A stretch of DNA of 64,000 nucleotides from Cupriavidus respiraculi (lineage in GTDB: Bacteria; Pseudomonadota; Gammaproteobacteria; Burkholderiales; Burkholderiaceae), in the NCBI RefSeq assembly GCF_914271545.1, contig NZ_CAJZAH010000001.1, forward strand, positions 1,364,001 to 1,428,000, read 5' to 3'. This document shows positions 1-64,000 of the stretch, in pieces. Both the position numbers and the translations under genes were made by a program. The notes beneath the pieces were generated by a model. The model saw nothing but the letters and a program-made list of their open reading frames with translations. It ran no database searches and had not been told where the DNA came from. Positions within the stretch are counted from its first letter, which is position 1. The number at the start of each line of letters is the position of its first letter.

Positions 1-841
1 TATGCGGCGACTTGCCGCCGCATTCGAGCCATACCCGCTTCAGGTTCGACTGGCCCGCATACTCCATGAAGCGCTTGCCGGTGGCCGTCGATCCGGTGAA
101 GGCGATGCAGTCCACGTCGGGATGCAGACCCAGCGCCTGTCCGGCCTGTGCGCCCAGGCCCGGCACCACGTTCAGCACGCCTGCTGGAATGCCAGCCTGC
201 GCGGCCAGCTCGGCCAGGCGCAGCGCGGTCAGCGGCGATTGCTCGGCCGGCTTGAGCACCACGCTGTTGCCGGCGGCCAGCGCGGGCGCCACCTTCCAGC
301 TGGCCATCAGGAGCGGATAATTCCACGGCACCACGGCCGCCACCACGCCCAGCGGCTCGCGCGTAATGGTGGCCAGCACGTTGGCATCGGTGGGCGCGAT
401 CTCGTCGTAGATCTTGTCGATCGCCTCCGCGTACCACGCATAGGTGCGGGCACATTCCGGAATGTCGTACAGCAGCGTATCGGCGATGGGCTTGCCCATG
501 TCCAGCGTTTCCAGCAGCGCCAGTTCCTCGCGATGCGTCTCGATCAGGGCCGCCAGCCGCAGCAGCACGGCCTTGCGCTCGCGCCGCGGCATCGCGGCCC
601 AGACGCCCTGCTCGAACGCCCTGCGCGCCGCCGCGACGGCGCGGTCCACATCGGCCTGGCCGCACGCGGCGACCCGGGCCAGCAGCGCGCCAGTCGCCGG
701 GTAGATGCTGTCGAAGGTGGCGCCGTCGGCGGCATCGCACCATGCGCCGTCGATATAGGCCTGGCTGCGCAGGCCGCCGCTGCCGCCGGCCAGCGCCTGG
801 GCGCGCTCGCGCCAGTAGGACAGATCGTGAAGTTCGCTCAT
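1..841 (-). CDS. NAD(P)-dependent aldehyde dehydrogenase, C-terminus beyond the window
   Basis: N-terminal 280 codons of an aldehyde dehydrogenase; the rest lies left of base 1. Seen directly: the Rossmann segment PWNYPLLMASWKVAPALA, the cofactor motif FTGSTATGK, and LECGGKS, whose Glu (about residue 273) is the general base. The catalytic Cys is off the window. The N-terminus (MSELHDLSYW...) resembles the PuuC/KauB class, which oxidises gamma-aminobutyraldehyde and its acyl or guanidino derivatives; that substrate class is inferred from family and context. The ATG at 841 overlaps the stop of the upstream DMT gene in an ATGA, so translation is probably coupled. It is the last visible gene of the long GABA-type run and would supply the aldehyde-to-acid step. 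Confidence 0.9.
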   Translation of the reverse strand, partial: MSELHDLSYWRERAQALAGGSGGLRSQAYIDGAWCDAADGATFDSIYPATGALLARVAACGQADVDRAVAAARRAFEQGVWAAMPRRERKAVLLRLAALIETHREELALLETLDMGKPIADTLLYDIPECARTYAWYAEAIDKIYDEIAPTDANVLATITREPLGVVAAVVPWNYPLLMASWKVAPALAAGNSVVLKPAEQSPLTALRLAELAAQAGIPAGVLNVVPGLGAQAGQALGLHPDVDCIAFTGSTATGKRFMEYAGQSNLKRVWLECGGKSPH

Positions 842-1767
842 GGGGATTGCCTCGAATCAAGGGAGGAAGGGGCGCGTGCGAGGCGCAGTCCGCGCGCCGG
901 CAGGGTCAGCGACAGCCCGGCGGCGACGATCAGCGCGATGCCGGCCAGCGCCGGTCCATCCGGCCAGCGGCCGAACCACCATGCGCTGTAGACCAGCGCC
1001 AGCAGCAGATGGAAATAGTTCAGCGGCGCCAGCGTGGAGGCCGGCGCACGTTGCAACGCCAGGATCAAGAGCACCTGGGCCAGCGCGCTCATGAAGCCCA
1101 TCGCCAGGATCGCCATCCAGTCGACGAGACCGGGCCACACCGCGGGGAGGAAGAACGGCGCGGGCAGCGCGGTGGCGATCATGCAGATCACGGCCGCGAA
1201 GCCGTACTGCACCTGCGCATCGACCTTGCCCGCCATGCGCCGCGTCAGCAGCTGCAGCAGCGCATAGCCCAGCATGGCGGCCACCATCAGCGCCGTGCCG
1301 AGCCACGACAGCTGCCCGCCCGGGCGCACGATCAGCAGCATGCCGGCGAAGCCGGTGGCCACCGCGAGCCACTGGCGCGCGCCGACGCGCTCGGCCAGCA
1401 GCCAGGGCGACAGCGCGACCACCACCAGCGGCGCCATGAAGTAGATCGCCGTGGCCTCGGCCAGCGGCATCCACAGCAGCGCGGTCATGAAGCAGGTGCC
1501 CATGACGGCCAGCATCAGTCCGCGCAGCGTGAGCAGGCCGCGGTGCGGCGTGCGCCAGAAGCGCAGCCGCCCCGAGCCGGCGAGCATCGCCAGGGCCACG
1601 GCCATCGTGGCCGCGTAGCGTACGACGTTGAGAAAGGGCGCGGGATAGCGGCCGACCAGATGCTTGGCGGTGGCGTCCACGGTCGCAAACAGCATCACCG
1701 CGCAGAGGAAGAGCGCGCCGCCGCGCCACCAGCCCTCGCCGCCGTCGCGGCCCGCGGCGGCGCTCAC
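838..1767 (-). CDS. DMT superfamily (EamA) transporter
   Basis: Inner-membrane protein of 309 residues with about ten hydrophobic segments in two EamA repeats, the usual length for drug/metabolite transporters. I start it at a GTG (1767) that shares GTGA with the stop of the amidohydrolase gene; the reading frame stays open much further upstream, but that part reads as arginine-rich noise. Its stop in turn overlaps the aldehyde dehydrogenase start (ATGA). Placement inside a catabolic run suggests it exports or balances an intermediate, amino acid or amine of the pathway. No substrate can be read from the sequence. Confidence 0.88.
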   Translation of the reverse strand: MSAAAGRDGGEGWWRGGALFLCAVMLFATVDATAKHLVGRYPAPFLNVVRYAATMAVALAMLAGSGRLRFWRTPHRGLLTLRGLMLAVMGTCFMTALLWMPLAEATAIYFMAPLVVVALSPWLLAERVGARQWLAVATGFAGMLLIVRPGGQLSWLGTALMVAAMLGYALLQLLTRRMAGKVDAQVQYGFAAVICMIATALPAPFFLPAVWPGLVDWMAILAMGFMSALAQVLLILALQRAPASTLAPLNYFHLLLALVYSAWWFGRWPDGPALAGIALIVAAGLSLTLPARGLRLARAPSSLDSRQSP

Positions 1768-3008
1768 GTGCCCGCCCGCGCCACCATGGCGCCGAGCAGC
1801 ACGTTGGCCCCGGCCTCCAGATGCTCCGGCCTGGCGTCTTCGATCTCGTTGTGGCTGATGCCGTCCTTGCACGGCACGAAGATCATCGCCGTGGGCGCGA
1901 CGCTGGCCATATAGACCGCGTCGTGGCCCGCGCCGGTCACGATGTCCTGATGGCTGTAGCCGCGGGCCGCGGCCTCGCTGCGCACATGGCCGATCAGTTC
2001 GGGCGCGAACGGCGTGGGCGGGAAATACTGCACGTCGCGCACGTCCACTTCCAGCGGCGTGCCGGTGGTGGTGCCGTTCGCCAGCGCCGCGCACGCGGCG
2101 CGAAAGCGCGCGTCCATCTCGGCCAGGCGCCCAGCGTCCTCATGGCGCAGGTCGACGGTGAAGGTCACCGCGCCGGGAATCACGTTGCGCGAGGCGGGAT
2201 GGGCGTTGATCACGCCGACCGTGCCGCGGCCGTGGGGCGCGAAGTCGTTGGCGATGCGCACGACCTCCTGCATCAGGAAAGTGGCGCCATACAGCGCGTC
2301 GCGGCGCAGCGGCATCGGCGTGGGCCCGGCATGCGCCTCCATGCCGGTCACGGTCACGTCGTACCAGCGCAGGCCCAGCGAGCCGGTCACCACGCCGATC
2401 ACGTTGTCGGCCCCTTCGAGAATTGGCCCTTGCTCGATATGCGCCTCGAAATAGGCGCCGACCTGGCGGCCACCCACTTCCGCCGCCCCGGCATAGCCGA
2501 TCGCCTGCAATTCGTCGGCCACGCGCTTGCCGTCGCGGTCGGTGGCGTCCAGCGCGGTCTGCAAGGGAAAGATGCCGGCGAACACGCCGGAGCCCATCAT
2601 CACCGGCACGAAGCGCGTGCCTTCCTCGTTGGTCCAGATCGCCACCTCCAGCGGCGCCTCGGTGCGCACGCCGTGGTCGTTCAGCGTGCGTATCACTTCC
2701 AGCCCCGCCAGCACGCCGTAGCAGCCATCGAACTTGCCGCCCGTGGGCTGCGTGTCGATATGGCTGCCAGTCATTACCGGCGGCAGCGCGTCGTTGCGCC
2801 CCGCGCGGCGGCCGAAGATGTTGCCGACGCGGTCCACGGTCACCGTCAGACCCGCCTCGCGCATCCAGCCGGTGACCAGATCGCGCCCCTGGCCGTCCAG
2901 CGCGGTCAGCGCCAGGCGCGCATTGCCCCCCTTGGGCGTCGCGCCGATGCGCGCCAGGTCCATCAGGGATTGCCACAACCGCTGGCCGTCGATCTTCAAT
3001 GTCGTCAT
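1764..3008 (-). CDS. M20 Zn-dependent amidohydrolase (N-carbamoyl-amino-acid hydrolase / allantoate amidohydrolase family)
   Basis: A 414-residue cytosolic metallohydrolase of the HyuC/AllC branch of M20, which removes carbamoyl or ureido groups from amino acids or allantoate. Visible metal ligands are His83 in GSHIDTQ, Asp94 in GKFDGCYG, the Glu pair in TNEEGTRF (128-129), His190 in EAHIEQGP, and the late GAGHDA His. The ATG at 3008 is chosen for its GAGGAGAT Shine-Dalgarno; longer in-frame extensions enter the 3' end of the upstream gene. It follows the HDAC-type gene and is coupled by GTGA overlap to the DMT gene. Inference: in this operon it could release GABA from 4-ureidobutyrate (N-carbamoyl-GABA). 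Allantoate is less likely because no other purine-catabolism gene is present. Confidence 0.9.
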   Translation of the reverse strand: MTTLKIDGQRLWQSLMDLARIGATPKGGNARLALTALDGQGRDLVTGWMREAGLTVTVDRVGNIFGRRAGRNDALPPVMTGSHIDTQPTGGKFDGCYGVLAGLEVIRTLNDHGVRTEAPLEVAIWTNEEGTRFVPVMMGSGVFAGIFPLQTALDATDRDGKRVADELQAIGYAGAAEVGGRQVGAYFEAHIEQGPILEGADNVIGVVTGSLGLRWYDVTVTGMEAHAGPTPMPLRRDALYGATFLMQEVVRIANDFAPHGRGTVGVINAHPASRNVIPGAVTFTVDLRHEDAGRLAEMDARFRAACAALANGTTTGTPLEVDVRDVQYFPPTPFAPELIGHVRSEAAARGYSHQDIVTGAGHDAVYMASVAPTAMIFVPCKDGISHNEIEDARPEHLEAGANVLLGAMVARAGT

Positions 3009-3030
3009 GTCGATCTCCTCGAAACGTTCG

Positions 3031-4104
3031 CTACGCCATCGCGGGCGCGAAGCCGGACAGGAAGGCATCGAGCGCCGCACCGATGGCGTCGACCTCGTAG
3101 CCGCCCTCCTGCACCACCACGGTTGGCACGCCCAGCGCATGGATACGCTCGCCGATGCCGCGATAGCCGTCCATGCCCACGGCCAGTACGCTGATGGGAT
3201 CGTGCTCGTAGGTGTCGAAGCCCAGCGACAGCACCAGCGCCTGCGGGCGGTAGTCGCGCAGCGCGTTGAGCGCGCTGTCCAGCGCCGCGAGAAAGCCGGT
3301 GTCGCCGGTGCCGTGCGGCAGCGGGAAGTTCAGGTTGTAGCCATAGCCCGCGCCGTAGCCGCGCTCGTTGGCATAGCCGGTATAGAAGGGGTAGTACGCG
3401 GCGGGATCGGCATGCAGCGAGATCGTCATCACGTCCGAGCGCTGGTAAAAGATCTGCTGTGTGCCGTCGCCGTGATGGGCGTCCACGTCCAGCACCGCCA
3501 CCTTCTCGAAGCGCTTGAGCAGAGCCTGCGCGGCGATGGCGGCGTTGTTGACGTAGCAGAAGCCGGCGGCGCGGTCGCTGTGGGCGTGATGGCCGGACGG
3601 GCGGCACAGCGCATAGGCCATGCCGATGCCCTGCTGCTGCCCGCAGACATGGTCGGCGGCCGCCACCGCGCTGTGCGCCGAACGCAGGATCGATTGCCAG
3701 CTGTGCGGGCCGAGCGGGCAGCTCAGGTCGCCCAGGTAGTAGCCGGCCTGCGCGATCACCGAGTCGGTGGGGCAGTCGGGGCGGCGGGTCTGGTCAACCT
3801 TGCCGTTGTGGTACGGCGATAGGTTGGGCAGCACCTCGATGCCCGGCTCGAATCCGGGCCGCGCCAGCGCCTGCCACTTGTCGTAGGCACGCGCGAGAAA
3901 GTCGAGATAGGCCGGGCTGTGCACGGCCTCCAGCGGCGCGCGGCCATAGTCGGGCGCGGCGGCAAGATCGATGCCGCGCGCGGCGAGCGCGGCCTGCAGC
4001 GCGGCGGCGCGTGCGGGCACGTCGGTGGGCTCGCACAGCCGGCCCGCGCGCATGAACTGGCGCGGCTGGTGGAGCAACTGGTCATCCGAGAAGAAGGCAC
4101 GCAT
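3031..4104 (-). CDS. Acetylpolyamine amidohydrolase-type histone deacetylase family enzyme
   Basis: A 357-residue zinc deacetylase of the arginase/HDAC fold. The length and the N-terminal MRAFFSDDQ match bacterial acetylpolyamine amidohydrolases. Active-site elements are all present: the His pair in SGHHAHSD (172-173), Zn ligands in DVDAHHGDG (Asp208, His210) and GFDTYEHDP (Asp297), and the transition-state Tyr in QEGGYE (336). The family hydrolyses N-acetylputrescine, N-acetylcadaverine and related amides to the free amine. It sits 42 bases after the TPP-enzyme gene and 22 bases before the M20 gene. In context it may deacetylate an acyl-polyamine or N-acyl-GABA; the true substrate is open. 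Confidence 0.9.
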   Translation of the reverse strand: MRAFFSDDQLLHQPRQFMRAGRLCEPTDVPARAAALQAALAARGIDLAAAPDYGRAPLEAVHSPAYLDFLARAYDKWQALARPGFEPGIEVLPNLSPYHNGKVDQTRRPDCPTDSVIAQAGYYLGDLSCPLGPHSWQSILRSAHSAVAAADHVCGQQQGIGMAYALCRPSGHHAHSDRAAGFCYVNNAAIAAQALLKRFEKVAVLDVDAHHGDGTQQIFYQRSDVMTISLHADPAAYYPFYTGYANERGYGAGYGYNLNFPLPHGTGDTGFLAALDSALNALRDYRPQALVLSLGFDTYEHDPISVLAVGMDGYRGIGERIHALGVPTVVVQEGGYEVDAIGAALDAFLSGFAPAMA

Positions 4105-4146
4105 ATCGTAAGGGCGTAGGGGGTGGGGCGTGAGGGGCGCGGTCGG

Positions 4147-5898
4147 TCAGGGCGCCGCCTGGGATTGGGATTGGGATTGGCGCGCCAGCGCGGCCTCGCG
4201 GATCTGCGTCAGCGTCATGCCGGGCGCGATGCCGTCAGGGTCGTAGCGAAGCTCGATCAGCGCCGGCAGCCGCTGCGTGCTGGCGAACGCCAGCGCCCGC
4301 GCGAAGGCCGGGCCGAACTCGGCATCGCTCGCGACCACTTCGCCATGGCCGCGGTAGGCCCGCACCAGCTCGCTGAAATCGGGGTTGTCGAAGCCCAGAG
4401 CGATGGTGCGCCCGGGAAATTCGCGCTCCTGGTGGGCGCGGATGGTGCCCCACATGCCGTTGTTGAACACCAGCACGACGATCCCGAGCCGGTACTGCAT
4501 CGCCACGCCCAGTTCCTGCAGATTCATCTGGAAGCAGCCGTCGCCGGCATAGCAGACCACGGTGCGCTCCGGGTGTTCGAGCTTGGCGGAGATCGCGGCC
4601 GGCAGGCCGTAGCCCATCGAGCCCACCGTGGGGGCGAGGCTCGTGCCGATACCCTTGAAGCGGTAGTAGGCATGCGGAAACAGCGCGTAGTTGCCGGCGC
4701 CGACGGTGATGCAGGCATCCTCGGGCACATGGTCGCGCACATGGCAGGCGGCCGCGTTCAGGTTCAGCGGGCCCGGCGCGGGGGCGGGCTCCTGGCGCGA
4801 AAGATAGTCGTCACGCGCGGCGCGGGTCTGCGCCGACCACACGGGCTCGCCCGCCGGCCGCAGCCCATCGACCGCCTGCGCGAACGACACCACGTCCGCC
4901 GCCACCGGCAGCGCGGCCTGGAACACGCGCCCCAGCTCGTTGGCATCCGGATAGACATGTACCAGCCGCTGGCGCGGCAGCGGGCTTTCGACCAGCGTAT
5001 AGCCTTCGGTGGTGGCCTCCCCCATGCGGGTGCCCACCGCGATCAGCAGATCGGCGTCGCGGATGCGCCCGCGCAGCGCCTCGGTCATGCCCCAGCCCAC
5101 ATGGCCGGCGAAATGGGGATGATGGTTGTCGAAGCACTCCAGGCGGCGCCAGGCCACGCCCACGGGCAGCGCAAAGCGCTCGGCGAAGCCCTCGATCTGG
5201 CGCATGGCCTGCGGCGTCCAGCCGGAGCCGCCGACGAGCAGAAAGGGCCGCCTGGCGTCTGCCAGCAGCGTGGACAGCGCGCTCATCGCCTGCGGCGTGG
5301 GCGCCGAATGCGAGCGTTGGTAGCGCGGCAGGTCGGCCACCGCGGCCTTGCCCCACAGGGTGTCCTCGGGCAGCGCCAGCACCACCGGACCCGGCCGCCC
5401 GCTGGTCGCCACGGCAAACGCGCGCGCGATGAACTCGGGGATGCGGTCGGTGCGGTCGATCTGCGCCACCCACTTCGCCATCTGACCGAACATGCGGCGG
5501 TAGTCGATTTCCTGGAAGGCCTCGCGCTCGTAGAAATCGTTGCCCACCTGGCCGACGAACAGGATCATCGGCGTGGAGTCCTGGTAGGCGGTATGCACGG
5601 CGATGCTGGCATTGGTGGCGCCCGGGCCGCGCGTCACGAAGCAGATGCCCGGCTCGCCGGTCAGCTTGCCGTAGGCCTCGGCCATATAACCCGCGCCGCT
5701 TTCCTGCCGGCACACCACCGGCTGGATCGCGTCCTGATGGTCGTACAGCGCGTCGATGCACGGCAGGTAGCTTTCGCCAGGCACGAGAAACACACGCTTG
5801 ACGCCGTGGATGCGCAATTGTTGTACGAGGATCTGCCCGCCGTTGCGCTCGGCCGTCTCCGGGCCCCGCCCCACGGTGCTCGATGCTGCTTCTGTCAT
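4147..5898 (-). CDS. Thiamine-pyrophosphate-dependent enzyme, acetolactate-synthase-like (2-oxo-acid decarboxylase candidate)
   Basis: A 583-residue TPP enzyme with the three-domain layout of acetolactate synthase. Glu66 in VCRQESGAGYMAEAYG is the cofactor-activating glutamate. The C-terminal domain carries the diphosphate/Mg motif GDG...NNG (AGDGCFQMN to VFNNGMWG). No regulatory small subunit or other branched-chain biosynthesis gene is nearby, so a catabolic role is more likely. The same fold includes AruI, the 2-ketoarginine decarboxylase that makes 4-guanidinobutyraldehyde; the neighbouring aldehyde dehydrogenase and gabT/gabD make such a decarboxylation plausible (inference). The start at 5898 has a GGAGGAAAC ribosome site and overlaps the cupin stop (ATGA). 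The C-terminus ends in a Ser-Gln repeat encoded by a hexanucleotide repeat. Confidence 0.85.
   Translation of the reverse strand: MTEAASSTVGRGPETAERNGGQILVQQLRIHGVKRVFLVPGESYLPCIDALYDHQDAIQPVVCRQESGAGYMAEAYGKLTGEPGICFVTRGPGATNASIAVHTAYQDSTPMILFVGQVGNDFYEREAFQEIDYRRMFGQMAKWVAQIDRTDRIPEFIARAFAVATSGRPGPVVLALPEDTLWGKAAVADLPRYQRSHSAPTPQAMSALSTLLADARRPFLLVGGSGWTPQAMRQIEGFAERFALPVGVAWRRLECFDNHHPHFAGHVGWGMTEALRGRIRDADLLIAVGTRMGEATTEGYTLVESPLPRQRLVHVYPDANELGRVFQAALPVAADVVSFAQAVDGLRPAGEPVWSAQTRAARDDYLSRQEPAPAPGPLNLNAAACHVRDHVPEDACITVGAGNYALFPHAYYRFKGIGTSLAPTVGSMGYGLPAAISAKLEHPERTVVCYAGDGCFQMNLQELGVAMQYRLGIVVLVFNNGMWGTIRAHQEREFPGRTIALGFDNPDFSELVRAYRGHGEVVASDAEFGPAFARALAFASTQRLPALIELRYDPDGIAPGMTLTQIREAALARQSQSQSQAAP
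4161..4180. repeat. Hexanucleotide tandem repeat GGGATT x3
   Basis: Three in-phase copies of GGGATT lie at the 3' end of the TPP-enzyme gene and encode a QSQSQ tail just before the stop. Because the unit is six bases, copy-number change would lengthen or shorten the tail by dipeptides without a frameshift. Confidence 0.85.
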
Positions 5899-6236
5899 TG
5901 CCTGTTTCCTCCGTGCGCCTTGCCGCATGACGCCTGCCCGGCGGCGCCCGCTGTCTTGATCTCGATTTCGACGAAGACGCATTCGCCCTCGTGCGCGTTG
6001 ATGACGTTGTGCTCCACGCCGGCCGGCCGGGAATAGGCGCGGCCGGCGACCAGCTGGCTGGTGACCTCGCCGTCCGCGGTCTGCAGCAGCAGCGCGCCGG
6101 TGGTCATCGGCACCACCACGTAGTCGTAGCCATGGCGGTGGAAGCCGGTCTCGGCGCCGGGCGCGAAGCGCCATTCGGTGACGATCACGCGGTCGTTGTC
6201 GACCTGCACGGTGGGCACTGCCTGGGGTCTGGTCAT
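5895..6236 (-). CDS. Small single-domain cupin protein
   Basis: A 113-residue cupin barrel. Metal-binding motif 1 is visible as GFHRHGYDYVVVP and motif 2 as the segment around PAGVEHNVIN. I chose the ATG at 6236; a GTG three codons upstream (6245) is an alternative and neither has a strong ribosome site. The stop overlaps the TPP-enzyme start by four bases, so the two proteins are probably made together. Small cupins of this type either act on small acids or sense them; with no substrate evidence I leave the function open. The region before it holds a strong GC hairpin (6284-6304). Confidence 0.83.
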   Translation of the reverse strand: MTRPQAVPTVQVDNDRVIVTEWRFAPGAETGFHRHGYDYVVVPMTTGALLLQTADGEVTSQLVAGRAYSRPAGVEHNVINAHEGECVFVEIEIKTAGAAGQASCGKAHGGNRQ

Positions 6237-6283
6237 GCTGGGCACTCGCTATGGACGGCGCTGAGCCGGTGAAGGTGAAGCCG

Positions 6284-6304
6284 CGCCCCCGTCCCGCGGG
6301 GGCG
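6284..6304 (-). other. GC-only intercistronic hairpin between gabD and the cupin gene
   Basis: The arms CGCCCCCG (6284-6291) and CGGGGGCG (6297-6304) are perfectly complementary over 8 bp with a 5-base loop. There is no U-run on the minus-strand side, so it is not a classic terminator. It may be a processing or stability element that sets different levels for gabTD and the downstream genes (inference). Confidence 0.6.
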
Positions 6305-6313
6305 GGCGTGAGG

Positions 6314-7771
6314 TCAGCGGTCGACGCCGCCCATGCACAGGTACTTGATCTCGAGGTAGTCATCGATGCCGTACTTCGAGCCCTCGCGGCCCAGTCCCGA
6401 TTGCTTGACGCCGCCGAACGGCGCCACCTCGTTCGAGATCAGGCCGGTATTGATGCCCACCATGCCGTACTCCAGCGCCTCGGCGACGCGCCAGATGCGG
6501 CCGATATCGCGGCTGTAGAAGTACGACGCCAGACCGAACTCGGTGTCGTTGGCCATGCCGACCACCTCCTCGTCGGTATGGAAGCGGAACAGCGGCGCCA
6601 GCGGTCCGAAGGTCTCCTCCTTCGCCACGCGCATGGCCGGCGTCACGTCGGCCAGCACGGTCGGTTCGAAGAAGGTGCCGCCCAGCGCGTGGCGCTTGCC
6701 GCCGGCCAGCACGCGGGCGCCCTTGCCCAGCGCGTCGTCGATATGCAGTTCCACCTTGCGCACCGCATCCTCGTTGATCAGCGGGCCCTGCAGCACGTCG
6801 GGTTCCACGCCGCTGCCCACCCTCAGCTTCGCTACCGCGGCGACCAGCTTCTGCGCGAACGCGTCGTAGACCTTGTCGTGCACGTAGAGCCGGTTGGCGC
6901 AGACGCACGTCTGGCCCGCGTTGCGGTACTTGGAGGCGATGGCGCCCTCCACCGCCGCGTCGAGATCGGCGTCGTCGAACACGATGAACGGCGCGTTGCC
7001 GCCGAGCTCCAGCGACAGCTTCTTGATGGTGTCGGCGCACTGGCGCATCAGGATGCGGCCGACCTCGGTGGATCCGGTGAACGTCAGCTTGCGCACCACC
7101 GGATTGCCGGTCAGCTCGCCGCCGATGGCCTTGGCGTCGCCCGTCACCACGCTGAGCACGCCCGCGGGCAGGCCCGCGCGCTCGGCCAGCACCGCCAGCG
7201 CCAGCGCCGACAGCGGCGTGTCCTCCGCCGGCTTGAGCACCATCGCGCAGCCAGCGGCCAGCGCCGGGCCCACCTTGCGCGTGATCATCGCCAGCGGGAA
7301 GTTCCACGGCGTGATGGCGGCGCAGACTCCCACCGGCTCCTTGACGACCACCAGCCGCTTGTCGTTCGCGGGCGTGGCCAGCACATCGCCGCAGACGCGC
7401 TTGCCCTCTTCGGCGAACCATTCGAGGAAGGACGCCGCGTACACGACTTCGCCCTTGGCCTCGGCCAGCGGCTTGCCCTGCTCGGTAGTCATCAGCAGCG
7501 CGAGATCGTCGGCGTGCGCGAGCATCAGCTCGTGCCATTTGCGCAGCACGGCGCTGCGCTCGCGCGCGGTACGGCGGCGCCACTCGGTCTGCGCAGCACG
7601 CGCGGCCTCGATGGCGCGGCGCGTTTCCGCCGCGCCCATCTTCGGCACATTGCCGATGGGCGCGCCGCTGGCGGGATCGGTGACGGGGAAGGTCTCGCCG
7701 CTGTCGGCGTCGGCCCAGGCGCCGCCGATAAACGCCTGCGCGCGCAGCAGGCCGGTGTCGTTCAGTTGCAT
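6314..7771 (-). CDS. gabD: Succinate-semialdehyde dehydrogenase
   Basis: A 485-residue aldehyde dehydrogenase with the GabD signature. It oxidises succinate semialdehyde to succinate with NAD(P), the last step of GABA breakdown. The general base is Glu255 (LELGGNAPF) and the nucleophile Cys289 in NAGQTCVCANR. The second cysteine two residues later (Cys291) gives the C-x-C pair that forms a redox-sensitive disulfide in some SSADHs. It lies 27 bases downstream of gabT and shares its strand, so the two are very probably one transcript. Length and start (ATG 7771) fit the family. Confidence 0.95.
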   Translation of the reverse strand: MQLNDTGLLRAQAFIGGAWADADSGETFPVTDPASGAPIGNVPKMGAAETRRAIEAARAAQTEWRRRTARERSAVLRKWHELMLAHADDLALLMTTEQGKPLAEAKGEVVYAASFLEWFAEEGKRVCGDVLATPANDKRLVVVKEPVGVCAAITPWNFPLAMITRKVGPALAAGCAMVLKPAEDTPLSALALAVLAERAGLPAGVLSVVTGDAKAIGGELTGNPVVRKLTFTGSTEVGRILMRQCADTIKKLSLELGGNAPFIVFDDADLDAAVEGAIASKYRNAGQTCVCANRLYVHDKVYDAFAQKLVAAVAKLRVGSGVEPDVLQGPLINEDAVRKVELHIDDALGKGARVLAGGKRHALGGTFFEPTVLADVTPAMRVAKEETFGPLAPLFRFHTDEEVVGMANDTEFGLASYFYSRDIGRIWRVAEALEYGMVGINTGLISNEVAPFGGVKQSGLGREGSKYGIDDYLEIKYLCMGGVDR

Positions 7772-7798
7772 CGTGTACTCCGGTTGAGGTCGCGGGGA

Positions 7799-9061
7799 TC
7801 AGCGGACCAGCACGTCCTCGAGGATGTCCAGCCCTTCGTCCATCACCGCGTCGGGAATGGTCAGCGGGAACAGGAAGCGGATGACGTTGCCGTAGACGCC
7901 GCAGGACAGCAGCAGCAGTCCCTTCTCCAGCGCGCGGTTCTGCACCTCGCGGGTGAACTCCGGGTCAGGGCTGCCGTCGGCCTTCTGGAATTCCACCGCG
8001 ACCATGGCGCCCAGGCCGCGCACTTCCGCCATTTGCGGCACGCGCGAACGCAGGCCGTGCAGACGGTCCATCAGCCGCTCCCCGAGCGCCGCGCCGCGCG
8101 CGACCAGTTTCTCTTCCTCCAGCACGTCCAGCACCGCCAGCGCGGAAGCCACCGCCAGCGGATTGCCGGCATAGGTGCCACCGAGCCCGCCGGGCGCCGG
8201 CGCGTCCATGATCTCGGCGCGCCCGCACACCGCCGACAGCGGCATGCCGCCGGCCAGGCTCTTGGCCATCGTGGTGAGGTCGGGCGCCACGCCGTAGTGC
8301 TCCATCGCGAACAGCTTGCCGGTGCGGCCGAAGCCGGTCTGCACCTCGTCGGCGATCAGCAGGATGCCGTGCTCGTCGCAGAGGGCGCGCAGCGCCTTGA
8401 CGAAGGCGGCGGGCGCGACATTGAAGCCGCCCTCGCCCTGCACCGGCTCGAAGATGATGGCGGCCACGCGCTTGGGGTCGACGTCTGCCTTGAACAGGTG
8501 TTGCAGCGCCTTGAGCGAGTCCTCGACCGAGATGCCATGCAGCTCGCCGGGATACGGCGCGTGATAGACCTCCCCGGGGAAGGGACCGAAGCCGACCTTG
8601 TACGGCACCACCTTGCCGGTCAGCGCCATGCCCATCATGGTGCGGCCGTGGAAGGCGCCCGAGAAGGCGATCACGCCGGGCCGGCCGGTGGCGGCGCGGG
8701 CGATCTTGATGGCGTTCTCGACCGCCTCTGCGCCGGTGGTGAAGAACGCGGTCTTCTTGGCCGACTGGCCGGGCGCGCGCTGGTTGATCTTCTCGGCCAG
8801 CTCGATATAGCTGGCATAGGGGACGATCTGGTAGGCCGTATGGGTAAAGCGCTCCAGTTGCCGCTGCATCGCCGCCACCAGACGCGGATGGCGGTGACCC
8901 GTGTTGAGCACCGCGATGCCGGCCGCGAAGTCGATATAGCGGCGGCCCTCCACGTCCCAGATTTCCGAATTCTCGGCCCGCTCGGCGTAGAAATTGCACA
9001 TCACGCCCACGCCACGGGGCGTGGCGGCATCCTTGCGGCGGACCAGTTCGGCGTTCTTCAT
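7799..9061 (-). CDS. gabT: 4-aminobutyrate--2-oxoglutarate aminotransferase
   Basis: A 420-residue class III PLP aminotransferase. It moves the GABA amino group to 2-oxoglutarate, giving succinate semialdehyde for GabD. The N-terminus (PRGVG...AERAENSEIWDVEGR) aligns with enterobacterial GabT. Asp238 in IADEVQTGFGRTG should contact the pyridine nitrogen, and Lys267 in TMAKSLAGGMP is the Schiff-base lysine. An ATG four codons upstream (9073) exists, but ATG 9061 has GGAG at proper spacing and matches family length. It follows the ABC transporter ATPase gene by 90 bases. Confidence 0.95.
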   Translation of the reverse strand: MKNAELVRRKDAATPRGVGVMCNFYAERAENSEIWDVEGRRYIDFAAGIAVLNTGHRHPRLVAAMQRQLERFTHTAYQIVPYASYIELAEKINQRAPGQSAKKTAFFTTGAEAVENAIKIARAATGRPGVIAFSGAFHGRTMMGMALTGKVVPYKVGFGPFPGEVYHAPYPGELHGISVEDSLKALQHLFKADVDPKRVAAIIFEPVQGEGGFNVAPAAFVKALRALCDEHGILLIADEVQTGFGRTGKLFAMEHYGVAPDLTTMAKSLAGGMPLSAVCGRAEIMDAPAPGGLGGTYAGNPLAVASALAVLDVLEEEKLVARGAALGERLMDRLHGLRSRVPQMAEVRGLGAMVAVEFQKADGSPDPEFTREVQNRALEKGLLLLSCGVYGNVIRFLFPLTIPDAVMDEGLDILEDVLVR

Positions 9062-9151
9062 GGTTTGCTCCATATGGCTTGGTTGGGCGCGCGGACGGTG
9101 TCAGGGTCGGTCGATGTCCGCGCGAATTCGGGTTGAGGTACGGGTGCGGGT

Positions 9152-10816
<1,665 letters not shown>

Positions 10817-10827
10817 GGCTGGCTTCC

Positions 10828-11667
10828 TCATTCGCCGCGGCGGCGCAACTGCGGATTCATGGCGTCGTTCAGGCCTTCGCCGATCAGGTTGATGGACAGC
10901 ACCGTCAGCAGGATCGCCACGCCGGGCCACACGCTCATCCACCAAGCTTCGCGGATCATGGTGCGCGCCGCGCCGATCATGAAGCCCCAGCTCATCATGT
11001 TGCGGTCGCCCAGCCCCAGGAAGGACAGCGCCGATTCGGTCAGGATCGCGGTCGCGACCATGAACGAGGCCGAGACGATGATGGGCGACATGGCATTGGG
11101 CAGGATCTGCGTGGCGATGATGCGCAGCGGCTTCTGGCCGATGACCACCGCGGCCTGAACGAACTCGCGCTGCTTCAGGCTCAGGAATTCGCTGCGCACC
11201 AGCCGCGCGACCGGCGGCCACGACACCACCGAGATGGCCGCGACGATGGAATAGATCGACGGATTGAAGATGGCCACGATCACCACGGCCATCGCCAGCT
11301 GCGGGATGGTCTGGAAGAACTCGGTGAAGCGCATGAGCGCGTCGTCGATGCGTCCGCCGCAATAGCCGGCCACCGAGCCGATCAGGATGCCGAACAGCAG
11401 CGCGACGCCGGTGGAGATCACCCCGACCAGCAGCGAAACGCGCGCGCCGTACAGCATGCCGGCGGTGATGTCCCGGCCCAGCATGTCGGTACCGAACGGA
11501 TACGCCGGGTCGGCGAACGGATGCACCAGGGGGTCCGCCACCATCAGCCACGGCGAGTCCTCGTACAGCACCGGCGCGAAGATCGCGAAGGCGATCACGG
11601 CCAGCAGCACCAGCAGGCCGGCGACCGCGCCGTAGTTGCGGCAATAGCGTTGCAGGAAGGCTTTCAT
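10828..11667 (-). CDS. Dipeptide-type ABC transporter permease (DppC-like)
   Basis: A 279-residue inner-membrane permease with an N-terminal membrane anchor, a periplasmic loop (YPFGTDMLGRD, typical of DppC/OppC), and the binding-protein-dependent transport domain. The EAA loop that docks on the ATPase is visible around EFVQAAVVIGQKPLRIIATQILPN. Start ATG 11667 overlaps the stop of the DppB-like gene (ATGA). It pairs with that permease to form the transmembrane channel. Confidence 0.92.
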   Translation of the reverse strand: MKAFLQRYCRNYGAVAGLLVLLAVIAFAIFAPVLYEDSPWLMVADPLVHPFADPAYPFGTDMLGRDITAGMLYGARVSLLVGVISTGVALLFGILIGSVAGYCGGRIDDALMRFTEFFQTIPQLAMAVVIVAIFNPSIYSIVAAISVVSWPPVARLVRSEFLSLKQREFVQAAVVIGQKPLRIIATQILPNAMSPIIVSASFMVATAILTESALSFLGLGDRNMMSWGFMIGAARTMIREAWWMSVWPGVAILLTVLSINLIGEGLNDAMNPQLRRRGE

Positions 11668-12668
11668 GCCGTGGCTCCCTTGCCGCCGACCGAGATGCGC
11701 GGATCGATGAAGCGATACAGCACGTCGGTCAGCAGGTTGAAGAAGACCACCAGTGCGGAGGTCACGAAGAAGATGCCCAGCAGCAACTGGTAGTCGCGCT
11801 GCAGCAGCGCGTCGAACATCAGCCGCCCGATGCCCGGCCAGGAGAACACCGTCTCGGTCAGCACCGCGCCGCCGGCCATCTGGCCAAGCTGGATGCCGGC
11901 GAAGGTGATCACCGGCAGCAGCGCGTTGCGCAGCACGTGCACGCGGATCACGCGGTTGGCCGGCACGCCCTTCGCGCGCGCCGTCTTGACGTAGTCCATG
12001 CCCATCACTTCCAGCATCGATGCGCGGGTCAGCCGCACGTACACCGCCATGAAGAAGCAGCCGAGCGAGACCGTGGGCAGGATCATGTGCAGCGCCACGT
12101 CCTTGACGCGCGCCATGCCGGTGTACCCCGCGCCGATGGTTTCCATGCCGAAGGCCGGGAGCCAGCCCAGCACCACCGAGAACAGGATGATGGCCATCAG
12201 CGACAGCCAGAACAGCGGCGTGGCATACAGCAGCAGCGCGCCGGACATCACCGCGCTGTCGATCCAGCGGCGGCGGTTCTCGTAGCGGGTGCGCGCGGCG
12301 ATGACGCCCAGCAGCACGCCCAGCACGATGGAAAACACGAAGGCGCCGCTCATCAGCAGGAACGTCGCGGGCAGCCGGTCCAGGATCAGGTCGAGCACCG
12401 GCAGGTGATTGCGGTAGGAGTAGCCCAGGTCCAGCTGTGCCACGCCCTTCAGGTAGATGGCGAGCTGGGTCATCAGCGGCTTGTCCAGGCCGAACTGCTC
12501 GCGCAGCTGGCCGACGAAGGCGGCGTCGCCGGCGCCCGCCTCGCCCGCCATCACCGTGGCGGGGTCGCCGGGCGCGAGCCGGATCAGGAAGAAGTTGATG
12601 ATGACCACGCCGAGCACGACCACGATGGCCTTGCCCAGACGGGATATCAGGAAGGAAAGAAAGTTCAC
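11664..12668 (-). CDS. Dipeptide-type ABC transporter permease (DppB-like)
   Basis: A 334-residue permease of the DppB/GsiC class: first transmembrane helix in FLISRLGKAIVVVLGVV, the conserved FFLIRLAPGDP, then five further helices, and an EAA loop near MDYVKTARAKGVP. I start it at GTG 12668, which has GGAG six bases upstream. The frame is open further upstream, but that stretch runs through the palindromic repeat at 12701-12816 and would give a false leader. Stop overlaps DppC start. Confidence 0.9.
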   Translation of the reverse strand: MNFLSFLISRLGKAIVVVLGVVIINFFLIRLAPGDPATVMAGEAGAGDAAFVGQLREQFGLDKPLMTQLAIYLKGVAQLDLGYSYRNHLPVLDLILDRLPATFLLMSGAFVFSIVLGVLLGVIAARTRYENRRRWIDSAVMSGALLLYATPLFWLSLMAIILFSVVLGWLPAFGMETIGAGYTGMARVKDVALHMILPTVSLGCFFMAVYVRLTRASMLEVMGMDYVKTARAKGVPANRVIRVHVLRNALLPVITFAGIQLGQMAGGAVLTETVFSWPGIGRLMFDALLQRDYQLLLGIFFVTSALVVFFNLLTDVLYRFIDPRISVGGKGATA

Positions 12669-12700
12669 GGCGAGCTCCACGCGGGCGATCTGCGGGTGTG

Positions 12701-12816
12701 TTCTCCCCTCTCCCGCGCGCGGGAGAGGGGCGGGGGTGAGGGTGACCGCTCGCGATACTGCGGACGCTTGAACCACCCCTCACCCTGACCCTCTCCCCGT
12801 GAGGGGAGAGGGGACC
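12701..12816. repeat. BIME-like pair of palindromic repeats (copy 1)
   Basis: Two facing copies of a short palindrome built on CTCTCCC...GGGAGAGG: one at 12701-12745 (arms TCTCCCCTCTCCCGCG / CGCGGGAGAGGGG) and one at 12775-12816 (CCCTCTCCCC / GGGGAGAGGG). They lie between the ABC binding-protein and permease genes. Similar pairs occur at 51326-51465 and 57626-57750, with a single copy at 34831-34867. The form resembles REP/BIME elements; in an operon such hairpins can protect the upstream message from decay (known for REP, inferred here). Confidence 0.75.
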
Positions 12817-12900
12817 GGTATTGGTGAATCGGTCGCGATCGCAGCATTGCCACGCCCGGTGACCGCCCCCCAACGAAGTACACCGGTCCCTGGGACGACC

Positions 12901-14505
12901 TCAGTTCTTCTCGATCGAGACGTTGTCGAACGACTCGTTCAGGCCGATGGCCGTCGTCACCAGGTTCTTCACGTTCTTGCGGTAGAGCGTGGGGAACTCC
13001 AGCTCGAACAGGTTGCCGTTGGCGACCTCGGTGACGAGGATCTTCTGCACCTCGCTATAGAGCTTCTGGCGCTCGGCTGCGTCCATCGTCGCGCCGGCCT
13101 TGGCCCACAGCTCGTCCGCCTTCGGGTTGTTGTAGCCCTGCACGTTGGCGAACGGCGTGCCCTTGACGATGTTGCGGGCCACGTACAGCCGCTCCACGCC
13201 CAGCGCGGGGTCGCCGTACTGGTAGGTGTAGGTGGTCGTCAGGTCGAAGTCCCAGTTGCTGACGCGGGCCGCCCACGTGCCGGCGTCGGCCGATTCGATG
13301 CTGACCTTGAAGCCGATCTGCTCGAGCATCTGCTTGGTGTACTCGTCCAGGCGATCCCAGTTGGCGCCATACGAGGTGGCGAGAATCTTGACCGGGTACT
13401 GGCCGACATTGACGCCCGACTCCTTGATCAGGTCGCGCGCCTTCTTCAGGCTGAACTCCATGTTCGGCATGTTCTTGTCGAAGAACAGCGTGGTCGACGC
13501 GAAGGGGCTGACCGCCGGCTTGCCCATGCCGAAGAAGATGTTGTTGACGATCATGTTGCGGTTCAGCGCATGCATGACCGCCTGGCGGACCTTGACGTTG
13601 TCGAACGGCGGCTTGCGCTGGTTCATCAGCATGCTGGTCATCGGCGAGAACAGCTCCCAGCCCTTGGTGGTGTACTCCACGTTGGGCAGCGCGCGCAGGC
13701 GCTTGACGTCGACGTTGTCGACATCGCCGCCGCGCAGCACCTGCACGTCGCCCTTCTCGAACGCCACCGCGCGCGAGGCGGAGTCGGGAATCACGTAGAA
13801 GACCAGCTCATCGAGGTACGGCTTGCCCTTCTTCCAGTAGTTCGGATTCTTGGCCAGCTTGATATAGGCGCCCTTCTTCCATTCCTTGAACATGAACGGG
13901 CCGGTGCCCACCGGCTTCTGGTTCGCCGGATTGTTGCGATAGTCGGTGCCCTCGTACAGGTGCTTGGGCATCATCGGCATGGTGCCGGTCTCGAACATCG
14001 AGATGAACGGCGGGAACGGCTCCTTGAGCTTGATTTCCACCGTGCTGTCGTTGACCGCGCGGATCGAGGCCATGTACTTGTTGAGCACGGCACGCGTGCG
14101 CACGTGCACTTCGCGCAGCAGCTTGTCGATGGAGAACACCACGTCGGCGGAGGTGAACGGCTTGCCGTCGTGCCACTTCACGCCGCTTTGCAGCTCGAAC
14201 GTGTAGGTCAGGCCGTCGGGCGAGATCTTCCACGACTTGGCCAGTTCGGGCTGCGGCTTGAGGTCCGGCGAGTACGTCAGCAGGCCTTGGTAGATCTTGC
14301 CGGCCACGTACTGGGTGGGCGCCTGGGAGTTCAGGGCGCTGACCAGAATCGGCGGCTCGGGCTGGACGATGCCGGACAACGTGCCGCCCACGGTCTGGGC
14401 GGCGGCGTTGCCCGAAGGCAGGGCCAGCGGCAGCAGGGACAAACCCGCCGCCGCGATCGCTAGCGAAGCCAGGCGCTGTTGAAGGCGCGTCGTAACTCGT
14501 TTCAT
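12901..14505 (-). CDS. Periplasmic substrate-binding protein of a peptide-type ABC transporter (SBP family 5)
   Basis: A 534-residue secreted binding protein (DppA/OppA class). The signal peptide is clear: MKRVTTRLQQR followed by a hydrophobic core and a cleavage site near NAAAQTVG. The family core motifs are present (PELAKSWKISPDGLTYTF, KWHDGKPFTSADVVFS). The start at 14505 has AAGGAAAC upstream. It is separated from dppBC-like genes by about 230 bases holding the palindromic repeat pair, which suggests higher expression of the binding protein than of the channel. The ligand is unknown; operon context favours an amine, N-acyl amino acid or small peptide. Confidence 0.92.
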   Translation of the reverse strand: MKRVTTRLQQRLASLAIAAAGLSLLPLALPSGNAAAQTVGGTLSGIVQPEPPILVSALNSQAPTQYVAGKIYQGLLTYSPDLKPQPELAKSWKISPDGLTYTFELQSGVKWHDGKPFTSADVVFSIDKLLREVHVRTRAVLNKYMASIRAVNDSTVEIKLKEPFPPFISMFETGTMPMMPKHLYEGTDYRNNPANQKPVGTGPFMFKEWKKGAYIKLAKNPNYWKKGKPYLDELVFYVIPDSASRAVAFEKGDVQVLRGGDVDNVDVKRLRALPNVEYTTKGWELFSPMTSMLMNQRKPPFDNVKVRQAVMHALNRNMIVNNIFFGMGKPAVSPFASTTLFFDKNMPNMEFSLKKARDLIKESGVNVGQYPVKILATSYGANWDRLDEYTKQMLEQIGFKVSIESADAGTWAARVSNWDFDLTTTYTYQYGDPALGVERLYVARNIVKGTPFANVQGYNNPKADELWAKAGATMDAAERQKLYSEVQKILVTEVANGNLFELEFPTLYRKNVKNLVTTAIGLNESFDNVSIEKN

Positions 14506-14591
14506 CGGACCGTTTCCTTGTCGTTGTGAACAGCTGGAACAGAAGTGCACTGCTTCTACTTCGATCGTGAGGCGGCGGACGCCGTCCGGCG

Positions 14592-15932
14592 TCACGCGTC
14601 GCCGAGCGGCTCCACGCCGCACCAGTCGTGCATGAACTGCGCAAGCGTGGTGGCGACGCGCACCATGCTGTCGAGCGACACGGACTCGTCGATGCCGTGG
14701 ATGTTGCGGGCCACCGGGCCGTAGCAGGTGACCGGCGTATCGAGCATCAGGCGGAAATGGCGGGCGTCGGTGGTGGCGGTGGTGGCTTCGCGCGCCACCG
14801 GCACGCCGTGCACCTTGCGGTGGGCGTCGGCCAGCGTCTGCATGCTGGGCACGTCGAGATCGAACTCGCAGCCCGGCGCATGAAAGCCTTCGTAGCGGAT
14901 GGTCAGTTCGAGATTGCTGGCAAGGCGGTCCACGGTGGCGCGGATGCGCGACTCCACGAGCGCCTTGGTCTCGTCGATATCCATGTGCGGATAGAAGCCG
15001 ATGCGCACACCCAGCGTGCAGGTGCACGGCACCGACGAATTCCATTCGCCGCCGTGGATCTGGCCCAGGTTGAAATTGATCGGATGCGCGTGGTCGCGGT
15101 ACACCGGCGGACGGTTCTCGGGCAGGTTCCACTCGGCCTCGAGCTCGCGCAGGTCCGCCATCACGGCCACGCCGGCCTCGACCGGATTGACGCCGGTGGT
15201 CATGTAGGCCGCATGGGCGGGCCGCCCGGTCAGTTCGATGAACATCCAGTAGACGCCGACCTGCGCGCTCATCAGGCTCTCGCCCAGCGGCTCGGGAATG
15301 ATCACCGTATCGAACGAGGCCAGCTTGCCCGCGCCCACCGCGCTGCGCAGCGCGGCCACGGTGGCCAGCGCCCCGTTGCCGGTGTTCTCTTCCTCCAGCA
15401 CGGCGTTGAAGCCCACCGCGCCGGCGGGCTGCACGCCCAGCGCGCGCAGCGCCTTGAACGCCGCCAGCGCGCAGACGATGCCGGCCTTCATGTCGCCGGC
15501 GCCGCGGCCGTAGAGCCAGCCGTCCTCCACCACAGGGGTGAACGGCGGGTTGCGCCACATCGATTCGGGGCCGGTGGGCACCACGTCGAGATGGCCGTTG
15601 AACAGCACCGAACGCCCGCCTTTGGTCGGCGGACGATGCGTGGCCAGCAGGTTGTAGCGGCCGCCGTCCGGACAGCACGGCGGCGAGAACAGCGGCAGGT
15701 CGCGGATGGCATCGGCGCGCAGATGGATGCGTTCGGACTCCAGGCCCAGGTCGCGCAATGCCGCCTCGATGAAATCGGCGGCGGGCTGCTCCTGGCCCGA
15801 GGGGCTCGCTGCCGCGACAAAGCCGGACAGCGTCTCGGTCATGTACGGCAACAGCGCACGCACGGCGTCGGCGATGTCGGTGGTGGTGAGCTGGCGTTGC
15901 GAATGCGCGGATGGACTTGCCGAGACTTGCAT
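14592..15932 (-). CDS. ArgE/DapE-family M20 deacylase
   Basis: A 446-residue metallopeptidase-fold deacylase. Metal and catalytic motifs: NGHLDVVP, GRGAGDMKAG, the Glu pair in LEEENTGN, and IPEPLGES; the C-terminal metal His lies in HGIDES. Members hydrolyse N-acyl (acetyl, formyl, succinyl) amino acids. The start at ATG 15932 has GGGAG upstream. It is the first gene of the long minus-strand run, divergent from the MocR regulator, and precedes the ABC importer, so it probably deacylates the imported compound (inference). Confidence 0.9.
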   Translation of the reverse strand: MQVSASPSAHSQRQLTTTDIADAVRALLPYMTETLSGFVAAASPSGQEQPAADFIEAALRDLGLESERIHLRADAIRDLPLFSPPCCPDGGRYNLLATHRPPTKGGRSVLFNGHLDVVPTGPESMWRNPPFTPVVEDGWLYGRGAGDMKAGIVCALAAFKALRALGVQPAGAVGFNAVLEEENTGNGALATVAALRSAVGAGKLASFDTVIIPEPLGESLMSAQVGVYWMFIELTGRPAHAAYMTTGVNPVEAGVAVMADLRELEAEWNLPENRPPVYRDHAHPINFNLGQIHGGEWNSSVPCTCTLGVRIGFYPHMDIDETKALVESRIRATVDRLASNLELTIRYEGFHAPGCEFDLDVPSMQTLADAHRKVHGVPVAREATTATTDARHFRLMLDTPVTCYGPVARNIHGIDESVSLDSMVRVATTLAQFMHDWCGVEPLGDA

Positions 15933-16032
15933 ATGCGCTCCCTGGACGCCGTGGCGACCTTGTTCCCTATGGACTCGCCGGAGCGAAAGCACTTGCACCG
16001 GCACGCGATGGGTGGGAAATTAACGCACAGTT

Positions 16033-16076
16033 GGCACCATAGATAGGTCCATATTTGCGGTTTTAGCTGGAGCCAT
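16033..16076 (+). promoter_or_regulatory. Candidate MocR operator: three directly repeated GG(n)CCAT elements
   Basis: The 146-base divergent gap between the deacylase and the MocR-type gene contains GGCACCAT (16033-16040), GGTCCAT (16046-16052) and GGAGCCAT (16069-16076), all in the same orientation. MocR/GabR proteins are known to bind direct repeats in such divergent regions. The last copy overlaps the ribosome site of the regulator gene itself. The assignment is inferred. Confidence 0.45.
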
Positions 16077-16078
16077 TT

Positions 16079-17674
16079 TTGAAAGAGTCGATTTTGTCCG
16101 AGCTGCTGCTGCAGCGGCTGGAGCGGCCGACGGACGGCGCCACCGACAAGGCCGGCGGGCATATGAACCGCCAGGTCTACCAGATCATCCGGCAGGAGAT
16201 CCTTGCAGGGACTATTCCCGCGGGGTCCAAGCTGCCCGCCTCGCGCATGCTGTCGAAAGAGGTCGGCGTCTCGCGCAATACGGTGCTCTACGCCTACGAG
16301 CAGTTGCTGGCCGAGGGCTATGTCACTGCGTCGACGGGAAGTGGCACCTTTGTGTCACACACTTTTCCCGACCATAGTGCATTGCACAAGGTTGGCGCCG
16401 GAAGTGGCACCATGTCTGTGCCTGCACTGCAGCAAAGCCCGAACCGCTTTGCGCTCTCGCGGCGTGGGCAGCATCTCGTGTCCCATGCCGGGGCATCGGA
16501 TCGCCAGTGGGGTGCGTTCATGGCAGGCGTGCCCGACGTATCGCTGTTTCCACGCGCGGTTTGGACGCGCCTGCTGAACAAGCACTGGCGCGAGCCACGC
16601 CCCGAACTGCTGACCTATGCGCACAACGGCGGATATATGCCGCTGCGCCGCGTGCTGGCCGAGCACCTGCGCCTGGCGCGCGGGGTGCGGTGCGATCCCG
16701 AACAGATCATCATGACGACGGGCATCCACCAGGCCATCGACCTGATCGCCCGGCTGCTGGCCGACCCGGGCGACAAGGCATGGATGGAAGACCCCGGCTA
16801 CTGGGGCACGCGCAGCCTGCTGGCCAACTCCGGCGTGGAGCCGATTCCGGTGCCGGTGGACAGCGAGGGCATCGCCCCCGATGCCGCCACGCTGCAGAAC
16901 CCGCCGCGCTTTATCTTCGCCACGCCGTCGCACCAGTACCCGCTGGGCACCGTGATGAGCCTGTCGCGCCGGCGCATGCTGCTGGAATACGCGCGGCAGC
17001 GCGGCGTGTGGATCGTCGAGGACGACTACGACAGCGAATTCCGTTTCGAGGGCCGCCCGCTCGCGTCGCTGCAGGGGCTGGACGAGCACGACCGCGTGAT
17101 CTACATGGGCACCTTCTCGAAGACGCTGTTCCCCGGCATCCGCATGGGCTTCATGGTGCTGCCCAAGCCGCTGGCGCCGCACTTCGCCACCGGACTGTCC
17201 GAGCTGTTCCGCGAAGGGCAGCTGATCCAGCAGGCCGTGCTCGCGGACTTTATCGAGGAAGGCCACTACGCCACGCATATCCGGCGCGTGCGGCTGCGCT
17301 ATGCGCAGCGGCAAAGCCTGCTGCGCGAGGCCATCGCGGAGCGCTTCGGCGCGGACTGGCCGACCTCCACCCACGAGGCCGGGCTGCATCTGGTCATGCA
17401 TCTGCCGCCGGGCGCCGACGACCTGGGCATCAGCATGGCCGCGCGCACGCAGGGCCTGAGCGCGCGCCCGCTGTCGCGCTACTACAGCGACACGGCGCAG
17501 GCGCGCCAGGGCATCCTGATGGGCTATGCCTGCGTGCCCGAGGAGGAGATCGGCCCCGCGTTCCGCAAGCTCGCCGAAGTCATCGAGCCCGCCATGGAGC
17601 ATCTGGCCCGCATGCAGCAGCCGCGGCGCGAGCCGGCGGCCTCCATCAACCGCGAGGCTTGGAGCGGCGCGTAG
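16079..17674 (+). CDS. MocR/GabR-type transcription regulator (GntR helix-turn-helix + aminotransferase domain)
   Basis: A 531-residue regulator. A GntR-type winged helix (about 28-95: QIIRQEILAGTIPAGSKLPASRMLSKEVGVSRNTV is the DNA-binding core, split here over residues 36-70) is joined to a class I aminotransferase-like domain (about 140-515). The PLP motif is intact: Lys348 in GTFSKTLFPG and Asp/Tyr in EDDYDSEFR. Family members such as GabR sense PLP plus GABA. The start is a TTG (16079) with GGAG six bases before it; a second TTG is at 16094. Divergent placement beside the gabTD-containing run makes it the likely regulator of that run (inference). Confidence 0.92.
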   Translation: MKESILSELLLQRLERPTDGATDKAGGHMNRQVYQIIRQEILAGTIPAGSKLPASRMLSKEVGVSRNTVLYAYEQLLAEGYVTASTGSGTFVSHTFPDHSALHKVGAGSGTMSVPALQQSPNRFALSRRGQHLVSHAGASDRQWGAFMAGVPDVSLFPRAVWTRLLNKHWREPRPELLTYAHNGGYMPLRRVLAEHLRLARGVRCDPEQIIMTTGIHQAIDLIARLLADPGDKAWMEDPGYWGTRSLLANSGVEPIPVPVDSEGIAPDAATLQNPPRFIFATPSHQYPLGTVMSLSRRRMLLEYARQRGVWIVEDDYDSEFRFEGRPLASLQGLDEHDRVIYMGTFSKTLFPGIRMGFMVLPKPLAPHFATGLSELFREGQLIQQAVLADFIEEGHYATHIRRVRLRYAQRQSLLREAIAERFGADWPTSTHEAGLHLVMHLPPGADDLGISMAARTQGLSARPLSRYYSDTAQARQGILMGYACVPEEEIGPAFRKLAEVIEPAMEHLARMQQPRREPAASINREAWSGA

Positions 17675-17753
17675 GACGTTGCGAGCGCCGGCGCGCCGCC
17701 GGTTTGCTGCCTTTGACGATCAACCCATTCTTTCCGCTACGAGAACCTTGTTC

Positions 17754-19193
17754 ATGTCCACCGCCATCTCCGCCCAAGCCCCGTCCGTCAACACCGAGGC
17801 CTTGCTCGCCGAACTTGCCGCCGTGCTCGACGCGGCCGGGCTGCAGACCGGCGACGCCATCGAGACGCGCTTTCGCAAGGACTGGTACGCGCCGCTCGAT
17901 CCCGTGCCCCCCGTGGCGGTGGCGCGCCCGCGCAATACCGCGGAGGTTTCCGCCGTGCTGGAGATCTGCAATCGCCATCGCCAGCCCGTGGTGCCCCAGG
18001 GCGGGCTGACGGGCCTGGCCGGTGGCGCCACGCCCGCCGGCGGCGAACTGGTGCTGTCGCTGGAGCGCATGCGCGGCGTCGAGGAAATCGACGGCCAGGC
18101 CGGCACCATGACCGTGATGGCCGGCACCACGCTGCAGGCCGCGCAGGAGGCGGCGCGCGCGGCGGACTGGCTGCTGCCCGTGGACCTCGGCGCGCGCGGC
18201 AGCTGCCAGATCGGCGGCAATATCGCCACCAACGCCGGCGGCAACCGGGTGATCCGCTACGGCATGATGCGCGACCAGGTGCTGGGGCTCGAAGCGGTGC
18301 TGGCCGATGGCACCGTGATCACCTCGATGAACAAGATGCTCAAGAACAACGCCGGCTACGACTTGCGCCAGCTGTTCGTCGGCACCGAAGGCACGCTGGG
18401 GGTCGTCACCCGCGCGGTGCTCAGGCTTGCCCCCCTGCCGGCCACCACGCAGACGGCGCTGTGCGCGCTGTCGCGCTACGAGGACGTGGTGCAACTGCTG
18501 CGCCATGCCCAGCGCCGGCTGGCAGGCCGGCTGTCCGCGTTCGAGGTCATGTGGGCCGATTTCTACGAACTGGTCACGACGCGCGTGTCCGGCGTGCGCG
18601 CGCCGCTGCCCGCCGGCCATGCCTTCTACGTGCTGCTGGACCTGCAGGGCGACGATGCCGGCCAGGACGCGCCGGCCTTCGAGAGCATGCTCGAAGCGGC
18701 GATGGACGCGGGATGGATCCAGGACGCCGCGGTCGCCGCCAGCCACAAGGAGGCGCAGAGCTTCTGGCAGCTGCGCGACGCGGTGGCGGAATTCCCGGTG
18801 ATGTGGGCGCCAAATGCCGCGTTCGACGTAAGCCTGCCGATCGGGCAGATCGGCATGTTCGCCGAGGCGCTGCGCATGGCGGTGCTGCGCCAGTGGCCGC
18901 GCGCGGAACTGGTCAACTTCGGCCACGTGGGCGACAGCAACCTGCACGTGAGCGTGTATCTGCCCGACGTCTCGCTGCACGACTTCCCCGAGCACGAGAT
19001 CAGCGAGGTGGTCTATCGCGTGGTGCAGGACTTCGGTGGCAGCATCTCGGCCGAACACGGCATCGGCACGCACAAGAAGCCCTTTCTCGGCTGCTCGCGC
19101 ACGCCGGAGGAACTCGGGCTGATGCGGGTGCTGAAGCGGACGCTCGATCCAAACCATATCCTCTGCCGGGGCCGGGTCATCGACTTGGAGTAA
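17754..19193 (+). CDS. FAD-linked oxidoreductase (D-2-hydroxyacid/D-lactate dehydrogenase, GlcD/D2HGDH family)
   Basis: A 479-residue flavoprotein. The FAD-binding domain (PF01565 type) spans roughly residues 50-195 with VPQGGLTGLAGG and QIGGNIATNAGGN. The C-terminal domain carries the metal/substrate motif FGHVGDSNLHV and the late ISAEHGIGTHKK. The family oxidises D-2-hydroxyacids such as D-lactate, glycolate or D-2-hydroxyglutarate. It reads in the same direction as the MocR gene, 80 bases after it, so it may be co-transcribed. A D-2-hydroxyglutarate role would connect it with 2-oxoglutarate-using GabT, but the substrate cannot be read from the sequence. ATG 17754 gives a family-length protein. 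Confidence 0.9.
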   Translation: MSTAISAQAPSVNTEALLAELAAVLDAAGLQTGDAIETRFRKDWYAPLDPVPPVAVARPRNTAEVSAVLEICNRHRQPVVPQGGLTGLAGGATPAGGELVLSLERMRGVEEIDGQAGTMTVMAGTTLQAAQEAARAADWLLPVDLGARGSCQIGGNIATNAGGNRVIRYGMMRDQVLGLEAVLADGTVITSMNKMLKNNAGYDLRQLFVGTEGTLGVVTRAVLRLAPLPATTQTALCALSRYEDVVQLLRHAQRRLAGRLSAFEVMWADFYELVTTRVSGVRAPLPAGHAFYVLLDLQGDDAGQDAPAFESMLEAAMDAGWIQDAAVAASHKEAQSFWQLRDAVAEFPVMWAPNAAFDVSLPIGQIGMFAEALRMAVLRQWPRAELVNFGHVGDSNLHVSVYLPDVSLHDFPEHEISEVVYRVVQDFGGSISAEHGIGTHKKPFLGCSRTPEELGLMRVLKRTLDPNHILCRGRVIDLE

Positions 19194-19270
19194 TCTCTCG
19201 TCCGAGCCGCGGGATGCATCACGTGCTGAAGCATGCCGCTTCCAAGAACAACAACCAACGGGTTCGGGTC

Positions 19271-21220
19271 ATGACCTCTACCGCCATTCTTTCCGCGCCG
19301 CGCACGGAACGCCGCCGGCTGCCCCATTCCTTCTGGCTAGCCGTTTTGCTGTGCGCATGCACGCTGCTGTCCGCCTGCTCCAACGGCGACGATGCGCAGG
19401 CGCCGGCGGGCCTGAGCTACGCGATGACCTCCGCCGTCTACGAGGCCGGCGAACCCATCGTGCCGAACCGGCCCAGCGTCAGCGGCGGCGCCGTCGAGCG
19501 CTACACCGTGGCGCCGCCGTTGCCGGACGGGCTGGCGCTGGACGGCACGACCGGCGTCATCGCCGGCACGCCGCGCTCCGTCAGCGCGCCCACGCTGTAC
19601 GTCGTGACCGCGACGAACGGCGGGGGCAGTGCCACGGCCCGGGTGCAGATCGAAGTGCGCAACACCCCCGCCGCGCCAGCCGGACTGGCGTACCGCGAGC
19701 CGGCCGTCACCTATACCGTGGGCGCGCCCATCGCCGCCAACACCCCCACCAGCAGCGGCGGGCCCATTGCCGCCTACCGCATCGCGCCCGCGCTTCCAGC
19801 GGGCCTGGCGTTCGACACGCAGACCGGAGCCATCACAGGCACGCCCACTGCCGTGTCGGCAGCCGCCAGCCATACCGTGACCGGCAGCAATGCGGCGGGC
19901 GAGACGACCGCGACGGTGCAGATCACGGTGCAGGCCGCTGCAGTGGCGCCGGCCAGCCTGAGCTACAGCACGCCGGTCGCGCTGTACGTCAGGGGGGAAG
20001 CGATCGTGCCCAATACAGCGGTGCTGAGCGGCGGCACGGCGGCCACGTTCTCGGTCAGCCCGGCGTTGCCGCCGGGCCTGAGCCTGAATACGGAGACCGG
20101 CGTCATCGCCGGCACGCCGACCACCGTGCAATCCCAGGCGACGTACACGCTCACCGCGAGCAACGGCGCGGGCAGCGTCCAGGCGCAGGTGCGGATCGCG
20201 GTCACGTCGCGCGGCAGCTGGACAGCGGCGGCCCCTTTGCTTGTGCCCGCGCACTATTCGGCTGCGACGATGTTGCCCACTGGCAAGGTGCTTGTCGCGG
20301 GCGGCTTTGCGGCCGGGGGCAGCACCAGCACGGCGGCTCTCTACGACCCTGTCGCCAACACATGGACAGCCACGGGCAGCATGGCTACTCCACGGTCGGG
20401 GCATGCCGCCACGCTGCTCAACGACGGACGCGTGCTCGTCACCGGTGGCGACATCGGCGGCACGATGGGTACGGCTTCGGCGGAAATCTATGAGCCCGCC
20501 ACCGGCACGTGGCAGAGCGCTGGCGTCATGTCCGAAGTTCGTGCGAACCATACTTCCACGCTGCTGCCGGACGGCAAAGTGCTGGTCATTGGCGGCTATG
20601 ACAGAAGCGGAAGTCTGCACTTCTCGGACACGGCGGAGTTGTACGACCCGTTCACGGGCACATGGTCGGTGCTGGCCACCCGACTTGCCGCAGGGCGGGC
20701 TCAGCATGGGGCGACACTGCTGCCGGGCGGCGCCGCGATACTGTTGGCCAGCGGCGTCAATTCTTCCGGCTTTGTCACAACGGCGGAGCTGTTCCCGGTG
20801 GATGACAGCGGCGCCACCACGCCGGTCGCAGGACCCTCCATGTCGAACAACGTTGCGCAGTCCGTGCTGCTGCGCGACGGCAAGGTCCTCGTCATCGGCG
20901 ATGGCGGCACCACGAGCTGGCGTTACGACCCGGCCACGTCCGCATGGACGAGCGGCACCATGACACTCCGCCGCTCACTGCCCGTGACGATGTTGCTGGC
21001 CGACGGTCGAGTGCTGGTGGCGGGCGGCGCAGGCGATGGAGGTGTCCGGCTGGCCAGCGCAGAAATCTACAATCCCGACACCAATAGCTGGACCTGGGCA
21101 ACGCCCATGTCAGTGGCGCGCGGTGCCGCCGTGGGAACGTTGCTGTCGGATGGCAGTGCCTTGGTGATCGGAGGATTCGATGCCGGCGAGGTGGCTTCCG
21201 TGGAGCGCTTCCAGCCGTAG
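19271..21220 (+). CDS. Lipoprotein with three Ig-like repeats and a seven-repeat kelch propeller
   Basis: A 649-residue predicted lipoprotein. The signal peptide ends in LLSAC with Cys36 as lipidation site. Three repeats of about 91 residues follow (starting near 46, 137 and 228), each with a Y-x-x-G-x-x-I-x-x-N...GLxLDxxTGxIxGTP pattern typical of putative Ig (He_PIG) domains. From about 311 to the end there are seven kelch-like repeats of the form DGKVLVxGG with LYDPxxxTW, predicting one seven-bladed beta-propeller. No catalytic residues are evident. It should sit on an outer or inner membrane face and bind a partner or glycan. It lies between unrelated genes; a hairpin (21236-21261) closes it. 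Confidence 0.85.
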   Translation: MTSTAILSAPRTERRRLPHSFWLAVLLCACTLLSACSNGDDAQAPAGLSYAMTSAVYEAGEPIVPNRPSVSGGAVERYTVAPPLPDGLALDGTTGVIAGTPRSVSAPTLYVVTATNGGGSATARVQIEVRNTPAAPAGLAYREPAVTYTVGAPIAANTPTSSGGPIAAYRIAPALPAGLAFDTQTGAITGTPTAVSAAASHTVTGSNAAGETTATVQITVQAAAVAPASLSYSTPVALYVRGEAIVPNTAVLSGGTAATFSVSPALPPGLSLNTETGVIAGTPTTVQSQATYTLTASNGAGSVQAQVRIAVTSRGSWTAAAPLLVPAHYSAATMLPTGKVLVAGGFAAGGSTSTAALYDPVANTWTATGSMATPRSGHAATLLNDGRVLVTGGDIGGTMGTASAEIYEPATGTWQSAGVMSEVRANHTSTLLPDGKVLVIGGYDRSGSLHFSDTAELYDPFTGTWSVLATRLAAGRAQHGATLLPGGAAILLASGVNSSGFVTTAELFPVDDSGATTPVAGPSMSNNVAQSVLLRDGKVLVIGDGGTTSWRYDPATSAWTSGTMTLRRSLPVTMLLADGRVLVAGGAGDGGVRLASAEIYNPDTNSWTWATPMSVARGAAVGTLLSDGSALVIGGFDAGEVASVERFQP

Positions 21221-21235
21221 CACCACTGGTTCGCT

Positions 21236-21261
21236 CGCCTCTTCCGCTTGCGGGAGAGGCG
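21236..21261. terminator. Hairpin between convergent genes
   Basis: Arms 21236-21247 (CGCCTCTTCCGC) and 21250-21261 (GCGGGAGAGGCG) pair with one wobble. The hairpin lies between the plus-strand kelch lipoprotein gene and the minus-strand DHFR-family gene. It lacks a T-run, so termination is only likely, not proved; the core also resembles the GGGAGAGG palindromic repeats elsewhere in the window. Confidence 0.5.
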
Positions 21262-21274
21262 AGAAATGCGTCGT

Positions 21275-21829
21275 CTAGCCGCGCTGGACGTCATAGCGCA
21301 GCTCGCACATGCCGCCGCCCATCTGGCGGACCGACGTCAGCTGCAGCACCGGGCTGAGCACCCGGCGCGGGAACAGCGGCTTGCCGCGGCCCAGCGTCAC
21401 CGATCCCACCTGCAGGATCAGTTCATCGAGCAAACCCGCATCGAAGAACTGGCCGGCGAGATCCCCGCCCCCAACGATCCAGACGTTCTTGCCGCCCGCC
21501 GCCGCCCGCATCTGTGCGTGGGCGTCGCGCACATCGCCATTGACGAAGCGGATATCGGCCCGCTCGACGAGCGGCAGTTTTCTGCTGGTGAAGACCCACG
21601 CCGGCTGCGTATAGGGCCACGGCGAGCCCGTCTCGGCGGCGACGGTGTCGGCGTGGCGCAGCATCCATTCGTAGGTGGACGAGCCCATCGCCAGCGCGCC
21701 GACTTCGGCGATGAACGCGGGATAGCTCGACTCATTGATGTTGCCGAGCGGGAACAGCCATTCGAGCGAATCGTCCTCCGTGGCAATGAAGCCGTCCAGG
21801 CTGGTCGCGGTGAAGTATTGGGTTTTCAT
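21275..21829 (-). CDS. Dihydrofolate-reductase-like protein (RibD C-terminal domain family)
   Basis: A 184-residue stand-alone RibD-C/DHFR-like protein. Typical features: the N-terminal TATSLDGFIA, a central GSSTYEWML, and the nucleotide-binding WIVGGGDLAGQFFDAGLLDEL. It has neither a deaminase domain nor the usual DHFR drug-binding residues. Members are NAD(P)H-dependent reductases of unassigned substrate. It is apparently a single-gene unit. Confidence is high for family, low for function. Confidence 0.88.
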   Translation of the reverse strand: MKTQYFTATSLDGFIATEDDSLEWLFPLGNINESSYPAFIAEVGALAMGSSTYEWMLRHADTVAAETGSPWPYTQPAWVFTSRKLPLVERADIRFVNGDVRDAHAQMRAAAGGKNVWIVGGGDLAGQFFDAGLLDELILQVGSVTLGRGKPLFPRRVLSPVLQLTSVRQMGGGMCELRYDVQRG

Positions 21830-21890
21830 GGCAGTGTGCGGCTCCCGGGAAAGTGATGAAGACCGCCATGGTACTGCCGGCCGCCCCGCG

Positions 21891-22946
21891 CTACATCACC
21901 CTTCCGAACCACCACAGCGACAGCAGCCCCGCGCAGCCGGCCAGCAGCGCGCCGAGCGCCGCGAAGAAGGCGGTGAGCTCGACCTGGTCGCGCTTGTCCA
22001 GCGTCAGACGGGCGTTGAGCGTCTGGTACACCCGCTTCAGTTGTCCGGCTTCCTCCAGGCGGAAGTAGTCCGCCGCGGTCGCGTCGGCGACCTGCTTCAG
22101 TACCTGCTCGTCGAGCTTGACGCGCGCCGACCAGCCGTCGGCCGTCAGCACCACGCCCTCGGTCGTGCCCACCCCTACGGTGTAGATGCGCACCCCATGC
22201 GTGGCGGCAAGCTGCGCGGCCTGCAACGCCGCGGGCCCGGCATTGCTCTCGCCATCGGAGAACAGCACGATCGCACCGGCGGCATAGGAGCCGGGCGCGA
22301 CCGGTTCGCCGCTGGCCGCGGCCGGCGGTCTCTTCGGCGGCGAGGCGTCGTCGTTCAGCAGCCGCTCGGCTTCGGGAATCGTCTGCGGCAACAGGGTCGT
22401 CAGCGCAATCAGCAGGCCATTGCCCAGCGCGGTGCCGCCCTGCGGCTGCAGCCGGTCGATGGCCGCGGCCACGTCGTCCTTGCGCCGGCTGGGCGCCTGC
22501 GCCACCGCGGCGGTGCCCGCCATCGCCACCACGCCCACGCGCACGCCCGACGGCTGGGCCTGCAGCAGGACCTTGGCCGCCTGCTGCGCCGCGCGGATGC
22601 GGCTGGGCTTGACGTCCTGCGCGCGCATGCTGCCGGACAGGTCGACGACCAGCATCACGGTCTCGATGCGCGAGGGCAGCGTCAGCACGGCGTGGGGTCG
22701 GGCGATGGCGAAGATCAGCGCCGTCAGGCCCAGCAGCGTCAGCAAGGGAGACACATGCCGCCGCCAGCCCCCGTTCCCCCGCATCGCGAGGCCGATGGTC
22801 TTGAGCGCGGGATGGTCCACCGTCGCGCGCCGCCGCCCGTCCAGCCAGAAGTAGGCGGCGGCCAGCAGCAGCACCAGCGCCAGCAGCCACAGCATCCGCG
22901 GCCACAGGAAGCTGAAGACAGGCAGGCGGCTGAAGGCGTCGATCAT
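21891..22946 (-). CDS. VWA-domain membrane protein (BatA/aerotolerance-type)
   Basis: A 351-residue protein with an N-terminal BatA-type two-helix membrane anchor (FLWPRMLWLLALVLLL), a von Willebrand A domain from about residue 90 to 300 and a C-terminal membrane helix. The MIDAS motif DLSGS, which binds a divalent metal, is intact. ATG 22946 overlaps the DUF58 stop (ATGA). Last gene of the protease-MoxR-DUF58-VWA unit. MoxR/VWA pairs act as chaperone or assembly modules in the envelope (family knowledge); the client is unknown here. Confidence 0.9.
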   Translation of the reverse strand: MIDAFSRLPVFSFLWPRMLWLLALVLLLAAAYFWLDGRRRATVDHPALKTIGLAMRGNGGWRRHVSPLLTLLGLTALIFAIARPHAVLTLPSRIETVMLVVDLSGSMRAQDVKPSRIRAAQQAAKVLLQAQPSGVRVGVVAMAGTAAVAQAPSRRKDDVAAAIDRLQPQGGTALGNGLLIALTTLLPQTIPEAERLLNDDASPPKRPPAAASGEPVAPGSYAAGAIVLFSDGESNAGPAALQAAQLAATHGVRIYTVGVGTTEGVVLTADGWSARVKLDEQVLKQVADATAADYFRLEEAGQLKRVYQTLNARLTLDKRDQVELTAFFAALGALLAGCAGLLSLWWFGRVM

Positions 22947-23918
22947 GCTGCCCCCTTGGCGGCGCCCTGCTGCCGGCGGCGCTGGCGCGCGAAGTGCAAC
23001 AGCGCCAGGTCCAGACGGGCATACGTGGACAGCGTCAGGCATTCCACGCCGGCGCGCACGAAGGCAAGGCGCAGTTCCTCCTCGCGCGCCTGCGCCGCCG
23101 CGGCGAAACGCTTCCTGAAGGCGGGGTCGTGCGTATCGACGAACATCTGCTCTCCGGTTTCGGCATCCTGCAGCACCACCAGCCCGAGATCGGGCATGTC
23201 CACCTCCAGCGGATCGACCAGCCGCACGGCGACGACTTCATGCCGGCGCGCCAGCAAACCCAGCGACGCCTGCCAGCCGGGCGCGCTGATGAAGTCGGAG
23301 ACGACGAACACGACCGAGCGCCGTTTCGCGGCGGCGCGGGCGCGCTCGAGCAGGTCGCGCAGCCGGGTATCGCCGGGCGAGGCGGCCGGCGTGGAGCGCA
23401 TGCGCGCGAGCAGGTGCAGCAGCTGGCGGCGCCCGGAGCGCGCCGGCACCACGAGCGGCCCCGCGTCCTGGGCCCCGCCGTAGAGCACCGCGCCCACGCG
23501 GTTGCCATAGCGCGTCAGCAGCAGCGCCATCACGGTGGTGAAGTCGCTCAGCAGGTCCCGCTTGCGCACCTGGCCGGAGCCGAAGTCGATCGAGCCGCTC
23601 AGGTCCAGCAGAAACCACACGGCCACCTCGCGGTCCTCCTGGAACTCGCGCACGTGCGGCGTCTGCAGCCGCGCGGTCACGTTCCAGTCGATATGCCGCA
23701 CGTCGTCGCCCGGGTGGTATTCGCGCAGGTCGGCCAGATCGAGTCCGAAGCCGCGGAACAGCGTGCGGTAGTCGCCCTGCAGCATGCCGTCGAGACGGCG
23801 CACCACGGTCCACTCCAGCCGGCGCAACAGCGCGTCGGTCTGGTCGGGAACGACGCCCCCCGGCCGTGCGGCGGCGGGCGCGCCGTCGGCGGCGGGTGCG
23901 TCCGGCGCGCGCCGGCGC

Positions 23919-23941
<23 letters not shown>
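22943..23941 (-). CDS. DUF58 domain protein
   Basis: A 332-residue protein. The DUF58 signature is the REYHPGDDVRHIDWNVTAR segment, followed by a VWA-like fold with LLDLSGSIDFG. No membrane segments are evident, so it is probably cytosolic. Such proteins almost always neighbour MoxR ATPases and VWA proteins. Its start overlaps the 3' end of the MoxR gene by 23 bases and its stop overlaps the VWA start, so the three are tightly coupled. Confidence 0.9.
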
Positions 23942-24932
<991 letters not shown>

Positions 24933-24946
24933 GGGTCGTTCGCGTC

Positions 24947-25840
24947 CTAGAAAGGCGAAGCGCCGACGGAGCCGCCTGCGCTTTCGATGGTGATGGCAAA
25001 ACCGATGCCAAGGAAGGTGCCGCTCTTGTTGGGGTTGAGGATGGCGGTGACGATGCCCACCACCTCGCCGTTCATGTTCACCAGCGGTCCGCCGGAGTTG
25101 CCCGGGTTGGCCGCGGCGTCGAACTGGATCAGCTTGTCCAGGTGCTCCTTGTTGTCGGGGGAAATGAACTCGCGGTCCAGCCCGGACACCACGCCGGCGG
25201 ACACCGACGGACCGATGCCGAACGGAAAGCCCACGGCGACGACTTCGGAGCCCGGCGCCAGTTCGCGGCTCGATCCGAGCGTGGCGGGGGGCAGGTCGTC
25301 GGGCATGGACTTGGCCTGAAGGATCGCCAGGTCTTTTTCGGGGAGCGCCTGCAGCACCACGGCCTCGGCGGTGTGGCCATCGTGGAAGCTGATCTCCAGG
25401 CGTGCGGCATCGGCGACGACGTGATGGTTTGTGATGATGATGCCGCTTTCGGTGACCACCACGCCGGATCCGATGTGACGGATCTCCGGCTCGCTGGCGG
25501 GCGGTTTGACCGTAGCCTGATCGCTCGGCCTGGTGGACGGGGAGGATTCGGGACGCTTCGCCCGGGTGCCGGGCTTGGCCGGCGGCGAGGAGGCAGCTTC
25601 CACTGGCTTTGCCGCCGGGAAGCTGCGGATGGCGACGACCGACTGGCGTACCGCCTCGGCGGCCCGCGCGGTGCGCGACGGGAGGCTCTTGGTCTGCAAC
25701 GTATGCAGCACCGCGGCGTCGATATCCGCCTGCTTGAGCACACGCGGCTTGGGCTGCAGCAGCCAGGCCGACCCGACGCCCGCCGCGAAAACAAGCACGA
25801 TGGCTACCGAGACGCATCCATAAATCGTCACTCGCTTCAT
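24947..25840 (-). CDS. Trypsin-like serine protease, S1C (HtrA/DegP-like) without PDZ domain
   Basis: A 297-residue periplasmic or membrane-anchored protease. One N-terminal hydrophobic segment (about 8-28) is followed by a Pro/Ser/Lys-rich linker (about 75-120) and a chymotrypsin-fold domain. The triad is complete: His140 (TNHHVV), Asp170 (EKDLAIL), Ser249 (GNSGGPL). The protein ends shortly after the catalytic domain, so the PDZ domains that control DegP are absent. It is the first gene of the MoxR-DUF58-VWA unit and divergent from a second VWA gene, which suggests it trims or controls those envelope partners (inference). Confidence 0.9.
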   Translation of the reverse strand: MKRVTIYGCVSVAIVLVFAAGVGSAWLLQPKPRVLKQADIDAAVLHTLQTKSLPSRTARAAEAVRQSVVAIRSFPAAKPVEAASSPPAKPGTRAKRPESSPSTRPSDQATVKPPASEPEIRHIGSGVVVTESGIIITNHHVVADAARLEISFHDGHTAEAVVLQALPEKDLAILQAKSMPDDLPPATLGSSRELAPGSEVVAVGFPFGIGPSVSAGVVSGLDREFISPDNKEHLDKLIQFDAAANPGNSGGPLVNMNGEVVGIVTAILNPNKSGTFLGIGFAITIESAGGSVGASPF

Positions 25841-25915
25841 CGCAGCTCCCGTGGTCCGGTCCCGCCTTTAAAAAAACAGTACCATCCTTCTTAACCACGC
25901 GCCAAGGAGCAGGGC

Positions 25916-26986
25916 ATGCAGTTTCTCTGGCCGCACATGCTTTGGCTGCTGCTGGCACTTCCCGTGCTCGCGGCCTTGTACCTGTATCTGATCGCGCGGC
26001 GCAAGAAAGTTGCCCTTCTGTACGCGAGTCTTGCGTTGCCGCGCGCGGCCCTCGGCCCGGGCCAGCGGCTGCGACGCCACATTCCTCCCGTGCTGTTCTT
26101 CCTCGCGCTGGCCGCGGCGCTGCTGGCATGCGCGCGTCCCACCGCCAATGTCACGCTGCCGGCAGATACCGTCACGCTGGTGCTGGCCATGGATGTCTCG
26201 CGCAGCATGGAGGCGAGCGACGTGGCGCCGACGCGGATGAGCGCGGCGCAGCAGGCCGCGCGCGAACTGATCGTGGGTCTGCCGGCCAATGTGCAATTGG
26301 GCATCGTGTCGTTCGCCGCGACCGCCACCGTGGTCCTTACGCCCACCAGCAACCGCCACGACATGCTCGAGGCGATCGACCGCTTCCAGCTCCAGCGCGG
26401 CACCGCCACCGGCAGCGGCCTGATCCAGGCGCTCGCCGTGCTGTTTCCCGACGACGGAATCGACCTCGAAACGATCCTGTTCGAAGGCGCGGCGGCTGCG
26501 GCCGGCGCCGGACGGCGCGCCGTGCCGCTGGACGAGGCCACCGCGGCCGATGCGGCCCGCAAGCGCGAGCCGCCGCCCCCGGCCGCGCAGCCCGGCTCCT
26601 ACCGGCATGGGGCGGTGATCCTGCTCAGCGACGGCCGGCGCACCACCGGGCCCGATCCGGCCGAGGCGGCCCGCATGGCGTCGCAGCGCGGCGTGCGCGT
26701 CTATACCGTGGGCTTCGGCTCGCCACATGGCGGGACGTCCGGCGAGCCGGCGCTGTCCTACTACATGCAGCTCGATGAACCTTCGCTGCGCATGGTGGCG
26801 ACGATGACCGGCGGCGAGTATTTTCAGGCGGGCTCGGCCGCCGACCTGAGCCAGGTCTATCGCCAGCTCAGCGCCCGCTTTGCGCTGGAGCGCAGGGAGA
26901 CCGAGGTGGGCGCCCTGCTGGCGGCGGCGGCTGTGGTGCTGCTGGTGCTGGCCGGCGCGCTGTCGATGCTGTGGTTCCGCCGCTGA
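25916..26986 (+). CDS. VWA-domain membrane protein (BatA-type), second copy
   Basis: A 356-residue paralogue-like partner of the VWA protein at 21891-22946. It has the BatA N-terminal anchor (FLWPHMLWLLLALPVLAALY), a second membrane helix, a VWA domain with DVSRS MIDAS motif and a C-terminal helix (LLVLAGALSMLWF). The start has an AAGGAG ribosome site. It is transcribed divergently from the protease, with only 75 bases between them including an A/T patch. A proline-rich insert (PPPPAAQPG near residue 222) interrupts the domain. Confidence 0.9.
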   Translation: MQFLWPHMLWLLLALPVLAALYLYLIARRKKVALLYASLALPRAALGPGQRLRRHIPPVLFFLALAAALLACARPTANVTLPADTVTLVLAMDVSRSMEASDVAPTRMSAAQQAARELIVGLPANVQLGIVSFAATATVVLTPTSNRHDMLEAIDRFQLQRGTATGSGLIQALAVLFPDDGIDLETILFEGAAAAAGAGRRAVPLDEATAADAARKREPPPPAAQPGSYRHGAVILLSDGRRTTGPDPAEAARMASQRGVRVYTVGFGSPHGGTSGEPALSYYMQLDEPSLRMVATMTGGEYFQAGSAADLSQVYRQLSARFALERRETEVGALLAAAAVVLLVLAGALSMLWFRR

Positions 26987-27016
26987 CCGCGGCAGCGCCG
27001 TAGCTCCCGGCGACCT

Positions 27017-28297
27017 TTACTGGCTGTCGGCGCGACGCGGCCCCATCAGTTCGATCACCTCCAGACTGCTGAACCCGGCTTCGCGCAACACGGCCTCGGT
27101 GTCCGCGCCCAGGGCCGGCGCGGGCCGCCGGATGCCGGTCGGGGTCGCCGCGAAGCGGGCCGTGGGCCGGATCTGCCGGATCGGCCCCACCACGGGATGG
27201 CACGATTCCTCGAACAGCGCCACCTCGCGCAGGTGCGGATGCGCCGGGAGGTCGTCCAGGCCGTAGATGGGCGTGGCCGGAATGTCCACCCGCTCGCACA
27301 ACGCCATCCATTGGGCCGTGGTGCGCTCCGGCGCAAGCTCGCGCAGATGCCCGTACAGCGCCTGGATATTGGCGTTGCGCTCGTGCCGGCTGGCGATGTT
27401 GTACCGGTGCGCCAGCTCCGGCTGCCCGGCCTCGGCGAAGAACGCCTGCCAATGGCGTTCGGTATAGGGCAGCAGGCTCATCCACCCGTCGGCCGTGCGC
27501 ACCGGCTTGCGCCCGCCCTGCAGCAGCCGCGCGTAGCCGGCCTTGCCGGGGTTGGCCGGGAACGTCATGCCGCCCATGTGCTCGGTCAGCACGAAAGCCG
27601 CCATCGTCTCCAGCATGGGCACCTCGACGTACTGGCCGCGGCCGTGCCGCTCGCGATGGAACAGCGCGGCCAGCACCGCGTTGGCCACGGCCAGGCCGGT
27701 GGTCTTGTCGGCGATCAGGCTCGGCATGTAGTCGGGCTCGTCGCGGTTCACCGAGGCGGCGCCGACGAAGCCGCAGGCCGCCTGGATGATGTCGTCGAAC
27801 GCCGGCTTGTCGCGATCGGGCCCGTCCTGCCCGAAGCCGGTCGCCGCGCAGTAGACGATGTCCGGTTTGATCGCCGCCACCGCCTCGTAGCCCAGCCCCA
27901 GGCGCTCGATCGCGCCCACGCGCATGTTGTGCACGACCACGTCCGCGGTGGCGATCAGCCGGCAGACCGCCTCCAGCCCGGCCGCGGTCTTCAGGTCCAG
28001 CACGATGGAGCGCTTGTTGCGGTTCAGGGCGAGAAAGATCGAACTCATGCCCGGGTGGTGCACGACCCCGTTGGCGCGCATCAGGTCGCCTTCCGGCGCC
28101 TCGACCTTGATGACGTCGGCGCCGAAGTCGGCGAGCAGCTGCGTCGCCATGGGGCCCAGCACCACCGAGGACAGGTCGATCACGCGCACACCGTGCAAGG
28201 GCCCGGTGCCCGCCGGCGCGGCCGGACGGATACCGGCGGCTTCGACGTCCTCGCCATCGCCCTGAGCGGGTCCCATGTGCCGATTGTGGCTTTCCAT
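27017..28297 (-). CDS. Family III CoA-transferase (CaiB/BaiF)
   Basis: A 426-residue CoA-transferase that would activate a carboxylic acid by moving CoA from a donor thioester. The catalytic Asp (about residue 197) lies in PSLIADKTTG, the usual site in formyl-CoA transferase relatives. N-terminal GVRVIDLSSVVLGPMATQLLADFGADVIKVE is the family hallmark (split over residues 36-66). ATG 28297 is preferred over upstream in-frame starts because GAGGGAG lies before it. It follows the crotonase gene by ten bases, so one transcript is likely. Confidence 0.92.
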   Translation of the reverse strand: MESHNRHMGPAQGDGEDVEAAGIRPAAPAGTGPLHGVRVIDLSSVVLGPMATQLLADFGADVIKVEAPEGDLMRANGVVHHPGMSSIFLALNRNKRSIVLDLKTAAGLEAVCRLIATADVVVHNMRVGAIERLGLGYEAVAAIKPDIVYCAATGFGQDGPDRDKPAFDDIIQAACGFVGAASVNRDEPDYMPSLIADKTTGLAVANAVLAALFHRERHGRGQYVEVPMLETMAAFVLTEHMGGMTFPANPGKAGYARLLQGGRKPVRTADGWMSLLPYTERHWQAFFAEAGQPELAHRYNIASRHERNANIQALYGHLRELAPERTTAQWMALCERVDIPATPIYGLDDLPAHPHLREVALFEESCHPVVGPIRQIRPTARFAATPTGIRRPAPALGADTEAVLREAGFSSLEVIELMGPRRADSQ

Positions 28298-28307
28298 TCC
28301 GGCTCCC

Positions 28308-29096
28308 TCAGCGGCCAACGAAACGCGGCAGGCGGCGCTCGGCCATCGCGGCCACGCCTTCCTTGAAGTCCTCGGTGGGGAACTGGGTCAGCTGCGCCGC
28401 CAGCTCCTGCCGGTTGATGGCCTCGATGCGGTCGGCCAGCCCCTGCCGCAGGGTGGCGCGGGTGCTCTGCACGGCCAGCGGGGCGGACACCGCGATGTCC
28501 TGCGCCAGCGCCCAGGCCTGCGCCAGTTCCTCGCCGGGTTCGACGAGCACGTCGGCCAGCCCCAGCTCCACCGCACGCGTGCCGTCGATGCGGCGGCCCG
28601 TGTAGAACAGCAGCGCCGCCTGCTGCTCGCCGATCAGGCGCGGCAAGGTCAGGCTCAGGCCAAACCCCGGATGAAAGCCCAGCCGGTTGAAATTGACGCT
28701 GAAGCGCGCGTCGCGGCTGGTCACCCGGAAGTCGGCCACCAGCGCGAGGCCGACACCGGCGCCCACGGCCGCGCCATGCACCGCCGCCACGATGGGCTTG
28801 CCCGTGCGGAACAGCCGCATCGCGTGCTGGTAGAACGGGCCGGGATCGCGCTGCACCGAGCCGTCCTCGGCGCCGAAGTTGGCGCCCGCGCAGAAGGACT
28901 TGCCTTCGGTGGCGAGCACGATGGCGCGGCAGGCGGCATCGCGGTCCAGCGCGTCGAAGGCATCGGCCAGCCGCTCCATGGTCGGCGGATCGACGTAGTT
29001 GTGCGGCGGCCGGCGCAGCGTGACCTGGGCCACGTGGCCGTCGGTGCTGACCTGCACCACATCGTTGGAGGCGGGGTGGACGGCTTGGCTGTTCAT
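28308..29096 (-). CDS. Crotonase-superfamily (enoyl-CoA hydratase/isomerase-like) protein with altered active site
   Basis: A 262-residue crotonase-fold protein with the CoA-binding and oxyanion-hole elements (SFCAGANF and AAVHGAAVGAG). Gap-free alignment from memory with rat mitochondrial enoyl-CoA hydratase around these motifs puts Gly116 where catalytic Glu144 should be and Phe136 where Glu164 should be. Both hydratase glutamates are therefore missing. It may be an isomerase, hydrolase or C-C lyase rather than a hydratase. It is the first gene of a two-gene unit with the CoA-transferase, divergent from a LysR regulator. Confidence 0.88.
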   Translation of the reverse strand: MNSQAVHPASNDVVQVSTDGHVAQVTLRRPPHNYVDPPTMERLADAFDALDRDAACRAIVLATEGKSFCAGANFGAEDGSVQRDPGPFYQHAMRLFRTGKPIVAAVHGAAVGAGVGLALVADFRVTSRDARFSVNFNRLGFHPGFGLSLTLPRLIGEQQAALLFYTGRRIDGTRAVELGLADVLVEPGEELAQAWALAQDIAVSAPLAVQSTRATLRQGLADRIEAINRQELAAQLTQFPTEDFKEGVAAMAERRLPRFVGR

Positions 29097-29171
29097 GGTC
29101 GGAAGTCCTTGAGGTGAGCGGTCACGCGGCGCGGCCCACCCGGCGGGCAGACGCGTGCGTGCCGCGATGCG

Positions 29172-29185
29172 AATAACGGGTTATT
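29172..29185. promoter_or_regulatory. Palindrome AATAAC-GG-GTTATT, candidate LysR site
   Basis: A perfect 14-base inverted repeat in the 184-base divergent gap between the crotonase and LysR genes. Size and A/T character fit a LysR-type binding site; the assignment is inferred. Confidence 0.5.
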
Positions 29186-29190
29186 TCGAT

Positions 29191-29205
29191 GCCGATATAA
29201 TCGGC
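29191..29205. promoter_or_regulatory. Palindrome GCCGAT-ATA-ATCGGC overlapping a TATAAT
   Basis: An inverted repeat with 6-base arms and a 3-base centre. The embedded TATAAT reads as a -10 element toward the LysR gene, so a bound regulator would block it, as in autorepression. Its CCGATAT half recurs in the divergent promoter at 33622-33703. Confidence 0.5.
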
Positions 29206-29280
29206 CGCGTGTCCACCGGACCACGACGCCTTGCCCGGCAAGGCATCGGCGTGCGGACCAACGACAGACAAAGGACATCG

Positions 29281-30255
29281 ATGGAGCGAGGAGACAACGC
29301 GCCCGACGCGGACAACGCGCAGGCCAGCCGGCGCCTGCCGCTGGCGGACCTGCGCAAGCGGGACCTGAACCTGCTGGTGGTGCTGGCGGCGCTGCTGGAG
29401 AGCCAGAGCGTGAGCGATGCCGCCAAGCGCCTGGACAGCACCCAGCCTTCCACCAGCCGCATGCTCGAGCGCCTGCGCGATGAACTGGGCGATCCGCTGC
29501 TGATCAAGAGCGCGCTGAAGATGCTGCCCACGCGCCGCGCGCAGGAACTGCGGCCCGTGCTGGAAACGGTGCTGCGGCAGATCGAGGAGATCTACAACCA
29601 GGCCGCGCGCTACGACCCCGCGCTGGAAACCGGCTCCTACGCGATCGGCATCAACGACTCGCTGCAGGCGGTGATCGCCCCCGACTTCCTGCTCCGCCTG
29701 CGCGACACCGCGCCGCGCGCCCGCGTGCGGATGCAGCCGGTGCCCATGCCCAGCGGCGTGGGCGCGCTGGCCAGCGGCGCCATCGACGTGATGGTGGCCT
29801 TCCACCCGGTCGCGCACGAGTCGCTGCGCTCGGAGCCGCTGTTCAACGCGCAGTTCGGGCTGCTGTGCGCGGCGGACCATCCCGACATCGGCGCACGGCC
29901 CACGCCGCAGCAGCTCGCCCCGCTGCCCTGCCTCGACATCTCGCAATTCGGCCTGGTGACCCGGCTGATCGACCGCTACTTCGCCGACCACGGCTGCCAG
30001 CGCGCCATCGTCGGCACGCTCACCAGCTATCTCGCCGTGGCCGACGCGGTGGCCGGCACCAACCTCTATGCCATGGTGCCCGGCTATCTCGCGCCGCTGC
30101 TGTGCCGCCATCCCGGCGTGCGCTTCTGCCCGGTGGAAAGTCCGCTGCTGTCGATGCCCGTGCATCTGTGCTGGCACAACAACGTGCACACGCACCCCTT
30201 CGTGTCGGTGCTGCGCACGCTGCTCACACAGTCGGCAGCGCGGCTGGCCGCGTAA
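29281..30255 (+). CDS. LysR-family transcription regulator
   Basis: A 324-residue LTTR. The N-terminal winged helix (about 22-80) contains LRKRDLNLLVVLAALLE and VSDAAKRLDSTQPSTSRMLERLR in succession; the C-terminal effector domain follows. The start at 29281 has AAGGA upstream. It is divergent from the crotonase/CoA-transferase pair and convergent with a Bug-protein gene. It probably controls the acyl-CoA island from the palindromes at 29172-29205 and perhaps 33622-33703 (inference). The effector is unknown. Confidence 0.92.
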   Translation: MERGDNAPDADNAQASRRLPLADLRKRDLNLLVVLAALLESQSVSDAAKRLDSTQPSTSRMLERLRDELGDPLLIKSALKMLPTRRAQELRPVLETVLRQIEEIYNQAARYDPALETGSYAIGINDSLQAVIAPDFLLRLRDTAPRARVRMQPVPMPSGVGALASGAIDVMVAFHPVAHESLRSEPLFNAQFGLLCAADHPDIGARPTPQQLAPLPCLDISQFGLVTRLIDRYFADHGCQRAIVGTLTSYLAVADAVAGTNLYAMVPGYLAPLLCRHPGVRFCPVESPLLSMPVHLCWHNNVHTHPFVSVLRTLLTQSAARLAA

Positions 30256-30277
30256 GGAACGGGCGTCTCGCACGGGC

Positions 30278-31261
30278 CTACTCCGCGCGGATGCCGGTGG
30301 CCTGCGCCACCTTCCTGAAGCGCGCGGTCTCCGCCTCCTGGAAGCGGCGCATCGCGTCGGGATCGTAGGGCATCAGGCTCGATCCGGCCTTGGCCAGGTA
30401 GGCCGCCGACTCCGGCCGCTTGAGGATGGCCTGCATGGTGGAGGCGAGCCTGGCCACGATATCGTCGGGAGTCTGCGCGCGCACATAGAACGACACCCAG
30501 CTGTACTGCACGAAGTCGGCATAACCGCTCTCGCGCACCGTCGGCACGTCGGGCAGTTCGGGATGGCGCTGCTCGCCCGATACCGCGAGCGCGCGCAGCT
30601 TGCCCTGCCGCAGCAGGGGCAGCGCGCCGCCGGTATCCACCAGCGCCAGATCGAGCTGCTTGCCGAGGATGTCGGTCATGATCTGCGCCTGCCCCTTGTA
30701 CGGAATATTGTTGAAGCGGATGCCGGCAAGCGTGCCGAACCAGGCCGCGGCGAGCTGGTAGCCGGCCGAATAGGTGCCGATGTTCAGCGCACGGTCCTGC
30801 CGCTTTGCCGCGGCGGCGAGATCGCCGACGCTCTTGAGCGGCGAATCGAGCGGTACCAGAAACACGTTCATGTTACGGCTCAATCCCGAGATGGGCCGCA
30901 GATCCGTCAGCGGATCGTAGGGCAGGTTCTTCGTGACGATGGGATTGACCGAGATCGGCGAATTGCTGGCGAGCAGGATGGTGTAGCCGTCCGCCGGCGC
31001 GCTGTTGACGGCCTGGATGCCGATCACGCCGTTGGCGCCAGGCTTGTTCTCCACGACGACGGGCTGGCCCAGTTCGCGCGCCAGCGCCTCGCCGTAGTAG
31101 CGGGCCGAGTTGTCCGAGCCGCTGCCGGGCGTGAACGGCACGACGATGCGCAGGGGGCGCGAAGGGAAGTCCCGCGCGCTTTCGCCGGCGCGGGCGGAGG
31201 CTGCGAGGGCGATGCCGGCCGCGGCGATCAGGCCGGCCAGCAGGCGTTGCTTGCGAATCAT
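30278..31261 (-). CDS. Tripartite tricarboxylate transporter-type periplasmic binding protein (Bug/TctC)
   Basis: A 327-residue secreted binding protein. Signal peptide: MIRKQR, hydrophobic stretch, cleavage near ASARAGES. Family motifs: FPSRPLRIVVPFTPGSGSDNSAR, VENKPGANG, YDPLTDL and PDVPTVRESG in order. ATG 31261 is chosen for its GGAGAC ribosome site. It lies downstream of the acyl-CoA dehydrogenase pair on the same strand, so it likely captures the acid that the island degrades. No TctA/TctB membrane genes are in the window. Confidence 0.92.
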   Translation of the reverse strand: MIRKQRLLAGLIAAAGIALAASARAGESARDFPSRPLRIVVPFTPGSGSDNSARYYGEALARELGQPVVVENKPGANGVIGIQAVNSAPADGYTILLASNSPISVNPIVTKNLPYDPLTDLRPISGLSRNMNVFLVPLDSPLKSVGDLAAAAKRQDRALNIGTYSAGYQLAAAWFGTLAGIRFNNIPYKGQAQIMTDILGKQLDLALVDTGGALPLLRQGKLRALAVSGEQRHPELPDVPTVRESGYADFVQYSWVSFYVRAQTPDDIVARLASTMQAILKRPESAAYLAKAGSSLMPYDPDAMRRFQEAETARFRKVAQATGIRAE

Positions 31262-31298
31262 GTTGTCTCCGGATGAAGGTGGCATGGTCGGCCGTCGT

Positions 31299-32378
31299 TC
31301 AGTCTCCAACGGTGGCGGTCAGATCGGTCCACAGGGCGTCGCCCCCGCGGCGGATCGCGCGGCGGCCGATCTCGCCGGCCCAGTGGGCCTCGCTGCCGTA
31401 TTCGGCGCGCCACGCCCACAGCCGGCGGGTGGACTGGTGCAGCGAATGCTCGTGCGTGAAGCCGATGGCGCCGTGGACCTGGTGCGCGATCGACGCCGCG
31501 CGACCCGCCGCCTGGCCGCAGACGACCTTGGCCACCATCGCCTGCCACGCCCAGTCCGGCTGGCCTGCGCGAGCGCAGGCGGTGGCCACCGCCATCCGCG
31601 CCGCCACGGTCTCGTTGGCCAGCACCGCCAGCTGCTGCTGGACCGCCTGGAATTTGCCGATCGGACGCCCGAACTGCGTGCGCTCGTTGGCGTACTGCAC
31701 GGTCTGGTTCAGCACGTGTTGCAGCACGCCCGCGATGGCGATGGCGCGCATCAGCGCCCCGAGGGTGGCGGCAGGGCCGGGCAGGCCCGCTGGGTCGCCA
31801 GGCGCGGCGGCGGTGGCGGGGACCGGCCCGAACGTGAGACGGTCGCGCGGCTCGTTGGCCAGATTGGCGCCGGTCTGCACCGCACCGCCCTCGACGGGAG
31901 CCAGCAACCACACCGGCGCGCCGGGCGCGCCCTGGCGGGCCGCCGCGTCGGTGTCGACGGCCCGCACCAGCACATGACCGACATAGCGGCCCCACGGCAC
32001 GTCGACGGATTCGGCCAACCGCCACGCCCCGCCTTGCAGCGTTGCCGCCGGCGGCCGGGCCAGATCCGCGATGCCGAGGGGACCGGCCGGCATCGGCAGT
32101 CCGAGCCGCGCCAGCAGCCACCCCGCGACGGCGGTATCGGCAAACGGGAGCGGTGCGCGCGCCGCGGCCAGCAGCACCGGCAACGCCTCTTCCCAGCTTG
32201 CCTGTGCGCCGCCGTCGGCTTCCGCCGCGAACACGCGGGTGAGCCCGCTGTCCTCCACCCGCTCCCACAGCTGGGCCGGCCACATGCCGTTCTCCAGCGC
32301 GTCGATGCGGGTCGGTGTGACTTCATTGCCGAAGAGCCGCTCCGCGCTCTCGGCCAGCATGCGTTCCAGTTCGTTCAT
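31299..32378 (-). CDS. Acyl-CoA dehydrogenase family protein (second subunit of a pair)
   Basis: A 359-residue flavoprotein of the acyl-CoA dehydrogenase fold. The C-terminal domain shows RTQFGRPIGKFQAVQQQLA and HGAIGFTHEHSLH; the N-terminal half is shorter and more divergent than in homotetrameric enzymes. Its ATG overlaps the stop of the preceding dehydrogenase (ATGA). Adjacent divergent pairs of this type form alpha2beta2 enzymes in actinobacterial sterol catabolism (known for ChsE1/ChsE2); the same is inferred here. Substrate unknown. Confidence 0.9.
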   Translation of the reverse strand: MNELERMLAESAERLFGNEVTPTRIDALENGMWPAQLWERVEDSGLTRVFAAEADGGAQASWEEALPVLLAAARAPLPFADTAVAGWLLARLGLPMPAGPLGIADLARPPAATLQGGAWRLAESVDVPWGRYVGHVLVRAVDTDAAARQGAPGAPVWLLAPVEGGAVQTGANLANEPRDRLTFGPVPATAAAPGDPAGLPGPAATLGALMRAIAIAGVLQHVLNQTVQYANERTQFGRPIGKFQAVQQQLAVLANETVAARMAVATACARAGQPDWAWQAMVAKVVCGQAAGRAASIAHQVHGAIGFTHEHSLHQSTRRLWAWRAEYGSEAHWAGEIGRRAIRRGGDALWTDLTATVGD

Positions 32379-33526
32379 CGGACCCCCAGCCCCTTGGCGA
32401 TGATGCCCCGCAGGATTTCGCGCGTGCCGCCACGCAGCGAGAACGACGGCACGACCTGCGTCAGATAGTGATGCGTGGCGACGAACGGCGAGCCGTCGCG
32501 CCGCAGTTCGTGGCCGAACAGCTGGTGCGCGACCTCGGGAATGCGCTGCTCGAACAACGCGCCCATGTCCTTGACGTTGGCCGCCGCCACCTGCGGGTTG
32601 TCGCCACGGTGGAGCATCGCGGCGATGCCGCGCGACATCTGCCGCAGGTTGCTCAGCTCCGCCACCAGCATGCCGAGTTCGACCGCATGGCGCGCGTCGG
32701 CCGCGTCGGCGTGGTCGATCATTTCGGGCAGCAGCGCGTAGCTGCTCAGATAGCGCTCGGGACCGCTGCGCTCGAAGGTCAGCTCCGCGGTGACCTGCGC
32801 CCAGCCCTGCCCTTGCGCGCCGATCAGCATGCGCTCGGGCACGAACACGTTCTCGAACACCACTTCGTTGAAGCTGTCCTCGCCCGCCAGGCTGCGGATG
32901 GGCCTGACCTGCAGGCCCTCGGATCGCATGTCGATCAGGAACTGCGACAGGCCCTTGTGCTTGTCGTCCGCTGCGCGGTCGGTGCGCACCAGGGCGATCA
33001 TGTAGTGGGAGCGGTGCGCGTTCGAGGTCCACAGCTTGGTGCCGTTGACTACCCAGCCGCCGTCCACGCGGTCGGCGCGGGTGCGGATCGAGGCGAGGTC
33101 CGAGCCCGAGTCCGGCTCGCTCATGCCGATGCAGAAGCGCAGCTCGCCGCGCGCAATGCGAGGCACCACCTCGCGCGCCACCGACGGATCGCCATAGCGC
33201 ATCAGCAGCGGCCCGCTCTGGCGCTCCGCCACCCAGTGCCCGCCCACCGGCGCACCGGCGGCCAGCAGTTCCTCGAGCACCACGTAGCGCTCGAGCATCG
33301 AGCGCTCCTGCCCGCCGTACTCGCGCGGCCATGTCATGCCGATCCAGCCCTGCGCCCCGAGCGCGAGGCTGAATTCGGGATCGTGCCCGCCCCAGCTCTT
33401 GGCGCGCTCGCGGCGCGGCCGGTCCGGCATCACGCGGGCAAGGAATGCCCGCACCTCGGCGCGCAGTGGCGCCATCGGCCCGTCAGGCTCGGCGGGCCGG
33501 ATCGCAATCCTGGCGGCTGTATCCAC
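32375..33526 (-). CDS. Acyl-CoA dehydrogenase (first subunit of a pair)
   Basis: A 383-residue acyl-CoA dehydrogenase that introduces an alpha-beta double bond into an acyl-CoA, passing electrons to ETF through FAD. Motifs: CIGMSEPDSGSDLASIRTRA (FAD/substrate loop), NGTKLWTSNAH, the ERSGPERYLS helix and the C-terminal GTREILRGIIAKGLG. I start at GTG 33526 because AGGAGACAGC precedes it; the frame is open for 18 more codons through a repeated ACAAGCAC leader, giving a less likely longer form. First gene of the dehydrogenase/Bug transcript, divergent from another Bug gene. Confidence 0.9.
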   Translation of the reverse strand: MDTAARIAIRPAEPDGPMAPLRAEVRAFLARVMPDRPRRERAKSWGGHDPEFSLALGAQGWIGMTWPREYGGQERSMLERYVVLEELLAAGAPVGGHWVAERQSGPLLMRYGDPSVAREVVPRIARGELRFCIGMSEPDSGSDLASIRTRADRVDGGWVVNGTKLWTSNAHRSHYMIALVRTDRAADDKHKGLSQFLIDMRSEGLQVRPIRSLAGEDSFNEVVFENVFVPERMLIGAQGQGWAQVTAELTFERSGPERYLSSYALLPEMIDHADAADARHAVELGMLVAELSNLRQMSRGIAAMLHRGDNPQVAAANVKDMGALFEQRIPEVAHQLFGHELRRDGSPFVATHHYLTQVVPSFSLRGGTREILRGIIAKGLGVR

Positions 33527-33535
33527 GCTGTCTCC

Positions 33536-33572
33536 TGTGCTTGTGTGCTTTTGTGCTTGTGTGCTTGTCTGC
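33536..33572 (-). repeat. Short tandem repeat in the leader of the acyl-CoA dehydrogenase gene
   Basis: On the message strand the leader reads as repeated ACAAGCAC units, with one variant AAAAGCAC, directly before the AGGAG ribosome site. It is A/C-rich and should be unstructured. It may favour ribosome entry or be a slippage-prone copy-number element; both are inference. Confidence 0.7.
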
Positions 33573-33621
33573 AAGGTCACGGGCAGCTTATCGAGCGGGC
33601 CCGGCCTCGCCTATGGCACGG

Positions 33622-33703
33622 CCGGCATATCGGAAATTCGTTGCGGGCAGGCGCGGACGGCGTTCGTCGGCGCATACCGGGGCGCGCATAAACGATATGC
33701 CGG
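33622..33703. promoter_or_regulatory. Widely spaced perfect inverted repeat in a divergent promoter
   Basis: CCGGCATATCG (33622-33632) and its exact reverse complement CGATATGCCGG (33693-33703) lie 71 bases apart between the acyl-CoA dehydrogenase and a Bug-protein gene. The spacing is close to seven helical turns, which suits two operator sites bound by one looping regulator (inference). The CCGATAT core is shared with the palindrome before the LysR gene at 29191-29205. No other feature was found in this 263-base gap. Confidence 0.55.
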
Positions 33704-33789
33704 ACCCAGAATTGCCTCGGCGGCGCGCGGGCCGTTAGGCTGTTCTCCCAGGCAATCGACGGCGGACAAACCGCCGCGCAGGAGACAAA

Positions 33790-34806
33790 GTGACCACCAC
33801 GATCGAATCGACAACGCCTGCCTCGCCCAAGCGCCGCCGGCTGATGGCAATGGCGGCCGCCCTGCCGGCGGCGTTCGCGGCGCCGCGGGCATTCGCGCAA
33901 GGCGACACGGCCGGCTTTCCGGCGCGCCCGGTGAAGTTCATCGTGCCGTTCCCGCCGGGCAGCGGCACCGACACCAGCGCACGCATCTTCGCCAAGAAGA
34001 TCGGCGATATCACGGGCCAGCCGGTCACCGTGGAGAACAAGCCGGGCGGCAACGGCTTTATCGGCGTGCAGACCGCGCTCAACGCGCCGGCGGACGGCTA
34101 CACCGTCTTCATCGGCAGCAATTCCACGCTGTCGACCAACGCGGCCACCTTCCGCAAGCTGCCCTACGATCCGCTGACCGACTTCGCACCGATCAGCCTG
34201 CTCACGCGCGGCCCGTGCCTGATCATCGTGCCGCCCAATTCACCGTATCGCTCCGTCGACGATCTGGTGGCCGACGCGAAGAAGCGGCCGGGCGCGCTCA
34301 ACTACGCCAGCGGCTCGATGTCGTACACGCTGTACTCGGAATGGCTCAACGACATGACGGGCATGCGCACCACCGGCATCAATTACAAGGGCGCCGGCGA
34401 TGCCATCAATGTGACCCTGTCCGGCACGGTGGACTTCGCGGTGGTCGATGCCAGCGGCGCGATCGAGCTGGTCAGAAGCGGCAAGCTGCGCGCGCTCGCG
34501 TTCACGGCGCCGCAGCGCACGCCGCTGCTGCCCGACGTACCGAACGCGACGGAAGCGGGCATCCCGCAGTTCCTCGCCTACAACTGGGTGGCCGCGGCGG
34601 TTTCCGCCAGGACGCCGCCGGAGGTGGTCAAGCGCTGGTCCGCGCTGTTCCATCAGGCGGCGGAAACGCAGGAACTGAAGGACTACTACAAGCGGCAGTC
34701 GACCACGGTCATCATGTCGAGCCCCGCGGAGATGCGCCAGTACCAGCAGGAGGAAATCCAGCGCTGGAAACAGCTCGCCTCGCGGGCGGGGATTGCGTTG
34801 CAGTAG
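33790..34806 (+). CDS. Bug/TctC-type periplasmic binding protein
   Basis: A 338-residue secreted binding protein. The export signal has an RRR before the hydrophobic stretch (PKRRRLMAMAAALPAAFAAP) and a cleavage site near RAFAQG; this is Tat-like but could use Sec. Core motifs: FPARPVKFIVPFPPGSGTD, VENKPGGNG, YDPLTDF. The start is GTG 33790 with AGGAGACAAA. It is divergent from the acyl-CoA dehydrogenase operon and shares its promoter region with the inverted repeat, so it is probably part of the same regulon. Confidence 0.92.
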   Translation: MTTTIESTTPASPKRRRLMAMAAALPAAFAAPRAFAQGDTAGFPARPVKFIVPFPPGSGTDTSARIFAKKIGDITGQPVTVENKPGGNGFIGVQTALNAPADGYTVFIGSNSTLSTNAATFRKLPYDPLTDFAPISLLTRGPCLIIVPPNSPYRSVDDLVADAKKRPGALNYASGSMSYTLYSEWLNDMTGMRTTGINYKGAGDAINVTLSGTVDFAVVDASGAIELVRSGKLRALAFTAPQRTPLLPDVPNATEAGIPQFLAYNWVAAAVSARTPPEVVKRWSALFHQAAETQELKDYYKRQSTTVIMSSPAEMRQYQQEEIQRWKQLASRAGIALQ

Positions 34807-34830
34807 GGTTTGCGTCAGCCGGTCGCTGTT

Positions 34831-34867
34831 TTGCTCCCCTCCGCGCCAGCGGGAGAGGGGAGAAAAC
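34831..34867. repeat. Single palindromic repeat of the GGGAGAGGGG family
   Basis: One copy of the palindrome (CTCCCCTCCGCG / CAGCGGGAGAGGGGAG) lies between the Bug gene and the convergent small-protein gene. It may double as a stop for transcription from either side. Confidence 0.6.
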
Positions 34868-34894
34868 CATCGCGCTTGAAAAGTCTGGGGCCCT

Positions 34895-35143
34895 TCACCG
34901 CCGTTCGCGATCGCTTTGCGCCGGCATCGGGCGCTCGGAAATCATGGGGCCGGTGTCCGAGTCCGCGGTCATGGTGGTATCGGCGGGGGTGTCGCCCGGC
35001 CGCGCCGGCCGGCGGTCGGACGGGCGGGCGGCGGCGCCTGCGCCGTTCATCTCTTCGTCGCGTGGACCCAGGGCCGGCACCGGCTGGCCGTCCGGTCCGA
35101 GCTTCTCCGAGCCGGGTTTGGTGGTGTTGGGGGTATCGCTCAT
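34895..35143 (-). CDS. Small Pro/Asp-rich hypothetical protein
   Basis: An 82-residue protein (MSDTPNTTKPGSEKLGPDG...) with no hydrophobic core, rich in Pro, Asp, Arg and Thr, and predicted to be disordered. I do not recognise a domain. The case for a real gene is a good ribosome site (GGAGACGACC before ATG 35143) and gene-like amino-acid use that differs from the shadow frames. It is a lone gene convergent with the Bug gene. Confidence 0.6.
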   Translation of the reverse strand: MSDTPNTTKPGSEKLGPDGQPVPALGPRDEEMNGAGAAARPSDRRPARPGDTPADTTMTADSDTGPMISERPMPAQSDRERR

Positions 35144-35279
35144 GGTCGTCTCCGCATCGTTGGCCGCAGGCAGACGAGCAACGGTGCAAGTTCCGTTCCC
35201 ATCCGTTTCCTTGGTTCCCGCGGCGCGCGAACTGCGGTATAAAGCGCTTCCTCCATGCAGCCGCACCGCGCCCGCCGCC

Positions 35280-35837
35280 ATGTCCGCTCCCACGCTCACC
35301 AGCTCGCGACTGATCCTGCGCCCCTGGCGGGAAAGCGACCTGCCCGCCTTCGCGAGCATGAACGCCGACTCGCGCGTGATGCAGTTTTTTCCGGCCACGC
35401 TAAGCCGCCAGGACAGCGATGCCTTGGCCGCGCGCATCCGGGCAAGAATGCAGGAGCATCCGTTCGGCTTCTGGGCCGTGGAAATTCCCGGCGTGGCGGA
35501 CTTCGCCGGCTTCGTCGGGCTGTCGATCCCCGCCTTCGAGGCGCATTTCACGCCGTGCATGGAGATCGGCTGGCGCCTCGCCGCGCCGTTCTGGGGCTGC
35601 GGCTATGCGACCGAGGCCGCGACGGCGGCACTGGACCACGCCTTCCATACGCTGAAGGTGCCGGAGGTCGTGGCATTCACGGCTACTTCCAACCTGCCGT
35701 CGCGCGCGGTAATGGAACGTCTTGGCATGCTGCACGATGCCGACGAGGACTTCGATCATCCAGCCGTACCGGAGGGGCATGCGCTGCGCCGGCACGTTCT
35801 CTATCGAATCAAAAAGCAGGGCTGGCGGCCACGTTGA
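35280..35837 (+). CDS. GNAT-family N-acetyltransferase (RimJ/RimL-like)
   Basis: A 185-residue acetyltransferase. It starts with the typical TSSRLILRPWRESDLPAF and contains the acetyl-CoA loop region WGCGYATEA plus NLPSRAVMERLGM, both characteristic of the RimJ/RimL (Acetyltransf_3) group. These acetylate protein N-termini or small amines. ATG 35280 fits this start. No linked gene suggests the substrate. Confidence 0.9.
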   Translation: MSAPTLTSSRLILRPWRESDLPAFASMNADSRVMQFFPATLSRQDSDALAARIRARMQEHPFGFWAVEIPGVADFAGFVGLSIPAFEAHFTPCMEIGWRLAAPFWGCGYATEAATAALDHAFHTLKVPEVVAFTATSNLPSRAVMERLGMLHDADEDFDHPAVPEGHALRRHVLYRIKKQGWRPR

Positions 35838-35859
35838 CCGCCGGGTTTGCCCACGGATC

Positions 35860-36240
35860 TCAGGCGTATTGCGCCACCCCATGCCCCAGGGACCAGTTCT
35901 CCCTGGCGACTTCCACCAGGTTGATGAACACGTCCTCCGGCCGGACACCCGGCGCCTCGCCGAGCCGTTCGGCAGTCCGCCGGAACAGCGCCTTCTTCTG
36001 TTCGATCGTGCGGGTATTGTTCGCGGTGATCTGGATGAATACGAGCTCGTCGCTGCGCGCGACATCGAGATAGGACGCTCCATAGCGGAAGTTCGCGGCG
36101 TCATGTTCCGTCATGACCATGAACTGGTCGTCTTCCGGCACGTTGAACGTCTCGCGCATCGCCTGGTAGATGCCATCGAAGATGGCCTGCCTGTAGGCAG
36201 CCGGTTTTCCGGAGCGCAGCGAGATATGTACGAGTGGCAT
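35860..36240 (-). CDS. Tautomerase-superfamily protein
   Basis: A 126-residue protein beginning MPLVHIS; after Met removal the N-terminal Pro is the catalytic base of this superfamily. The fold segment VPEDDQFMVMTEHD and the C-terminal PEDVFINLVEVARENWS fit the longer, two-repeat 4-oxalocrotonate-tautomerase-like group. Ribosome site AAGGAGG before ATG 36240. It is divergent from a LysR gene, which probably controls it. Substrate unknown. Confidence 0.9.
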   Translation of the reverse strand: MPLVHISLRSGKPAAYRQAIFDGIYQAMRETFNVPEDDQFMVMTEHDAANFRYGASYLDVARSDELVFIQITANNTRTIEQKKALFRRTAERLGEAPGVRPEDVFINLVEVARENWSLGHGVAQYA

Positions 36241-36267
36241 CGTGGTGTTCCTCCTTGTTGACCCGCT

Positions 36268-36314
36268 TTATCCTAGCTATTCTTCTGCGTTATCCCCATT
36301 TATTTCAGTGATAA
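36268..36314. promoter_or_regulatory. Repeated TTATC / GATAA boxes in a LysR-tautomerase divergent gap
   Basis: TTATCC occurs at 36268-36273 and 36290-36295, and GATAA at 36310-36314, so the last two form an inverted repeat TTATC-N15-GATAA. The spacing and A/T content suit a LysR operator in this 83-base gap (inference). Confidence 0.4.
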
Positions 36315-36323
36315 GGGTTTGAT

Positions 36324-37181
36324 ATGGCAGACCGTCCGCTCGACCTCGATGCCGTCAAGGCGTTCGTTCGGATTGCCGAGCTGGGCAGCTTTACGCATGC
36401 GGCCAGCGCCATGCGTACGACGCAGGCCGCGATGAGCCTGAAGCTGAAGCGGCTGGAGGACAGGCTGGGCTTCCGGCTGGTGGAGCGCACGCCCCGCTAC
36501 GTGGAACTGTCCGCGCGCGGCGCGGCGTTTCTCGAGCACGCCCGCGAACTGCTGGAAGCGCACGATCGCGCGCTGTCGGCGTTTGCCGGGGCGCGGCAGC
36601 GCCTGACCATCGGCATCAGCGACCATGTCGCGGGGCCGGAGCTTCCCGCGCTGATTGCGCGCATGAATGCGCAAGACCCGGAACTGCTGATCGAGATCCG
36701 CATCGGCTCGTCGGGCGACCTGCTGCAAAGCTTCGACCGCCGTGAGCTCGATACGGTGATCGCGCGCCTGCATGTCGGCCGCGGCGACGGGCAGTTGCTG
36801 GCGCAGGAGCAGCTTGGCTGGTTCGCCGCGCCCGGCTGGCAGCATCGGCCCGACGAACCGCTGCCGCTAGCCACGCTGGCCGAGCCATGCGGCGTGCGGG
36901 CGCTGGCGGGGTCGCTGCTCGACGCGGCGGCTGTGCCGTGGCGGGAAGTGTTCGTCGGCGGCGGCGTGGCGGCGGTCGCCTCGGCCGTCATGGCGGGACT
37001 GGGCGTTGCCGCATTGGCGCCCCGGATGCTGCCGTTCGGCGCCGTCGACATGGGATCGAGGCTGGGGCTACCCGAGCTGCCGGCACTGCCGGTGTTGCTG
37101 CACACCAGGGTGAAGGATGGCCGTGCCGCCGACGCGCTTGCGGCGCTCGCCGCCGCCTTCCGCAGCGCGATCCGGCACTGA
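36324..37181 (+). CDS. LysR-family transcription regulator
   Basis: A 285-residue LTTR with the standard N-terminal DNA-binding helix (LDAVKAFVRIAELGSFTHAAS then QAAMSLKLKRLEDRLG, about 8-65) and an effector domain. The start has AAGGG six bases upstream. It is divergent from the tautomerase gene, which is its most likely target. The effector domain is somewhat short. Confidence 0.9.
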   Translation: MADRPLDLDAVKAFVRIAELGSFTHAASAMRTTQAAMSLKLKRLEDRLGFRLVERTPRYVELSARGAAFLEHARELLEAHDRALSAFAGARQRLTIGISDHVAGPELPALIARMNAQDPELLIEIRIGSSGDLLQSFDRRELDTVIARLHVGRGDGQLLAQEQLGWFAAPGWQHRPDEPLPLATLAEPCGVRALAGSLLDAAAVPWREVFVGGGVAAVASAVMAGLGVAALAPRMLPFGAVDMGSRLGLPELPALPVLLHTRVKDGRAADALAALAAAFRSAIRH

Positions 37182-37353
37182 CGGACCCGCGATCTCCACG
37201 CCATGGCGCAGAGGGGACAAGTCCTCCATTTGTTCCCCGGCCGGCGAGGCCGACCTTGCATTCGCCTGCATATTGGCGCCGCTGCGCATGGGGCATTCCC
37301 GCGACCGGCTGCCGAGCTCCTGCCGTGCGGCCACCCTCACCGCCCGCCCGCGG

Positions 37354-38241
37354 TCACGCATTCAGTGTCGAAGCCCTTGCCTTTGGAATCGTCATCGCGG
37401 CGACCCCCGCAACGACACATGCCAGTCCCAGCCACGCAGACTTCGACAGTGATTCCCCAAGGAAGGCAATGCTTATCCCGACGCCAATGGGAACCCTGAG
37501 ATAGGCCTGGGCCGTGACACCGACCGATCCGAGCGTTTGCACGAGTCGAAAATAGAGGACAAACGCAGCTGCCGTCGAGAAAACCGCCAGTGCGAACAGT
37601 GCCATGACCGATTGCCACGAAACATGGAGAGTCCACGGGCGGTCAACGACCAGGCTGAAGGGAACAAGCAGGGTGGCCCCTGCAATCAGCGAACCCGCCG
37701 CGGTAGCGGCTGGCGGAATTCCATCGAAGCTGCGTCCATAGATTGCCGCTGCGGCGTAACAGACCGCCGCCGTGACGAGCGCCAACTGCGGCACCAACTG
37801 CCGTCCGAGTCCTTCCAACGCGTTGACACCCACCACGAGGCATATACCGGCAAGCCCGAGAATTACGCCTAGCAACTTGAGAGGCGCGATATGTGCACGG
37901 CCGGTGATAAACCAGGTTGCGAGAAATGCAAATACGGGCGAAGTCGAGTTGAGGATAGTCGCCAGACTCGCGTCAACCGAACGTTCGGCCCATGCAATAA
38001 GCGTGAATGGGAAAACACTGTTCAACAACGCCTGCACCAGCAACCGGCGCCACACCCGGGCGTCGCTCGGCATCGAGAGTCGTTGGACCTTTATCCATAA
38101 CAGCAGGACCGCGGCGGCAATCACCGTTCTGGCGGCGATCAGCGTAATCGGCGGGATGGTCTCGACGCCGATCTTGATGAGTGTATAAGACGCTCCCCAT
38201 AGTGTCGATAGGATCAGAAGCAGAACCAGGTCAGGCGCCAT
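37354..38241 (-). CDS. DMT superfamily (EamA) transporter
   Basis: A 295-residue membrane protein with ten hydrophobic helices in two EamA repeats (LLLILSTLWGASYTLIKIG near the start). ATG 38241 is chosen for family length; an open extension to GTG 38340 exists and neither start has a strong ribosome site. Codon choice is visibly less GC-biased than in neighbours (for example AAA, ATA, TTG, CTA codons), which may mark recent acquisition. A 172-base gap beside it (37182-37353) holds only a weak bulged hairpin at 37213-37238. Substrate unknown. Confidence 0.85.
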   Translation of the reverse strand: MAPDLVLLLILSTLWGASYTLIKIGVETIPPITLIAARTVIAAAVLLLWIKVQRLSMPSDARVWRRLLVQALLNSVFPFTLIAWAERSVDASLATILNSTSPVFAFLATWFITGRAHIAPLKLLGVILGLAGICLVVGVNALEGLGRQLVPQLALVTAAVCYAAAAIYGRSFDGIPPAATAAGSLIAGATLLVPFSLVVDRPWTLHVSWQSVMALFALAVFSTAAAFVLYFRLVQTLGSVGVTAQAYLRVPIGVGISIAFLGESLSKSAWLGLACVVAGVAAMTIPKARASTLNA

Positions 38242-38472
38242 GCCCGCCCTGCCCGCGGATGCGGCCTCTATTTTGGACAATTCGTTTTCACCTCGATGGG
38301 AGCCACGCGCCTCGTGGCCGGCCTCCGGTGAATTGTGCACGCCGCCTCGGCTGTAATGCTTCAGCCCGAATTGAAATGTGGATTGCTATCGTGGCCAGTG
38401 TTTCCGCGCACCGTCGGCGCAGCATGTCGGCTTCGCGGCGACGCCCCGCACGGAACGGCGATGATCCGATTA

Positions 38473-38502
38473 TTTACCCCTTCCCCAAGCGTCTGCCACA
38501 AT
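38473..38502 (+). promoter_or_regulatory. Candidate sigma-70 promoter of the yggL-like gene
   Basis: TTTACC (38473-38478) and CACAAT (38497-38502) are spaced by 18 bases, 28 bases before the ATG. This is a plausible housekeeping promoter. The rest of the 288-base gap shows nothing recognisable. Confidence 0.45.
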
Positions 38503-38529
38503 AGCGGCCAATTCATTCGCGGAGAAACC

Positions 38530-38880
38530 ATGAAGGCAGCCCACCACTACAACGCCCGCCAACGCAAGAAGCATCGCGTCGGCGAATTCCAGGAAATGGG
38601 CTTCGAGTTTTCCGCCGATCTCGCGGACGCCACGGCGGCCAATACCGACGATCTGCTGGGACGCTTCATCGAGGAAGCCGTAGAGCCCGCCGAACTGGCG
38701 GTGGCGGCGGGTATCAACGACGGCGCGCTGCATGGCTTCGCCGTGGCCGGCGGCAAGCGCGGCTCGGTCACCCCTGAGCAGCGCGAGCGCCTGGAGCAAT
38801 GGCTGCGCAATGCCGGCGCCTTCTCCAACGTGCAGGTCGGCCCGCTGCGCGATGCCTGGCACGGCGCGGACAACGCCTGA
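38530..38880 (+). CDS. yggL: YggL (DUF469) family protein
   Basis: A 116-residue protein. The N-terminal basic segment (ARQRKKHRVGEFQEMGFEFSA) and the later EQRERLEQWL...DAWHG match YggL, which binds the 50S ribosomal subunit in E. coli. ATG 38530 has an ideal GGAGAAACC ribosome site. The middle is acidic. It is a stand-alone gene with its own promoter, closed by a hairpin. Confidence 0.88.
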   Translation: MKAAHHYNARQRKKHRVGEFQEMGFEFSADLADATAANTDDLLGRFIEEAVEPAELAVAAGINDGALHGFAVAGGKRGSVTPEQRERLEQWLRNAGAFSNVQVGPLRDAWHGADNA

Positions 38881-38890
38881 TCGCCCGGCA

Positions 38891-38928
38891 GGTCCGTGCC
38901 CGGCGCGCCCGCGCCGGGATCACGGACC
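38891..38928. terminator. Strong two-tier hairpin between convergent genes
   Basis: GGTCCGTG (38891-38898) pairs with CACGGACC (38921-38928), and CCCGGCGC (38899-38906) with GCGCCGGG (38911-38918): 16 bp in all with a 4-base loop and a small AT bulge. It overlaps the stop codon of the beta-helix gene. There is no T-run, but position and strength suggest a bidirectional transcription barrier. Confidence 0.65.
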
Positions 38929-41322
38929 GTTGTACCGCACCAGCGCCCCGGTCGGTCCGCTCGACCCGCCGAACCACTGCTCCACGCTGGCCTGGTTCTG
39001 CTCCACCAGCACCGAATAGTTGTCCTTGAAACTGTTCGGGAAGAAGATGCGGCCGGGACCTCCCACCCGGTTTCCCCGCACCAGGATGCCCGACAGCGCC
39101 GCCCCCGGCATGCCCTGCACCGCGAGTCCCCGCTGCACGTTGGCCTTTTCCGTCGCCGCGAGGAAAGCCGGATTGCCATCCTCCATCACCGTATTGTCCA
39201 GGCAGTCGATATTGAACGTCGGCAGATAGGTGTTCTTGCCATACGGGCCGTAGGCCGCGATGGCCATGCCGTCGCCCGCGTTCATGTTGTAGTTGTTGTG
39301 GATCACGCTGTCGAACACGCCGCCGAAGAACAGCACCGAGTTCAGCGCATGCCCGTGCATGTTGCGAAATTCGTTATGCGCGACGGTGATGTTGGTATAG
39401 GCCGTGGTCAGGTTGATCACCGACGTCGAGTCCGGCACCACGTCCCACGGTTTGGCCAGCTCCAGCGCCCGTCCGCGAATCGACTTCAGGAAGCGGTACT
39501 GGCCCACGCCCGTGCCGGCGATGATCGAGATCGCGACGTTCTCGGGATTGCTGGTGCCCACCATGTCCCAGTTCGGATCGTGCGCCAGCATGACCAGGCT
39601 GGGCGTGCCCGCCGCCACCCGGCCGATATAGGCGCCGCCCCCGCCGTCCGTGGTGAAGAACTGGTTGGTCGGGGCATACGTCATGTTGCGGAACAGGTTG
39701 TAGCCCACATAGAGGTTGCGCGTGGCGTTGGCCGTGGTGCCGCTGATCATCGGCCGGCCCGCGCCGATCACCACGCCCTCGTTCAGCCCCTCCGGCGCGC
39801 CCAGCACGTTCCGGGTGACGATCACGTTCTGGCTGTTCTGGATCGCGTAGTCGCCCTTGTTCGAGCGGATGCCCGACAGCAGCACGCCGTCGCCGTAGGT
39901 GATCAGCACCGATTTGCGCGCGTCGATGGTGCTGTTGACGATGCGCAGGTCCGGGCCGGACAGCTTGACCACTTGCGAATCCTCGGCGCCCTGTGTGTAG
40001 TCGGCCGACACGGCGAACGTGACGCGATGGATCAGCACGTGGCCGTGGGTGCGCGGGTCGCTGCCAAGGCTCGTGGCGGCGAGCATCGCATCGCGGTGCG
40101 GGGCGCGGATGGTCATCGATGCCACGCCGAAGTACTGGCTGCCCTGCACCCACGCCGGCGGCGTCGCGGCGCCCGACCCCGCCTTGCCGACGAGGGCGGT
40201 CGCGTCCTCGCCCTCGCCGACCAGGTACTGGTACGGACGCAGGACGATGGGCCGGGAAATCGCGAACTGGCCGGCCGGCAGCCTGACGATGGTCTTGACG
40301 CCATTGCTGCGGTTCCTGTCCAGGCAAGCCTGCAGCGCGCCGGCATTGTCGGTGGTGCCGTCGGTGTTCAGCCCGGTGCAGGTGACCACGTTCGGCGCCG
40401 GCGGCGCGGGATGGATCTGTATCCGCACCGGCAGCGCCGATGTCGCGTCCTTCTGCCCGGAACCGATCCACAGATGGTAGGCGCCGGGCGCCAGGTCGGC
40501 GGGTACGGCGGCGGTCAGCGCCGTGTCGTCGGCGCTCTCCACGTTCAGTGCATAGCGCTGGTTGCTGGCGGACTGGAGGTAGGCCTCCCTGTTGCCGCCG
40601 ATGTTCTTGCCGAACACGCGCAGCTTGCCGCCCGCCTCGGCACCGCAGTTGTGCAACTGGTGGCGCGGGGCTTCGAGGCTGTCGTCGGTGGCGGGCGTGC
40701 CTACGATCCACTGGATCTCGGGCTGGTTGATCATGCCTTCCACGGCCGGCACGGCCGCATCGGCATCCTCGATGCGGTAGGCCACCGGCCCGTAGCGCAC
40801 ATTGGCCGGAATGGTGAAGGCCAGGCCGGTGGAACTCAGATTCCGGCCCGCCACGGTCAGCGAACTGGCCCGCACCGCCGCCTGCCAGTCGAAGGTGCCC
40901 GCCGTCAGGGGGGCCAGCCGCACCGTCTTCGGATTGGTGGTGAAGGCCCCGCTCATCAGCACGGTCTGGCCCGGCCGGTTCTGGCGGGAACTCCAGAAGA
41001 CCGCGTTCTTCGTGTACACCGGATCGTTCGCCGGCCGCAGGTTATTGACGTCGACGAACACCGCCGACTTGTCCGAGCCGACATCCCCGTTCTTGCCGAT
41101 CATGGGGTTCGTGCATCCCGGCAGGGTGGCGGCGTTGAGGATCGGTGACTCCGTGGCGGCGGCAGGCGGCTGCCAGCCGGCGAGCCCGATCATGGCCGCG
41201 GACAGCCACAGGGCCCGGTATCCGCGACAGCCGCGGCGCCCGCGCCCCTGTTCCAGCCAATTCCGGCAACCGGAGGCGCGCTCGGCGATCCGATGGCGAT
41301 GTTTCGTTTCGTTCGACGACAT
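38920..41322 (-). CDS. Secreted right-handed beta-helix protein, pectate-lyase-3-like, function unknown
   Basis: An 800-residue exported protein. An unusually long basic N-terminus (about 35 residues) precedes the hydrophobic core ALWLSAAMIGLAGW and a likely cleavage site at PAAA-T. The N-terminal third holds beta-sandwich segments with a TIG/IPT-like stretch (GGKLRVFGKNIGG). From about residue 310 a pectate_lyase_3-type domain begins (GTTDNAGALQACLDRNRSNG, then RLPAGQFAISRPIVLRP), followed by many beta-helix turns with asparagine ladders. No classic lyase or GH28 catalytic set is visible. It may bind or cleave a polysaccharide. It stands alone with no transporter or sugar enzyme beside it. 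Confidence 0.83.
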   Translation of the reverse strand: MSSNETKHRHRIAERASGCRNWLEQGRGRRGCRGYRALWLSAAMIGLAGWQPPAAATESPILNAATLPGCTNPMIGKNGDVGSDKSAVFVDVNNLRPANDPVYTKNAVFWSSRQNRPGQTVLMSGAFTTNPKTVRLAPLTAGTFDWQAAVRASSLTVAGRNLSSTGLAFTIPANVRYGPVAYRIEDADAAVPAVEGMINQPEIQWIVGTPATDDSLEAPRHQLHNCGAEAGGKLRVFGKNIGGNREAYLQSASNQRYALNVESADDTALTAAVPADLAPGAYHLWIGSGQKDATSALPVRIQIHPAPPAPNVVTCTGLNTDGTTDNAGALQACLDRNRSNGVKTIVRLPAGQFAISRPIVLRPYQYLVGEGEDATALVGKAGSGAATPPAWVQGSQYFGVASMTIRAPHRDAMLAATSLGSDPRTHGHVLIHRVTFAVSADYTQGAEDSQVVKLSGPDLRIVNSTIDARKSVLITYGDGVLLSGIRSNKGDYAIQNSQNVIVTRNVLGAPEGLNEGVVIGAGRPMISGTTANATRNLYVGYNLFRNMTYAPTNQFFTTDGGGGAYIGRVAAGTPSLVMLAHDPNWDMVGTSNPENVAISIIAGTGVGQYRFLKSIRGRALELAKPWDVVPDSTSVINLTTAYTNITVAHNEFRNMHGHALNSVLFFGGVFDSVIHNNYNMNAGDGMAIAAYGPYGKNTYLPTFNIDCLDNTVMEDGNPAFLAATEKANVQRGLAVQGMPGAALSGILVRGNRVGGPGRIFFPNSFKDNYSVLVEQNQASVEQWFGGSSGPTGALVRYNGP

Positions 41323-41472
41323 GGTTCGATTCTCTGTCCGCGCGAAGCAAGCGCGAAGTTACCGTATCGTCGCGATCCATCCCGCTCTGTGCGCCACCGC
41401 ACGGAGTTGTCAGGCGGTGTTGCCGTTTCCTGTGCGCCCTGCTGCCTTTCCCTGCCGTCCGCCCCCCTCGCT

Positions 41473-42537
41473 TCAGTTCAGCCGCCTTCCCGAGGACGCA
41501 TCGAACAGATGGACGTGCTCCGCACGCGGCGTCAGCACCAGCCGGCCGCCTGGGCGTGCGTCGACCCGGTCGCGGAAGGCCGCGACCAGGTCATGGCCGC
41601 CCAGCCGCGCGGCGATCTGCGTCTCGGAGCCGGTCGGCTCCACCACCACCACATCGGCGCCGATGCCGTCCCCGCCGAGCGCGAAATGCTCGGGCCGCAC
41701 GCCGTACAGCACCTCATGGCCATCGGCCGCCTCGGGGGCGTGCGCCAGCGGCAGCCGCAGCCCGCCCTCGGTGCGCACGCAAGGCCCGCCCTCGCGCTGC
41801 ACCCGCCCCCGGAAGAAATTCATCGCCGGCGAGCCGATAAAGCCCGCGACGAAGGCGTTGCCCGGCCGGTCGTACAGCGCCAGCGGTGCGCCGGCCTGTT
41901 CCACCTCGCCGTCCCTGAGCACCACGATGCGGTCGGCCATGGTCATCGCCTCCACCTGGTCGTGCGTGACATAGAGCGTGGTGGTGCCCAACCGCTGGTG
42001 CAGGGCTTTGATCTCCGTGCGCATCTGCACGCGCAGCTTGGCATCGAGATTGGACAGCGGCTCGTCGAACAGGAACGCGTCGGGCTGGCGCACGATGGCC
42101 CGCCCCATCGCCACGCGCTGGCGCTGGCCGCCCGAGAGGCGGCGCGGGGTACGGTCGAGCAGCGGCGACAGGCCGAGCGTCTCGGCCACCGCGGCCACGC
42201 GCCGCGCGATCTCCGCGCGCGGCACGCCTTGCAGTTTCAGCGCGAAGCCAAGGTTCTGGGCCACCGTCATATGTGGGTACAGCGCATAGTTCTGGAACAC
42301 CATGGCGACGTTGCGATCGCGCGGCGCCACGTCGTTGATCAGCCGGTCCCCGAGGCGGATCTCGCCGCCGGTGACCGGCTCCAGTCCCGCCACCATGCGC
42401 AGCAGCGTGGATTTGCCGCAGCCGGACGGCCCCACCAGCGCAACGAACTCGCCGTCGCGGATATCGATCGAGACGCCATGGATGACTTCGAGGGCACCGT
42501 AGTGCTTGCGCAGATTGCGGATGGAGATGGATGCCAT
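41473..42537 (-). CDS. Sugar-type ABC transporter ATPase (MalK/UgpC family)
   Basis: A 354-residue ATPase: Walker A GPSGCGKST, signature LSGGQRQR, Walker B FLFDEPLSNLDA, then the C-terminal TOBE/regulatory domain (about 240-350) typical of MalK/UgpC. It is the last gene of the minus-strand run dioxygenase - binding protein - permease - permease - ATPase, and powers that importer. Confidence 0.93.
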   Translation of the reverse strand: MASISIRNLRKHYGALEVIHGVSIDIRDGEFVALVGPSGCGKSTLLRMVAGLEPVTGGEIRLGDRLINDVAPRDRNVAMVFQNYALYPHMTVAQNLGFALKLQGVPRAEIARRVAAVAETLGLSPLLDRTPRRLSGGQRQRVAMGRAIVRQPDAFLFDEPLSNLDAKLRVQMRTEIKALHQRLGTTTLYVTHDQVEAMTMADRIVVLRDGEVEQAGAPLALYDRPGNAFVAGFIGSPAMNFFRGRVQREGGPCVRTEGGLRLPLAHAPEAADGHEVLYGVRPEHFALGGDGIGADVVVVEPTGSETQIAARLGGHDLVAAFRDRVDARPGGRLVLTPRAEHVHLFDASSGRRLN

Positions 42538-42590
42538 GAGCTAGTGGAGTGGGGGAAAGCGAAGATGTGTGGGAACACCGCCGGCGTGGC

Positions 42591-43487
42591 TCAGTCCTTG
42601 ACGCCGCCCGCGGTGAGCCCGCGCACCAGGTACTTGCGCACCAGCATCGTGAAGACGACCACCGGCAGCATCACCAGCGTGCCGCCCGCGGCGATCTTGG
42701 TCCACTCCCAGCCTTCGTACTGCAGGAAATTGACGATGGCCACCGGCGCCGTCACCGCCTGCGTGCGCGTGAGGATCAGCGCATAGAAGAAGTCGTTCCA
42801 CGAAAAGATGAAGCACAGCACCGCGGTCGCCGCGAGCCCCGGGGCGGTCAGTGGCAACGTCACGCGCCAGAACGCCGACCATACGCCGCAGCCATCGATC
42901 CATGCCGCCTCTTCCAGCGCCTGCGGCACGGCCTCGAAGAAGCCCTGCATCAGCCAGATCACCACGGCGAGATTGAAGGTCAGGTAGACCAGCGCCAGTC
43001 CCCACACCGTATCGAGCAGGCCCAGCCAGCGGTAGGCGAGAAAGAAGGGAATCGTGAACGCGATCGGCGGAGCCATGCGCGTCATCAAAATCCACAGCGC
43101 GACGCGGCGACGCGCGCGGAAGCGCCAGCGTGTCAACGCATAGGCCGCGGGCACGCCGAGCAGCAGCGACAGCACGGTGGACAGCCCGCTGACCAGCAGG
43201 CTGTTGCCGAACGAGCGCGCGAAATTGCCCTGCCACAACGCGCGGAAGGCCTCCAGCGTCGGGGCGAACAGCAGGCTGTCGTCGAACGCCGCTTCGGCGG
43301 GACGGAAGGCGATCTGCATCAGCCACAGGAAGGGAAACATCAGCACCAGCAGCAGCAGGAGCGCCAGTGCGGTGCGTGCATGCCGCCGCACCCATGACAC
43401 CGCCCTTTGCCAGGGGCGCGTGGTGGCCTGCGCGCTATCGCTCCGGACCTCCCGCAGTTCGTCGAACGTACTAGTCGTCGCGCTCAT
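42591..43487 (-). CDS. Sugar-type ABC transporter permease (MalG-like)
   Basis: A 298-residue CUT1 permease with six predicted helices and the EAA loop EAVPQALEEAAWIDGCGVWSAFWRV (split by family pattern EEAAxIDG). ATG 43487 is preferred over 43493 because GGAG is then eight bases upstream instead of two. It overlaps the end of the MalF-like gene by 17 bases. Confidence 0.92.
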   Translation of the reverse strand: MSATTSTFDELREVRSDSAQATTRPWQRAVSWVRRHARTALALLLLLVLMFPFLWLMQIAFRPAEAAFDDSLLFAPTLEAFRALWQGNFARSFGNSLLVSGLSTVLSLLLGVPAAYALTRWRFRARRRVALWILMTRMAPPIAFTIPFFLAYRWLGLLDTVWGLALVYLTFNLAVVIWLMQGFFEAVPQALEEAAWIDGCGVWSAFWRVTLPLTAPGLAATAVLCFIFSWNDFFYALILTRTQAVTAPVAIVNFLQYEGWEWTKIAAGGTLVMLPVVVFTMLVRKYLVRGLTAGGVKD

Positions 43488-44403
43488 TCGCATCGCTCCC
43501 TTTGAGGCAGCTGATCAGCCAGCTCAATGCAAAGACACCGGCCAGCATCACCACCGCGATCGCGCTGGCGTAGCCCCAGTAGGAAAAGTTGAACGCCTGG
43601 ATGAAGCCGTAGAAGTTGGTGACCTCCGTGACCGTGCCCGGCCCGCCATTGGTCAGAACGTAGATCAGCGGGAACGCCTTGAAACTGTCGATCAGCCGGA
43701 ACAGCGCGCACACCACCAGCACGGGCCGGATATGGGGCAGCACGATGAAGCGGAACAGTTGCCAGCGATTGGCGCCGTCGATGCGCGCGGCCTCCAGCGG
43801 ATCGTCTGGAATCATCTGCAGCGCGGCCAGCACCATCAGCATCGTGAACGGAAACCACTGCCAGGTCTCGGCCACGCTGATCGCCCATAGCGCCGTATCC
43901 GGGTTGGCGATCAGCGAGCGCACCGGCAGGCCGAAGGCGTCGAGCGCGCGATGCAGCGGGCTCACGTCGGGCGTGTAGAGGATCTTCCAGATCAGGGCCA
44001 CGACGATTGGCGGAAGCACCATCGGGATCAGGAACACGGAGCGGATTGCCGTCAACACGCGCGAGTGCGCGTTGAGCAGCAGCGCGATGGCCAGCCCCAA
44101 CGCCAGTTGCAGCGTGACGCTGGACAGCGACAGCTTGACCTGCACCCACAGCGAGCCGGTGAAGCGCGGATCGTCGAGCAGCGCGCGGTAGTTGACCAGC
44201 GGATCGGCGAAGCGGAACGTCCCGGCGGCGTCCTGCAGATTCAGCGGCGTGAGGCTGACCACCAGCAGGGCTACCGCCGGCACGACAGTGATGGCGCCGA
44301 GCACCAGCAGCGCGGGAGCGAGCCCCAGCAGAAAGGCGCGGCGACGCTGCGCATCCCAGCCGCCGGCCGATGCGCCGGTACGAGTCAGGGCTTGTGTCGC
44401 CAT
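43471..44403 (-). CDS. Sugar-type ABC transporter permease (MalF/UgpA-like)
   Basis: A 310-residue CUT1 permease. Helices begin at LLGLAPALLVLGAITVVPAVALL; the EAA loop is DPLEAARIDGANRWQLFRFIVLP. ATG 44403 shares one base with the stop of the binding-protein gene (TGATG), so translation should be coupled. It forms the channel with the MalG-like protein. Confidence 0.92.
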   Translation of the reverse strand: MATQALTRTGASAGGWDAQRRRAFLLGLAPALLVLGAITVVPAVALLVVSLTPLNLQDAAGTFRFADPLVNYRALLDDPRFTGSLWVQVKLSLSSVTLQLALGLAIALLLNAHSRVLTAIRSVFLIPMVLPPIVVALIWKILYTPDVSPLHRALDAFGLPVRSLIANPDTALWAISVAETWQWFPFTMLMVLAALQMIPDDPLEAARIDGANRWQLFRFIVLPHIRPVLVVCALFRLIDSFKAFPLIYVLTNGGPGTVTEVTNFYGFIQAFNFSYWGYASAIAVVMLAGVFALSWLISCLKGSDANERDD

Positions 44404-45806
44404 CAGACCGCCACTCCCGCGCGCTTGAGCTCCGCGATGGTGGCGATCTGCGCCTGCTTCATCGCCCCGGCCGCACTCTGCTGTCCCGAGACGATCAGCT
44501 CGATGGCCTTGTTCAGTTGCTGGTCCACCTGCGGATAGACGGACACCGTGCGGTACTTCATGTAACCCAGCTTGCCCGAGAGCTCGATGGAGTCCGTGCA
44601 CAGCTTCGCGATGTCATAGCCGTTGATCACCTGGCGCTTGCGGAACACCTCGGCATCGATGTCCGAGCGGCGCGACGGCGAGCCATAGCCGGCCGCGACG
44701 GCGCGCCGCGTGATGGCCTTCGAGGTGGCCCAGACGATGAACTGCCACGCCGCCTCCTTGTTCCGGCTGCCGACGGGGATGCCGTAGCCATGCACCGCCG
44801 TGCCGGGAAAGCGCCCCGCCGGCCCCTTTGGCACCAGCCCCCATGCGGCGGTCTGCACGGCCTTGCTGGAGGCCGGGTCGCCGACCTGCGACAGGTAGAT
44901 CTGCCCGAGCGTGCTGAAATTGCTGCGGCCCGCCTTCAACGCCTGCACGGTCTGGTCCGGCGTATAGGACACCACGCCGTCGGGCCCGAACTCGCGCAGC
45001 AGGCGCGCGAAATAGTCGGCGGCGGCGATGGCCTCCGGGGAGTCGAGGGTGGGATAGAGATCGTCCGGCGCCTTGCGGAACACGTCCCCACCGAACGCAT
45101 GCAGGTACGGCGGGAAAGTCCAGCCGTAGTGGTTGTCGGTCACGAAGCCCGCCACGCGCTCCTTGCGGTTGACGGCCTTGAGCACTTTGACCAGATCGTC
45201 GGTCGTATCGGGGTAGGCCAGGCCCTCTCCCTTGACCAGATCGAAGCGCGACGAGGCGCTGATGGTGACCTCGGCCGTCCACGGAATGCCGTACAGCCTG
45301 CCGTCCCGGCCCGTCTCCGGCGCCCGCGCGCCCGCCAGGAAGTCCTGGAAATCGAAGTCAGCCGGCGTCTGCGCGCGATCGTCGAGAAAGCCGTTCAGGG
45401 GCGTGAGCCAGCCGGAATTGATCCAGCGGCTGGAATAGATGAAGGTGACGTTGACCACGTCGAAGCCTGCGCCCTTGGTGGACAGCTCCAGATCCACGCG
45501 CTGGTTGTACACCGGGAACGACGGCGTGTCGAAGTTCACCCGGATGCCCGTGTGCGCCTCGAACTCCGGCAGCCACTGGCGCAGCAGCTTCTGGTAGGGC
45601 GCGCTGAAGGCGGACACGTTGAGCGTGACGCCGGCGAACTTCTTCGCGCCCTGCGCGAAGGCCGGCGCGCCGAGCAGCGTGCCGGCGCCGAGCGCCGCGC
45701 CGGCGCGCAGCACGCGGCGGCGGCCCGCGTCGGGGGTTGGACCTGTGGCTGGTCGAAGTTCGGGATGGATGGCGGCGTCGGTGATGAGGGGGCCCGCGGT
45801 TGTCAT
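44403..45806 (-). CDS. Extracellular solute-binding protein, family 1, Tat-exported
   Basis: A 467-residue binding protein of the sugar class. The export signal has a twin-arginine motif (GRRRVLRAG), then a weakly hydrophobic core and cleavage after PAFAQG, so Tat export is likely. The mature part contains typical SBP_bac_1 stretches (LYGIPWTAEVTISASSRFDLVK, and GYGIPVGSRNKEAAWQFIVW). Second gene after the dioxygenase. The ligand is not known: family suggests a carbohydrate or glycerophosphodiester, while the dioxygenase suggests a sulfonate or sulfate ester. Confidence 0.9.
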   Translation of the reverse strand: MTTAGPLITDAAIHPELRPATGPTPDAGRRRVLRAGAALGAGTLLGAPAFAQGAKKFAGVTLNVSAFSAPYQKLLRQWLPEFEAHTGIRVNFDTPSFPVYNQRVDLELSTKGAGFDVVNVTFIYSSRWINSGWLTPLNGFLDDRAQTPADFDFQDFLAGARAPETGRDGRLYGIPWTAEVTISASSRFDLVKGEGLAYPDTTDDLVKVLKAVNRKERVAGFVTDNHYGWTFPPYLHAFGGDVFRKAPDDLYPTLDSPEAIAAADYFARLLREFGPDGVVSYTPDQTVQALKAGRSNFSTLGQIYLSQVGDPASSKAVQTAAWGLVPKGPAGRFPGTAVHGYGIPVGSRNKEAAWQFIVWATSKAITRRAVAAGYGSPSRRSDIDAEVFRKRQVINGYDIAKLCTDSIELSGKLGYMKYRTVSVYPQVDQQLNKAIELIVSGQQSAAGAMKQAQIATIAELKRAGVAV

Positions 45807-45825
45807 GTCGCTGCGATCTCCGGTA

Positions 45826-46755
45826 TCACTGCGCCGCGGCGGCGGTCAGGTCGACACTGCGCCGGCCATCCACGCTCACCGGCACATCGCCACTGACGGT
45901 CACGCGCCGCACCACGCGGTGCGCGTCGCCATAGTCGTTGAGCGCATAGTGCTGCGTGGCGCGGTTGTCCCAGATCGCCACGTCGCCCTGCGACCAGCGC
46001 CAGCGCACCGTGTTCTCCAGCCGCACCACGCGGCTTTGCAGGATGTCGAACAGGTGGCGCGACTCGCTGGTGGACAGCCGGGCCAGCCGTTTGACGAAGT
46101 GCCCCAGCATCAGCGCGCGCTCGCCGGTCTCCGGGTGCACGCGCACGACCGGATGCTCGGCCTCGATCACCGTGCGCGTGAAGATCGCCCGGTACTGTCT
46201 GCGCCCGGCTGTCTCCTGTGCGCTCGCGCCCTCGCTGACGCGGCTCTCCGCATAGTCGAAATCGTTGCCGTGAATGGCCCACAGCCGGTCGGCGATCGCC
46301 TTCAGCTCGTCCGGCAGTCCTTCGTAAGCGGCCACCGTGTTGGCCCAGACGGTGTCGCCGCCCAGCGGCGGCAGCACCACCGCCCGCAGGATGCAGACCT
46401 TGGGCGGCGCGACGCGGAAGGTCACATCGGTGTGCCAGGAATCGGCGCGGCCGCCGTGGCGCGAGTCCAGCTCCAGGAAGCGCGTGCCATCCGGCGCGGG
46501 CACGGTGGGATGCGGCTCGATTTCGCCCCACAGGCGGCCGAAGGCTTCGTGTCCGGCATCGTCCAGATGCTGTTGCCCGCGCAGGAACAGCACGCGGTGG
46601 CGCAGCAGCGCGGCCTTCAGCGCCGCGAGCGTGCTCGGCGCGAGCGATCCCGACAGCCGCAGGCCACGGACCTCGGCGCCCAGGCGCGGTGACAGCGGGG
46701 CGAGGTCCAGCTCGGTGGACGTGGCGTCGGTGCGATCCTGAATGACGGTACTCAT
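45826..46755 (-). CDS. TauD/TfdA-family Fe(II)/2-oxoglutarate dioxygenase
   Basis: A 309-residue non-haem iron oxygenase. The facial triad is visible as His108-x-Asp110 (SWHTDVTF) and His269 (NRATQHYALNDYG); a 2-oxoglutarate-binding Arg lies near 284 (VVRRVTV). These enzymes hydroxylate taurine, alkyl sulfates or aryloxy acids, releasing sulfite, sulfate or phenol. First gene of the ABC-importer operon. Upstream lie two CTGCATAA repeats. Substrate inferred only at class level. Confidence 0.92.
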   Translation of the reverse strand: MSTVIQDRTDATSTELDLAPLSPRLGAEVRGLRLSGSLAPSTLAALKAALLRHRVLFLRGQQHLDDAGHEAFGRLWGEIEPHPTVPAPDGTRFLELDSRHGGRADSWHTDVTFRVAPPKVCILRAVVLPPLGGDTVWANTVAAYEGLPDELKAIADRLWAIHGNDFDYAESRVSEGASAQETAGRRQYRAIFTRTVIEAEHPVVRVHPETGERALMLGHFVKRLARLSTSESRHLFDILQSRVVRLENTVRWRWSQGDVAIWDNRATQHYALNDYGDAHRVVRRVTVSGDVPVSVDGRRSVDLTAAAAQ

Positions 46756-46790
46756 CGTTTCTCCGTGGCGATGGATGGGGATGCACGATC

Positions 46791-46843
46791 TTATGCAGCC
46801 ATCGCCGCGGCGCGAACGAAGGATTCCGTCTGTGGTTATGCAG
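46791..46843 (-). promoter_or_regulatory. Direct CTGCATAA repeats upstream of the dioxygenase gene
   Basis: CTGCATAA (minus strand) occurs at 46791-46798 and 46836-46843, 45 bases apart, in the 126-base gap before the tauD-like gene. Sulfur-starvation regulators of the CysB/SsuR type bind ATAA-containing repeats, so a regulatory role is possible but unproved. Confidence 0.35.
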
Positions 46844-46881
46844 GCCCGCCGGCTATCGATCGGCGGTTTCGTGGAGGGCGC

Positions 46882-48048
46882 CTAGTGCGCGCGCAGCGCA
46901 TCGACGATGCTCAGGCGCGAGGCACGCAGCGCCGGCAGGAAGCCGCCTACCAGCCCCATCACCATCGAGAAGGCGAGCGTCTTGACCACCACCGAAGGGG
47001 TCAGCACGAAGCGGAACGACAGGTCCGAGAAGGTCTGGAAGTTGGTGGTGGAGAACGAGGAAAACTGCATCAGCGACGCGAACGCCAGGCCGGCGATGCC
47101 GCCCACCAGCCCCAGCAACAGGGCTTCGAGCAGGAAGGCGCTCAGTACGTTGGTGCGCTTGAAGCCCAGCGCCCGCAGCGTGCCGATCTCCGCCACGCGG
47201 TTGGCCACCGAGGCGTACATGGTGATCATGGCGCCGATCATCGCGGCGATCGAGAAGATGATGGACAGCGTAAGGCCCAGGATATTGATGAAGGTGGAGA
47301 GCGCCTTGGACTGGTCGCTGTAGAAGACCTGCTCGCGCTTGGCCTCGTCCGCCAGGCGCGGATCGACGTCGATATCCGCCTTGAAGCGCTCGAACAGGTC
47401 GCCGCGCGCGAGGCGCACCACCATCGACGAATAGCTGTTGCGGCGGAACGCCTGCATCAGCTGGTCGACATCGCCCCAGATCTCGGAATCGAAGCCGCTG
47501 CCCCCGGCGTCGAAGTGCCCGACCACCGTCCACTCGCGCTGCGCGAAACGCAGCCGCTCGCCGATGCGCACTCCGCTGAAGCCCTTGGCGATGCTGGTAC
47601 CGACGATGATCTCGGACGCGCCCGGCCGGAACGTGCGTCCCTGCACGATGCGTATCTGCGGTCGCAGCGTCAAACCCATCGGGGACACCCCGCGGATGAC
47701 CACGTTGGCCGGCTTGTCGACGCTGGTCTTGGTCAGGGAGATCAGCACCACCGCCTCCTTCGAGGCCATGGGCCGTCCGTCGGCGCCCACGGCCACGGCC
47801 GGATGCATCTCCAGCACGCTCGCCTGGTCGCGCGCCACCGAGCTTTGCACCTCGGTCTCCGCGCCCTTGCGGATCACCACCACGTTGTCGTGCTCGCCGG
47901 TGGTGACCAGCGTCCGCTTCAGGCCCGCGTCCAGCATCAGCATCGTGGCAAAGACGAACACCACCAGCGCGAGCCCGCCAGCGGTCAGGGCCGTGGTCAG
48001 CCGCCTGGCCCACAGGTTGCGGGCGATATAGGTCAGCGGAATCGCCAT
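46882..48048 (-). CDS. FtsX/MacB-type ABC transporter permease (second)
   Basis: A 388-residue permease: one N-terminal helix, a large periplasmic MacB-PCD-type domain (about 45-250), then three helices near the C-terminus (IIFSIAAMIGAMITMYASVANRVAEIGTLRALGF is the typical FtsX segment, split across 270-305). Ribosome site GGAGGGCGCGC before ATG 48048. It is 13 bases after a second, different permease gene, so the exporter probably has two unlike permeases. Confidence 0.9.
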   Translation of the reverse strand: MAIPLTYIARNLWARRLTTALTAGGLALVVFVFATMLMLDAGLKRTLVTTGEHDNVVVIRKGAETEVQSSVARDQASVLEMHPAVAVGADGRPMASKEAVVLISLTKTSVDKPANVVIRGVSPMGLTLRPQIRIVQGRTFRPGASEIIVGTSIAKGFSGVRIGERLRFAQREWTVVGHFDAGGSGFDSEIWGDVDQLMQAFRRNSYSSMVVRLARGDLFERFKADIDVDPRLADEAKREQVFYSDQSKALSTFINILGLTLSIIFSIAAMIGAMITMYASVANRVAEIGTLRALGFKRTNVLSAFLLEALLLGLVGGIAGLAFASLMQFSSFSTTNFQTFSDLSFRFVLTPSVVVKTLAFSMVMGLVGGFLPALRASRLSIVDALRAH

Positions 48049-48061
48049 GCGCGCCCTCCGG

Positions 48062-49216
48062 CTAGCCGATGGCCCGCAGGCCCTCGACGATGCGCACGCG
48101 CGCGGCCTGCACCGCCGGCACGATCCCCGCAGCGATACCGACCGCCAGCGCGCACGCCGCCTGCAACTGCATGGTCTGCGGCGACACGCTGAATACGGGG
48201 AACACGCCGCCCACCGCGTCCTTGAACAGCGCCGCGACGGGCGGTGTGGCCAGCATGCCCAGCGCGCCGCCGATCAGGCTGATGGCCACGGACTCCCCGA
48301 ACATCAGCAGCGCCAGGAAACCGGGCCCGAAGCCGAGCGCTTTCAGCGTGGCGTACTCCACCGTGCGCTCGCGCGCGCTCATCGCCATGGCGTTGGCCAT
48401 CACGGCCATGATGATGACGATCACCACGTACGCCACCACGCGGATCGCCGCGATGATCTGGTTGGACATGGCAACGAAGCCGAGCTGGAACGCCTGTTCG
48501 GTCTCCGTCAGCGTCTCGGCCAACGAGTTCTTGAAGACCCCGTCCACGCGGCGGGATACCGCCGCGGCCTCGTCCGGGTTGTCCACACCGACGATAAAGA
48601 CGCCCACCTGGTCGGCCTGGCGCGAGGTCCGCTTGCGGATGCTTTCGTTCAGGTACTCCCAATGGAACACCATCTGTCTGGTGATCACGCTCTCGTCGCG
48701 GCCATCCATGATGCCGCGCACCACGAACTCCCACGTGCCCGGATAGATGGTCCCCTTGAGCGGAATCACGTCGCCCACCTTGAAGCCGTACTGGTCGGCC
48801 AGCTGCCGGCCCACCAGCGTGCCGCGGCGGTCGCGCTGGTAGTCGCTGCGCTGCTGTGCCGGCACGATGTACTCGGGATAGAGGTCCAGGTAGTTGTCCG
48901 ACACCGCGAACTGCGCGAAGAAGTTCTTCGGGTCGCGGTAGGTGCCGCCGAACCAGTTCGAGCGCGCCACCATCGTCACGCCGTCCACGCCGCGGATGCG
49001 CTGCTCGTAGCTCAGCGGCAGCGGGAACACCAGCGAAATCGCGTTGCGCGTGACCAGCCGCGCGTTGGAGGCCGCGGCCGCGCCCGCATACCAGGCATCG
49101 ACCACGGTGCGCAGCAGCCCGAAGGCCAGCACCGCGACCACCAGGCCCACGACGGTGAGCGCCGTGCGCAGCTTGTGGCGCAGCGCATTGCGCAGGATCA
49201 GTTTGATCACGAACAT
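48062..49216 (-). CDS. FtsX/MacB-type ABC transporter permease (first)
   Basis: A 384-residue permease of the same topology as its downstream neighbour (N-terminal helix, periplasmic domain of about 220 residues, three C-terminal helices with [21 protein letters not shown]). The periplasmic domains differ clearly in sequence, pointing to a heterodimer rather than a recent duplication. ATG 49216 chosen; 37 bases after the ATPase gene. Confidence 0.9.
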
Positions 49217-49253
49217 GGCGGGCCTCGTTGCGGCGCGTGCGGCGTGCCGACCG

Positions 49254-49955
49254 TCACGCCATCGCGGCACGGTTGCCGCGGGACAGCTCGCCCTTTTCCA
49301 GATGGACGAGCGACTTCGCCGCGGTGGCCGCATGCGCGTCGTGGGTCACCATGACGATGGTCGTGCCCAGTTCGGTGTTCAGCCGCTGCATCATCGCGAG
49401 AATCTCCGTGGCCGAGGCGCGGTCGAGGTCGCCCGTGGGCTCGTCCGCCACGATCAGCGTCGGATCGGTGATCAGCGCCCGGGCGATGGCGACGCGCTGC
49501 TGCTGCCCGCCGGAGAGCTCGGACGGGTAGTGGCTCATGCGGTCGGCCAGGTTGACCATGCCGAGCACCAGTTCGACACGCTCGCGCCGTTCCGCGCGGC
49601 CGAGGCGGGTGAGCATCAGCGGCAGCTCCACGTTTTCGTAGGCCGTGAGCACCGGCATCAGGTTGTAGAACTGGAAGATGAAGCCGACATTGGCGGCGCG
49701 CCAGTCGGCCAGCTCGGCCTCCCCCAGCCGCGTGGTATCGACGCCGGCGACCAGCAGTTCGCCGCTGTCGGGACGGTCGATGCCGGCGATCAGATTGAGC
49801 AGCGTGCTTTTCCCCGATCCGGATGGCCCCATCAGCGCGATAAAGTCGCCCTCGGCGATATCCAGCGTGATGTCCGTGAGCACCGGCACGGTCTGGGCCC
49901 CCCGCCGGTACGACTTGGCGACGTGACGGATCTGGACCAGCGGGGCGGCGGCCAT
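49254..49955 (-). CDS. MacB/LolD-type ABC transporter ATPase
   Basis: A 233-residue stand-alone ATPase with Walker [11 protein letters not shown]-loop [10 protein letters not shown], signature ELSGGQQQR, and Walker [13 protein letters not shown]. The [18 protein letters not shown] stretch is characteristic of LolD/MacB-class mechanotransmission transporters. Starts one base after the adaptor stop, so it is coupled to it. Confidence 0.93.
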
Positions 49956-49956
49956 G

Positions 49957-51165
49957 CTACGTCTTCGCCGGCGCGACCTTCACGCCGTCCCTGATCTTGT
50001 CGCCGGGCGCCCGCACCAGGACGTCGCCGGGCGCCACGCCGGTGATGGCGACCAGCTCGCCGAGCGTGGCGCCGGTCGTCACCGGCCGCTCGCTGGCGGT
50101 GCCGTCCTTGACCACGAACACCACCTTGCGGCCGTCGCGCTCGACCACGGCGGCCGGCTGCACCGCCACCACCGGCTTGCGGTCCTGCGCGGGCACCGGC
50201 TTGGACAGGAACGCCACCTTGGCGCTCATGTCCGGCAGCACGCGCGGGTCCCGGTCCACGAAGCGCACCTTGACCAGCACGGTCGCCTTGGAGCGGTCCA
50301 CGGTCGGCACGATGCGCGAGACCTGCCCGGCGAGCCTGACCTCGGGCAGCGCGTCGAGCACGATCTCGCACGGCTGGTCCGCGGCGATGCGGGCGATATT
50401 GGATTCGGCCACGTCCGCCTCGACCTCGAGCGTCTCCATGTCGGCAATGGTGACGACGGCGCCCTTGGTATCCGCGGCGGAGGAGAACGGCGTGATGTTG
50501 TCGCCGACGTTGGCATGCTTTTCCAGCACCACGCCGTCGAACGGGGCGCGGATCACGGTCTGCGCGACAGCCACCTCGTCGGCCTTCGCATTGGCCTGCG
50601 CCGAGGTGATGGCGGCCGTGGTGCTGTTGATCTGGGCCTTCGCCTTGTTATAGCGGGCCTGGTCCGCCTCGAACTGGGCCCGCGAGATGGCCTGCGGCGC
50701 GAGGAGCGACTCGGAGCGCCGCAGGCTGGTCTCGGCCTCCTTCAGCTCCGCGACCTGCAGTTCGCGGTTGGCCTGCGCCACCTTGACCTGCGCCGACGCC
50801 TGGGCCAGCTGGGCCTCCACGTCGCGGCTCTCCAGCCGCGCGATGATCTCGTCCTTCTTGACCCGTGAGCCTTCGAGGACGCCGAGCCATTCCAGCCGGC
50901 CCTGCGCTTTCGAGGCGACCGCGGCCTTGCGCTGCGGCACGACGTAGCCGGTGGCGTTGAGCAGCGTGTAGTTCTGCGAGGGGTAGGCGGTGGTGACCGT
51001 GGTGGTTTCCACGGCTTGCGGGCCGGTCAGGCGCAATGCCACGACGGCGACGATCAGGATGAGGGCGAGGACGAGCGCGTAGCGCACCAGCCTGCGACGG
51101 CGCCGCGGCGGCGCGGTGCCCGGCCGGCGGTCGATTTTCAGCTTGGCCAGATCGTGTTCGGACAA
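49957..51165 (-). CDS. Periplasmic adaptor (membrane fusion) protein, MacA/HlyD family
   Basis: A 402-residue adaptor: short cytosolic N-terminus, one membrane helix (YALVLALILIVAVVALRL), lipoyl halves around a coiled-coil hairpin (about 105-200, heptads AQLAQASAQVKVAQANRELQ and following), then beta-barrel and membrane-proximal domains. The start is TTG 51165; no ATG fits. First gene of the exporter operon. It should bridge the two permeases to an outer-membrane channel encoded elsewhere. Confidence 0.9.
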   Translation of the reverse strand: MSEHDLAKLKIDRRPGTAPPRRRRRLVRYALVLALILIVAVVALRLTGPQAVETTTVTTAYPSQNYTLLNATGYVVPQRKAAVASKAQGRLEWLGVLEGSRVKKDEIIARLESRDVEAQLAQASAQVKVAQANRELQVAELKEAETSLRRSESLLAPQAISRAQFEADQARYNKAKAQINSTTAAITSAQANAKADEVAVAQTVIRAPFDGVVLEKHANVGDNITPFSSAADTKGAVVTIADMETLEVEADVAESNIARIAADQPCEIVLDALPEVRLAGQVSRIVPTVDRSKATVLVKVRFVDRDPRVLPDMSAKVAFLSKPVPAQDRKPVVAVQPAAVVERDGRKVVFVVKDGTASERPVTTGATLGELVAITGVAPGDVLVRAPGDKIRDGVKVAPAKT

Positions 51166-51256
51166 TTGCTTGACCCTTTATCCGGAGCAGGCGGTCCTGC
51201 CCGGCATCGGACGCTGGGCGCGCCCACGATGGCATGGCCTTGGCTACCACGTGCTG

Positions 51257-51275
51257 TACTGAGGGGGTGTCAGTA
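51257..51275 (-). promoter_or_regulatory. Inverted repeat TACTGA-N7-TCAGTA over a -10 box
   Basis: The perfect 6-base arms overlap a minus-strand TATACT (51272-51277), about 110 bases before the adaptor gene start. This layout fits a repressor site that hides the -10 of an efflux operon; the regulator is not in the window. Confidence 0.5.
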
Positions 51276-51325
51276 TAGCGCTGGTGATGTTGCTCTTGGA
51301 TTCGAGGGCCTGCAGTTCTGCGGGC

Positions 51326-51465
51326 GGTCGCCCTCACCCCCGCCCCTCTCCCGCTGGCGGGAGAGGGGCGAACACCCACCGCGGTTGCAAGTCCATTGCT
51401 CGGTTTGCTCCCCTCTCCCGCGCGCGCGAGAGGGGCCGGGGGTGAGGGTGAATGCCCGCAACTGC
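51326..51465. repeat. BIME-like pair of palindromic repeats (copy 2)
   Basis: Facing palindromes at 51326-51376 (CCCTCTCCCGCTGGCGGGAGAGGG core) and 51404-51465 (CTCTCCCGCGCGCGCGAGAG core) enclose a short spacer. Cores here are split by description: each is a CTCTCCC arm and a GGGAGAG or CGAGAG arm. This fills most of the 323-base gap 51166-51488, which otherwise holds only the adaptor promoter region. Confidence 0.75.
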
Positions 51466-51488
51466 GATGCGCAGCAACCACCTCGCCG

Positions 51489-52487
51489 CTACCTCACCAG
51501 GTTGACCAACCCCTCCCCCGCCCGCCACCGCCGCAGGTTGTCCAGGAAGATCGCGAACACCCGCTCGGCGTTGCCATCGGAAAACCCCGCGCTATGGGGC
51601 GTCGCGATGACCGACTCCATCGTCCACAGCGGCGAATCCTCGGGCAGCGGCTCGTGCGCGAACACATCGAGATAGGCGCCGGCGAGCTTGCCGGCCCGCA
51701 GGGCCGCGATCAGTGCGGGCTCGTCCACCACCTCGCCGCGCGCGACGTTGACCAGATGCGCGTCCGGCGGCAGCAGCGCGAGCGCGGCGGCGTCCACGAT
51801 CCCTCGCGTGCTGTCCGTCAGCGGGCACGCCAGCACCAGCCAGTCGGTGCGCGGCAGTACCGAGGCCAGGTCGTCGAAGGCCACGGTGTGCGCGCCCTCT
51901 ACCCGTGCCTGCGCATTCTGCCGCACCACTACCAGATTCAGCCCGAGCATGCGCAGCACGTTGCCGATCTGCTGACCGATGGGTCCCCAGCCCACCACCG
52001 TCGCGGTCTGGCCGGCGAGATCGCGCGGCACGCCGCTGCCGATCAGCGGCGCCCACTTGCGCTGCCGCTGCGCCGCCATCAGGCGCGGAAAGCGCCGCGC
52101 GAGAGCCAGCACGCCGGCCAGCGCGGTCTGCGCCACCACGCCGGCGTTGGCGCCGGACGAGGTGGTCACGGCCACGCCCTGCTGGCGCAGCGCGACGAAC
52201 ACCGCGCGGTCGGCGCCGGCGGCATGCGTATGCGCCCAGCGCAGCCGCGGGCTGCCCAGCATGGCGTCGTAGAAGCGCTGCGTGTCCGGCAGGATTTCGT
52301 GCTTGGTCGACAAGCCCGTCACATCGCGCGAGACGAATGCGATGTCGGCATCCACCGCGGCATCGCCGGGACCTACCGGCACGAAGGCATCGTCGCCCAG
52401 TGCCTGCGCGATGCGCTCGCCGTAGCGCTGGCGCGCCGCGTCGGACAACAGGATGCGAGGGGATCCGCTTTGCGCCGCGTCCGCCAT
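51489..52487 (-). CDS. D-2-hydroxyacid dehydrogenase (NAD-binding)
   Basis: A 332-residue dehydrogenase. The Rossmann motif is GWGPIGQQIG (about 165-175), and the catalytic set is visible as the Arg in NVARGEVVDE, a Glu in the FAHEPLPE region, and His in TPHSAGFSDGN. It would interconvert a 2-hydroxyacid and a 2-oxoacid. ATG 52487 has GGAG five bases upstream. Last gene of the aldolase - Bug - dehydrogenase run. Confidence 0.9.
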   Translation of the reverse strand: MADAAQSGSPRILLSDAARQRYGERIAQALGDDAFVPVGPGDAAVDADIAFVSRDVTGLSTKHEILPDTQRFYDAMLGSPRLRWAHTHAAGADRAVFVALRQQGVAVTTSSGANAGVVAQTALAGVLALARRFPRLMAAQRQRKWAPLIGSGVPRDLAGQTATVVGWGPIGQQIGNVLRMLGLNLVVVRQNAQARVEGAHTVAFDDLASVLPRTDWLVLACPLTDSTRGIVDAAALALLPPDAHLVNVARGEVVDEPALIAALRAGKLAGAYLDVFAHEPLPEDSPLWTMESVIATPHSAGFSDGNAERVFAIFLDNLRRWRAGEGLVNLVR

Positions 52488-52489
52488 GC

Positions 52490-53500
52490 TCACTCCACCG
52501 ACGCGCCGGATTCGCGCACCACCACCTTCCACTTGGCGTACTCCTTCTGCGTGAACTTGCCGAACTGCTCCGGCGTGCCGCCGATCGGATCGGCGCCCTC
52601 GCGGATCATCTGCTCCTGCAGTCCGGGCAGCGCCTCGTTGACGGCCTTGTTCAGCGTCATGATGATCGGCTGCGGCGTGCCCTTGGGCGCGAACACGCCG
52701 AACCACGAGCCGGCCTCGAAGCCCGGGAAGCCCTTCTCGGCCACCGTCGGCACGTCCGGCATCGACCGCGAGCGGCGCGGGCTGCTGACGGCGATCGCGC
52801 GCAGCTTGCCGGATTTGATATGGGCGATGACGGACGGAATGGTGGCGAACATGAACTGCACGCGTCCGGCGACAAGGTCGTTCAGCGCGTCCGCGCCCTT
52901 GTACGGAATATGGATCGCGTCGGCGCCGATGCGCTGCGACAGCATGAAGCTCGCCAGGTGCGACGAGGTGCCGACCCCGGTCGAGCTGTAGTTCAGCTTG
53001 CCGGCGTTGGCCTTGGCATAGGCGATGAACTCTTCCATCGTCTTGGCCGGCAACGACGGATGCACCACCAGCACGTTGGGCACGTCGGCGATCTGCACGA
53101 CCGGCACCAGGTCCTTCAGCGGATCGTAGCCGAGCTTGCGGTAGAGCGACTGGTTCACCGCGATGGGGCCGACCGAGTTGATGATCAGCGTATAGCCATC
53201 GGCCGGGGACCGCACCACCATCTCGGTGCCGATATTGCCGCCGGCGCCAGGCCGGTTGTCGATCACGAACGACTGCTTGAAGCGCTGGCTCAGCGCATTG
53301 CCCACGCTGCGCGCCAGGATGTCCGTGGTGCCGCCCGCGCTGAACGCGACCACCACCTTGACCGGCTTGTTGGGATAGTCGCTCTGGGCGGCGGCGGCCA
53401 GCGGCCAGGCGGCCGCGATCAGGGCGAGGGCGGCGCCGGTGCGAAGGCGCGCGCGCGCAGCGGGGCGCACGCCAGCCCGGATGGTGGCGGGGGTGTTCAT
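52490..53500 (-). CDS. Bug/TctC-type periplasmic binding protein
   Basis: A 336-residue secreted binding protein with a signal peptide ending near AAAAQSDYP. Family motifs: NKPVKVVVAFSAGGTTDILAR, IDNRPGAGGNIG, YDPLKDL, PDVPTVAEKGFPG. Ribosome site CGGAGGAG before ATG 53500. It sits between a class II aldolase gene and a 2-hydroxyacid dehydrogenase gene, so a hydroxy- or oxo-acid ligand is likely (inference). Confidence 0.92.
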   Translation of the reverse strand: MNTPATIRAGVRPAARARLRTGAALALIAAAWPLAAAAQSDYPNKPVKVVVAFSAGGTTDILARSVGNALSQRFKQSFVIDNRPGAGGNIGTEMVVRSPADGYTLIINSVGPIAVNQSLYRKLGYDPLKDLVPVVQIADVPNVLVVHPSLPAKTMEEFIAYAKANAGKLNYSSTGVGTSSHLASFMLSQRIGADAIHIPYKGADALNDLVAGRVQFMFATIPSVIAHIKSGKLRAIAVSSPRRSRSMPDVPTVAEKGFPGFEAGSWFGVFAPKGTPQPIIMTLNKAVNEALPGLQEQMIREGADPIGGTPEQFGKFTQKEYAKWKVVVRESGASVE

Positions 53501-53617
53501 GGTTGTCTCCTCCGGGGGCGGGTCGTTGCCCGCCCTGTCATGGACTGGGGTAAGGATGGAAGGCGGCGGTGCCGATGTAGGGAAGGCGGCGCGTTGCTCG
53601 CGCCACCCGCCGCGTAC

Positions 53618-54406
53618 TCAGTCGCGGAAGCTCGGGTCGATGCGATCGAGCTTGCGCAGCAGCGCCGGCCACTCCATGACGCCGTAGGGGCGTCGCGTGC
53701 CGGGCTGATAGTTGTTCCAGGTCTCTTGCAGGATGGCCGGGGCCACCTCGCGCAGCGGCGTGTTGCACGACATCGCGCCGATCTGCGCACGGCACGCCAG
53801 CTCCAGCCGGTGCATCCAGTTGAACGCCTCGCCCACCGTGTTGCCCACGGTCAGCGCGCCATGATTGCGCAGGATCAGCGCCTCGCCGGTGCCCAGGTCT
53901 TCGATCAGCGAGGCCTGTTCGGCGGTATCGAGCACCACGCCCTGGTAGTCGTGGTAGCCGATCTTCAGGAAGCGCATCGCGGTCTGCGTGATGGGCAGCA
54001 GGCCGCATTCGAGCGACGACACCGCCATCGAGGCCCAGCTATGGGTGTGGATCACGCAGGCGACTTCGGGACGCGCCTCGTGCACGGCGCTGTGAATCAC
54101 GTAGCCGGCCTTGTTGATGCCGTAGTTCAGGTCGCCGAAGTCGGGCTTGGCGAGGATATTGCCGGCCACGTCGACCTTGATCAGGCTGGAGGCCGTGATC
54201 TCCTCGTACATCATGCCGTAGGCATTGATCAGGAAGGCGCCTTCTTCGCCGGGCACGCGGACCGAGATATGGTTGGCCATCATGTCGGCCATGCCGTACA
54301 GCTCGACCAGGCGGTAGCATGCGGCCAGGTCCACGCGGGCCTGCCATTCCTCGGGAGTGCACTGGTCCCGCATCGAGGCGATGCGCAGCGGCGAAGGTTG
54401 GGACAT
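53618..54406 (-). CDS. Class II aldolase/adducin-family protein
   Basis: A 262-residue zinc-type aldolase fold. The metal-binding His pair is in VIHTHSWASM and a further His in ILRNHGALTVG; the N-terminal ANHISVRVPG loop is typical. Members cleave sugar phosphates or decarboxylate or aldol-cleave hydroxy acids; it lacks sugar-pathway neighbours here. ATG 54406 has a GGAGAGAGAC ribosome site. First gene of a three-gene run divergent from an AraC regulator. Confidence 0.9.
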   Translation of the reverse strand: MSQPSPLRIASMRDQCTPEEWQARVDLAACYRLVELYGMADMMANHISVRVPGEEGAFLINAYGMMYEEITASSLIKVDVAGNILAKPDFGDLNYGINKAGYVIHSAVHEARPEVACVIHTHSWASMAVSSLECGLLPITQTAMRFLKIGYHDYQGVVLDTAEQASLIEDLGTGEALILRNHGALTVGNTVGEAFNWMHRLELACRAQIGAMSCNTPLREVAPAILQETWNNYQPGTRRPYGVMEWPALLRKLDRIDPSFRD

Positions 54407-54556
54407 GTCTCTCTCCATGCAATCGTGGGGCATTGCCGTCGCAAGACGGCGCGGGCGCCCGGCAGGTGCCTCGCTTTTATCAGCTCACACTCTAGTCCAG
54501 GGGGTCGCCACGGAGCCAGCCCGGTTCGGACAAGAGGTGTTCAGCATTTGTAAACG

Positions 54557-54570
54557 GCGCCGGCCGGCGC
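54557..54570. promoter_or_regulatory. Perfect 14-base palindrome GCGCCGGCCGGCGC in the aldolase-AraC gap
   Basis: The only clear symmetric element in the 236-base divergent gap. It could be an operator or a hairpin in the leader of the AraC message; in GC-rich DNA chance occurrence cannot be excluded. Confidence 0.3.
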
Positions 54571-54642
54571 GCCCCCGCGGGCGGTGGCGGCGACTGCCGC
54601 AGGGCACGCCCGCGACGATCGCGGCGCTGCTAGACTTCGCGA

Positions 54643-55554
54643 ATGCCCGCCGCCACCCGCCACGACCCCGGCCCTTGCCCCGTTTCCGCCGCGCCCTCGT
54701 TCTGGCGCGACGACGCGCTGCCCTTTCTCGAAGGGCGCTCCATCCGGGACGGCGAGCACGTCTGCTACGACAGGCATGCCCACGAGACCTTCTCCATCGG
54801 CGTGGTCACCGGCGGCCAGAGTACCTATCTGAACGGAAGGGCCAGGCATCGGGTCGGCACGGGATGGGTCGTGGTGATGAATCCCAACGAGGTGCACGCG
54901 TGCAACCCGCTCGACGAGCGGCCGTGGTCCTACCGGATGGTCTATGCGGACGCCGGCTGGCTGGCCCGCCTCCAGCACGGGCTGGGTTTCAGCGCGAACC
55001 AGGACTTCCGGCCGTTCTCCACGCTGCTGAGCGCCGATCCGGCCCTGTTCGCCGAACTGAACGGCATGTATGGGACGCTGATCGATCCGAACGCGGAGCG
55101 GCTTGAGAAAGAAAGCGCGGCGGTGTCGTTCTTTACCGCCATGCAGCAGCGGCTGGACCCGGCGCCGTCGCCGGCGCGCGAGGCGGAACACCGGCTGGCC
55201 AGGGCTGCCGAATATATCGACGACAACTACACGCGGTCGCTGAAGCTGGCCGATATCTGCGCGGCCGCGGCATTGTCGGAGTCCTATCTGATCCGCGCTT
55301 TCAAGTCCCGCTACGGCATGACGCCGCACGCCTACGTGGTCAACCGCAGGGTGCAGTACAGCCGCGCGCAGCTGCGGCGGGGCAGGCCGATCGCGGCGAT
55401 CGCGCTGGAGGCGGGGTTTTCAGACCAGGCGCACCTGCAGCGCGTCTTCAAGCGCATGGTGGCCGCGACGCCGGCGCAGTACCAGGCAACCGCGGTCAGG
55501 CCAGCAGCAGATACAGGGCGCTGGCGCCCAGCATCAGCGCCATCGCGCGGTTGA
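54643..55554 (+). CDS. AraC-family transcription regulator
   Basis: A 303-residue regulator with an N-terminal cupin-like sensing domain (HAHETFSIGVV, GTGWVVVMNPNEVHAC) and a C-terminal pair of helix-turn-helix motifs (KLADICAAAALSESYLIRAFK, then PIAAIALEAGFSDQAHLQRVFKR). It is divergent from the aldolase operon, its likely target. The last 20 residues extend past the usual end and are encoded antisense to the LysE gene. Confidence 0.92.
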   Translation: MPAATRHDPGPCPVSAAPSFWRDDALPFLEGRSIRDGEHVCYDRHAHETFSIGVVTGGQSTYLNGRARHRVGTGWVVVMNPNEVHACNPLDERPWSYRMVYADAGWLARLQHGLGFSANQDFRPFSTLLSADPALFAELNGMYGTLIDPNAERLEKESAAVSFFTAMQQRLDPAPSPAREAEHRLARAAEYIDDNYTRSLKLADICAAAALSESYLIRAFKSRYGMTPHAYVVNRRVQYSRAQLRRGRPIAAIALEAGFSDQAHLQRVFKRMVAATPAQYQATAVRPAADTGRWRPASAPSRG

Positions 55555-56104
55555 ACAGGCGCACCCGCGCCGCATCGCTCAGGTAGTGGCGCAGGAAGGT
55601 GCCGGCATACGCCCAGCCGGCGATCGACGCGTAGCAGATCACGAAGTAGATGGCCGTGAACCGCCAGACCTGGGCGCCATCGCCATCGGCCGCATAGATC
55701 CCCATGCCGGCGACCGCCGCCAGCCACGCCTTCGGATTCAGCCACTGCATCGCCGCGCCATAGACGAACGACGGCCCCTTGTCGTCGTCCGCGTTGCGCA
55801 CGTTGCCATCGTCCATCGCCAGCCGGTACGCCATGAACAGCAGGAAGGCGACACCGGCCCACTGGATGAAGCGCGCGAGGCCCGGCCAGTGGCGCAGCAC
55901 CTCGTGCAGCCCCAGACCCGTCAACAGCAGCAGCACGCAGAAGCCCACCGTCGCCCCTGTGACATGCCGCAGGCTCGCCTTGAAGCCGTGCTGCGCGCCC
56001 GCGCTCAGCGCGACGAGGTTGACCGGCCCGGGCGAGATGGAAGCGGCCAGTGCAAAGGCCGCCATGGACAGCAATACGCTCAACGACACCATCGGTTCGC
56101 TCAT
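55496..56104 (-). CDS. LysE-family amino-acid exporter
   Basis: A 202-residue membrane protein with six predicted helices and the family motif ISPGPVNLVALSAGAQHG near the N-terminus, plus QWLNPKAWL in the middle. It should export an amino acid or analogue. Its 3' end overlaps the AraC gene tail by 59 bases on the opposite strand. Confidence 0.9.
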   Translation of the reverse strand: MSEPMVSLSVLLSMAAFALAASISPGPVNLVALSAGAQHGFKASLRHVTGATVGFCVLLLLTGLGLHEVLRHWPGLARFIQWAGVAFLLFMAYRLAMDDGNVRNADDDKGPSFVYGAAMQWLNPKAWLAAVAGMGIYAADGDGAQVWRFTAIYFVICYASIAGWAYAGTFLRHYLSDAARVRLFNRAMALMLGASALYLLLA

Positions 56105-56259
56105 TCAGGAAGAACACCGAGCGCCATGGTAGGAAGCGTCGGCCCCGCCGTATTGAACAAAACTGCCCTGCGCCACACCCCCTGTTAGCGGGGTGGCCGC
56201 CGCGCATTGCCGCGCGACATGGGGCAACCGGGCGGCCTCCGCGTTTACCCGCAGGCCCC

Positions 56260-56286
56260 TAAAGTCCCCTCGCGTAGTACCGTTAG
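56260..56286 (+). promoter_or_regulatory. Candidate sigma-28 (FliA) promoter of the chemoreceptor gene
   Basis: TAAAGTCC (56260-56267), an 11-base spacer, then ACCGTTAG (56279-56286). This is close to the flagellar sigma-28 consensus TAAAGTTT-N11-GCCGATAA and lies about 100 bases before the MCP start. Nothing else is seen in the 284-base gap. Confidence 0.65.
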
Positions 56287-56388
56287 ACGCCCGAAGCGCC
56301 CAAAAAAGAGCCGCGGGCGGGAGCCTTTGCCAACGAAGCAGCATCGGCCGCCAGCGCCGGTGGTCCCTAGGGGAGCGGGAGAGAAATC

Positions 56389-57570
56389 ATGAACTTCGGA
56401 AACTGGACGATCCGTGCCAAGCTCGGCGCGGGCTTCTGCGCGGTATGGCTGATCATGGCCATCGCCATCTATGTTGGCCTGAGCCATCTGCACGGCGCCG
56501 ATGCCGCGGACGCGCGCAACCTGATGGTGGGCCTCGGCATCGGCGGCCTGGCGCTGGCCGTCGCGTTCGCGTATGGCCTCTCGCGCGGCATCCAGGGGCC
56601 GCTGGCCGAGGCGGTCTATATCGCCGAGACGGTCGCCGCCGGCGACCTGAGCCAGGAGTTCAAGACCGAGCACGGCGGCGAGTTCGGCCGCCTGCTGGGC
56701 GGACTGGGCGAGATGGAGGACATGCTGACCGACCTGGTCACCCGCATCAAGGCCTCGACCGACTCCATCACCACCGCGTCGCACCAGATCGCCGCGGGCA
56801 ACAGCGACCTGTCGCAGCGCACGGAACAGCAGGCGGCGGCGTTGCAGGAAACGGCGTCCAGCATGGCGCAGCTCACCGCGATGGTGCAGCAGAACACCGA
56901 ACGCGCGCGCGCCGCCAACGGCCTCGCGGCCAATGCCTCGGGCATCGCCGAGCGCGGCGGCGCGGTGGTCGGCAACGTGGTCAAGACCATGGACGCCATC
57001 AACGCCAGCTCGAAGAAGGTCACCGACATCATCGGCGTGATCGAAGGCATCGCCTTCCAGACCAATATCCTGGCGCTGAATGCGGCGGTGGAAGCCGCCC
57101 GCGCCGGCGAGCAGGGACGCGGCTTCGCCGTGGTGGCGGGCGAGGTGCGCACGCTGGCCCAGCGCAGCGCCGCGGCCGCCAAGGAAATCAAGGTGCTGAT
57201 CGACGATTCGGCGCAGCAGGTCGAGAGCGGCTCGGCGCTGGTCGGCCAGGCGGGCCAGACCATGCACGACATCGTGGACGCGGTCCGCCGCGTCACTACG
57301 CTGCTGGCCGAGATCGCCGCCGCATCCGAGCAGCAGAGCAGCGGCATCGAGCAGGTCAACCACGCGGTGGGGCAGATGGATGGCGTCACGCAGCAGAATG
57401 CGGCGCTGGTTGAAGAAGCCGCGGCCGCGTCCAATGCGCTCGCGGATCAGGCGCGCCGCTTGCAGCGCGTGGTGGGGGAATTCAAGCTCGAGGCATCGGA
57501 CGAACGCGCCGCGCCGGCTCGCGCGGTGGCGCATGGCGCCGGATCGTTTGCGAGGCTGAGCGCGCGTTGA
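56389..57570 (+). CDS. Methyl-accepting chemotaxis protein with minimal periplasmic part
   Basis: A 393-residue chemoreceptor. Two helices (about 16-34 and 44-66) are joined by only about ten residues, so there is no periplasmic ligand-binding domain. A HAMP domain follows (67-115), then the coiled-coil signalling domain with the CheA/CheW-binding tip [29 protein letters not shown] ribosome site. No other chemotaxis gene is near, so it is an orphan receptor. It may sense membrane state or energy or act through partners (inference). Confidence 0.93.
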
Positions 57571-57625
57571 AGCGACTAGCGGGCTGGCGCCCGCGCGGGG
57601 CCACCCATCGCATTGGTGAGGCGCT

Positions 57626-57750
57626 CATCCTCACCCCCGGCCCCTCTCCCGCTGGCGGGAGAGGGGAGAAAACAAATGGGGTTGGCAACGCTGCGGGTCC
57701 GCCCCATCTCCCGCGCGCGGGAGAGGGCCGGGCGTGAGGGGTGACCGCCC
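57626..57750. repeat. BIME-like pair of palindromic repeats (copy 3)
   Basis: Facing palindromes at 57626-57673 (CTCTCCCGCTGGCGGGAGAG core) and 57701-57750 (TCTCCCGCGCGCGGGAGA core) fill the 216-base gap between the convergent MCP and Bug genes. Here the pair could also act as a bidirectional transcription barrier. Confidence 0.75.
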
Positions 57751-57786
57751 GCCATCCCACCACGGCCCGCGCGCCACCGCGCCAAA

Positions 57787-58770
57787 TCAATCCACCGAAA
57801 TATTGGCCGTGCGCGCCACCTTGCCGAAGCGCTCGTACTCCGACAACGTCAGCGACTGCAGTTCGGCCGCGCTGGAGCCCTTGGGATTGAAGCCCGCCTT
57901 GGCGAGCTTGTCCCGCACCTCCGGATTGGCGAGCGCCTCGACGAACGCCGCGTTCAGCGCCTGCAGCACGGGCGCGGGCAAGCCGGCGGGGCCATAGACG
58001 CCGAACCACGGTTCTACCGCATAGCCCTCCAGACCCGCCTCGGCCAGCGTCGGCACATCGGGCAGCGACGGCCAGCGCGTCTTGCCGGCCACCGCCAGCG
58101 CGCGCAGCTTGCCCGCCTGGATGTGGGGCAGCGACGCCGGCAGGTTGTCGAACATCACGTTGATATGGCCGCCCAGCAGGTCGTTGATCGCCGGGCTGCT
58201 GCCCTTGTAGGGCGCGTGCGTCAGATTGGTACCCGTGGCCTGCGCGAACATGACGCCGGCCAGATGCATCGACGTGCCGGCACCCGCGGTTGCGTACGTG
58301 AGGCCGGGATGCGTCTTCGCATAGCTGACCAGCTCCCGGACCGTCTTCACCGGAAAGCCCGCGCCCACTTCCAGCACGATGGTCGACGTCCCCAGCAGGC
58401 TCACCGCCGTGAAGTCCTTGCGCGGATCGAAGGGCACCGACCTGTAGATATGCGGGTTCAGCGCATTGGTGGAGATCGCTCCGAAGCCGATGGTGTAGCC
58501 GTCGGGCGCGGCCTTCGCCACCACATCCATGCCGATATTGCCGCCGGCACCGGGCCGGTTCTCGATCACCACCGGCTGGCCGAGCTTCTCGCCGACGCGC
58601 TGGCCGACGGTACGGGCGACCAGATCGGTGGTGCCGCCCGCCGCATAGGGAACGACGAAGCGGATCGGCTTGGCGGGGTAATCGGCGCCGATGGCGGGAG
58701 CAATCGCCGTGGCCGACAGGGCGGCAACGGCGATGCGCAACAGCGTGCGGCGGTGGGGGGATGGCGTCAT
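57787..58770 (-). CDS. Bug/TctC-type periplasmic binding protein
   Basis: A 327-residue secreted binding protein. Signal peptide starts MTPSPHRRTLLRIA and ends near AIGADYP. Motifs: AKPIRFVVPYAAGGTTDLVAR, IENRPGAGGNIGMDVV, PFDPRKDF, PDVPTLAEAGLEG. Ribosome site AGGAGAC before ATG 58770. Stand-alone gene with no metabolic neighbour; ligand unknown. Confidence 0.92.
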   Translation of the reverse strand: MTPSPHRRTLLRIAVAALSATAIAPAIGADYPAKPIRFVVPYAAGGTTDLVARTVGQRVGEKLGQPVVIENRPGAGGNIGMDVVAKAAPDGYTIGFGAISTNALNPHIYRSVPFDPRKDFTAVSLLGTSTIVLEVGAGFPVKTVRELVSYAKTHPGLTYATAGAGTSMHLAGVMFAQATGTNLTHAPYKGSSPAINDLLGGHINVMFDNLPASLPHIQAGKLRALAVAGKTRWPSLPDVPTLAEAGLEGYAVEPWFGVYGPAGLPAPVLQALNAAFVEALANPEVRDKLAKAGFNPKGSSAAELQSLTLSEYERFGKVARTANISVD

Positions 58771-58901
58771 GGATGTCTCCTGGTTTGGTTTGGTCTTGTC
58801 GTGGCTCTGCTGCGGATACGGTCCACCCGCAACGCCCGCCATCTTAGTCAAAGTGCGACCGGTGGTCACGGCAGAGCACTCGCCCACGATGCCTTGGGAG
58901 G

Positions 58902-60239
58902 CTATCCCGGCAACGACAACCGCGCCTCGAGCCCCCCACCCTCCCGGTTGGACAACGCCAGCGTCCCGCCCAGCGCATTGGCCAGCTGTTGCGCGATGGA
59001 CAACCCCAGCCCCGTACCTCCCGTGCTGCGGTTCCGCGAATTCTCCACGCGATAGAACGGCTCCATCACGCGGGCCAGTTCCGCTTCGGGAATGCCGGGG
59101 CCGCGGTCGCGCACGGCAATGGTGATGCGGTTGTCCGGCTCGCGTGCCACCGCCACGGTCACCTCGTGGCCGAACTTCACGCCGTTGTCGATGAGGTTGG
59201 TGAGGATGCGGCGCAGCGCCTGGGGCCGCGTCATGATGGGGCCGCCGATCCGGCCTTCGAGCGACACGTTCTGGCCGGCATCCTGGTAGTCGCCCATCAG
59301 GCTGTCGAGCAGGGCGTCGGCGTCGACGCGCAGCGGCGTTTCGGCGCTGCCGTGCAGCGTGCGGGCGTAGGCCACGCCTTCGCGCACCAGGTGCTCCATC
59401 GCGACCAGGTCGCTGCGCAGCTTCTCCCGCGTGTCGCTGTCGTCCATCAGGTCCAGCCGCAGCCGCATGCGCGTGATGGGGGTCTGCAGATCGTGCGAAA
59501 TGGCGGCGAGGATCTGCACGCGCTCGGTCAGGTAGCCGGCGATGCGCTGCTGCATGGCGTTGAAGGCCGCGGCCGCGCGGGCGACTTCCGTGGGGCCCGC
59601 CTCGGGCAGGCGCTCGGCCTTCAGATCCGGGCCCAGCGTTTCCGCGGCCTGGGCGAGACGCTTCAGCGGACGCGTGACGAGCCGCACGGCGAGCCAGCCG
59701 AACGCGGTGAGCAATACCAGCTGGATGACGAGCAGCACGGGCAGCCAGTCAGACAGGGCCATGGCGCGCGGCAGCACGTCGATGGTCAGCGGCATGCCGT
59801 CGTGCAGGCGCAGATGCACCTGCACATGCTCGCGCGGGCCGGGCACGGCGCTGACCGTGACGGGATAGCGGCCTTGCAGCGCATCGGTAATGGTGGCGGC
59901 CGCGCGCTGCGACCGCGCGCTGTCCGGCGGCGCGCCGGGCGTACCGGCATCGAGCAGGTAGCGATAGTTGCGGCGGGCGAGCAGGTCCAGCCAGCCGGCG
60001 CGCTCTTCCGCCGGCAGGCGGTCCAGGATGGCGACCGAGCTGGCGACGTCGCGCTCCAGGTTCCCCAGCATCACGGTGTTCTCGGCCTGCCGGCGCTCCA
60101 TCACCACCAGGCTGAACGAGAGGCCCTGGGCTGCGGCGAGGCCGATCAGCAGGATCACCATCAGTCGCGCGAACAGGGTGCGCGGCCAGGCGCTCCATGC
60201 CGGCGCGGGCGCCGCGGCCACGGACATCGGCGCGTTCAT
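58902..60239 (-). CDS. Sensor histidine kinase (EnvZ-like)
   Basis: A 445-residue membrane kinase: helices at about 24-47 and 165-187 flank a periplasmic domain of about 115 residues; HAMP, then the phosphoacceptor His249 in AAISHDLQTPITRMR, then the ATPase core (NLIDNGVKFG, DRGPGIP, GGTGLGLSIAQQLA). ATG 60239 overlaps the response-regulator stop (ATGA). The stimulus is unknown; the adjacent thiol-redox genes hint at redox or envelope stress (inference). Confidence 0.93.
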   Translation of the reverse strand: MNAPMSVAAAPAPAWSAWPRTLFARLMVILLIGLAAAQGLSFSLVVMERRQAENTVMLGNLERDVASSVAILDRLPAEERAGWLDLLARRNYRYLLDAGTPGAPPDSARSQRAAATITDALQGRYPVTVSAVPGPREHVQVHLRLHDGMPLTIDVLPRAMALSDWLPVLLVIQLVLLTAFGWLAVRLVTRPLKRLAQAAETLGPDLKAERLPEAGPTEVARAAAAFNAMQQRIAGYLTERVQILAAISHDLQTPITRMRLRLDLMDDSDTREKLRSDLVAMEHLVREGVAYARTLHGSAETPLRVDADALLDSLMGDYQDAGQNVSLEGRIGGPIMTRPQALRRILTNLIDNGVKFGHEVTVAVAREPDNRITIAVRDRGPGIPEAELARVMEPFYRVENSRNRSTGGTGLGLSIAQQLANALGGTLALSNREGGGLEARLSLPG

Positions 60240-60982
60240 GCGCGCTCCTCGCGGATCTCCACCGCCTGCGAGAAGACGTAGCCCTCGTTGCGCACGGTCT
60301 TGATGTAGCGCGGCTCACGCGCGTCGTCGCGCAGGCGCTGGCGCAGGCGGCTGACCATCAGGTCGATGGAGCGCTCGAACAGCTCGGCGTCGCGCCCCTG
60401 CGTCAGGTTCAGCAGCTGGTCGCGGTTCAGCACCCGCTGCGGATGGTCCAGAAACACGCGGAGCAGGCGGTATTCGGCGCCGCTCAGGGGCACGGCCACG
60501 TCGGTGTCGTCGATCAGGTGGCGCGCGGTGGTATCGAGCCGCCAAGGCCCGAAGGCGAGCACGGTCGCCGCCTCGGTCACGCGCAGGTTGGGCGGCAGCA
60601 TGCGCGTGCGCCGCAGCACGGAGCGGATGCGCGCCAGCAGCTCGCGCGCGGCGAAAGGCTTGATCAGATAGTCGTCCGCGCCCATTTCCAGGCCGAGGAT
60701 GCGGTCCGCCTCCTCGTTGCGGGCCGTGAGCATCAGCACCGGGATGGCCTTGCGGTCGGCCGCCCCCGCGCGCAGGTCGCGGCACAGGGCCAGGCCGTCT
60801 TCGCCCGGCAGCATCAGGTCCAGCACGATCAGGTCCACCGAGCCCTTGTCGAGCGCGGCACGCATCTCGCGGCCGTTGGCGGCGGTGGTCACGCGCATCT
60901 CGTTGCGCGTCAGATAGGCGGCCACCAGTTCGCGGATTTCGCGATCGTCGTCGACGATCAGGATGTGGTCGGGCTGTGTCAT
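60236..60982 (-). CDS. OmpR/PhoB-family response regulator
   Basis: A 248-residue regulator: receiver domain with phospho-acceptor Asp55 (VLDLMLPGEDG), acidic pair Asp11/Asp12, Lys108 (LIKPF), and a C-terminal winged helix (about 140-240, SRLRQRLRDD recognition region). It starts at ATG 60982 and is divergent from the ccdA-like gene. The shared gap holds a 10-bp-phased direct repeat that suits this protein class. Confidence 0.93.
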   Translation of the reverse strand: MTQPDHILIVDDDREIRELVAAYLTRNEMRVTTAANGREMRAALDKGSVDLIVLDLMLPGEDGLALCRDLRAGAADRKAIPVLMLTARNEEADRILGLEMGADDYLIKPFAARELLARIRSVLRRTRMLPPNLRVTEAATVLAFGPWRLDTTARHLIDDTDVAVPLSGAEYRLLRVFLDHPQRVLNRDQLLNLTQGRDAELFERSIDLMVSRLRQRLRDDAREPRYIKTVRNEGYVFSQAVEIREERA

Positions 60983-61087
60983 GCGGGCTCGGCAAGGAGT
61001 TGGAGGTTTCGGGACGGGCGGCAGGTCGGCAGGAGCCGCGTCACGGCACCGCGTTGACCGCATTGTGCGGGCGTTTCGGGGCCGCTT

Positions 61088-61105
61088 TGTATCGCAATGT
61101 ATCGC
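61088..61105. promoter_or_regulatory. Phased direct repeat TGTATCGC-N2-TGTATCGC, candidate response-regulator site
   Basis: Two identical 8-base units lie exactly 10 bases apart (61088-61095 and 61098-61105), one helical turn, as bound by OmpR/PhoB-type dimers. Location is the 283-base divergent gap between the response regulator and ccdA-like genes, so it could control both. Inferred from spacing and position. Confidence 0.6.
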
Positions 61106-61209
61106 CCGGCCGGGCGGACAAGAAACATTGCACATCGCCCGCCGGCCGAAATAAGCAGGATACGCGGCGGGACTGAAATGCGGCCATTGCCACTACGCCG
61201 GAGTCAGCC

Positions 61210-61269
61210 ATGTCCCCTATCGCGCCCTTTCCCCATCCGCCGCTGCGCCAGCCGGGGAGCCCGTCATGA
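61210..61269 (+). CDS. Possible 19-residue proline-rich leader peptide
   Basis: A short reading frame (MSPIAPFPHPPLRQPGSPS) with a good GGAG ribosome site six bases before its ATG. Its stop overlaps the ccdA-like ATG as ATGA. Such coupling can tie translation of the main gene to that of the leader. The ccdA-like gene also has its own GGGGAG site, so the leader may be fortuitous. Confidence 0.35.
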   Translation: MSPIAPFPHPPLRQPGSPS

Positions 61270-61976
61270 CCGAACTGGTGCTCGCCGTGGTCGCCGGCAT
61301 GCTGACCGTCGCCTCGCCCTGTGTGCTGCCCATCCTGCCCATGGTGCTGGGCTCGTCCATCGGGCAGGCGCATCCGTTGCGGCCGCTGTCCATCGTGCTG
61401 GGCTTCGTGGTCACTTTCGCGGCGCTGGGAATCGCCCTGGGCGCCTGGTCCAGCTCGCTGGGCGCGGCGCACGGGACCATCCGCAACGTAGCCATCCTGA
61501 CCCTGCTGCTGACGGGGCTCATGCGGATCTGGCCGCAGCCCTATGACCGGCTGATGGCCCGCTTCGGCGGCGTCTGGAACCGGTTCGCCGACATCGGCAA
61601 CCGCACCGGCGGCGGCCTGGCCGGTGGCGTGGTGCTCGGCATGACGCTCGGCGTCGTGTGGACGCCCTGCGCCGGTCCGGTGCTCGCCTCGATTCTGGCG
61701 CTGGTTGCCAAGGCCCAGGACCTGGACCGCGCGGCCGCGCTGCTCGCCGCCTTTGCCGTCGGCGCCGGCGTGCCGATGCTGCTGATCGCCCACGGCGGCC
61801 GCTTCATGTCCAACCGCGTGCGGCAGCTGTCCCGGCACACCCATCGCCTGCAACGGGGCTTTGGCGTGGCGGTGATCCTGATCGCCATCGCGATGTATTA
61901 CCAGTACGACGCGCTCGCCGTCGCCTGGCTCACCGACTTCTTCCCCACCCTCAACACCGTTAGCACTGGAGCCTGA
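61266..61976 (+). CDS. CcdA/DsbD-type thiol-disulfide membrane transporter
   Basis: A 236-residue membrane protein of the CcdA family. The two transmembrane redox cysteines are in VASPCVLPILP (about 19) and VWTPCAGPVL (about 137). It carries electrons from cytosolic thioredoxin to a periplasmic thioredoxin-like partner, here very likely the product of the next gene, which starts four bases after this stop. It is divergent from a two-component system. Confidence 0.92.
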   Translation: MTELVLAVVAGMLTVASPCVLPILPMVLGSSIGQAHPLRPLSIVLGFVVTFAALGIALGAWSSSLGAAHGTIRNVAILTLLLTGLMRIWPQPYDRLMARFGGVWNRFADIGNRTGGGLAGGVVLGMTLGVVWTPCAGPVLASILALVAKAQDLDRAAALLAAFAVGAGVPMLLIAHGGRFMSNRVRQLSRHTHRLQRGFGVAVILIAIAMYYQYDALAVAWLTDFFPTLNTVSTGA

Positions 61977-61980
61977 CATC

Positions 61981-62520
61981 ATGCCGAACTGGATTCGTAA
62001 CTGTATCGCCGCCACCTGCCTCGCCGCCGCCGGTGCGGCCGGCGCCGCCAATGCCGCCACGGCCCCTGCGACCGGCAACTACGGCCCCGCCGCAGAATTC
62101 ACCGGCATCGACCGCTGGCTGAACTCGCCGCCGCTGACGGTGGCCGGCCAGAAAGGCAAGGTCGTGCTGGTGGACTTCTGGACCTATACCTGCATCAACT
62201 GCATCCGCACGCTGCCGTACGTCAAGCAGTGGCACGAGCGCTACAAGGACAAGGGCCTGGTGGTGGTGGGCGTACACACGCCAGAATTTCCCTTCGAAAA
62301 GTCGACGGCGAACGTGGAGGCCGCGATCAAGCGCTTCGGCATCCGCTACCCGGTGGCGCAGGACAACGGCTACAAGACCTGGGACGCGTACCGCAACCAG
62401 TACTGGCCGGCGTTCTATCTGATCGACAAGAGCGGCAAGGTGGTCTACAAGCATTTCGGCGAGGGCCGGTATGCGGAAACCGAGGCCGTGATCCAGAAGC
62501 TGCTGGCCGAAGGTCAGTGA
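61981..62520 (+). CDS. Periplasmic thioredoxin-like protein (TlpA/DipZ-type)
   Basis: A 179-residue exported thiol-redox protein. Signal peptide to about residue 26 (ANAAT), then a thioredoxin fold with active site Cys71-x-x-Cys74 in WTYTCINCIRTLPYV. The TCINC form and following VVGVHTPEFPFE match the thioredoxin domain of DipZ, where CcdA and TlpA parts are fused. Here they are separate, adjacent genes. It would reduce periplasmic disulfides or sulfenic acids using electrons from CcdA. Confidence 0.92.
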   Translation: MPNWIRNCIAATCLAAAGAAGAANAATAPATGNYGPAAEFTGIDRWLNSPPLTVAGQKGKVVLVDFWTYTCINCIRTLPYVKQWHERYKDKGLVVVGVHTPEFPFEKSTANVEAAIKRFGIRYPVAQDNGYKTWDAYRNQYWPAFYLIDKSGKVVYKHFGEGRYAETEAVIQKLLAEGQ

Positions 62521-62534
62521 CAACCCGCGGCGGC

Positions 62535-62575
62535 ACCGAAGGCCCGTCCCGCTACATGTGGAGCGGGCCTTCGGT
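62535..62575. terminator. Bidirectional hairpin between convergent genes
   Basis: ACCGAAGGCCCG (62535-62546) and CGGGCCTTCGGT (62564-62575) pair perfectly over 12 bp around a 17-base loop. It lies between the tlpA-like stop and the end of the HD gene, where both transcripts must finish. No strong T-run. Confidence 0.7.
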
Positions 62576-62586
62576 CCGGATACCGC

Positions 62587-63231
62587 TCAGATTTCGTCGC
62601 CGAACTCGGCGAGAAAGCGCTGCAGCCGCTCGTGCCGGACCTGCGCCATGCGCGCACCCGTCGCAGTTTGAAACCCCGACGTCAGCCCGAGCAGCTTGGT
62701 ATGGAAGTGATCCACCGCGAAGCGCCTGTCGTCGTAGGGCCGCGCGGCGGCGTGGGGATCGGCCGGGTCGTACAGCGCGCTGCCCATGCGGCCCGCGACA
62801 TAGAAGCAGCGAGCGATGCCGAGCGCGCCCACCGCGTCGAGCCGGTCGGCGTCCTGCAGCGTCTTCGCTTCGATGGTCAGCGGCGCGACACCGGCCGAGA
62901 AGCTGTGCGCCTCCACGGCATGGGCCACGGCGTCGATCTTCGCGCGTGGCCAGTTCAGGCCGGCCAGCACCTCGGCGGCCTTCTCGGCCGAGAGCCGCGA
63001 CGCCTGGGCGCGCAGCGGGGAATCCTTCTCTACCTGCACGCAGTCGTGCAGGATGGTGGCGGCCAGCAGCACCTCGGCATCGCCGCCCTCTTCCGCCTGG
63101 ATCGCGGCGGCGTTCTTCCACACGCGTTGCAGGTGCGCGAGGTCATGCGAGCCATCGGTGCCGGGGGCGATGGCCTCAGTGATCAAGGATTCGGCAAGTC
63201 GAGGATAGGGTGCAAAGGCGGGTGAGAGCAT
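62587..63231 (-). CDS. HD-domain phosphohydrolase (YedJ-like)
   Basis: A 214-residue HD-superfamily protein. Metal ligands are His33 (HDLAHLQ), His62-Asp63 (ATILHDCVQ) and an Asp in LQDADRLDAVG (127/129). The long C-terminal part with DHFHTKLLGL matches the YedJ group, predicted to hydrolyse phosphate from a nucleotide or similar small molecule. It is a stand-alone gene. Confidence 0.9.
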   Translation of the reverse strand: MLSPAFAPYPRLAESLITEAIAPGTDGSHDLAHLQRVWKNAAAIQAEEGGDAEVLLAATILHDCVQVEKDSPLRAQASRLSAEKAAEVLAGLNWPRAKIDAVAHAVEAHSFSAGVAPLTIEAKTLQDADRLDAVGALGIARCFYVAGRMGSALYDPADPHAAARPYDDRRFAVDHFHTKLLGLTSGFQTATGARMAQVRHERLQRFLAEFGDEI

Positions 63232-63280
63232 CAGGGCGGCCAGACAGGGACGAAAACATGGGGCTGTCAGCGATTATCCG

Positions 63281-64000
63281 TCACCGTGCCGTTGCCCGAA
63301 CCCGGCCGTCATTCGGCATCGGTTCAGCGGCGGCAGCCGCTTCCAGTATCCATTCCCGAAACGATGCGATCCGCGGATGGGCATGGCTTGCCTCGGGATA
63401 CACGAGGTAGTAGGCAAAGTCATCCAGCAGGGCGCGATCCGCGAGCCTGACCAGCGTGCCTGCCACCAGTTCGCGCTCCACCATCGCGGCAGGGAGCAAC
63501 CCGGCCCCCTGGCCCGCCAATACCGCTTTCCACAGCAAGGCAGAGTCGTCGAAGGATGGTCCTCGCGGACGCCCGGCCCCCTCGAGTCCCTGGGCCTCGA
63601 ACCACAGATGCCAGCCCTTGCGTTCGTGGTCGTGAACGTGCGGCCAGTCCAGCAATGCCGCGGCCGAGGCCGGCATGCCCAACCTGGCGACCAATGCCGG
63701 GGCGGCCACCGGCACGATCTCCACGGCCACGATGCGCTCGCTGCGCAAGCCGGGATAGCGACCGAGCCCGTGCCGAATGGCGACATGCACGCCGTCGCGC
63801 GAAAAATCGGCGAGCGCCGTGGAGGTAGCGACATGAAGGTCAATGCCGGGATGGGTGTCGTGAAAGGACTGCAGGCGCGGCACCAACCATGCCGCCGCGA
63901 AGAATGGCGTGGCGCTCACGGTCAGCATGCCAGTGTCGGAAGGCACTGCCAGCCTGCCGGTCGCTTCGGTGATCAGCCGGAAGGCATTGCGCACGGGAGG
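63281..64000 (-). CDS. LysR-family regulator, effector domain only (N-terminus beyond the window)
   Basis: The visible 239 codons, open to the right edge, form a GcvA-like LysR effector domain (LTVSATPFFAAAWLVPRLQSFHDTHPGIDLHV in its opening part, about the first 60 residues). The DNA-binding helix should lie just beyond base 64000. No internal start is likely to be used. Target unknown. Confidence 0.88.
   Translation of the reverse strand, partial: PPVRNAFRLITEATGRLAVPSDTGMLTVSATPFFAAAWLVPRLQSFHDTHPGIDLHVATSTALADFSRDGVHVAIRHGLGRYPGLRSERIVAVEIVPVAAPALVARLGMPASAAALLDWPHVHDHERKGWHLWFEAQGLEGAGRPRGPSFDDSALLWKAVLAGQGAGLLPAAMVERELVAGTLVRLADRALLDDFAYYLVYPEASHAHPRIASFREWILEAAAAAEPMPNDGRVRATAR

What the first reader, a model, noticed from the sequence alone, without database searches (positions are those of the whole stretch)
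1..16004. Thirteen-gene run that may import and degrade N-acylated or N-carbamoylated C4 amines to GABA and succinate
Seen: one co-oriented run with repeated ATGA/GTGA coupling that joins a peptide-type ABC importer, gabT, gabD, an aldehyde dehydrogenase, and three chemically different amide hydrolases (ArgE/DapE deacylase, HDAC-fold acetylpolyamine amidohydrolase, M20 carbamoylase). Known: each family removes acyl, acetyl or carbamoyl groups, and GabT/GabD finish GABA breakdown. Inference: the run is a broad pathway for masked polyamines or arginine/citrulline derivatives, an arrangement I do not recognise as described.
Basis: partly seen in the sequence, partly recalled or inferred. Interest (0 to 1): 0.75.

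Follow-up and report, generated by a model that had tools for sequence, protein, structure and literature searches.

The report
Masked-amine to GABA catabolic operon
A conserved, apparently co-regulated set of bacterial genes in Cupriavidus that most likely imports chemically capped small amines, uncaps them to GABA and burns GABA to succinate; it is a credible but largely foreseeable variant of a GABA-use regulon already predicted in print, with one unexplained enzyme that suggests an alternative entry route.

Summary
The run is real: 13 minus-strand genes, the last leaving the window at position 1, with four 4-base overlaps. The host is a Cupriavidus close to C. gilardii. A three-box operator between mocR and argE/sbp recurs in 18 related loci. 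In the genus, importer, GabT, cupin, HDAC-fold hydrolase and carbamoylase nearly always travel together; gabD, TPP enzyme and aldehyde dehydrogenase vary. In four other Cupriavidus genomes a diverged HDAC (43-47%) sits beside the carbamoylase or GabT, tying these enzymes together independently. A characterised carbamoylase relative hydrolyses N-carbamoyl-GABA. So 'capped C4 amines to GABA to succinate' is partly supported; the substrate is unknown. The arrangement is not wholly undescribed: Suvorova and Rodionov (2016) predicted betaproteobacterial GabR regulons with argE, dppABCD, gabT and gabD. No SpuC-like aminotransferase or PuuA was found in the genome, and the TPP enzyme and an omega-aminotransferase never share a locus (0 of 80), hinting that the TPP enzyme makes the C4 aldehyde from a C5 keto acid. 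New variant of a known kind.

The parts
14592..15932 (-). M20 ArgE/DapE-family deacylase, first gene of the run
   Evidence: NF005306 437 bits (cut-off 376), PF01546; nearest solved chain 3pfo 'putative acetylornithine deacetylase'
12901..14505 (-). periplasmic solute-binding protein, family 5 (dipeptide/nickel/opine type)
   Evidence: PF00496 305 bits; none of the listed NCBIfam models reaches its cut-off
11664..12668 (-). DppB-type permease
   Evidence: PF00528, PF19300; 58-99% identical in the relatives matched
10828..11667 (-). DppC-type permease, overlaps dppB by 4 bases
   Evidence: PF00528, PF12911
9152..10816 (-). fused DppD-DppF ATPase
   Evidence: two ABC_tran stretches and oligo_HPY
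7799..9073 (-). GabT, GABA transaminase, the only one found in the genome
   Evidence: TIGR00700 638 bits (cut-off 507), NF005272 732 (725); next class III matches 33-36%
6314..7771 (-). GabD, NADP succinate-semialdehyde dehydrogenase
   Evidence: NF008415 846 bits (cut-off 828); three paralogs at 58-69% in the genome
5895..6245 (-). small cupin protein
   Evidence: PF07883 35 bits; 23 of 24 genus loci
4147..5898 (-). TPP enzyme of subfamily PRK08199, function unknown
   Evidence: NF006052 869 bits (cut-off 539); AruI model NF005712 only 246 (cut-off 500)
3031..4104 (-). HDAC-fold amidohydrolase, acetylpolyamine amidohydrolase kin
   Evidence: PF00850 248 bits; best five solved chains are all named acetylpolyamine amido-/aminohydrolases; Zn and catalytic motifs present
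1764..3008 (-). M20 carbamoylase (hydantoinase/carbamoylase family)
   Evidence: NF006769 666 bits (cut-off 452), TIGR01879 413 (204); 405 bits to N-carbamoyl-beta-alanine amidohydrolase 8c46
838..1767 (-). EamA-family transporter, overlaps both neighbours by 4 bases
   Evidence: PF00892 78 bits
1..841 (-). PuuC/KauB-type aldehyde dehydrogenase; continues 674 bases outside the window (to G000:C1:1363327)
   Evidence: best solved chains 4lih (named gamma-glutamyl-gamma-aminobutyraldehyde dehydrogenase) 664 and, fourth, 6b4r KauB 614 bits; below the PuuC cut-off (687 of 850)
16031..16076 (.). three-box operator between argE and mocR
   Evidence: aligned with 18 related loci; core found in 17 of the 17 genus pieces that span the gap; only exact hit of the core in the genome
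16079..17674 (+). MocR-type regulator, divergent
   Evidence: GntR + Aminotran_1_2; NCBIfam PdxR model 432 bits (cut-off 320), GabR model 324 (600); 20 of 20 genus pieces
17754..19193 (+). FAD-linked 2-hydroxyacid dehydrogenase, D-2-hydroxyglutarate-dehydrogenase-like, 79 bases behind mocR
   Evidence: PF01565, PF02913; 3pm9 343, mitochondrial D2HGDH 6lpn 283 bits; 18 of 20 genus pieces

Best explanation
A MocR-controlled catabolic operon for small N-capped (acylated and carbamoylated) C4/C5 amines. A dipeptide-type ABC importer brings in the capped compound. The ArgE-type deacylase uncaps an alpha-amino end. The TPP enzyme decarboxylates a C5 2-oxo acid to a C4 amino- or capped-amino-aldehyde, the PuuC/KauB-type ALDH oxidises it, and the HDAC-fold enzyme and the carbamoylase take off acetyl and carbamoyl caps, yielding GABA; GabT and GabD then give succinate. 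Shown here: gene content, catalytic motifs, conserved operator, conserved co-occurrence, separate HDAC-carb and HDAC-GabT pairings. Inferred: all substrates, the order of steps, regulation by this MocR protein, the role of the TPP enzyme, cupin and EamA. 'Capped amine to GABA to succinate' I hold at about 0.6; the step order as written lower.
For: Co-occurrence in 24 genus loci and swap of carb and gabT behind a diverged HDAC. Cluster GabT is the only one found in the genome. HDAC nearest to acetylpolyamine amidohydrolases; PA0321 and PA1409 of P. aeruginosa, enzymes of that kind, deacetylate acetylputrescine (PMC4784309, passages including part of the abstract). A carbamoylase relative with a tested activity (8c46) hydrolyses N-carbamoyl-gamma-aminobutyric acid (PMC10952681 section 10) and its motif stretches recur here. 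ALDH nearest to PuuC/KauB types. Conserved operator and divergent MocR. Published GabR regulon prediction. No SpuC-like aminotransferase, agmatine deiminase or second glutamine-synthetase-type protein that could be PuuA was found, so the usual putrescine routes are not evident.
Against: No substrate has been tested. gabT/gabD are near the HDAC in only 21 and 11 of 80 order-level loci, and L167 lacks gabT, gabD, tpp and carb. The TPP enzyme is in 15 of 24 genus loci and its wider family (45-58% relatives) shows no fixed context. The two acidic residues that I recall as polyamine-binding in the M. ramosa enzyme are I and S here. The TPP/aminotransferase exclusion needs only about three changes on the HDAC tree. 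An AptA-type omega-aminotransferase elsewhere in the genome could act on putrescine, and PuuD-family hits exist, partial but over the cut-off.
Confidence: 0.5

Rival explanations
1. Acetylputrescine scavenging: HDAC deacetylates N-acetylputrescine (carb acts on N-carbamoyl relatives), an aminotransferase elsewhere makes 4-aminobutanal, ALDH and GabT/GabD finish. The TPP enzyme is a passenger.
For: HDAC kin are acetylpolyamine enzymes; ALDH PuuC/KauB-like; in Bordetella, Comamonadaceae and some others an omega-aminotransferase lies in the locus (32 of 80).
Against: No SpuC-like aminotransferase among the five class III matches of the genome, one glutamine-synthetase-type protein only, no agmatine deiminase; AptA remains possible. 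A dipeptide-type importer is, from general knowledge, unusual for polyamines. TPP, ArgE and carb are left without a clear role.
Confidence: 0.25
2. Peptide or opine-like substrate: the importer and the two M20 enzymes degrade a GABA- or beta-alanine-containing peptide or N-acyl amino acid; HDAC removes a non-acetyl acyl group.
For: Importer is of the dipeptide/opine type; M20 enzymes are broad N-acyl hydrolases (general knowledge); published GabR regulons with dppABCD.
Against: Does not explain the aldehyde dehydrogenase or TPP enzyme; SBP reaches no specific NCBIfam cut-off.
Confidence: 0.15
3. Ectoine-type catabolism (MocR + deacetylase + GabT/GabD-like enzymes).
For: Same enzyme classes and a MocR regulator (pathway as described in PMC5320631, passages).
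Against: No ectoine hydrolase in the 13 genes; ectoine MocR model EhuR 163 bits against cut-off 480; GabT and GabD meet GABA-specific cut-offs.
Confidence: 0.03

Closest known systems
Betaproteobacterial GabR regulon predicted by Suvorova and Rodionov 2016 (PMC5320631; passages and section 13)
   Same: MocR regulator; gabT, gabD, dipeptide-type ABC importer dppABCD, argE named as members in Ralstonia/Bordetella
   Different: Section 13 and the passages seen name no HDAC-fold enzyme, carbamoylase, TPP enzyme, cupin or EamA for this set (PuuC-type ALDH only as a general pathway step); the supplementary tables were out of reach (look-ups capped at 0)
Acetylpolyamine amidohydrolases PA0321/PA1409 of P. 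aeruginosa and PsApaH (PMC4784309 passages; PMC11532494 passages and section 9)
   Same: HDAC fold; named acetylpolyamine enzymes are the nearest solved chains; Zn/catalytic motifs kept
   Different: No biochemical data for this protein; polyamine-contact residues differ from the M. ramosa enzyme (recalled)
N-carbamoyl-beta-alanine amidohydrolase RrCbAA (PMC10952681, passages and section 10)
   Same: Same M20 family, motif stretches shared; that enzyme hydrolyses N-carbamoyl-GABA
   Different: Here it sits with HDAC and GabT; no pyrimidine-breakdown gene is among the 13
Arginine transaminase pathway AruHI-KauB-GbuA-GabTD (PMC7268258 passages for the Sinorhizobium network; gene names partly recalled)
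   Same: TPP decarboxylase, KauB-type ALDH and GabTD logic
   Different: AruI model not met, no guanidinobutyrase in the run; amidohydrolases stand where the ureohydrolase would

Membership tests
Betaproteobacterial GabR regulon | MocR-type regulator gene beside the targets | tested here: met
   20 of 20 genus pieces
Betaproteobacterial GabR regulon | operator of two direct and one inverted box upstream of the targets | tested here: inconclusive
   three conserved boxes in window plus 18 loci; not compared with the published motif, box orientation not tested
Betaproteobacterial GabR regulon | targets gabT, gabD, dppABCD, argE | tested here: met
   text
Betaproteobacterial GabR regulon | regulator orthologous to their GabR group | tested here: inconclusive
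   NCBIfam GabR 324 bits of 600, PdxR 432 of 320; their group's sequences were not at hand
Acetylpolyamine amidohydrolase | HDAC fold with Zn/catalytic residues | tested here: met
Acetylpolyamine amidohydrolase | sequence closer to acetylpolyamine enzymes than to other HDACs | tested here: met
   top five solved chains
Acetylpolyamine amidohydrolase | acidic polyamine-contact residues (M. ramosa E106, E117, recalled) | tested here: inconclusive
   I and S here; 9gkz lacks them too
Acetylpolyamine amidohydrolase | deacetylates acetylputrescine | not testable with these tools
   -
Hydantoinase/carbamoylase family (M20) | family model and motifs | tested here: met
   TIGR01879 413 of 204; NF006769 666 of 452; motifs
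Allantoate deiminase AllC | AllC model | tested here: not met
   242 bits of 598
Arginine transaminase pathway | AruI 5-guanidino-2-oxopentanoate decarboxylase | tested here: not met
   246 bits of 500
Arginine transaminase pathway | guanidinobutyrase in the gene set | tested here: not met
   none among the 13 genes; the rest of the genome was not searched for it
Arginine transaminase pathway | GabT and GabD | tested here: met
Ectoine catabolism (doe/eut) | ectoine hydrolase in the gene set | tested here: not met
   none among the 13 genes
Ectoine catabolism (doe/eut) | EnuR/EhuR-type MocR | tested here: not met
   EhuR 163 bits of 480

The most novel reading that the evidence does not exclude
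A keto-acid decarboxylation route for capped ornithine-type amino acids (citrulline, N5-acylornithine): the PRK08199 TPP enzyme turns 2-oxo-5-ureido- or 2-oxo-5-acylamino-pentanoate into the C4 aldehyde, the ALDH makes 4-ureido- or 4-acylaminobutyrate, and the carbamoylase and HDAC-fold enzyme release GABA, so that amidohydrolases replace the guanidinobutyrase of the arginine transaminase pathway. It would give a function to this TPP subfamily and a GABA-forming role to a bacterial HDAC-fold enzyme.
Probability: 0.2. Interest if true: 0.62.

Novelty: new variant of a known kind. Interest (0 to 1): 0.4.

Why it matters
It gives a testable substrate class to three proteins that are here known only by family (a bacterial HDAC-fold hydrolase, an M20 carbamoylase, a TPP enzyme of a subfamily named without a function), would extend a computationally predicted GABA regulon by up to six gene families (unless its supplementary tables already list them), and offers a natural swap (HDAC followed by carb or by GabT) that can be used to order the pathway.

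Tried and rejected
Ectoine catabolism was considered because MocR, deacetylase and GabT/GabD-like enzymes fit; rejected on the missing hydrolase and the regulator score. Allantoin catabolism (carb is named 'allantoate amidohydrolase' in NCBIfam; the TPP enzyme recalls Gcl) was considered; the AllC score is far below its cut-off and solved carbamoylases score far higher than solved allantoate amidohydrolases. The 68% paralog of the carbamoylase was read in case one of the two was the pyrimidine enzyme: it lies in a run with Liv-type ABC genes (by eye) and an M81/MlrC peptidase; no pyrimidine gene was recognised, but only the peptidase was scanned.

The PRK08199 family outside this cluster was surveyed for a shared context (370 class genomes, 19 with a match over the cut-off, own included; 250 order genomes, 88 with a match at E <= 1e-150; 39 neighbourhoods called with my own simple ORF caller, several of them badly or not at all): neighbours were diverse, so no function followed. 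One exception, G585 (L137), has TRAP transporter, HpcH aldolase, tpp, carb and aldh in one run.

TPP versus omega-aminotransferase: 0 loci with both, 19 TPP only, 32 aminotransferase only, 29 neither, of 80. Fisher p = 2e-5, but the tree shows about three changes for each label, so this p overstates the evidence; the sister pair L024 (TPP, in a separate opposite-strand unit) / L038 (aminotransferase) is the clearest single swap.

A one-mismatch operator hit at G000:C6:73471 was followed: it lies between genes that look like nagZ and efp (by eye); taken as chance; the backwards control pattern gave 6 hits against 5.

Literature: searches (10 of 10); two searches returned no paper, one unrelated paper; in the listings of these ten I saw no paper joining an HDAC-fold enzyme, a carbamoylase and gabTD. 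Two P. aeruginosa papers (PMC8844440, PMC6403454) were opened in passages for PA1417/PA1409 and proved to be false text matches. My recollection that PA1409 and guanidinobutyrase lie near a TPP decarboxylase in P. aeruginosa could not be tested and is not used as evidence. Structure prediction and fold search were not used.
Full report
What is there. The window lies at bases 1364001-1428000 of contig 1 of a 5.59-Mb genome. The HDAC-fold protein is 92-94% identical to Cupriavidus gilardii and C. cauae proteins, so the host is a Cupriavidus. Thirteen minus-strand genes run from 15932 down to position 1, the last ending 674 bases outside. In order: M20 ArgE/DapE deacylase, family-5 solute-binding protein, DppB, DppC, fused DppD-DppF, GabT, GabD, a small cupin, a TPP enzyme, an HDAC-fold amidohydrolase, an M20 carbamoylase, an EamA transporter and an aldehyde dehydrogenase. 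Four of 12 junctions overlap by four bases; the longest gap, 232 bases between sbp and dppB, holds G+C-rich hairpins. The catalytic motif strings looked for are present. Upstream and divergent stand a MocR-type regulator and, 79 bases behind it, a D-2-hydroxyglutarate-dehydrogenase-like FAD enzyme.

Regulation. Between mocR and argE there are three boxes (16031-16076). The alignment of the window with the 18 loci that hold mocR (Cupriavidus, Bordetella, Achromobacter, Parapusillimonas and two unplaced Burkholderiales) shows them conserved although the next gene is argE in some and sbp in others. In 20 further upstream pieces from genus members, mocR is present in 20, the FAD gene in 18 and argE in 17; the core of the operator is found in 17, and the three pieces without it end inside mocR. 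In the own genome the core has one exact hit, this one; with up to two mismatches there are 5 hits against 6 for the reversed control pattern, and the best of the loose ones was judged chance. That this MocR protein binds these boxes is inferred.

Conservation in the genus. Of 60 Cupriavidus genomes searched, 25 including the own one hold the HDAC ortholog at 83% or more, one of them in two pieces. Twenty-four of these loci (all but the own) were read with about 9.5 kb on each side where the contig allows: dppB, dppC, dppDF 23, cupin 23, sbp 22, gabT 22, carb 21, gabD 16, tpp 15, aldh 14, EamA 14 of 24; three loci reach a contig end (L167, L173, L180) and argE/mocR mostly lie beyond the flank. 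One locus, L167, has importer, cupin, HDAC and EamA but no gabT, gabD, tpp or carb. A further 63% ortholog (L181) has the same surroundings and is not in these counts. The gene set is thus accessory in the genus but tightly knit.

Wider conservation. In the 80 best of 185 order-level loci, anchored on the HDAC and therefore not a random sample, some cut short by contig ends, sbp is present in 72, EamA in 69, cupin in 50, carb in 40, aldh in 26, gabT in 21, tpp in 19, gabD in 11 (identity thresholds set in the script; dppB/C 73 and dppDF 76). So the nucleus is importer, HDAC, EamA and often carb and cupin; gabT and especially gabD are lineage-specific additions. This is evidence against reading the whole run as one indivisible pathway.

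Separate pairings. One search lists 14 diverged HDACs at 45-51%; nine were read, five (G662, G633, G670, G660, G635) were not. Five of the nine lie in a sister cluster (below). Four (L187-L190; 43-47%) lie in a LysR | MFS transporter - HDAC unit followed by the same kind of carbamoylase (80-81% identical) in two genomes, by GabT (82%) in one and by GabT (61%) and an ALDH (43%) in one. Because the HDAC and transporter differ from those of the window, this is separate evidence that HDAC, carbamoylase and GabT serve one pathway.

What the enzymes probably do. The HDAC-fold protein's five nearest solved chains are all named acetylpolyamine amido- or aminohydrolases; PA0321 and PA1409 deacetylate acetylputrescine (PMC4784309, passages including part of the abstract) and a 2024 survey places bacterial polyamine deacetylases in one cluster (PMC11532494, section 9). 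Residues I recall as polyamine-binding in the M. ramosa enzyme are not kept, but 9gkz lacks them too. The carbamoylase is closest to structural-genomics chains (5thw, 5i4m); [quoted passage not shown] The former is active on N-carbamoyl-gamma-aminobutyric acid (PMC10952681, section 10), which yields GABA. The aldehyde dehydrogenase is PuuC/KauB-like, though below the PuuC cut-off. GabT and GabD meet their equivalog cut-offs, and this is the only GabT found in the genome, the four next class III matches at E <= 1e-20 being AptA, ArgD, HemL and BioA.

The TPP enzyme. It belongs to subfamily PRK08199, clearly above its cut-off and clearly below that of the 2-ketoarginine decarboxylase AruI. In the genome no SpuC-like aminotransferase was found, only one glutamine-synthetase-type protein, presumably GlnA, hence no PuuA, and no agmatine deiminase; PuuD-family hits are partial, 21-51 bits, but over the cut-off. 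Putrescine could still pass through AptA. In the 80 loci the TPP enzyme and an omega-aminotransferase never co-occur, as if they were alternative sources of the C4 aldehyde; the tree allows only about three independent changes each, so this is suggestive only. Outside the cluster the family has no fixed neighbours, apart from one run with TRAP transporter, aldolase, carb and aldh.

Comparison with what is known. Suvorova and Rodionov predicted that betaproteobacterial GabR controls gabT and gabD, in Bordetella gabT2 and dppABCD, in Ralstonia the ABC transporters and, in two species, argE (PMC5320631, section 13 read). That covers the first half of this run. That section and the passages seen do not mention the HDAC, carbamoylase, TPP enzyme or cupin for it; the rest of the text was not read and supplements were out of reach. 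In the listings of ten library searches I saw no paper that joins the HDAC-fold enzyme, carbamoylase and gabTD. Sinorhizobium work shows that an AruI-like enzyme can prefer another C5 keto acid (PMC7268258, passages), a precedent for the novel case.

Verdict. The reading 'capped amines to GABA and succinate' is the best available and gains support from conservation, but substrates are untested, gabTD are not invariant and part of the arrangement is already in print. I rate it a new variant of a known kind, interest 0.4; the keto-acid route through the TPP enzyme is the part worth a bench test.

Noticed in passing
L054, L077, L182-L186: Sister cluster in Comamonadaceae and some Cupriavidus: importer, GhrA-like 2-hydroxyacid dehydrogenase, omega-aminotransferase, EamA, GntR, one or two HDACs, APH-type kinase and a class III PLP enzyme of the PRK06148 kind (kinase in 20 of 80 loci, class II aldolase in 22). 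A kinase plus phospho-lyase pair could turn 2-hydroxyputrescine (recalled as a betaproteobacterial polyamine) into 4-aminobutanal; idea only.
   Followed up: partly
L137 6275-14547: TRAP transporter, HpcH/HpaI aldolase, TPP enzyme (73%), carbamoylase (77%) and ALDH (74%) in one run without importer or HDAC in the piece.
   Followed up: partly
window 12669-12900: G+C-rich hairpins of repeat-element look between sbp and dppB; single-strand folding z-score -2.4, 8 of 200 shuffles as good.
   Followed up: no
G000:C2:1455987-1457198 (L223): 68% paralog of the carbamoylase beside an M81/MlrC-type peptidase and what look like Liv-type ABC genes.
   Followed up: partly
window 17754-19193: D-2-hydroxyglutarate-dehydrogenase-like gene stays behind mocR in 18 of 20 Cupriavidus pieces; its link to GABA breakdown is unexplained.
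   Followed up: partly
G000:C1:207095-208744 (L117): Second PRK08199 TPP enzyme, about 51% identical, with no cluster gene beside it.
   Followed up: partly
G000:C2:928981-929835 (L134): A second, distant HDAC-fold protein (36%) in the genome, beside genes unrelated to the cluster apart from one ABC ATPase.
   Followed up: no
L044 12105-18016: Behind the Achromobacter version lie a LacI regulator, a DctQ-type TRAP subunit and an IlvD/Edd dehydratase, probably a separate unit.
   Followed up: no
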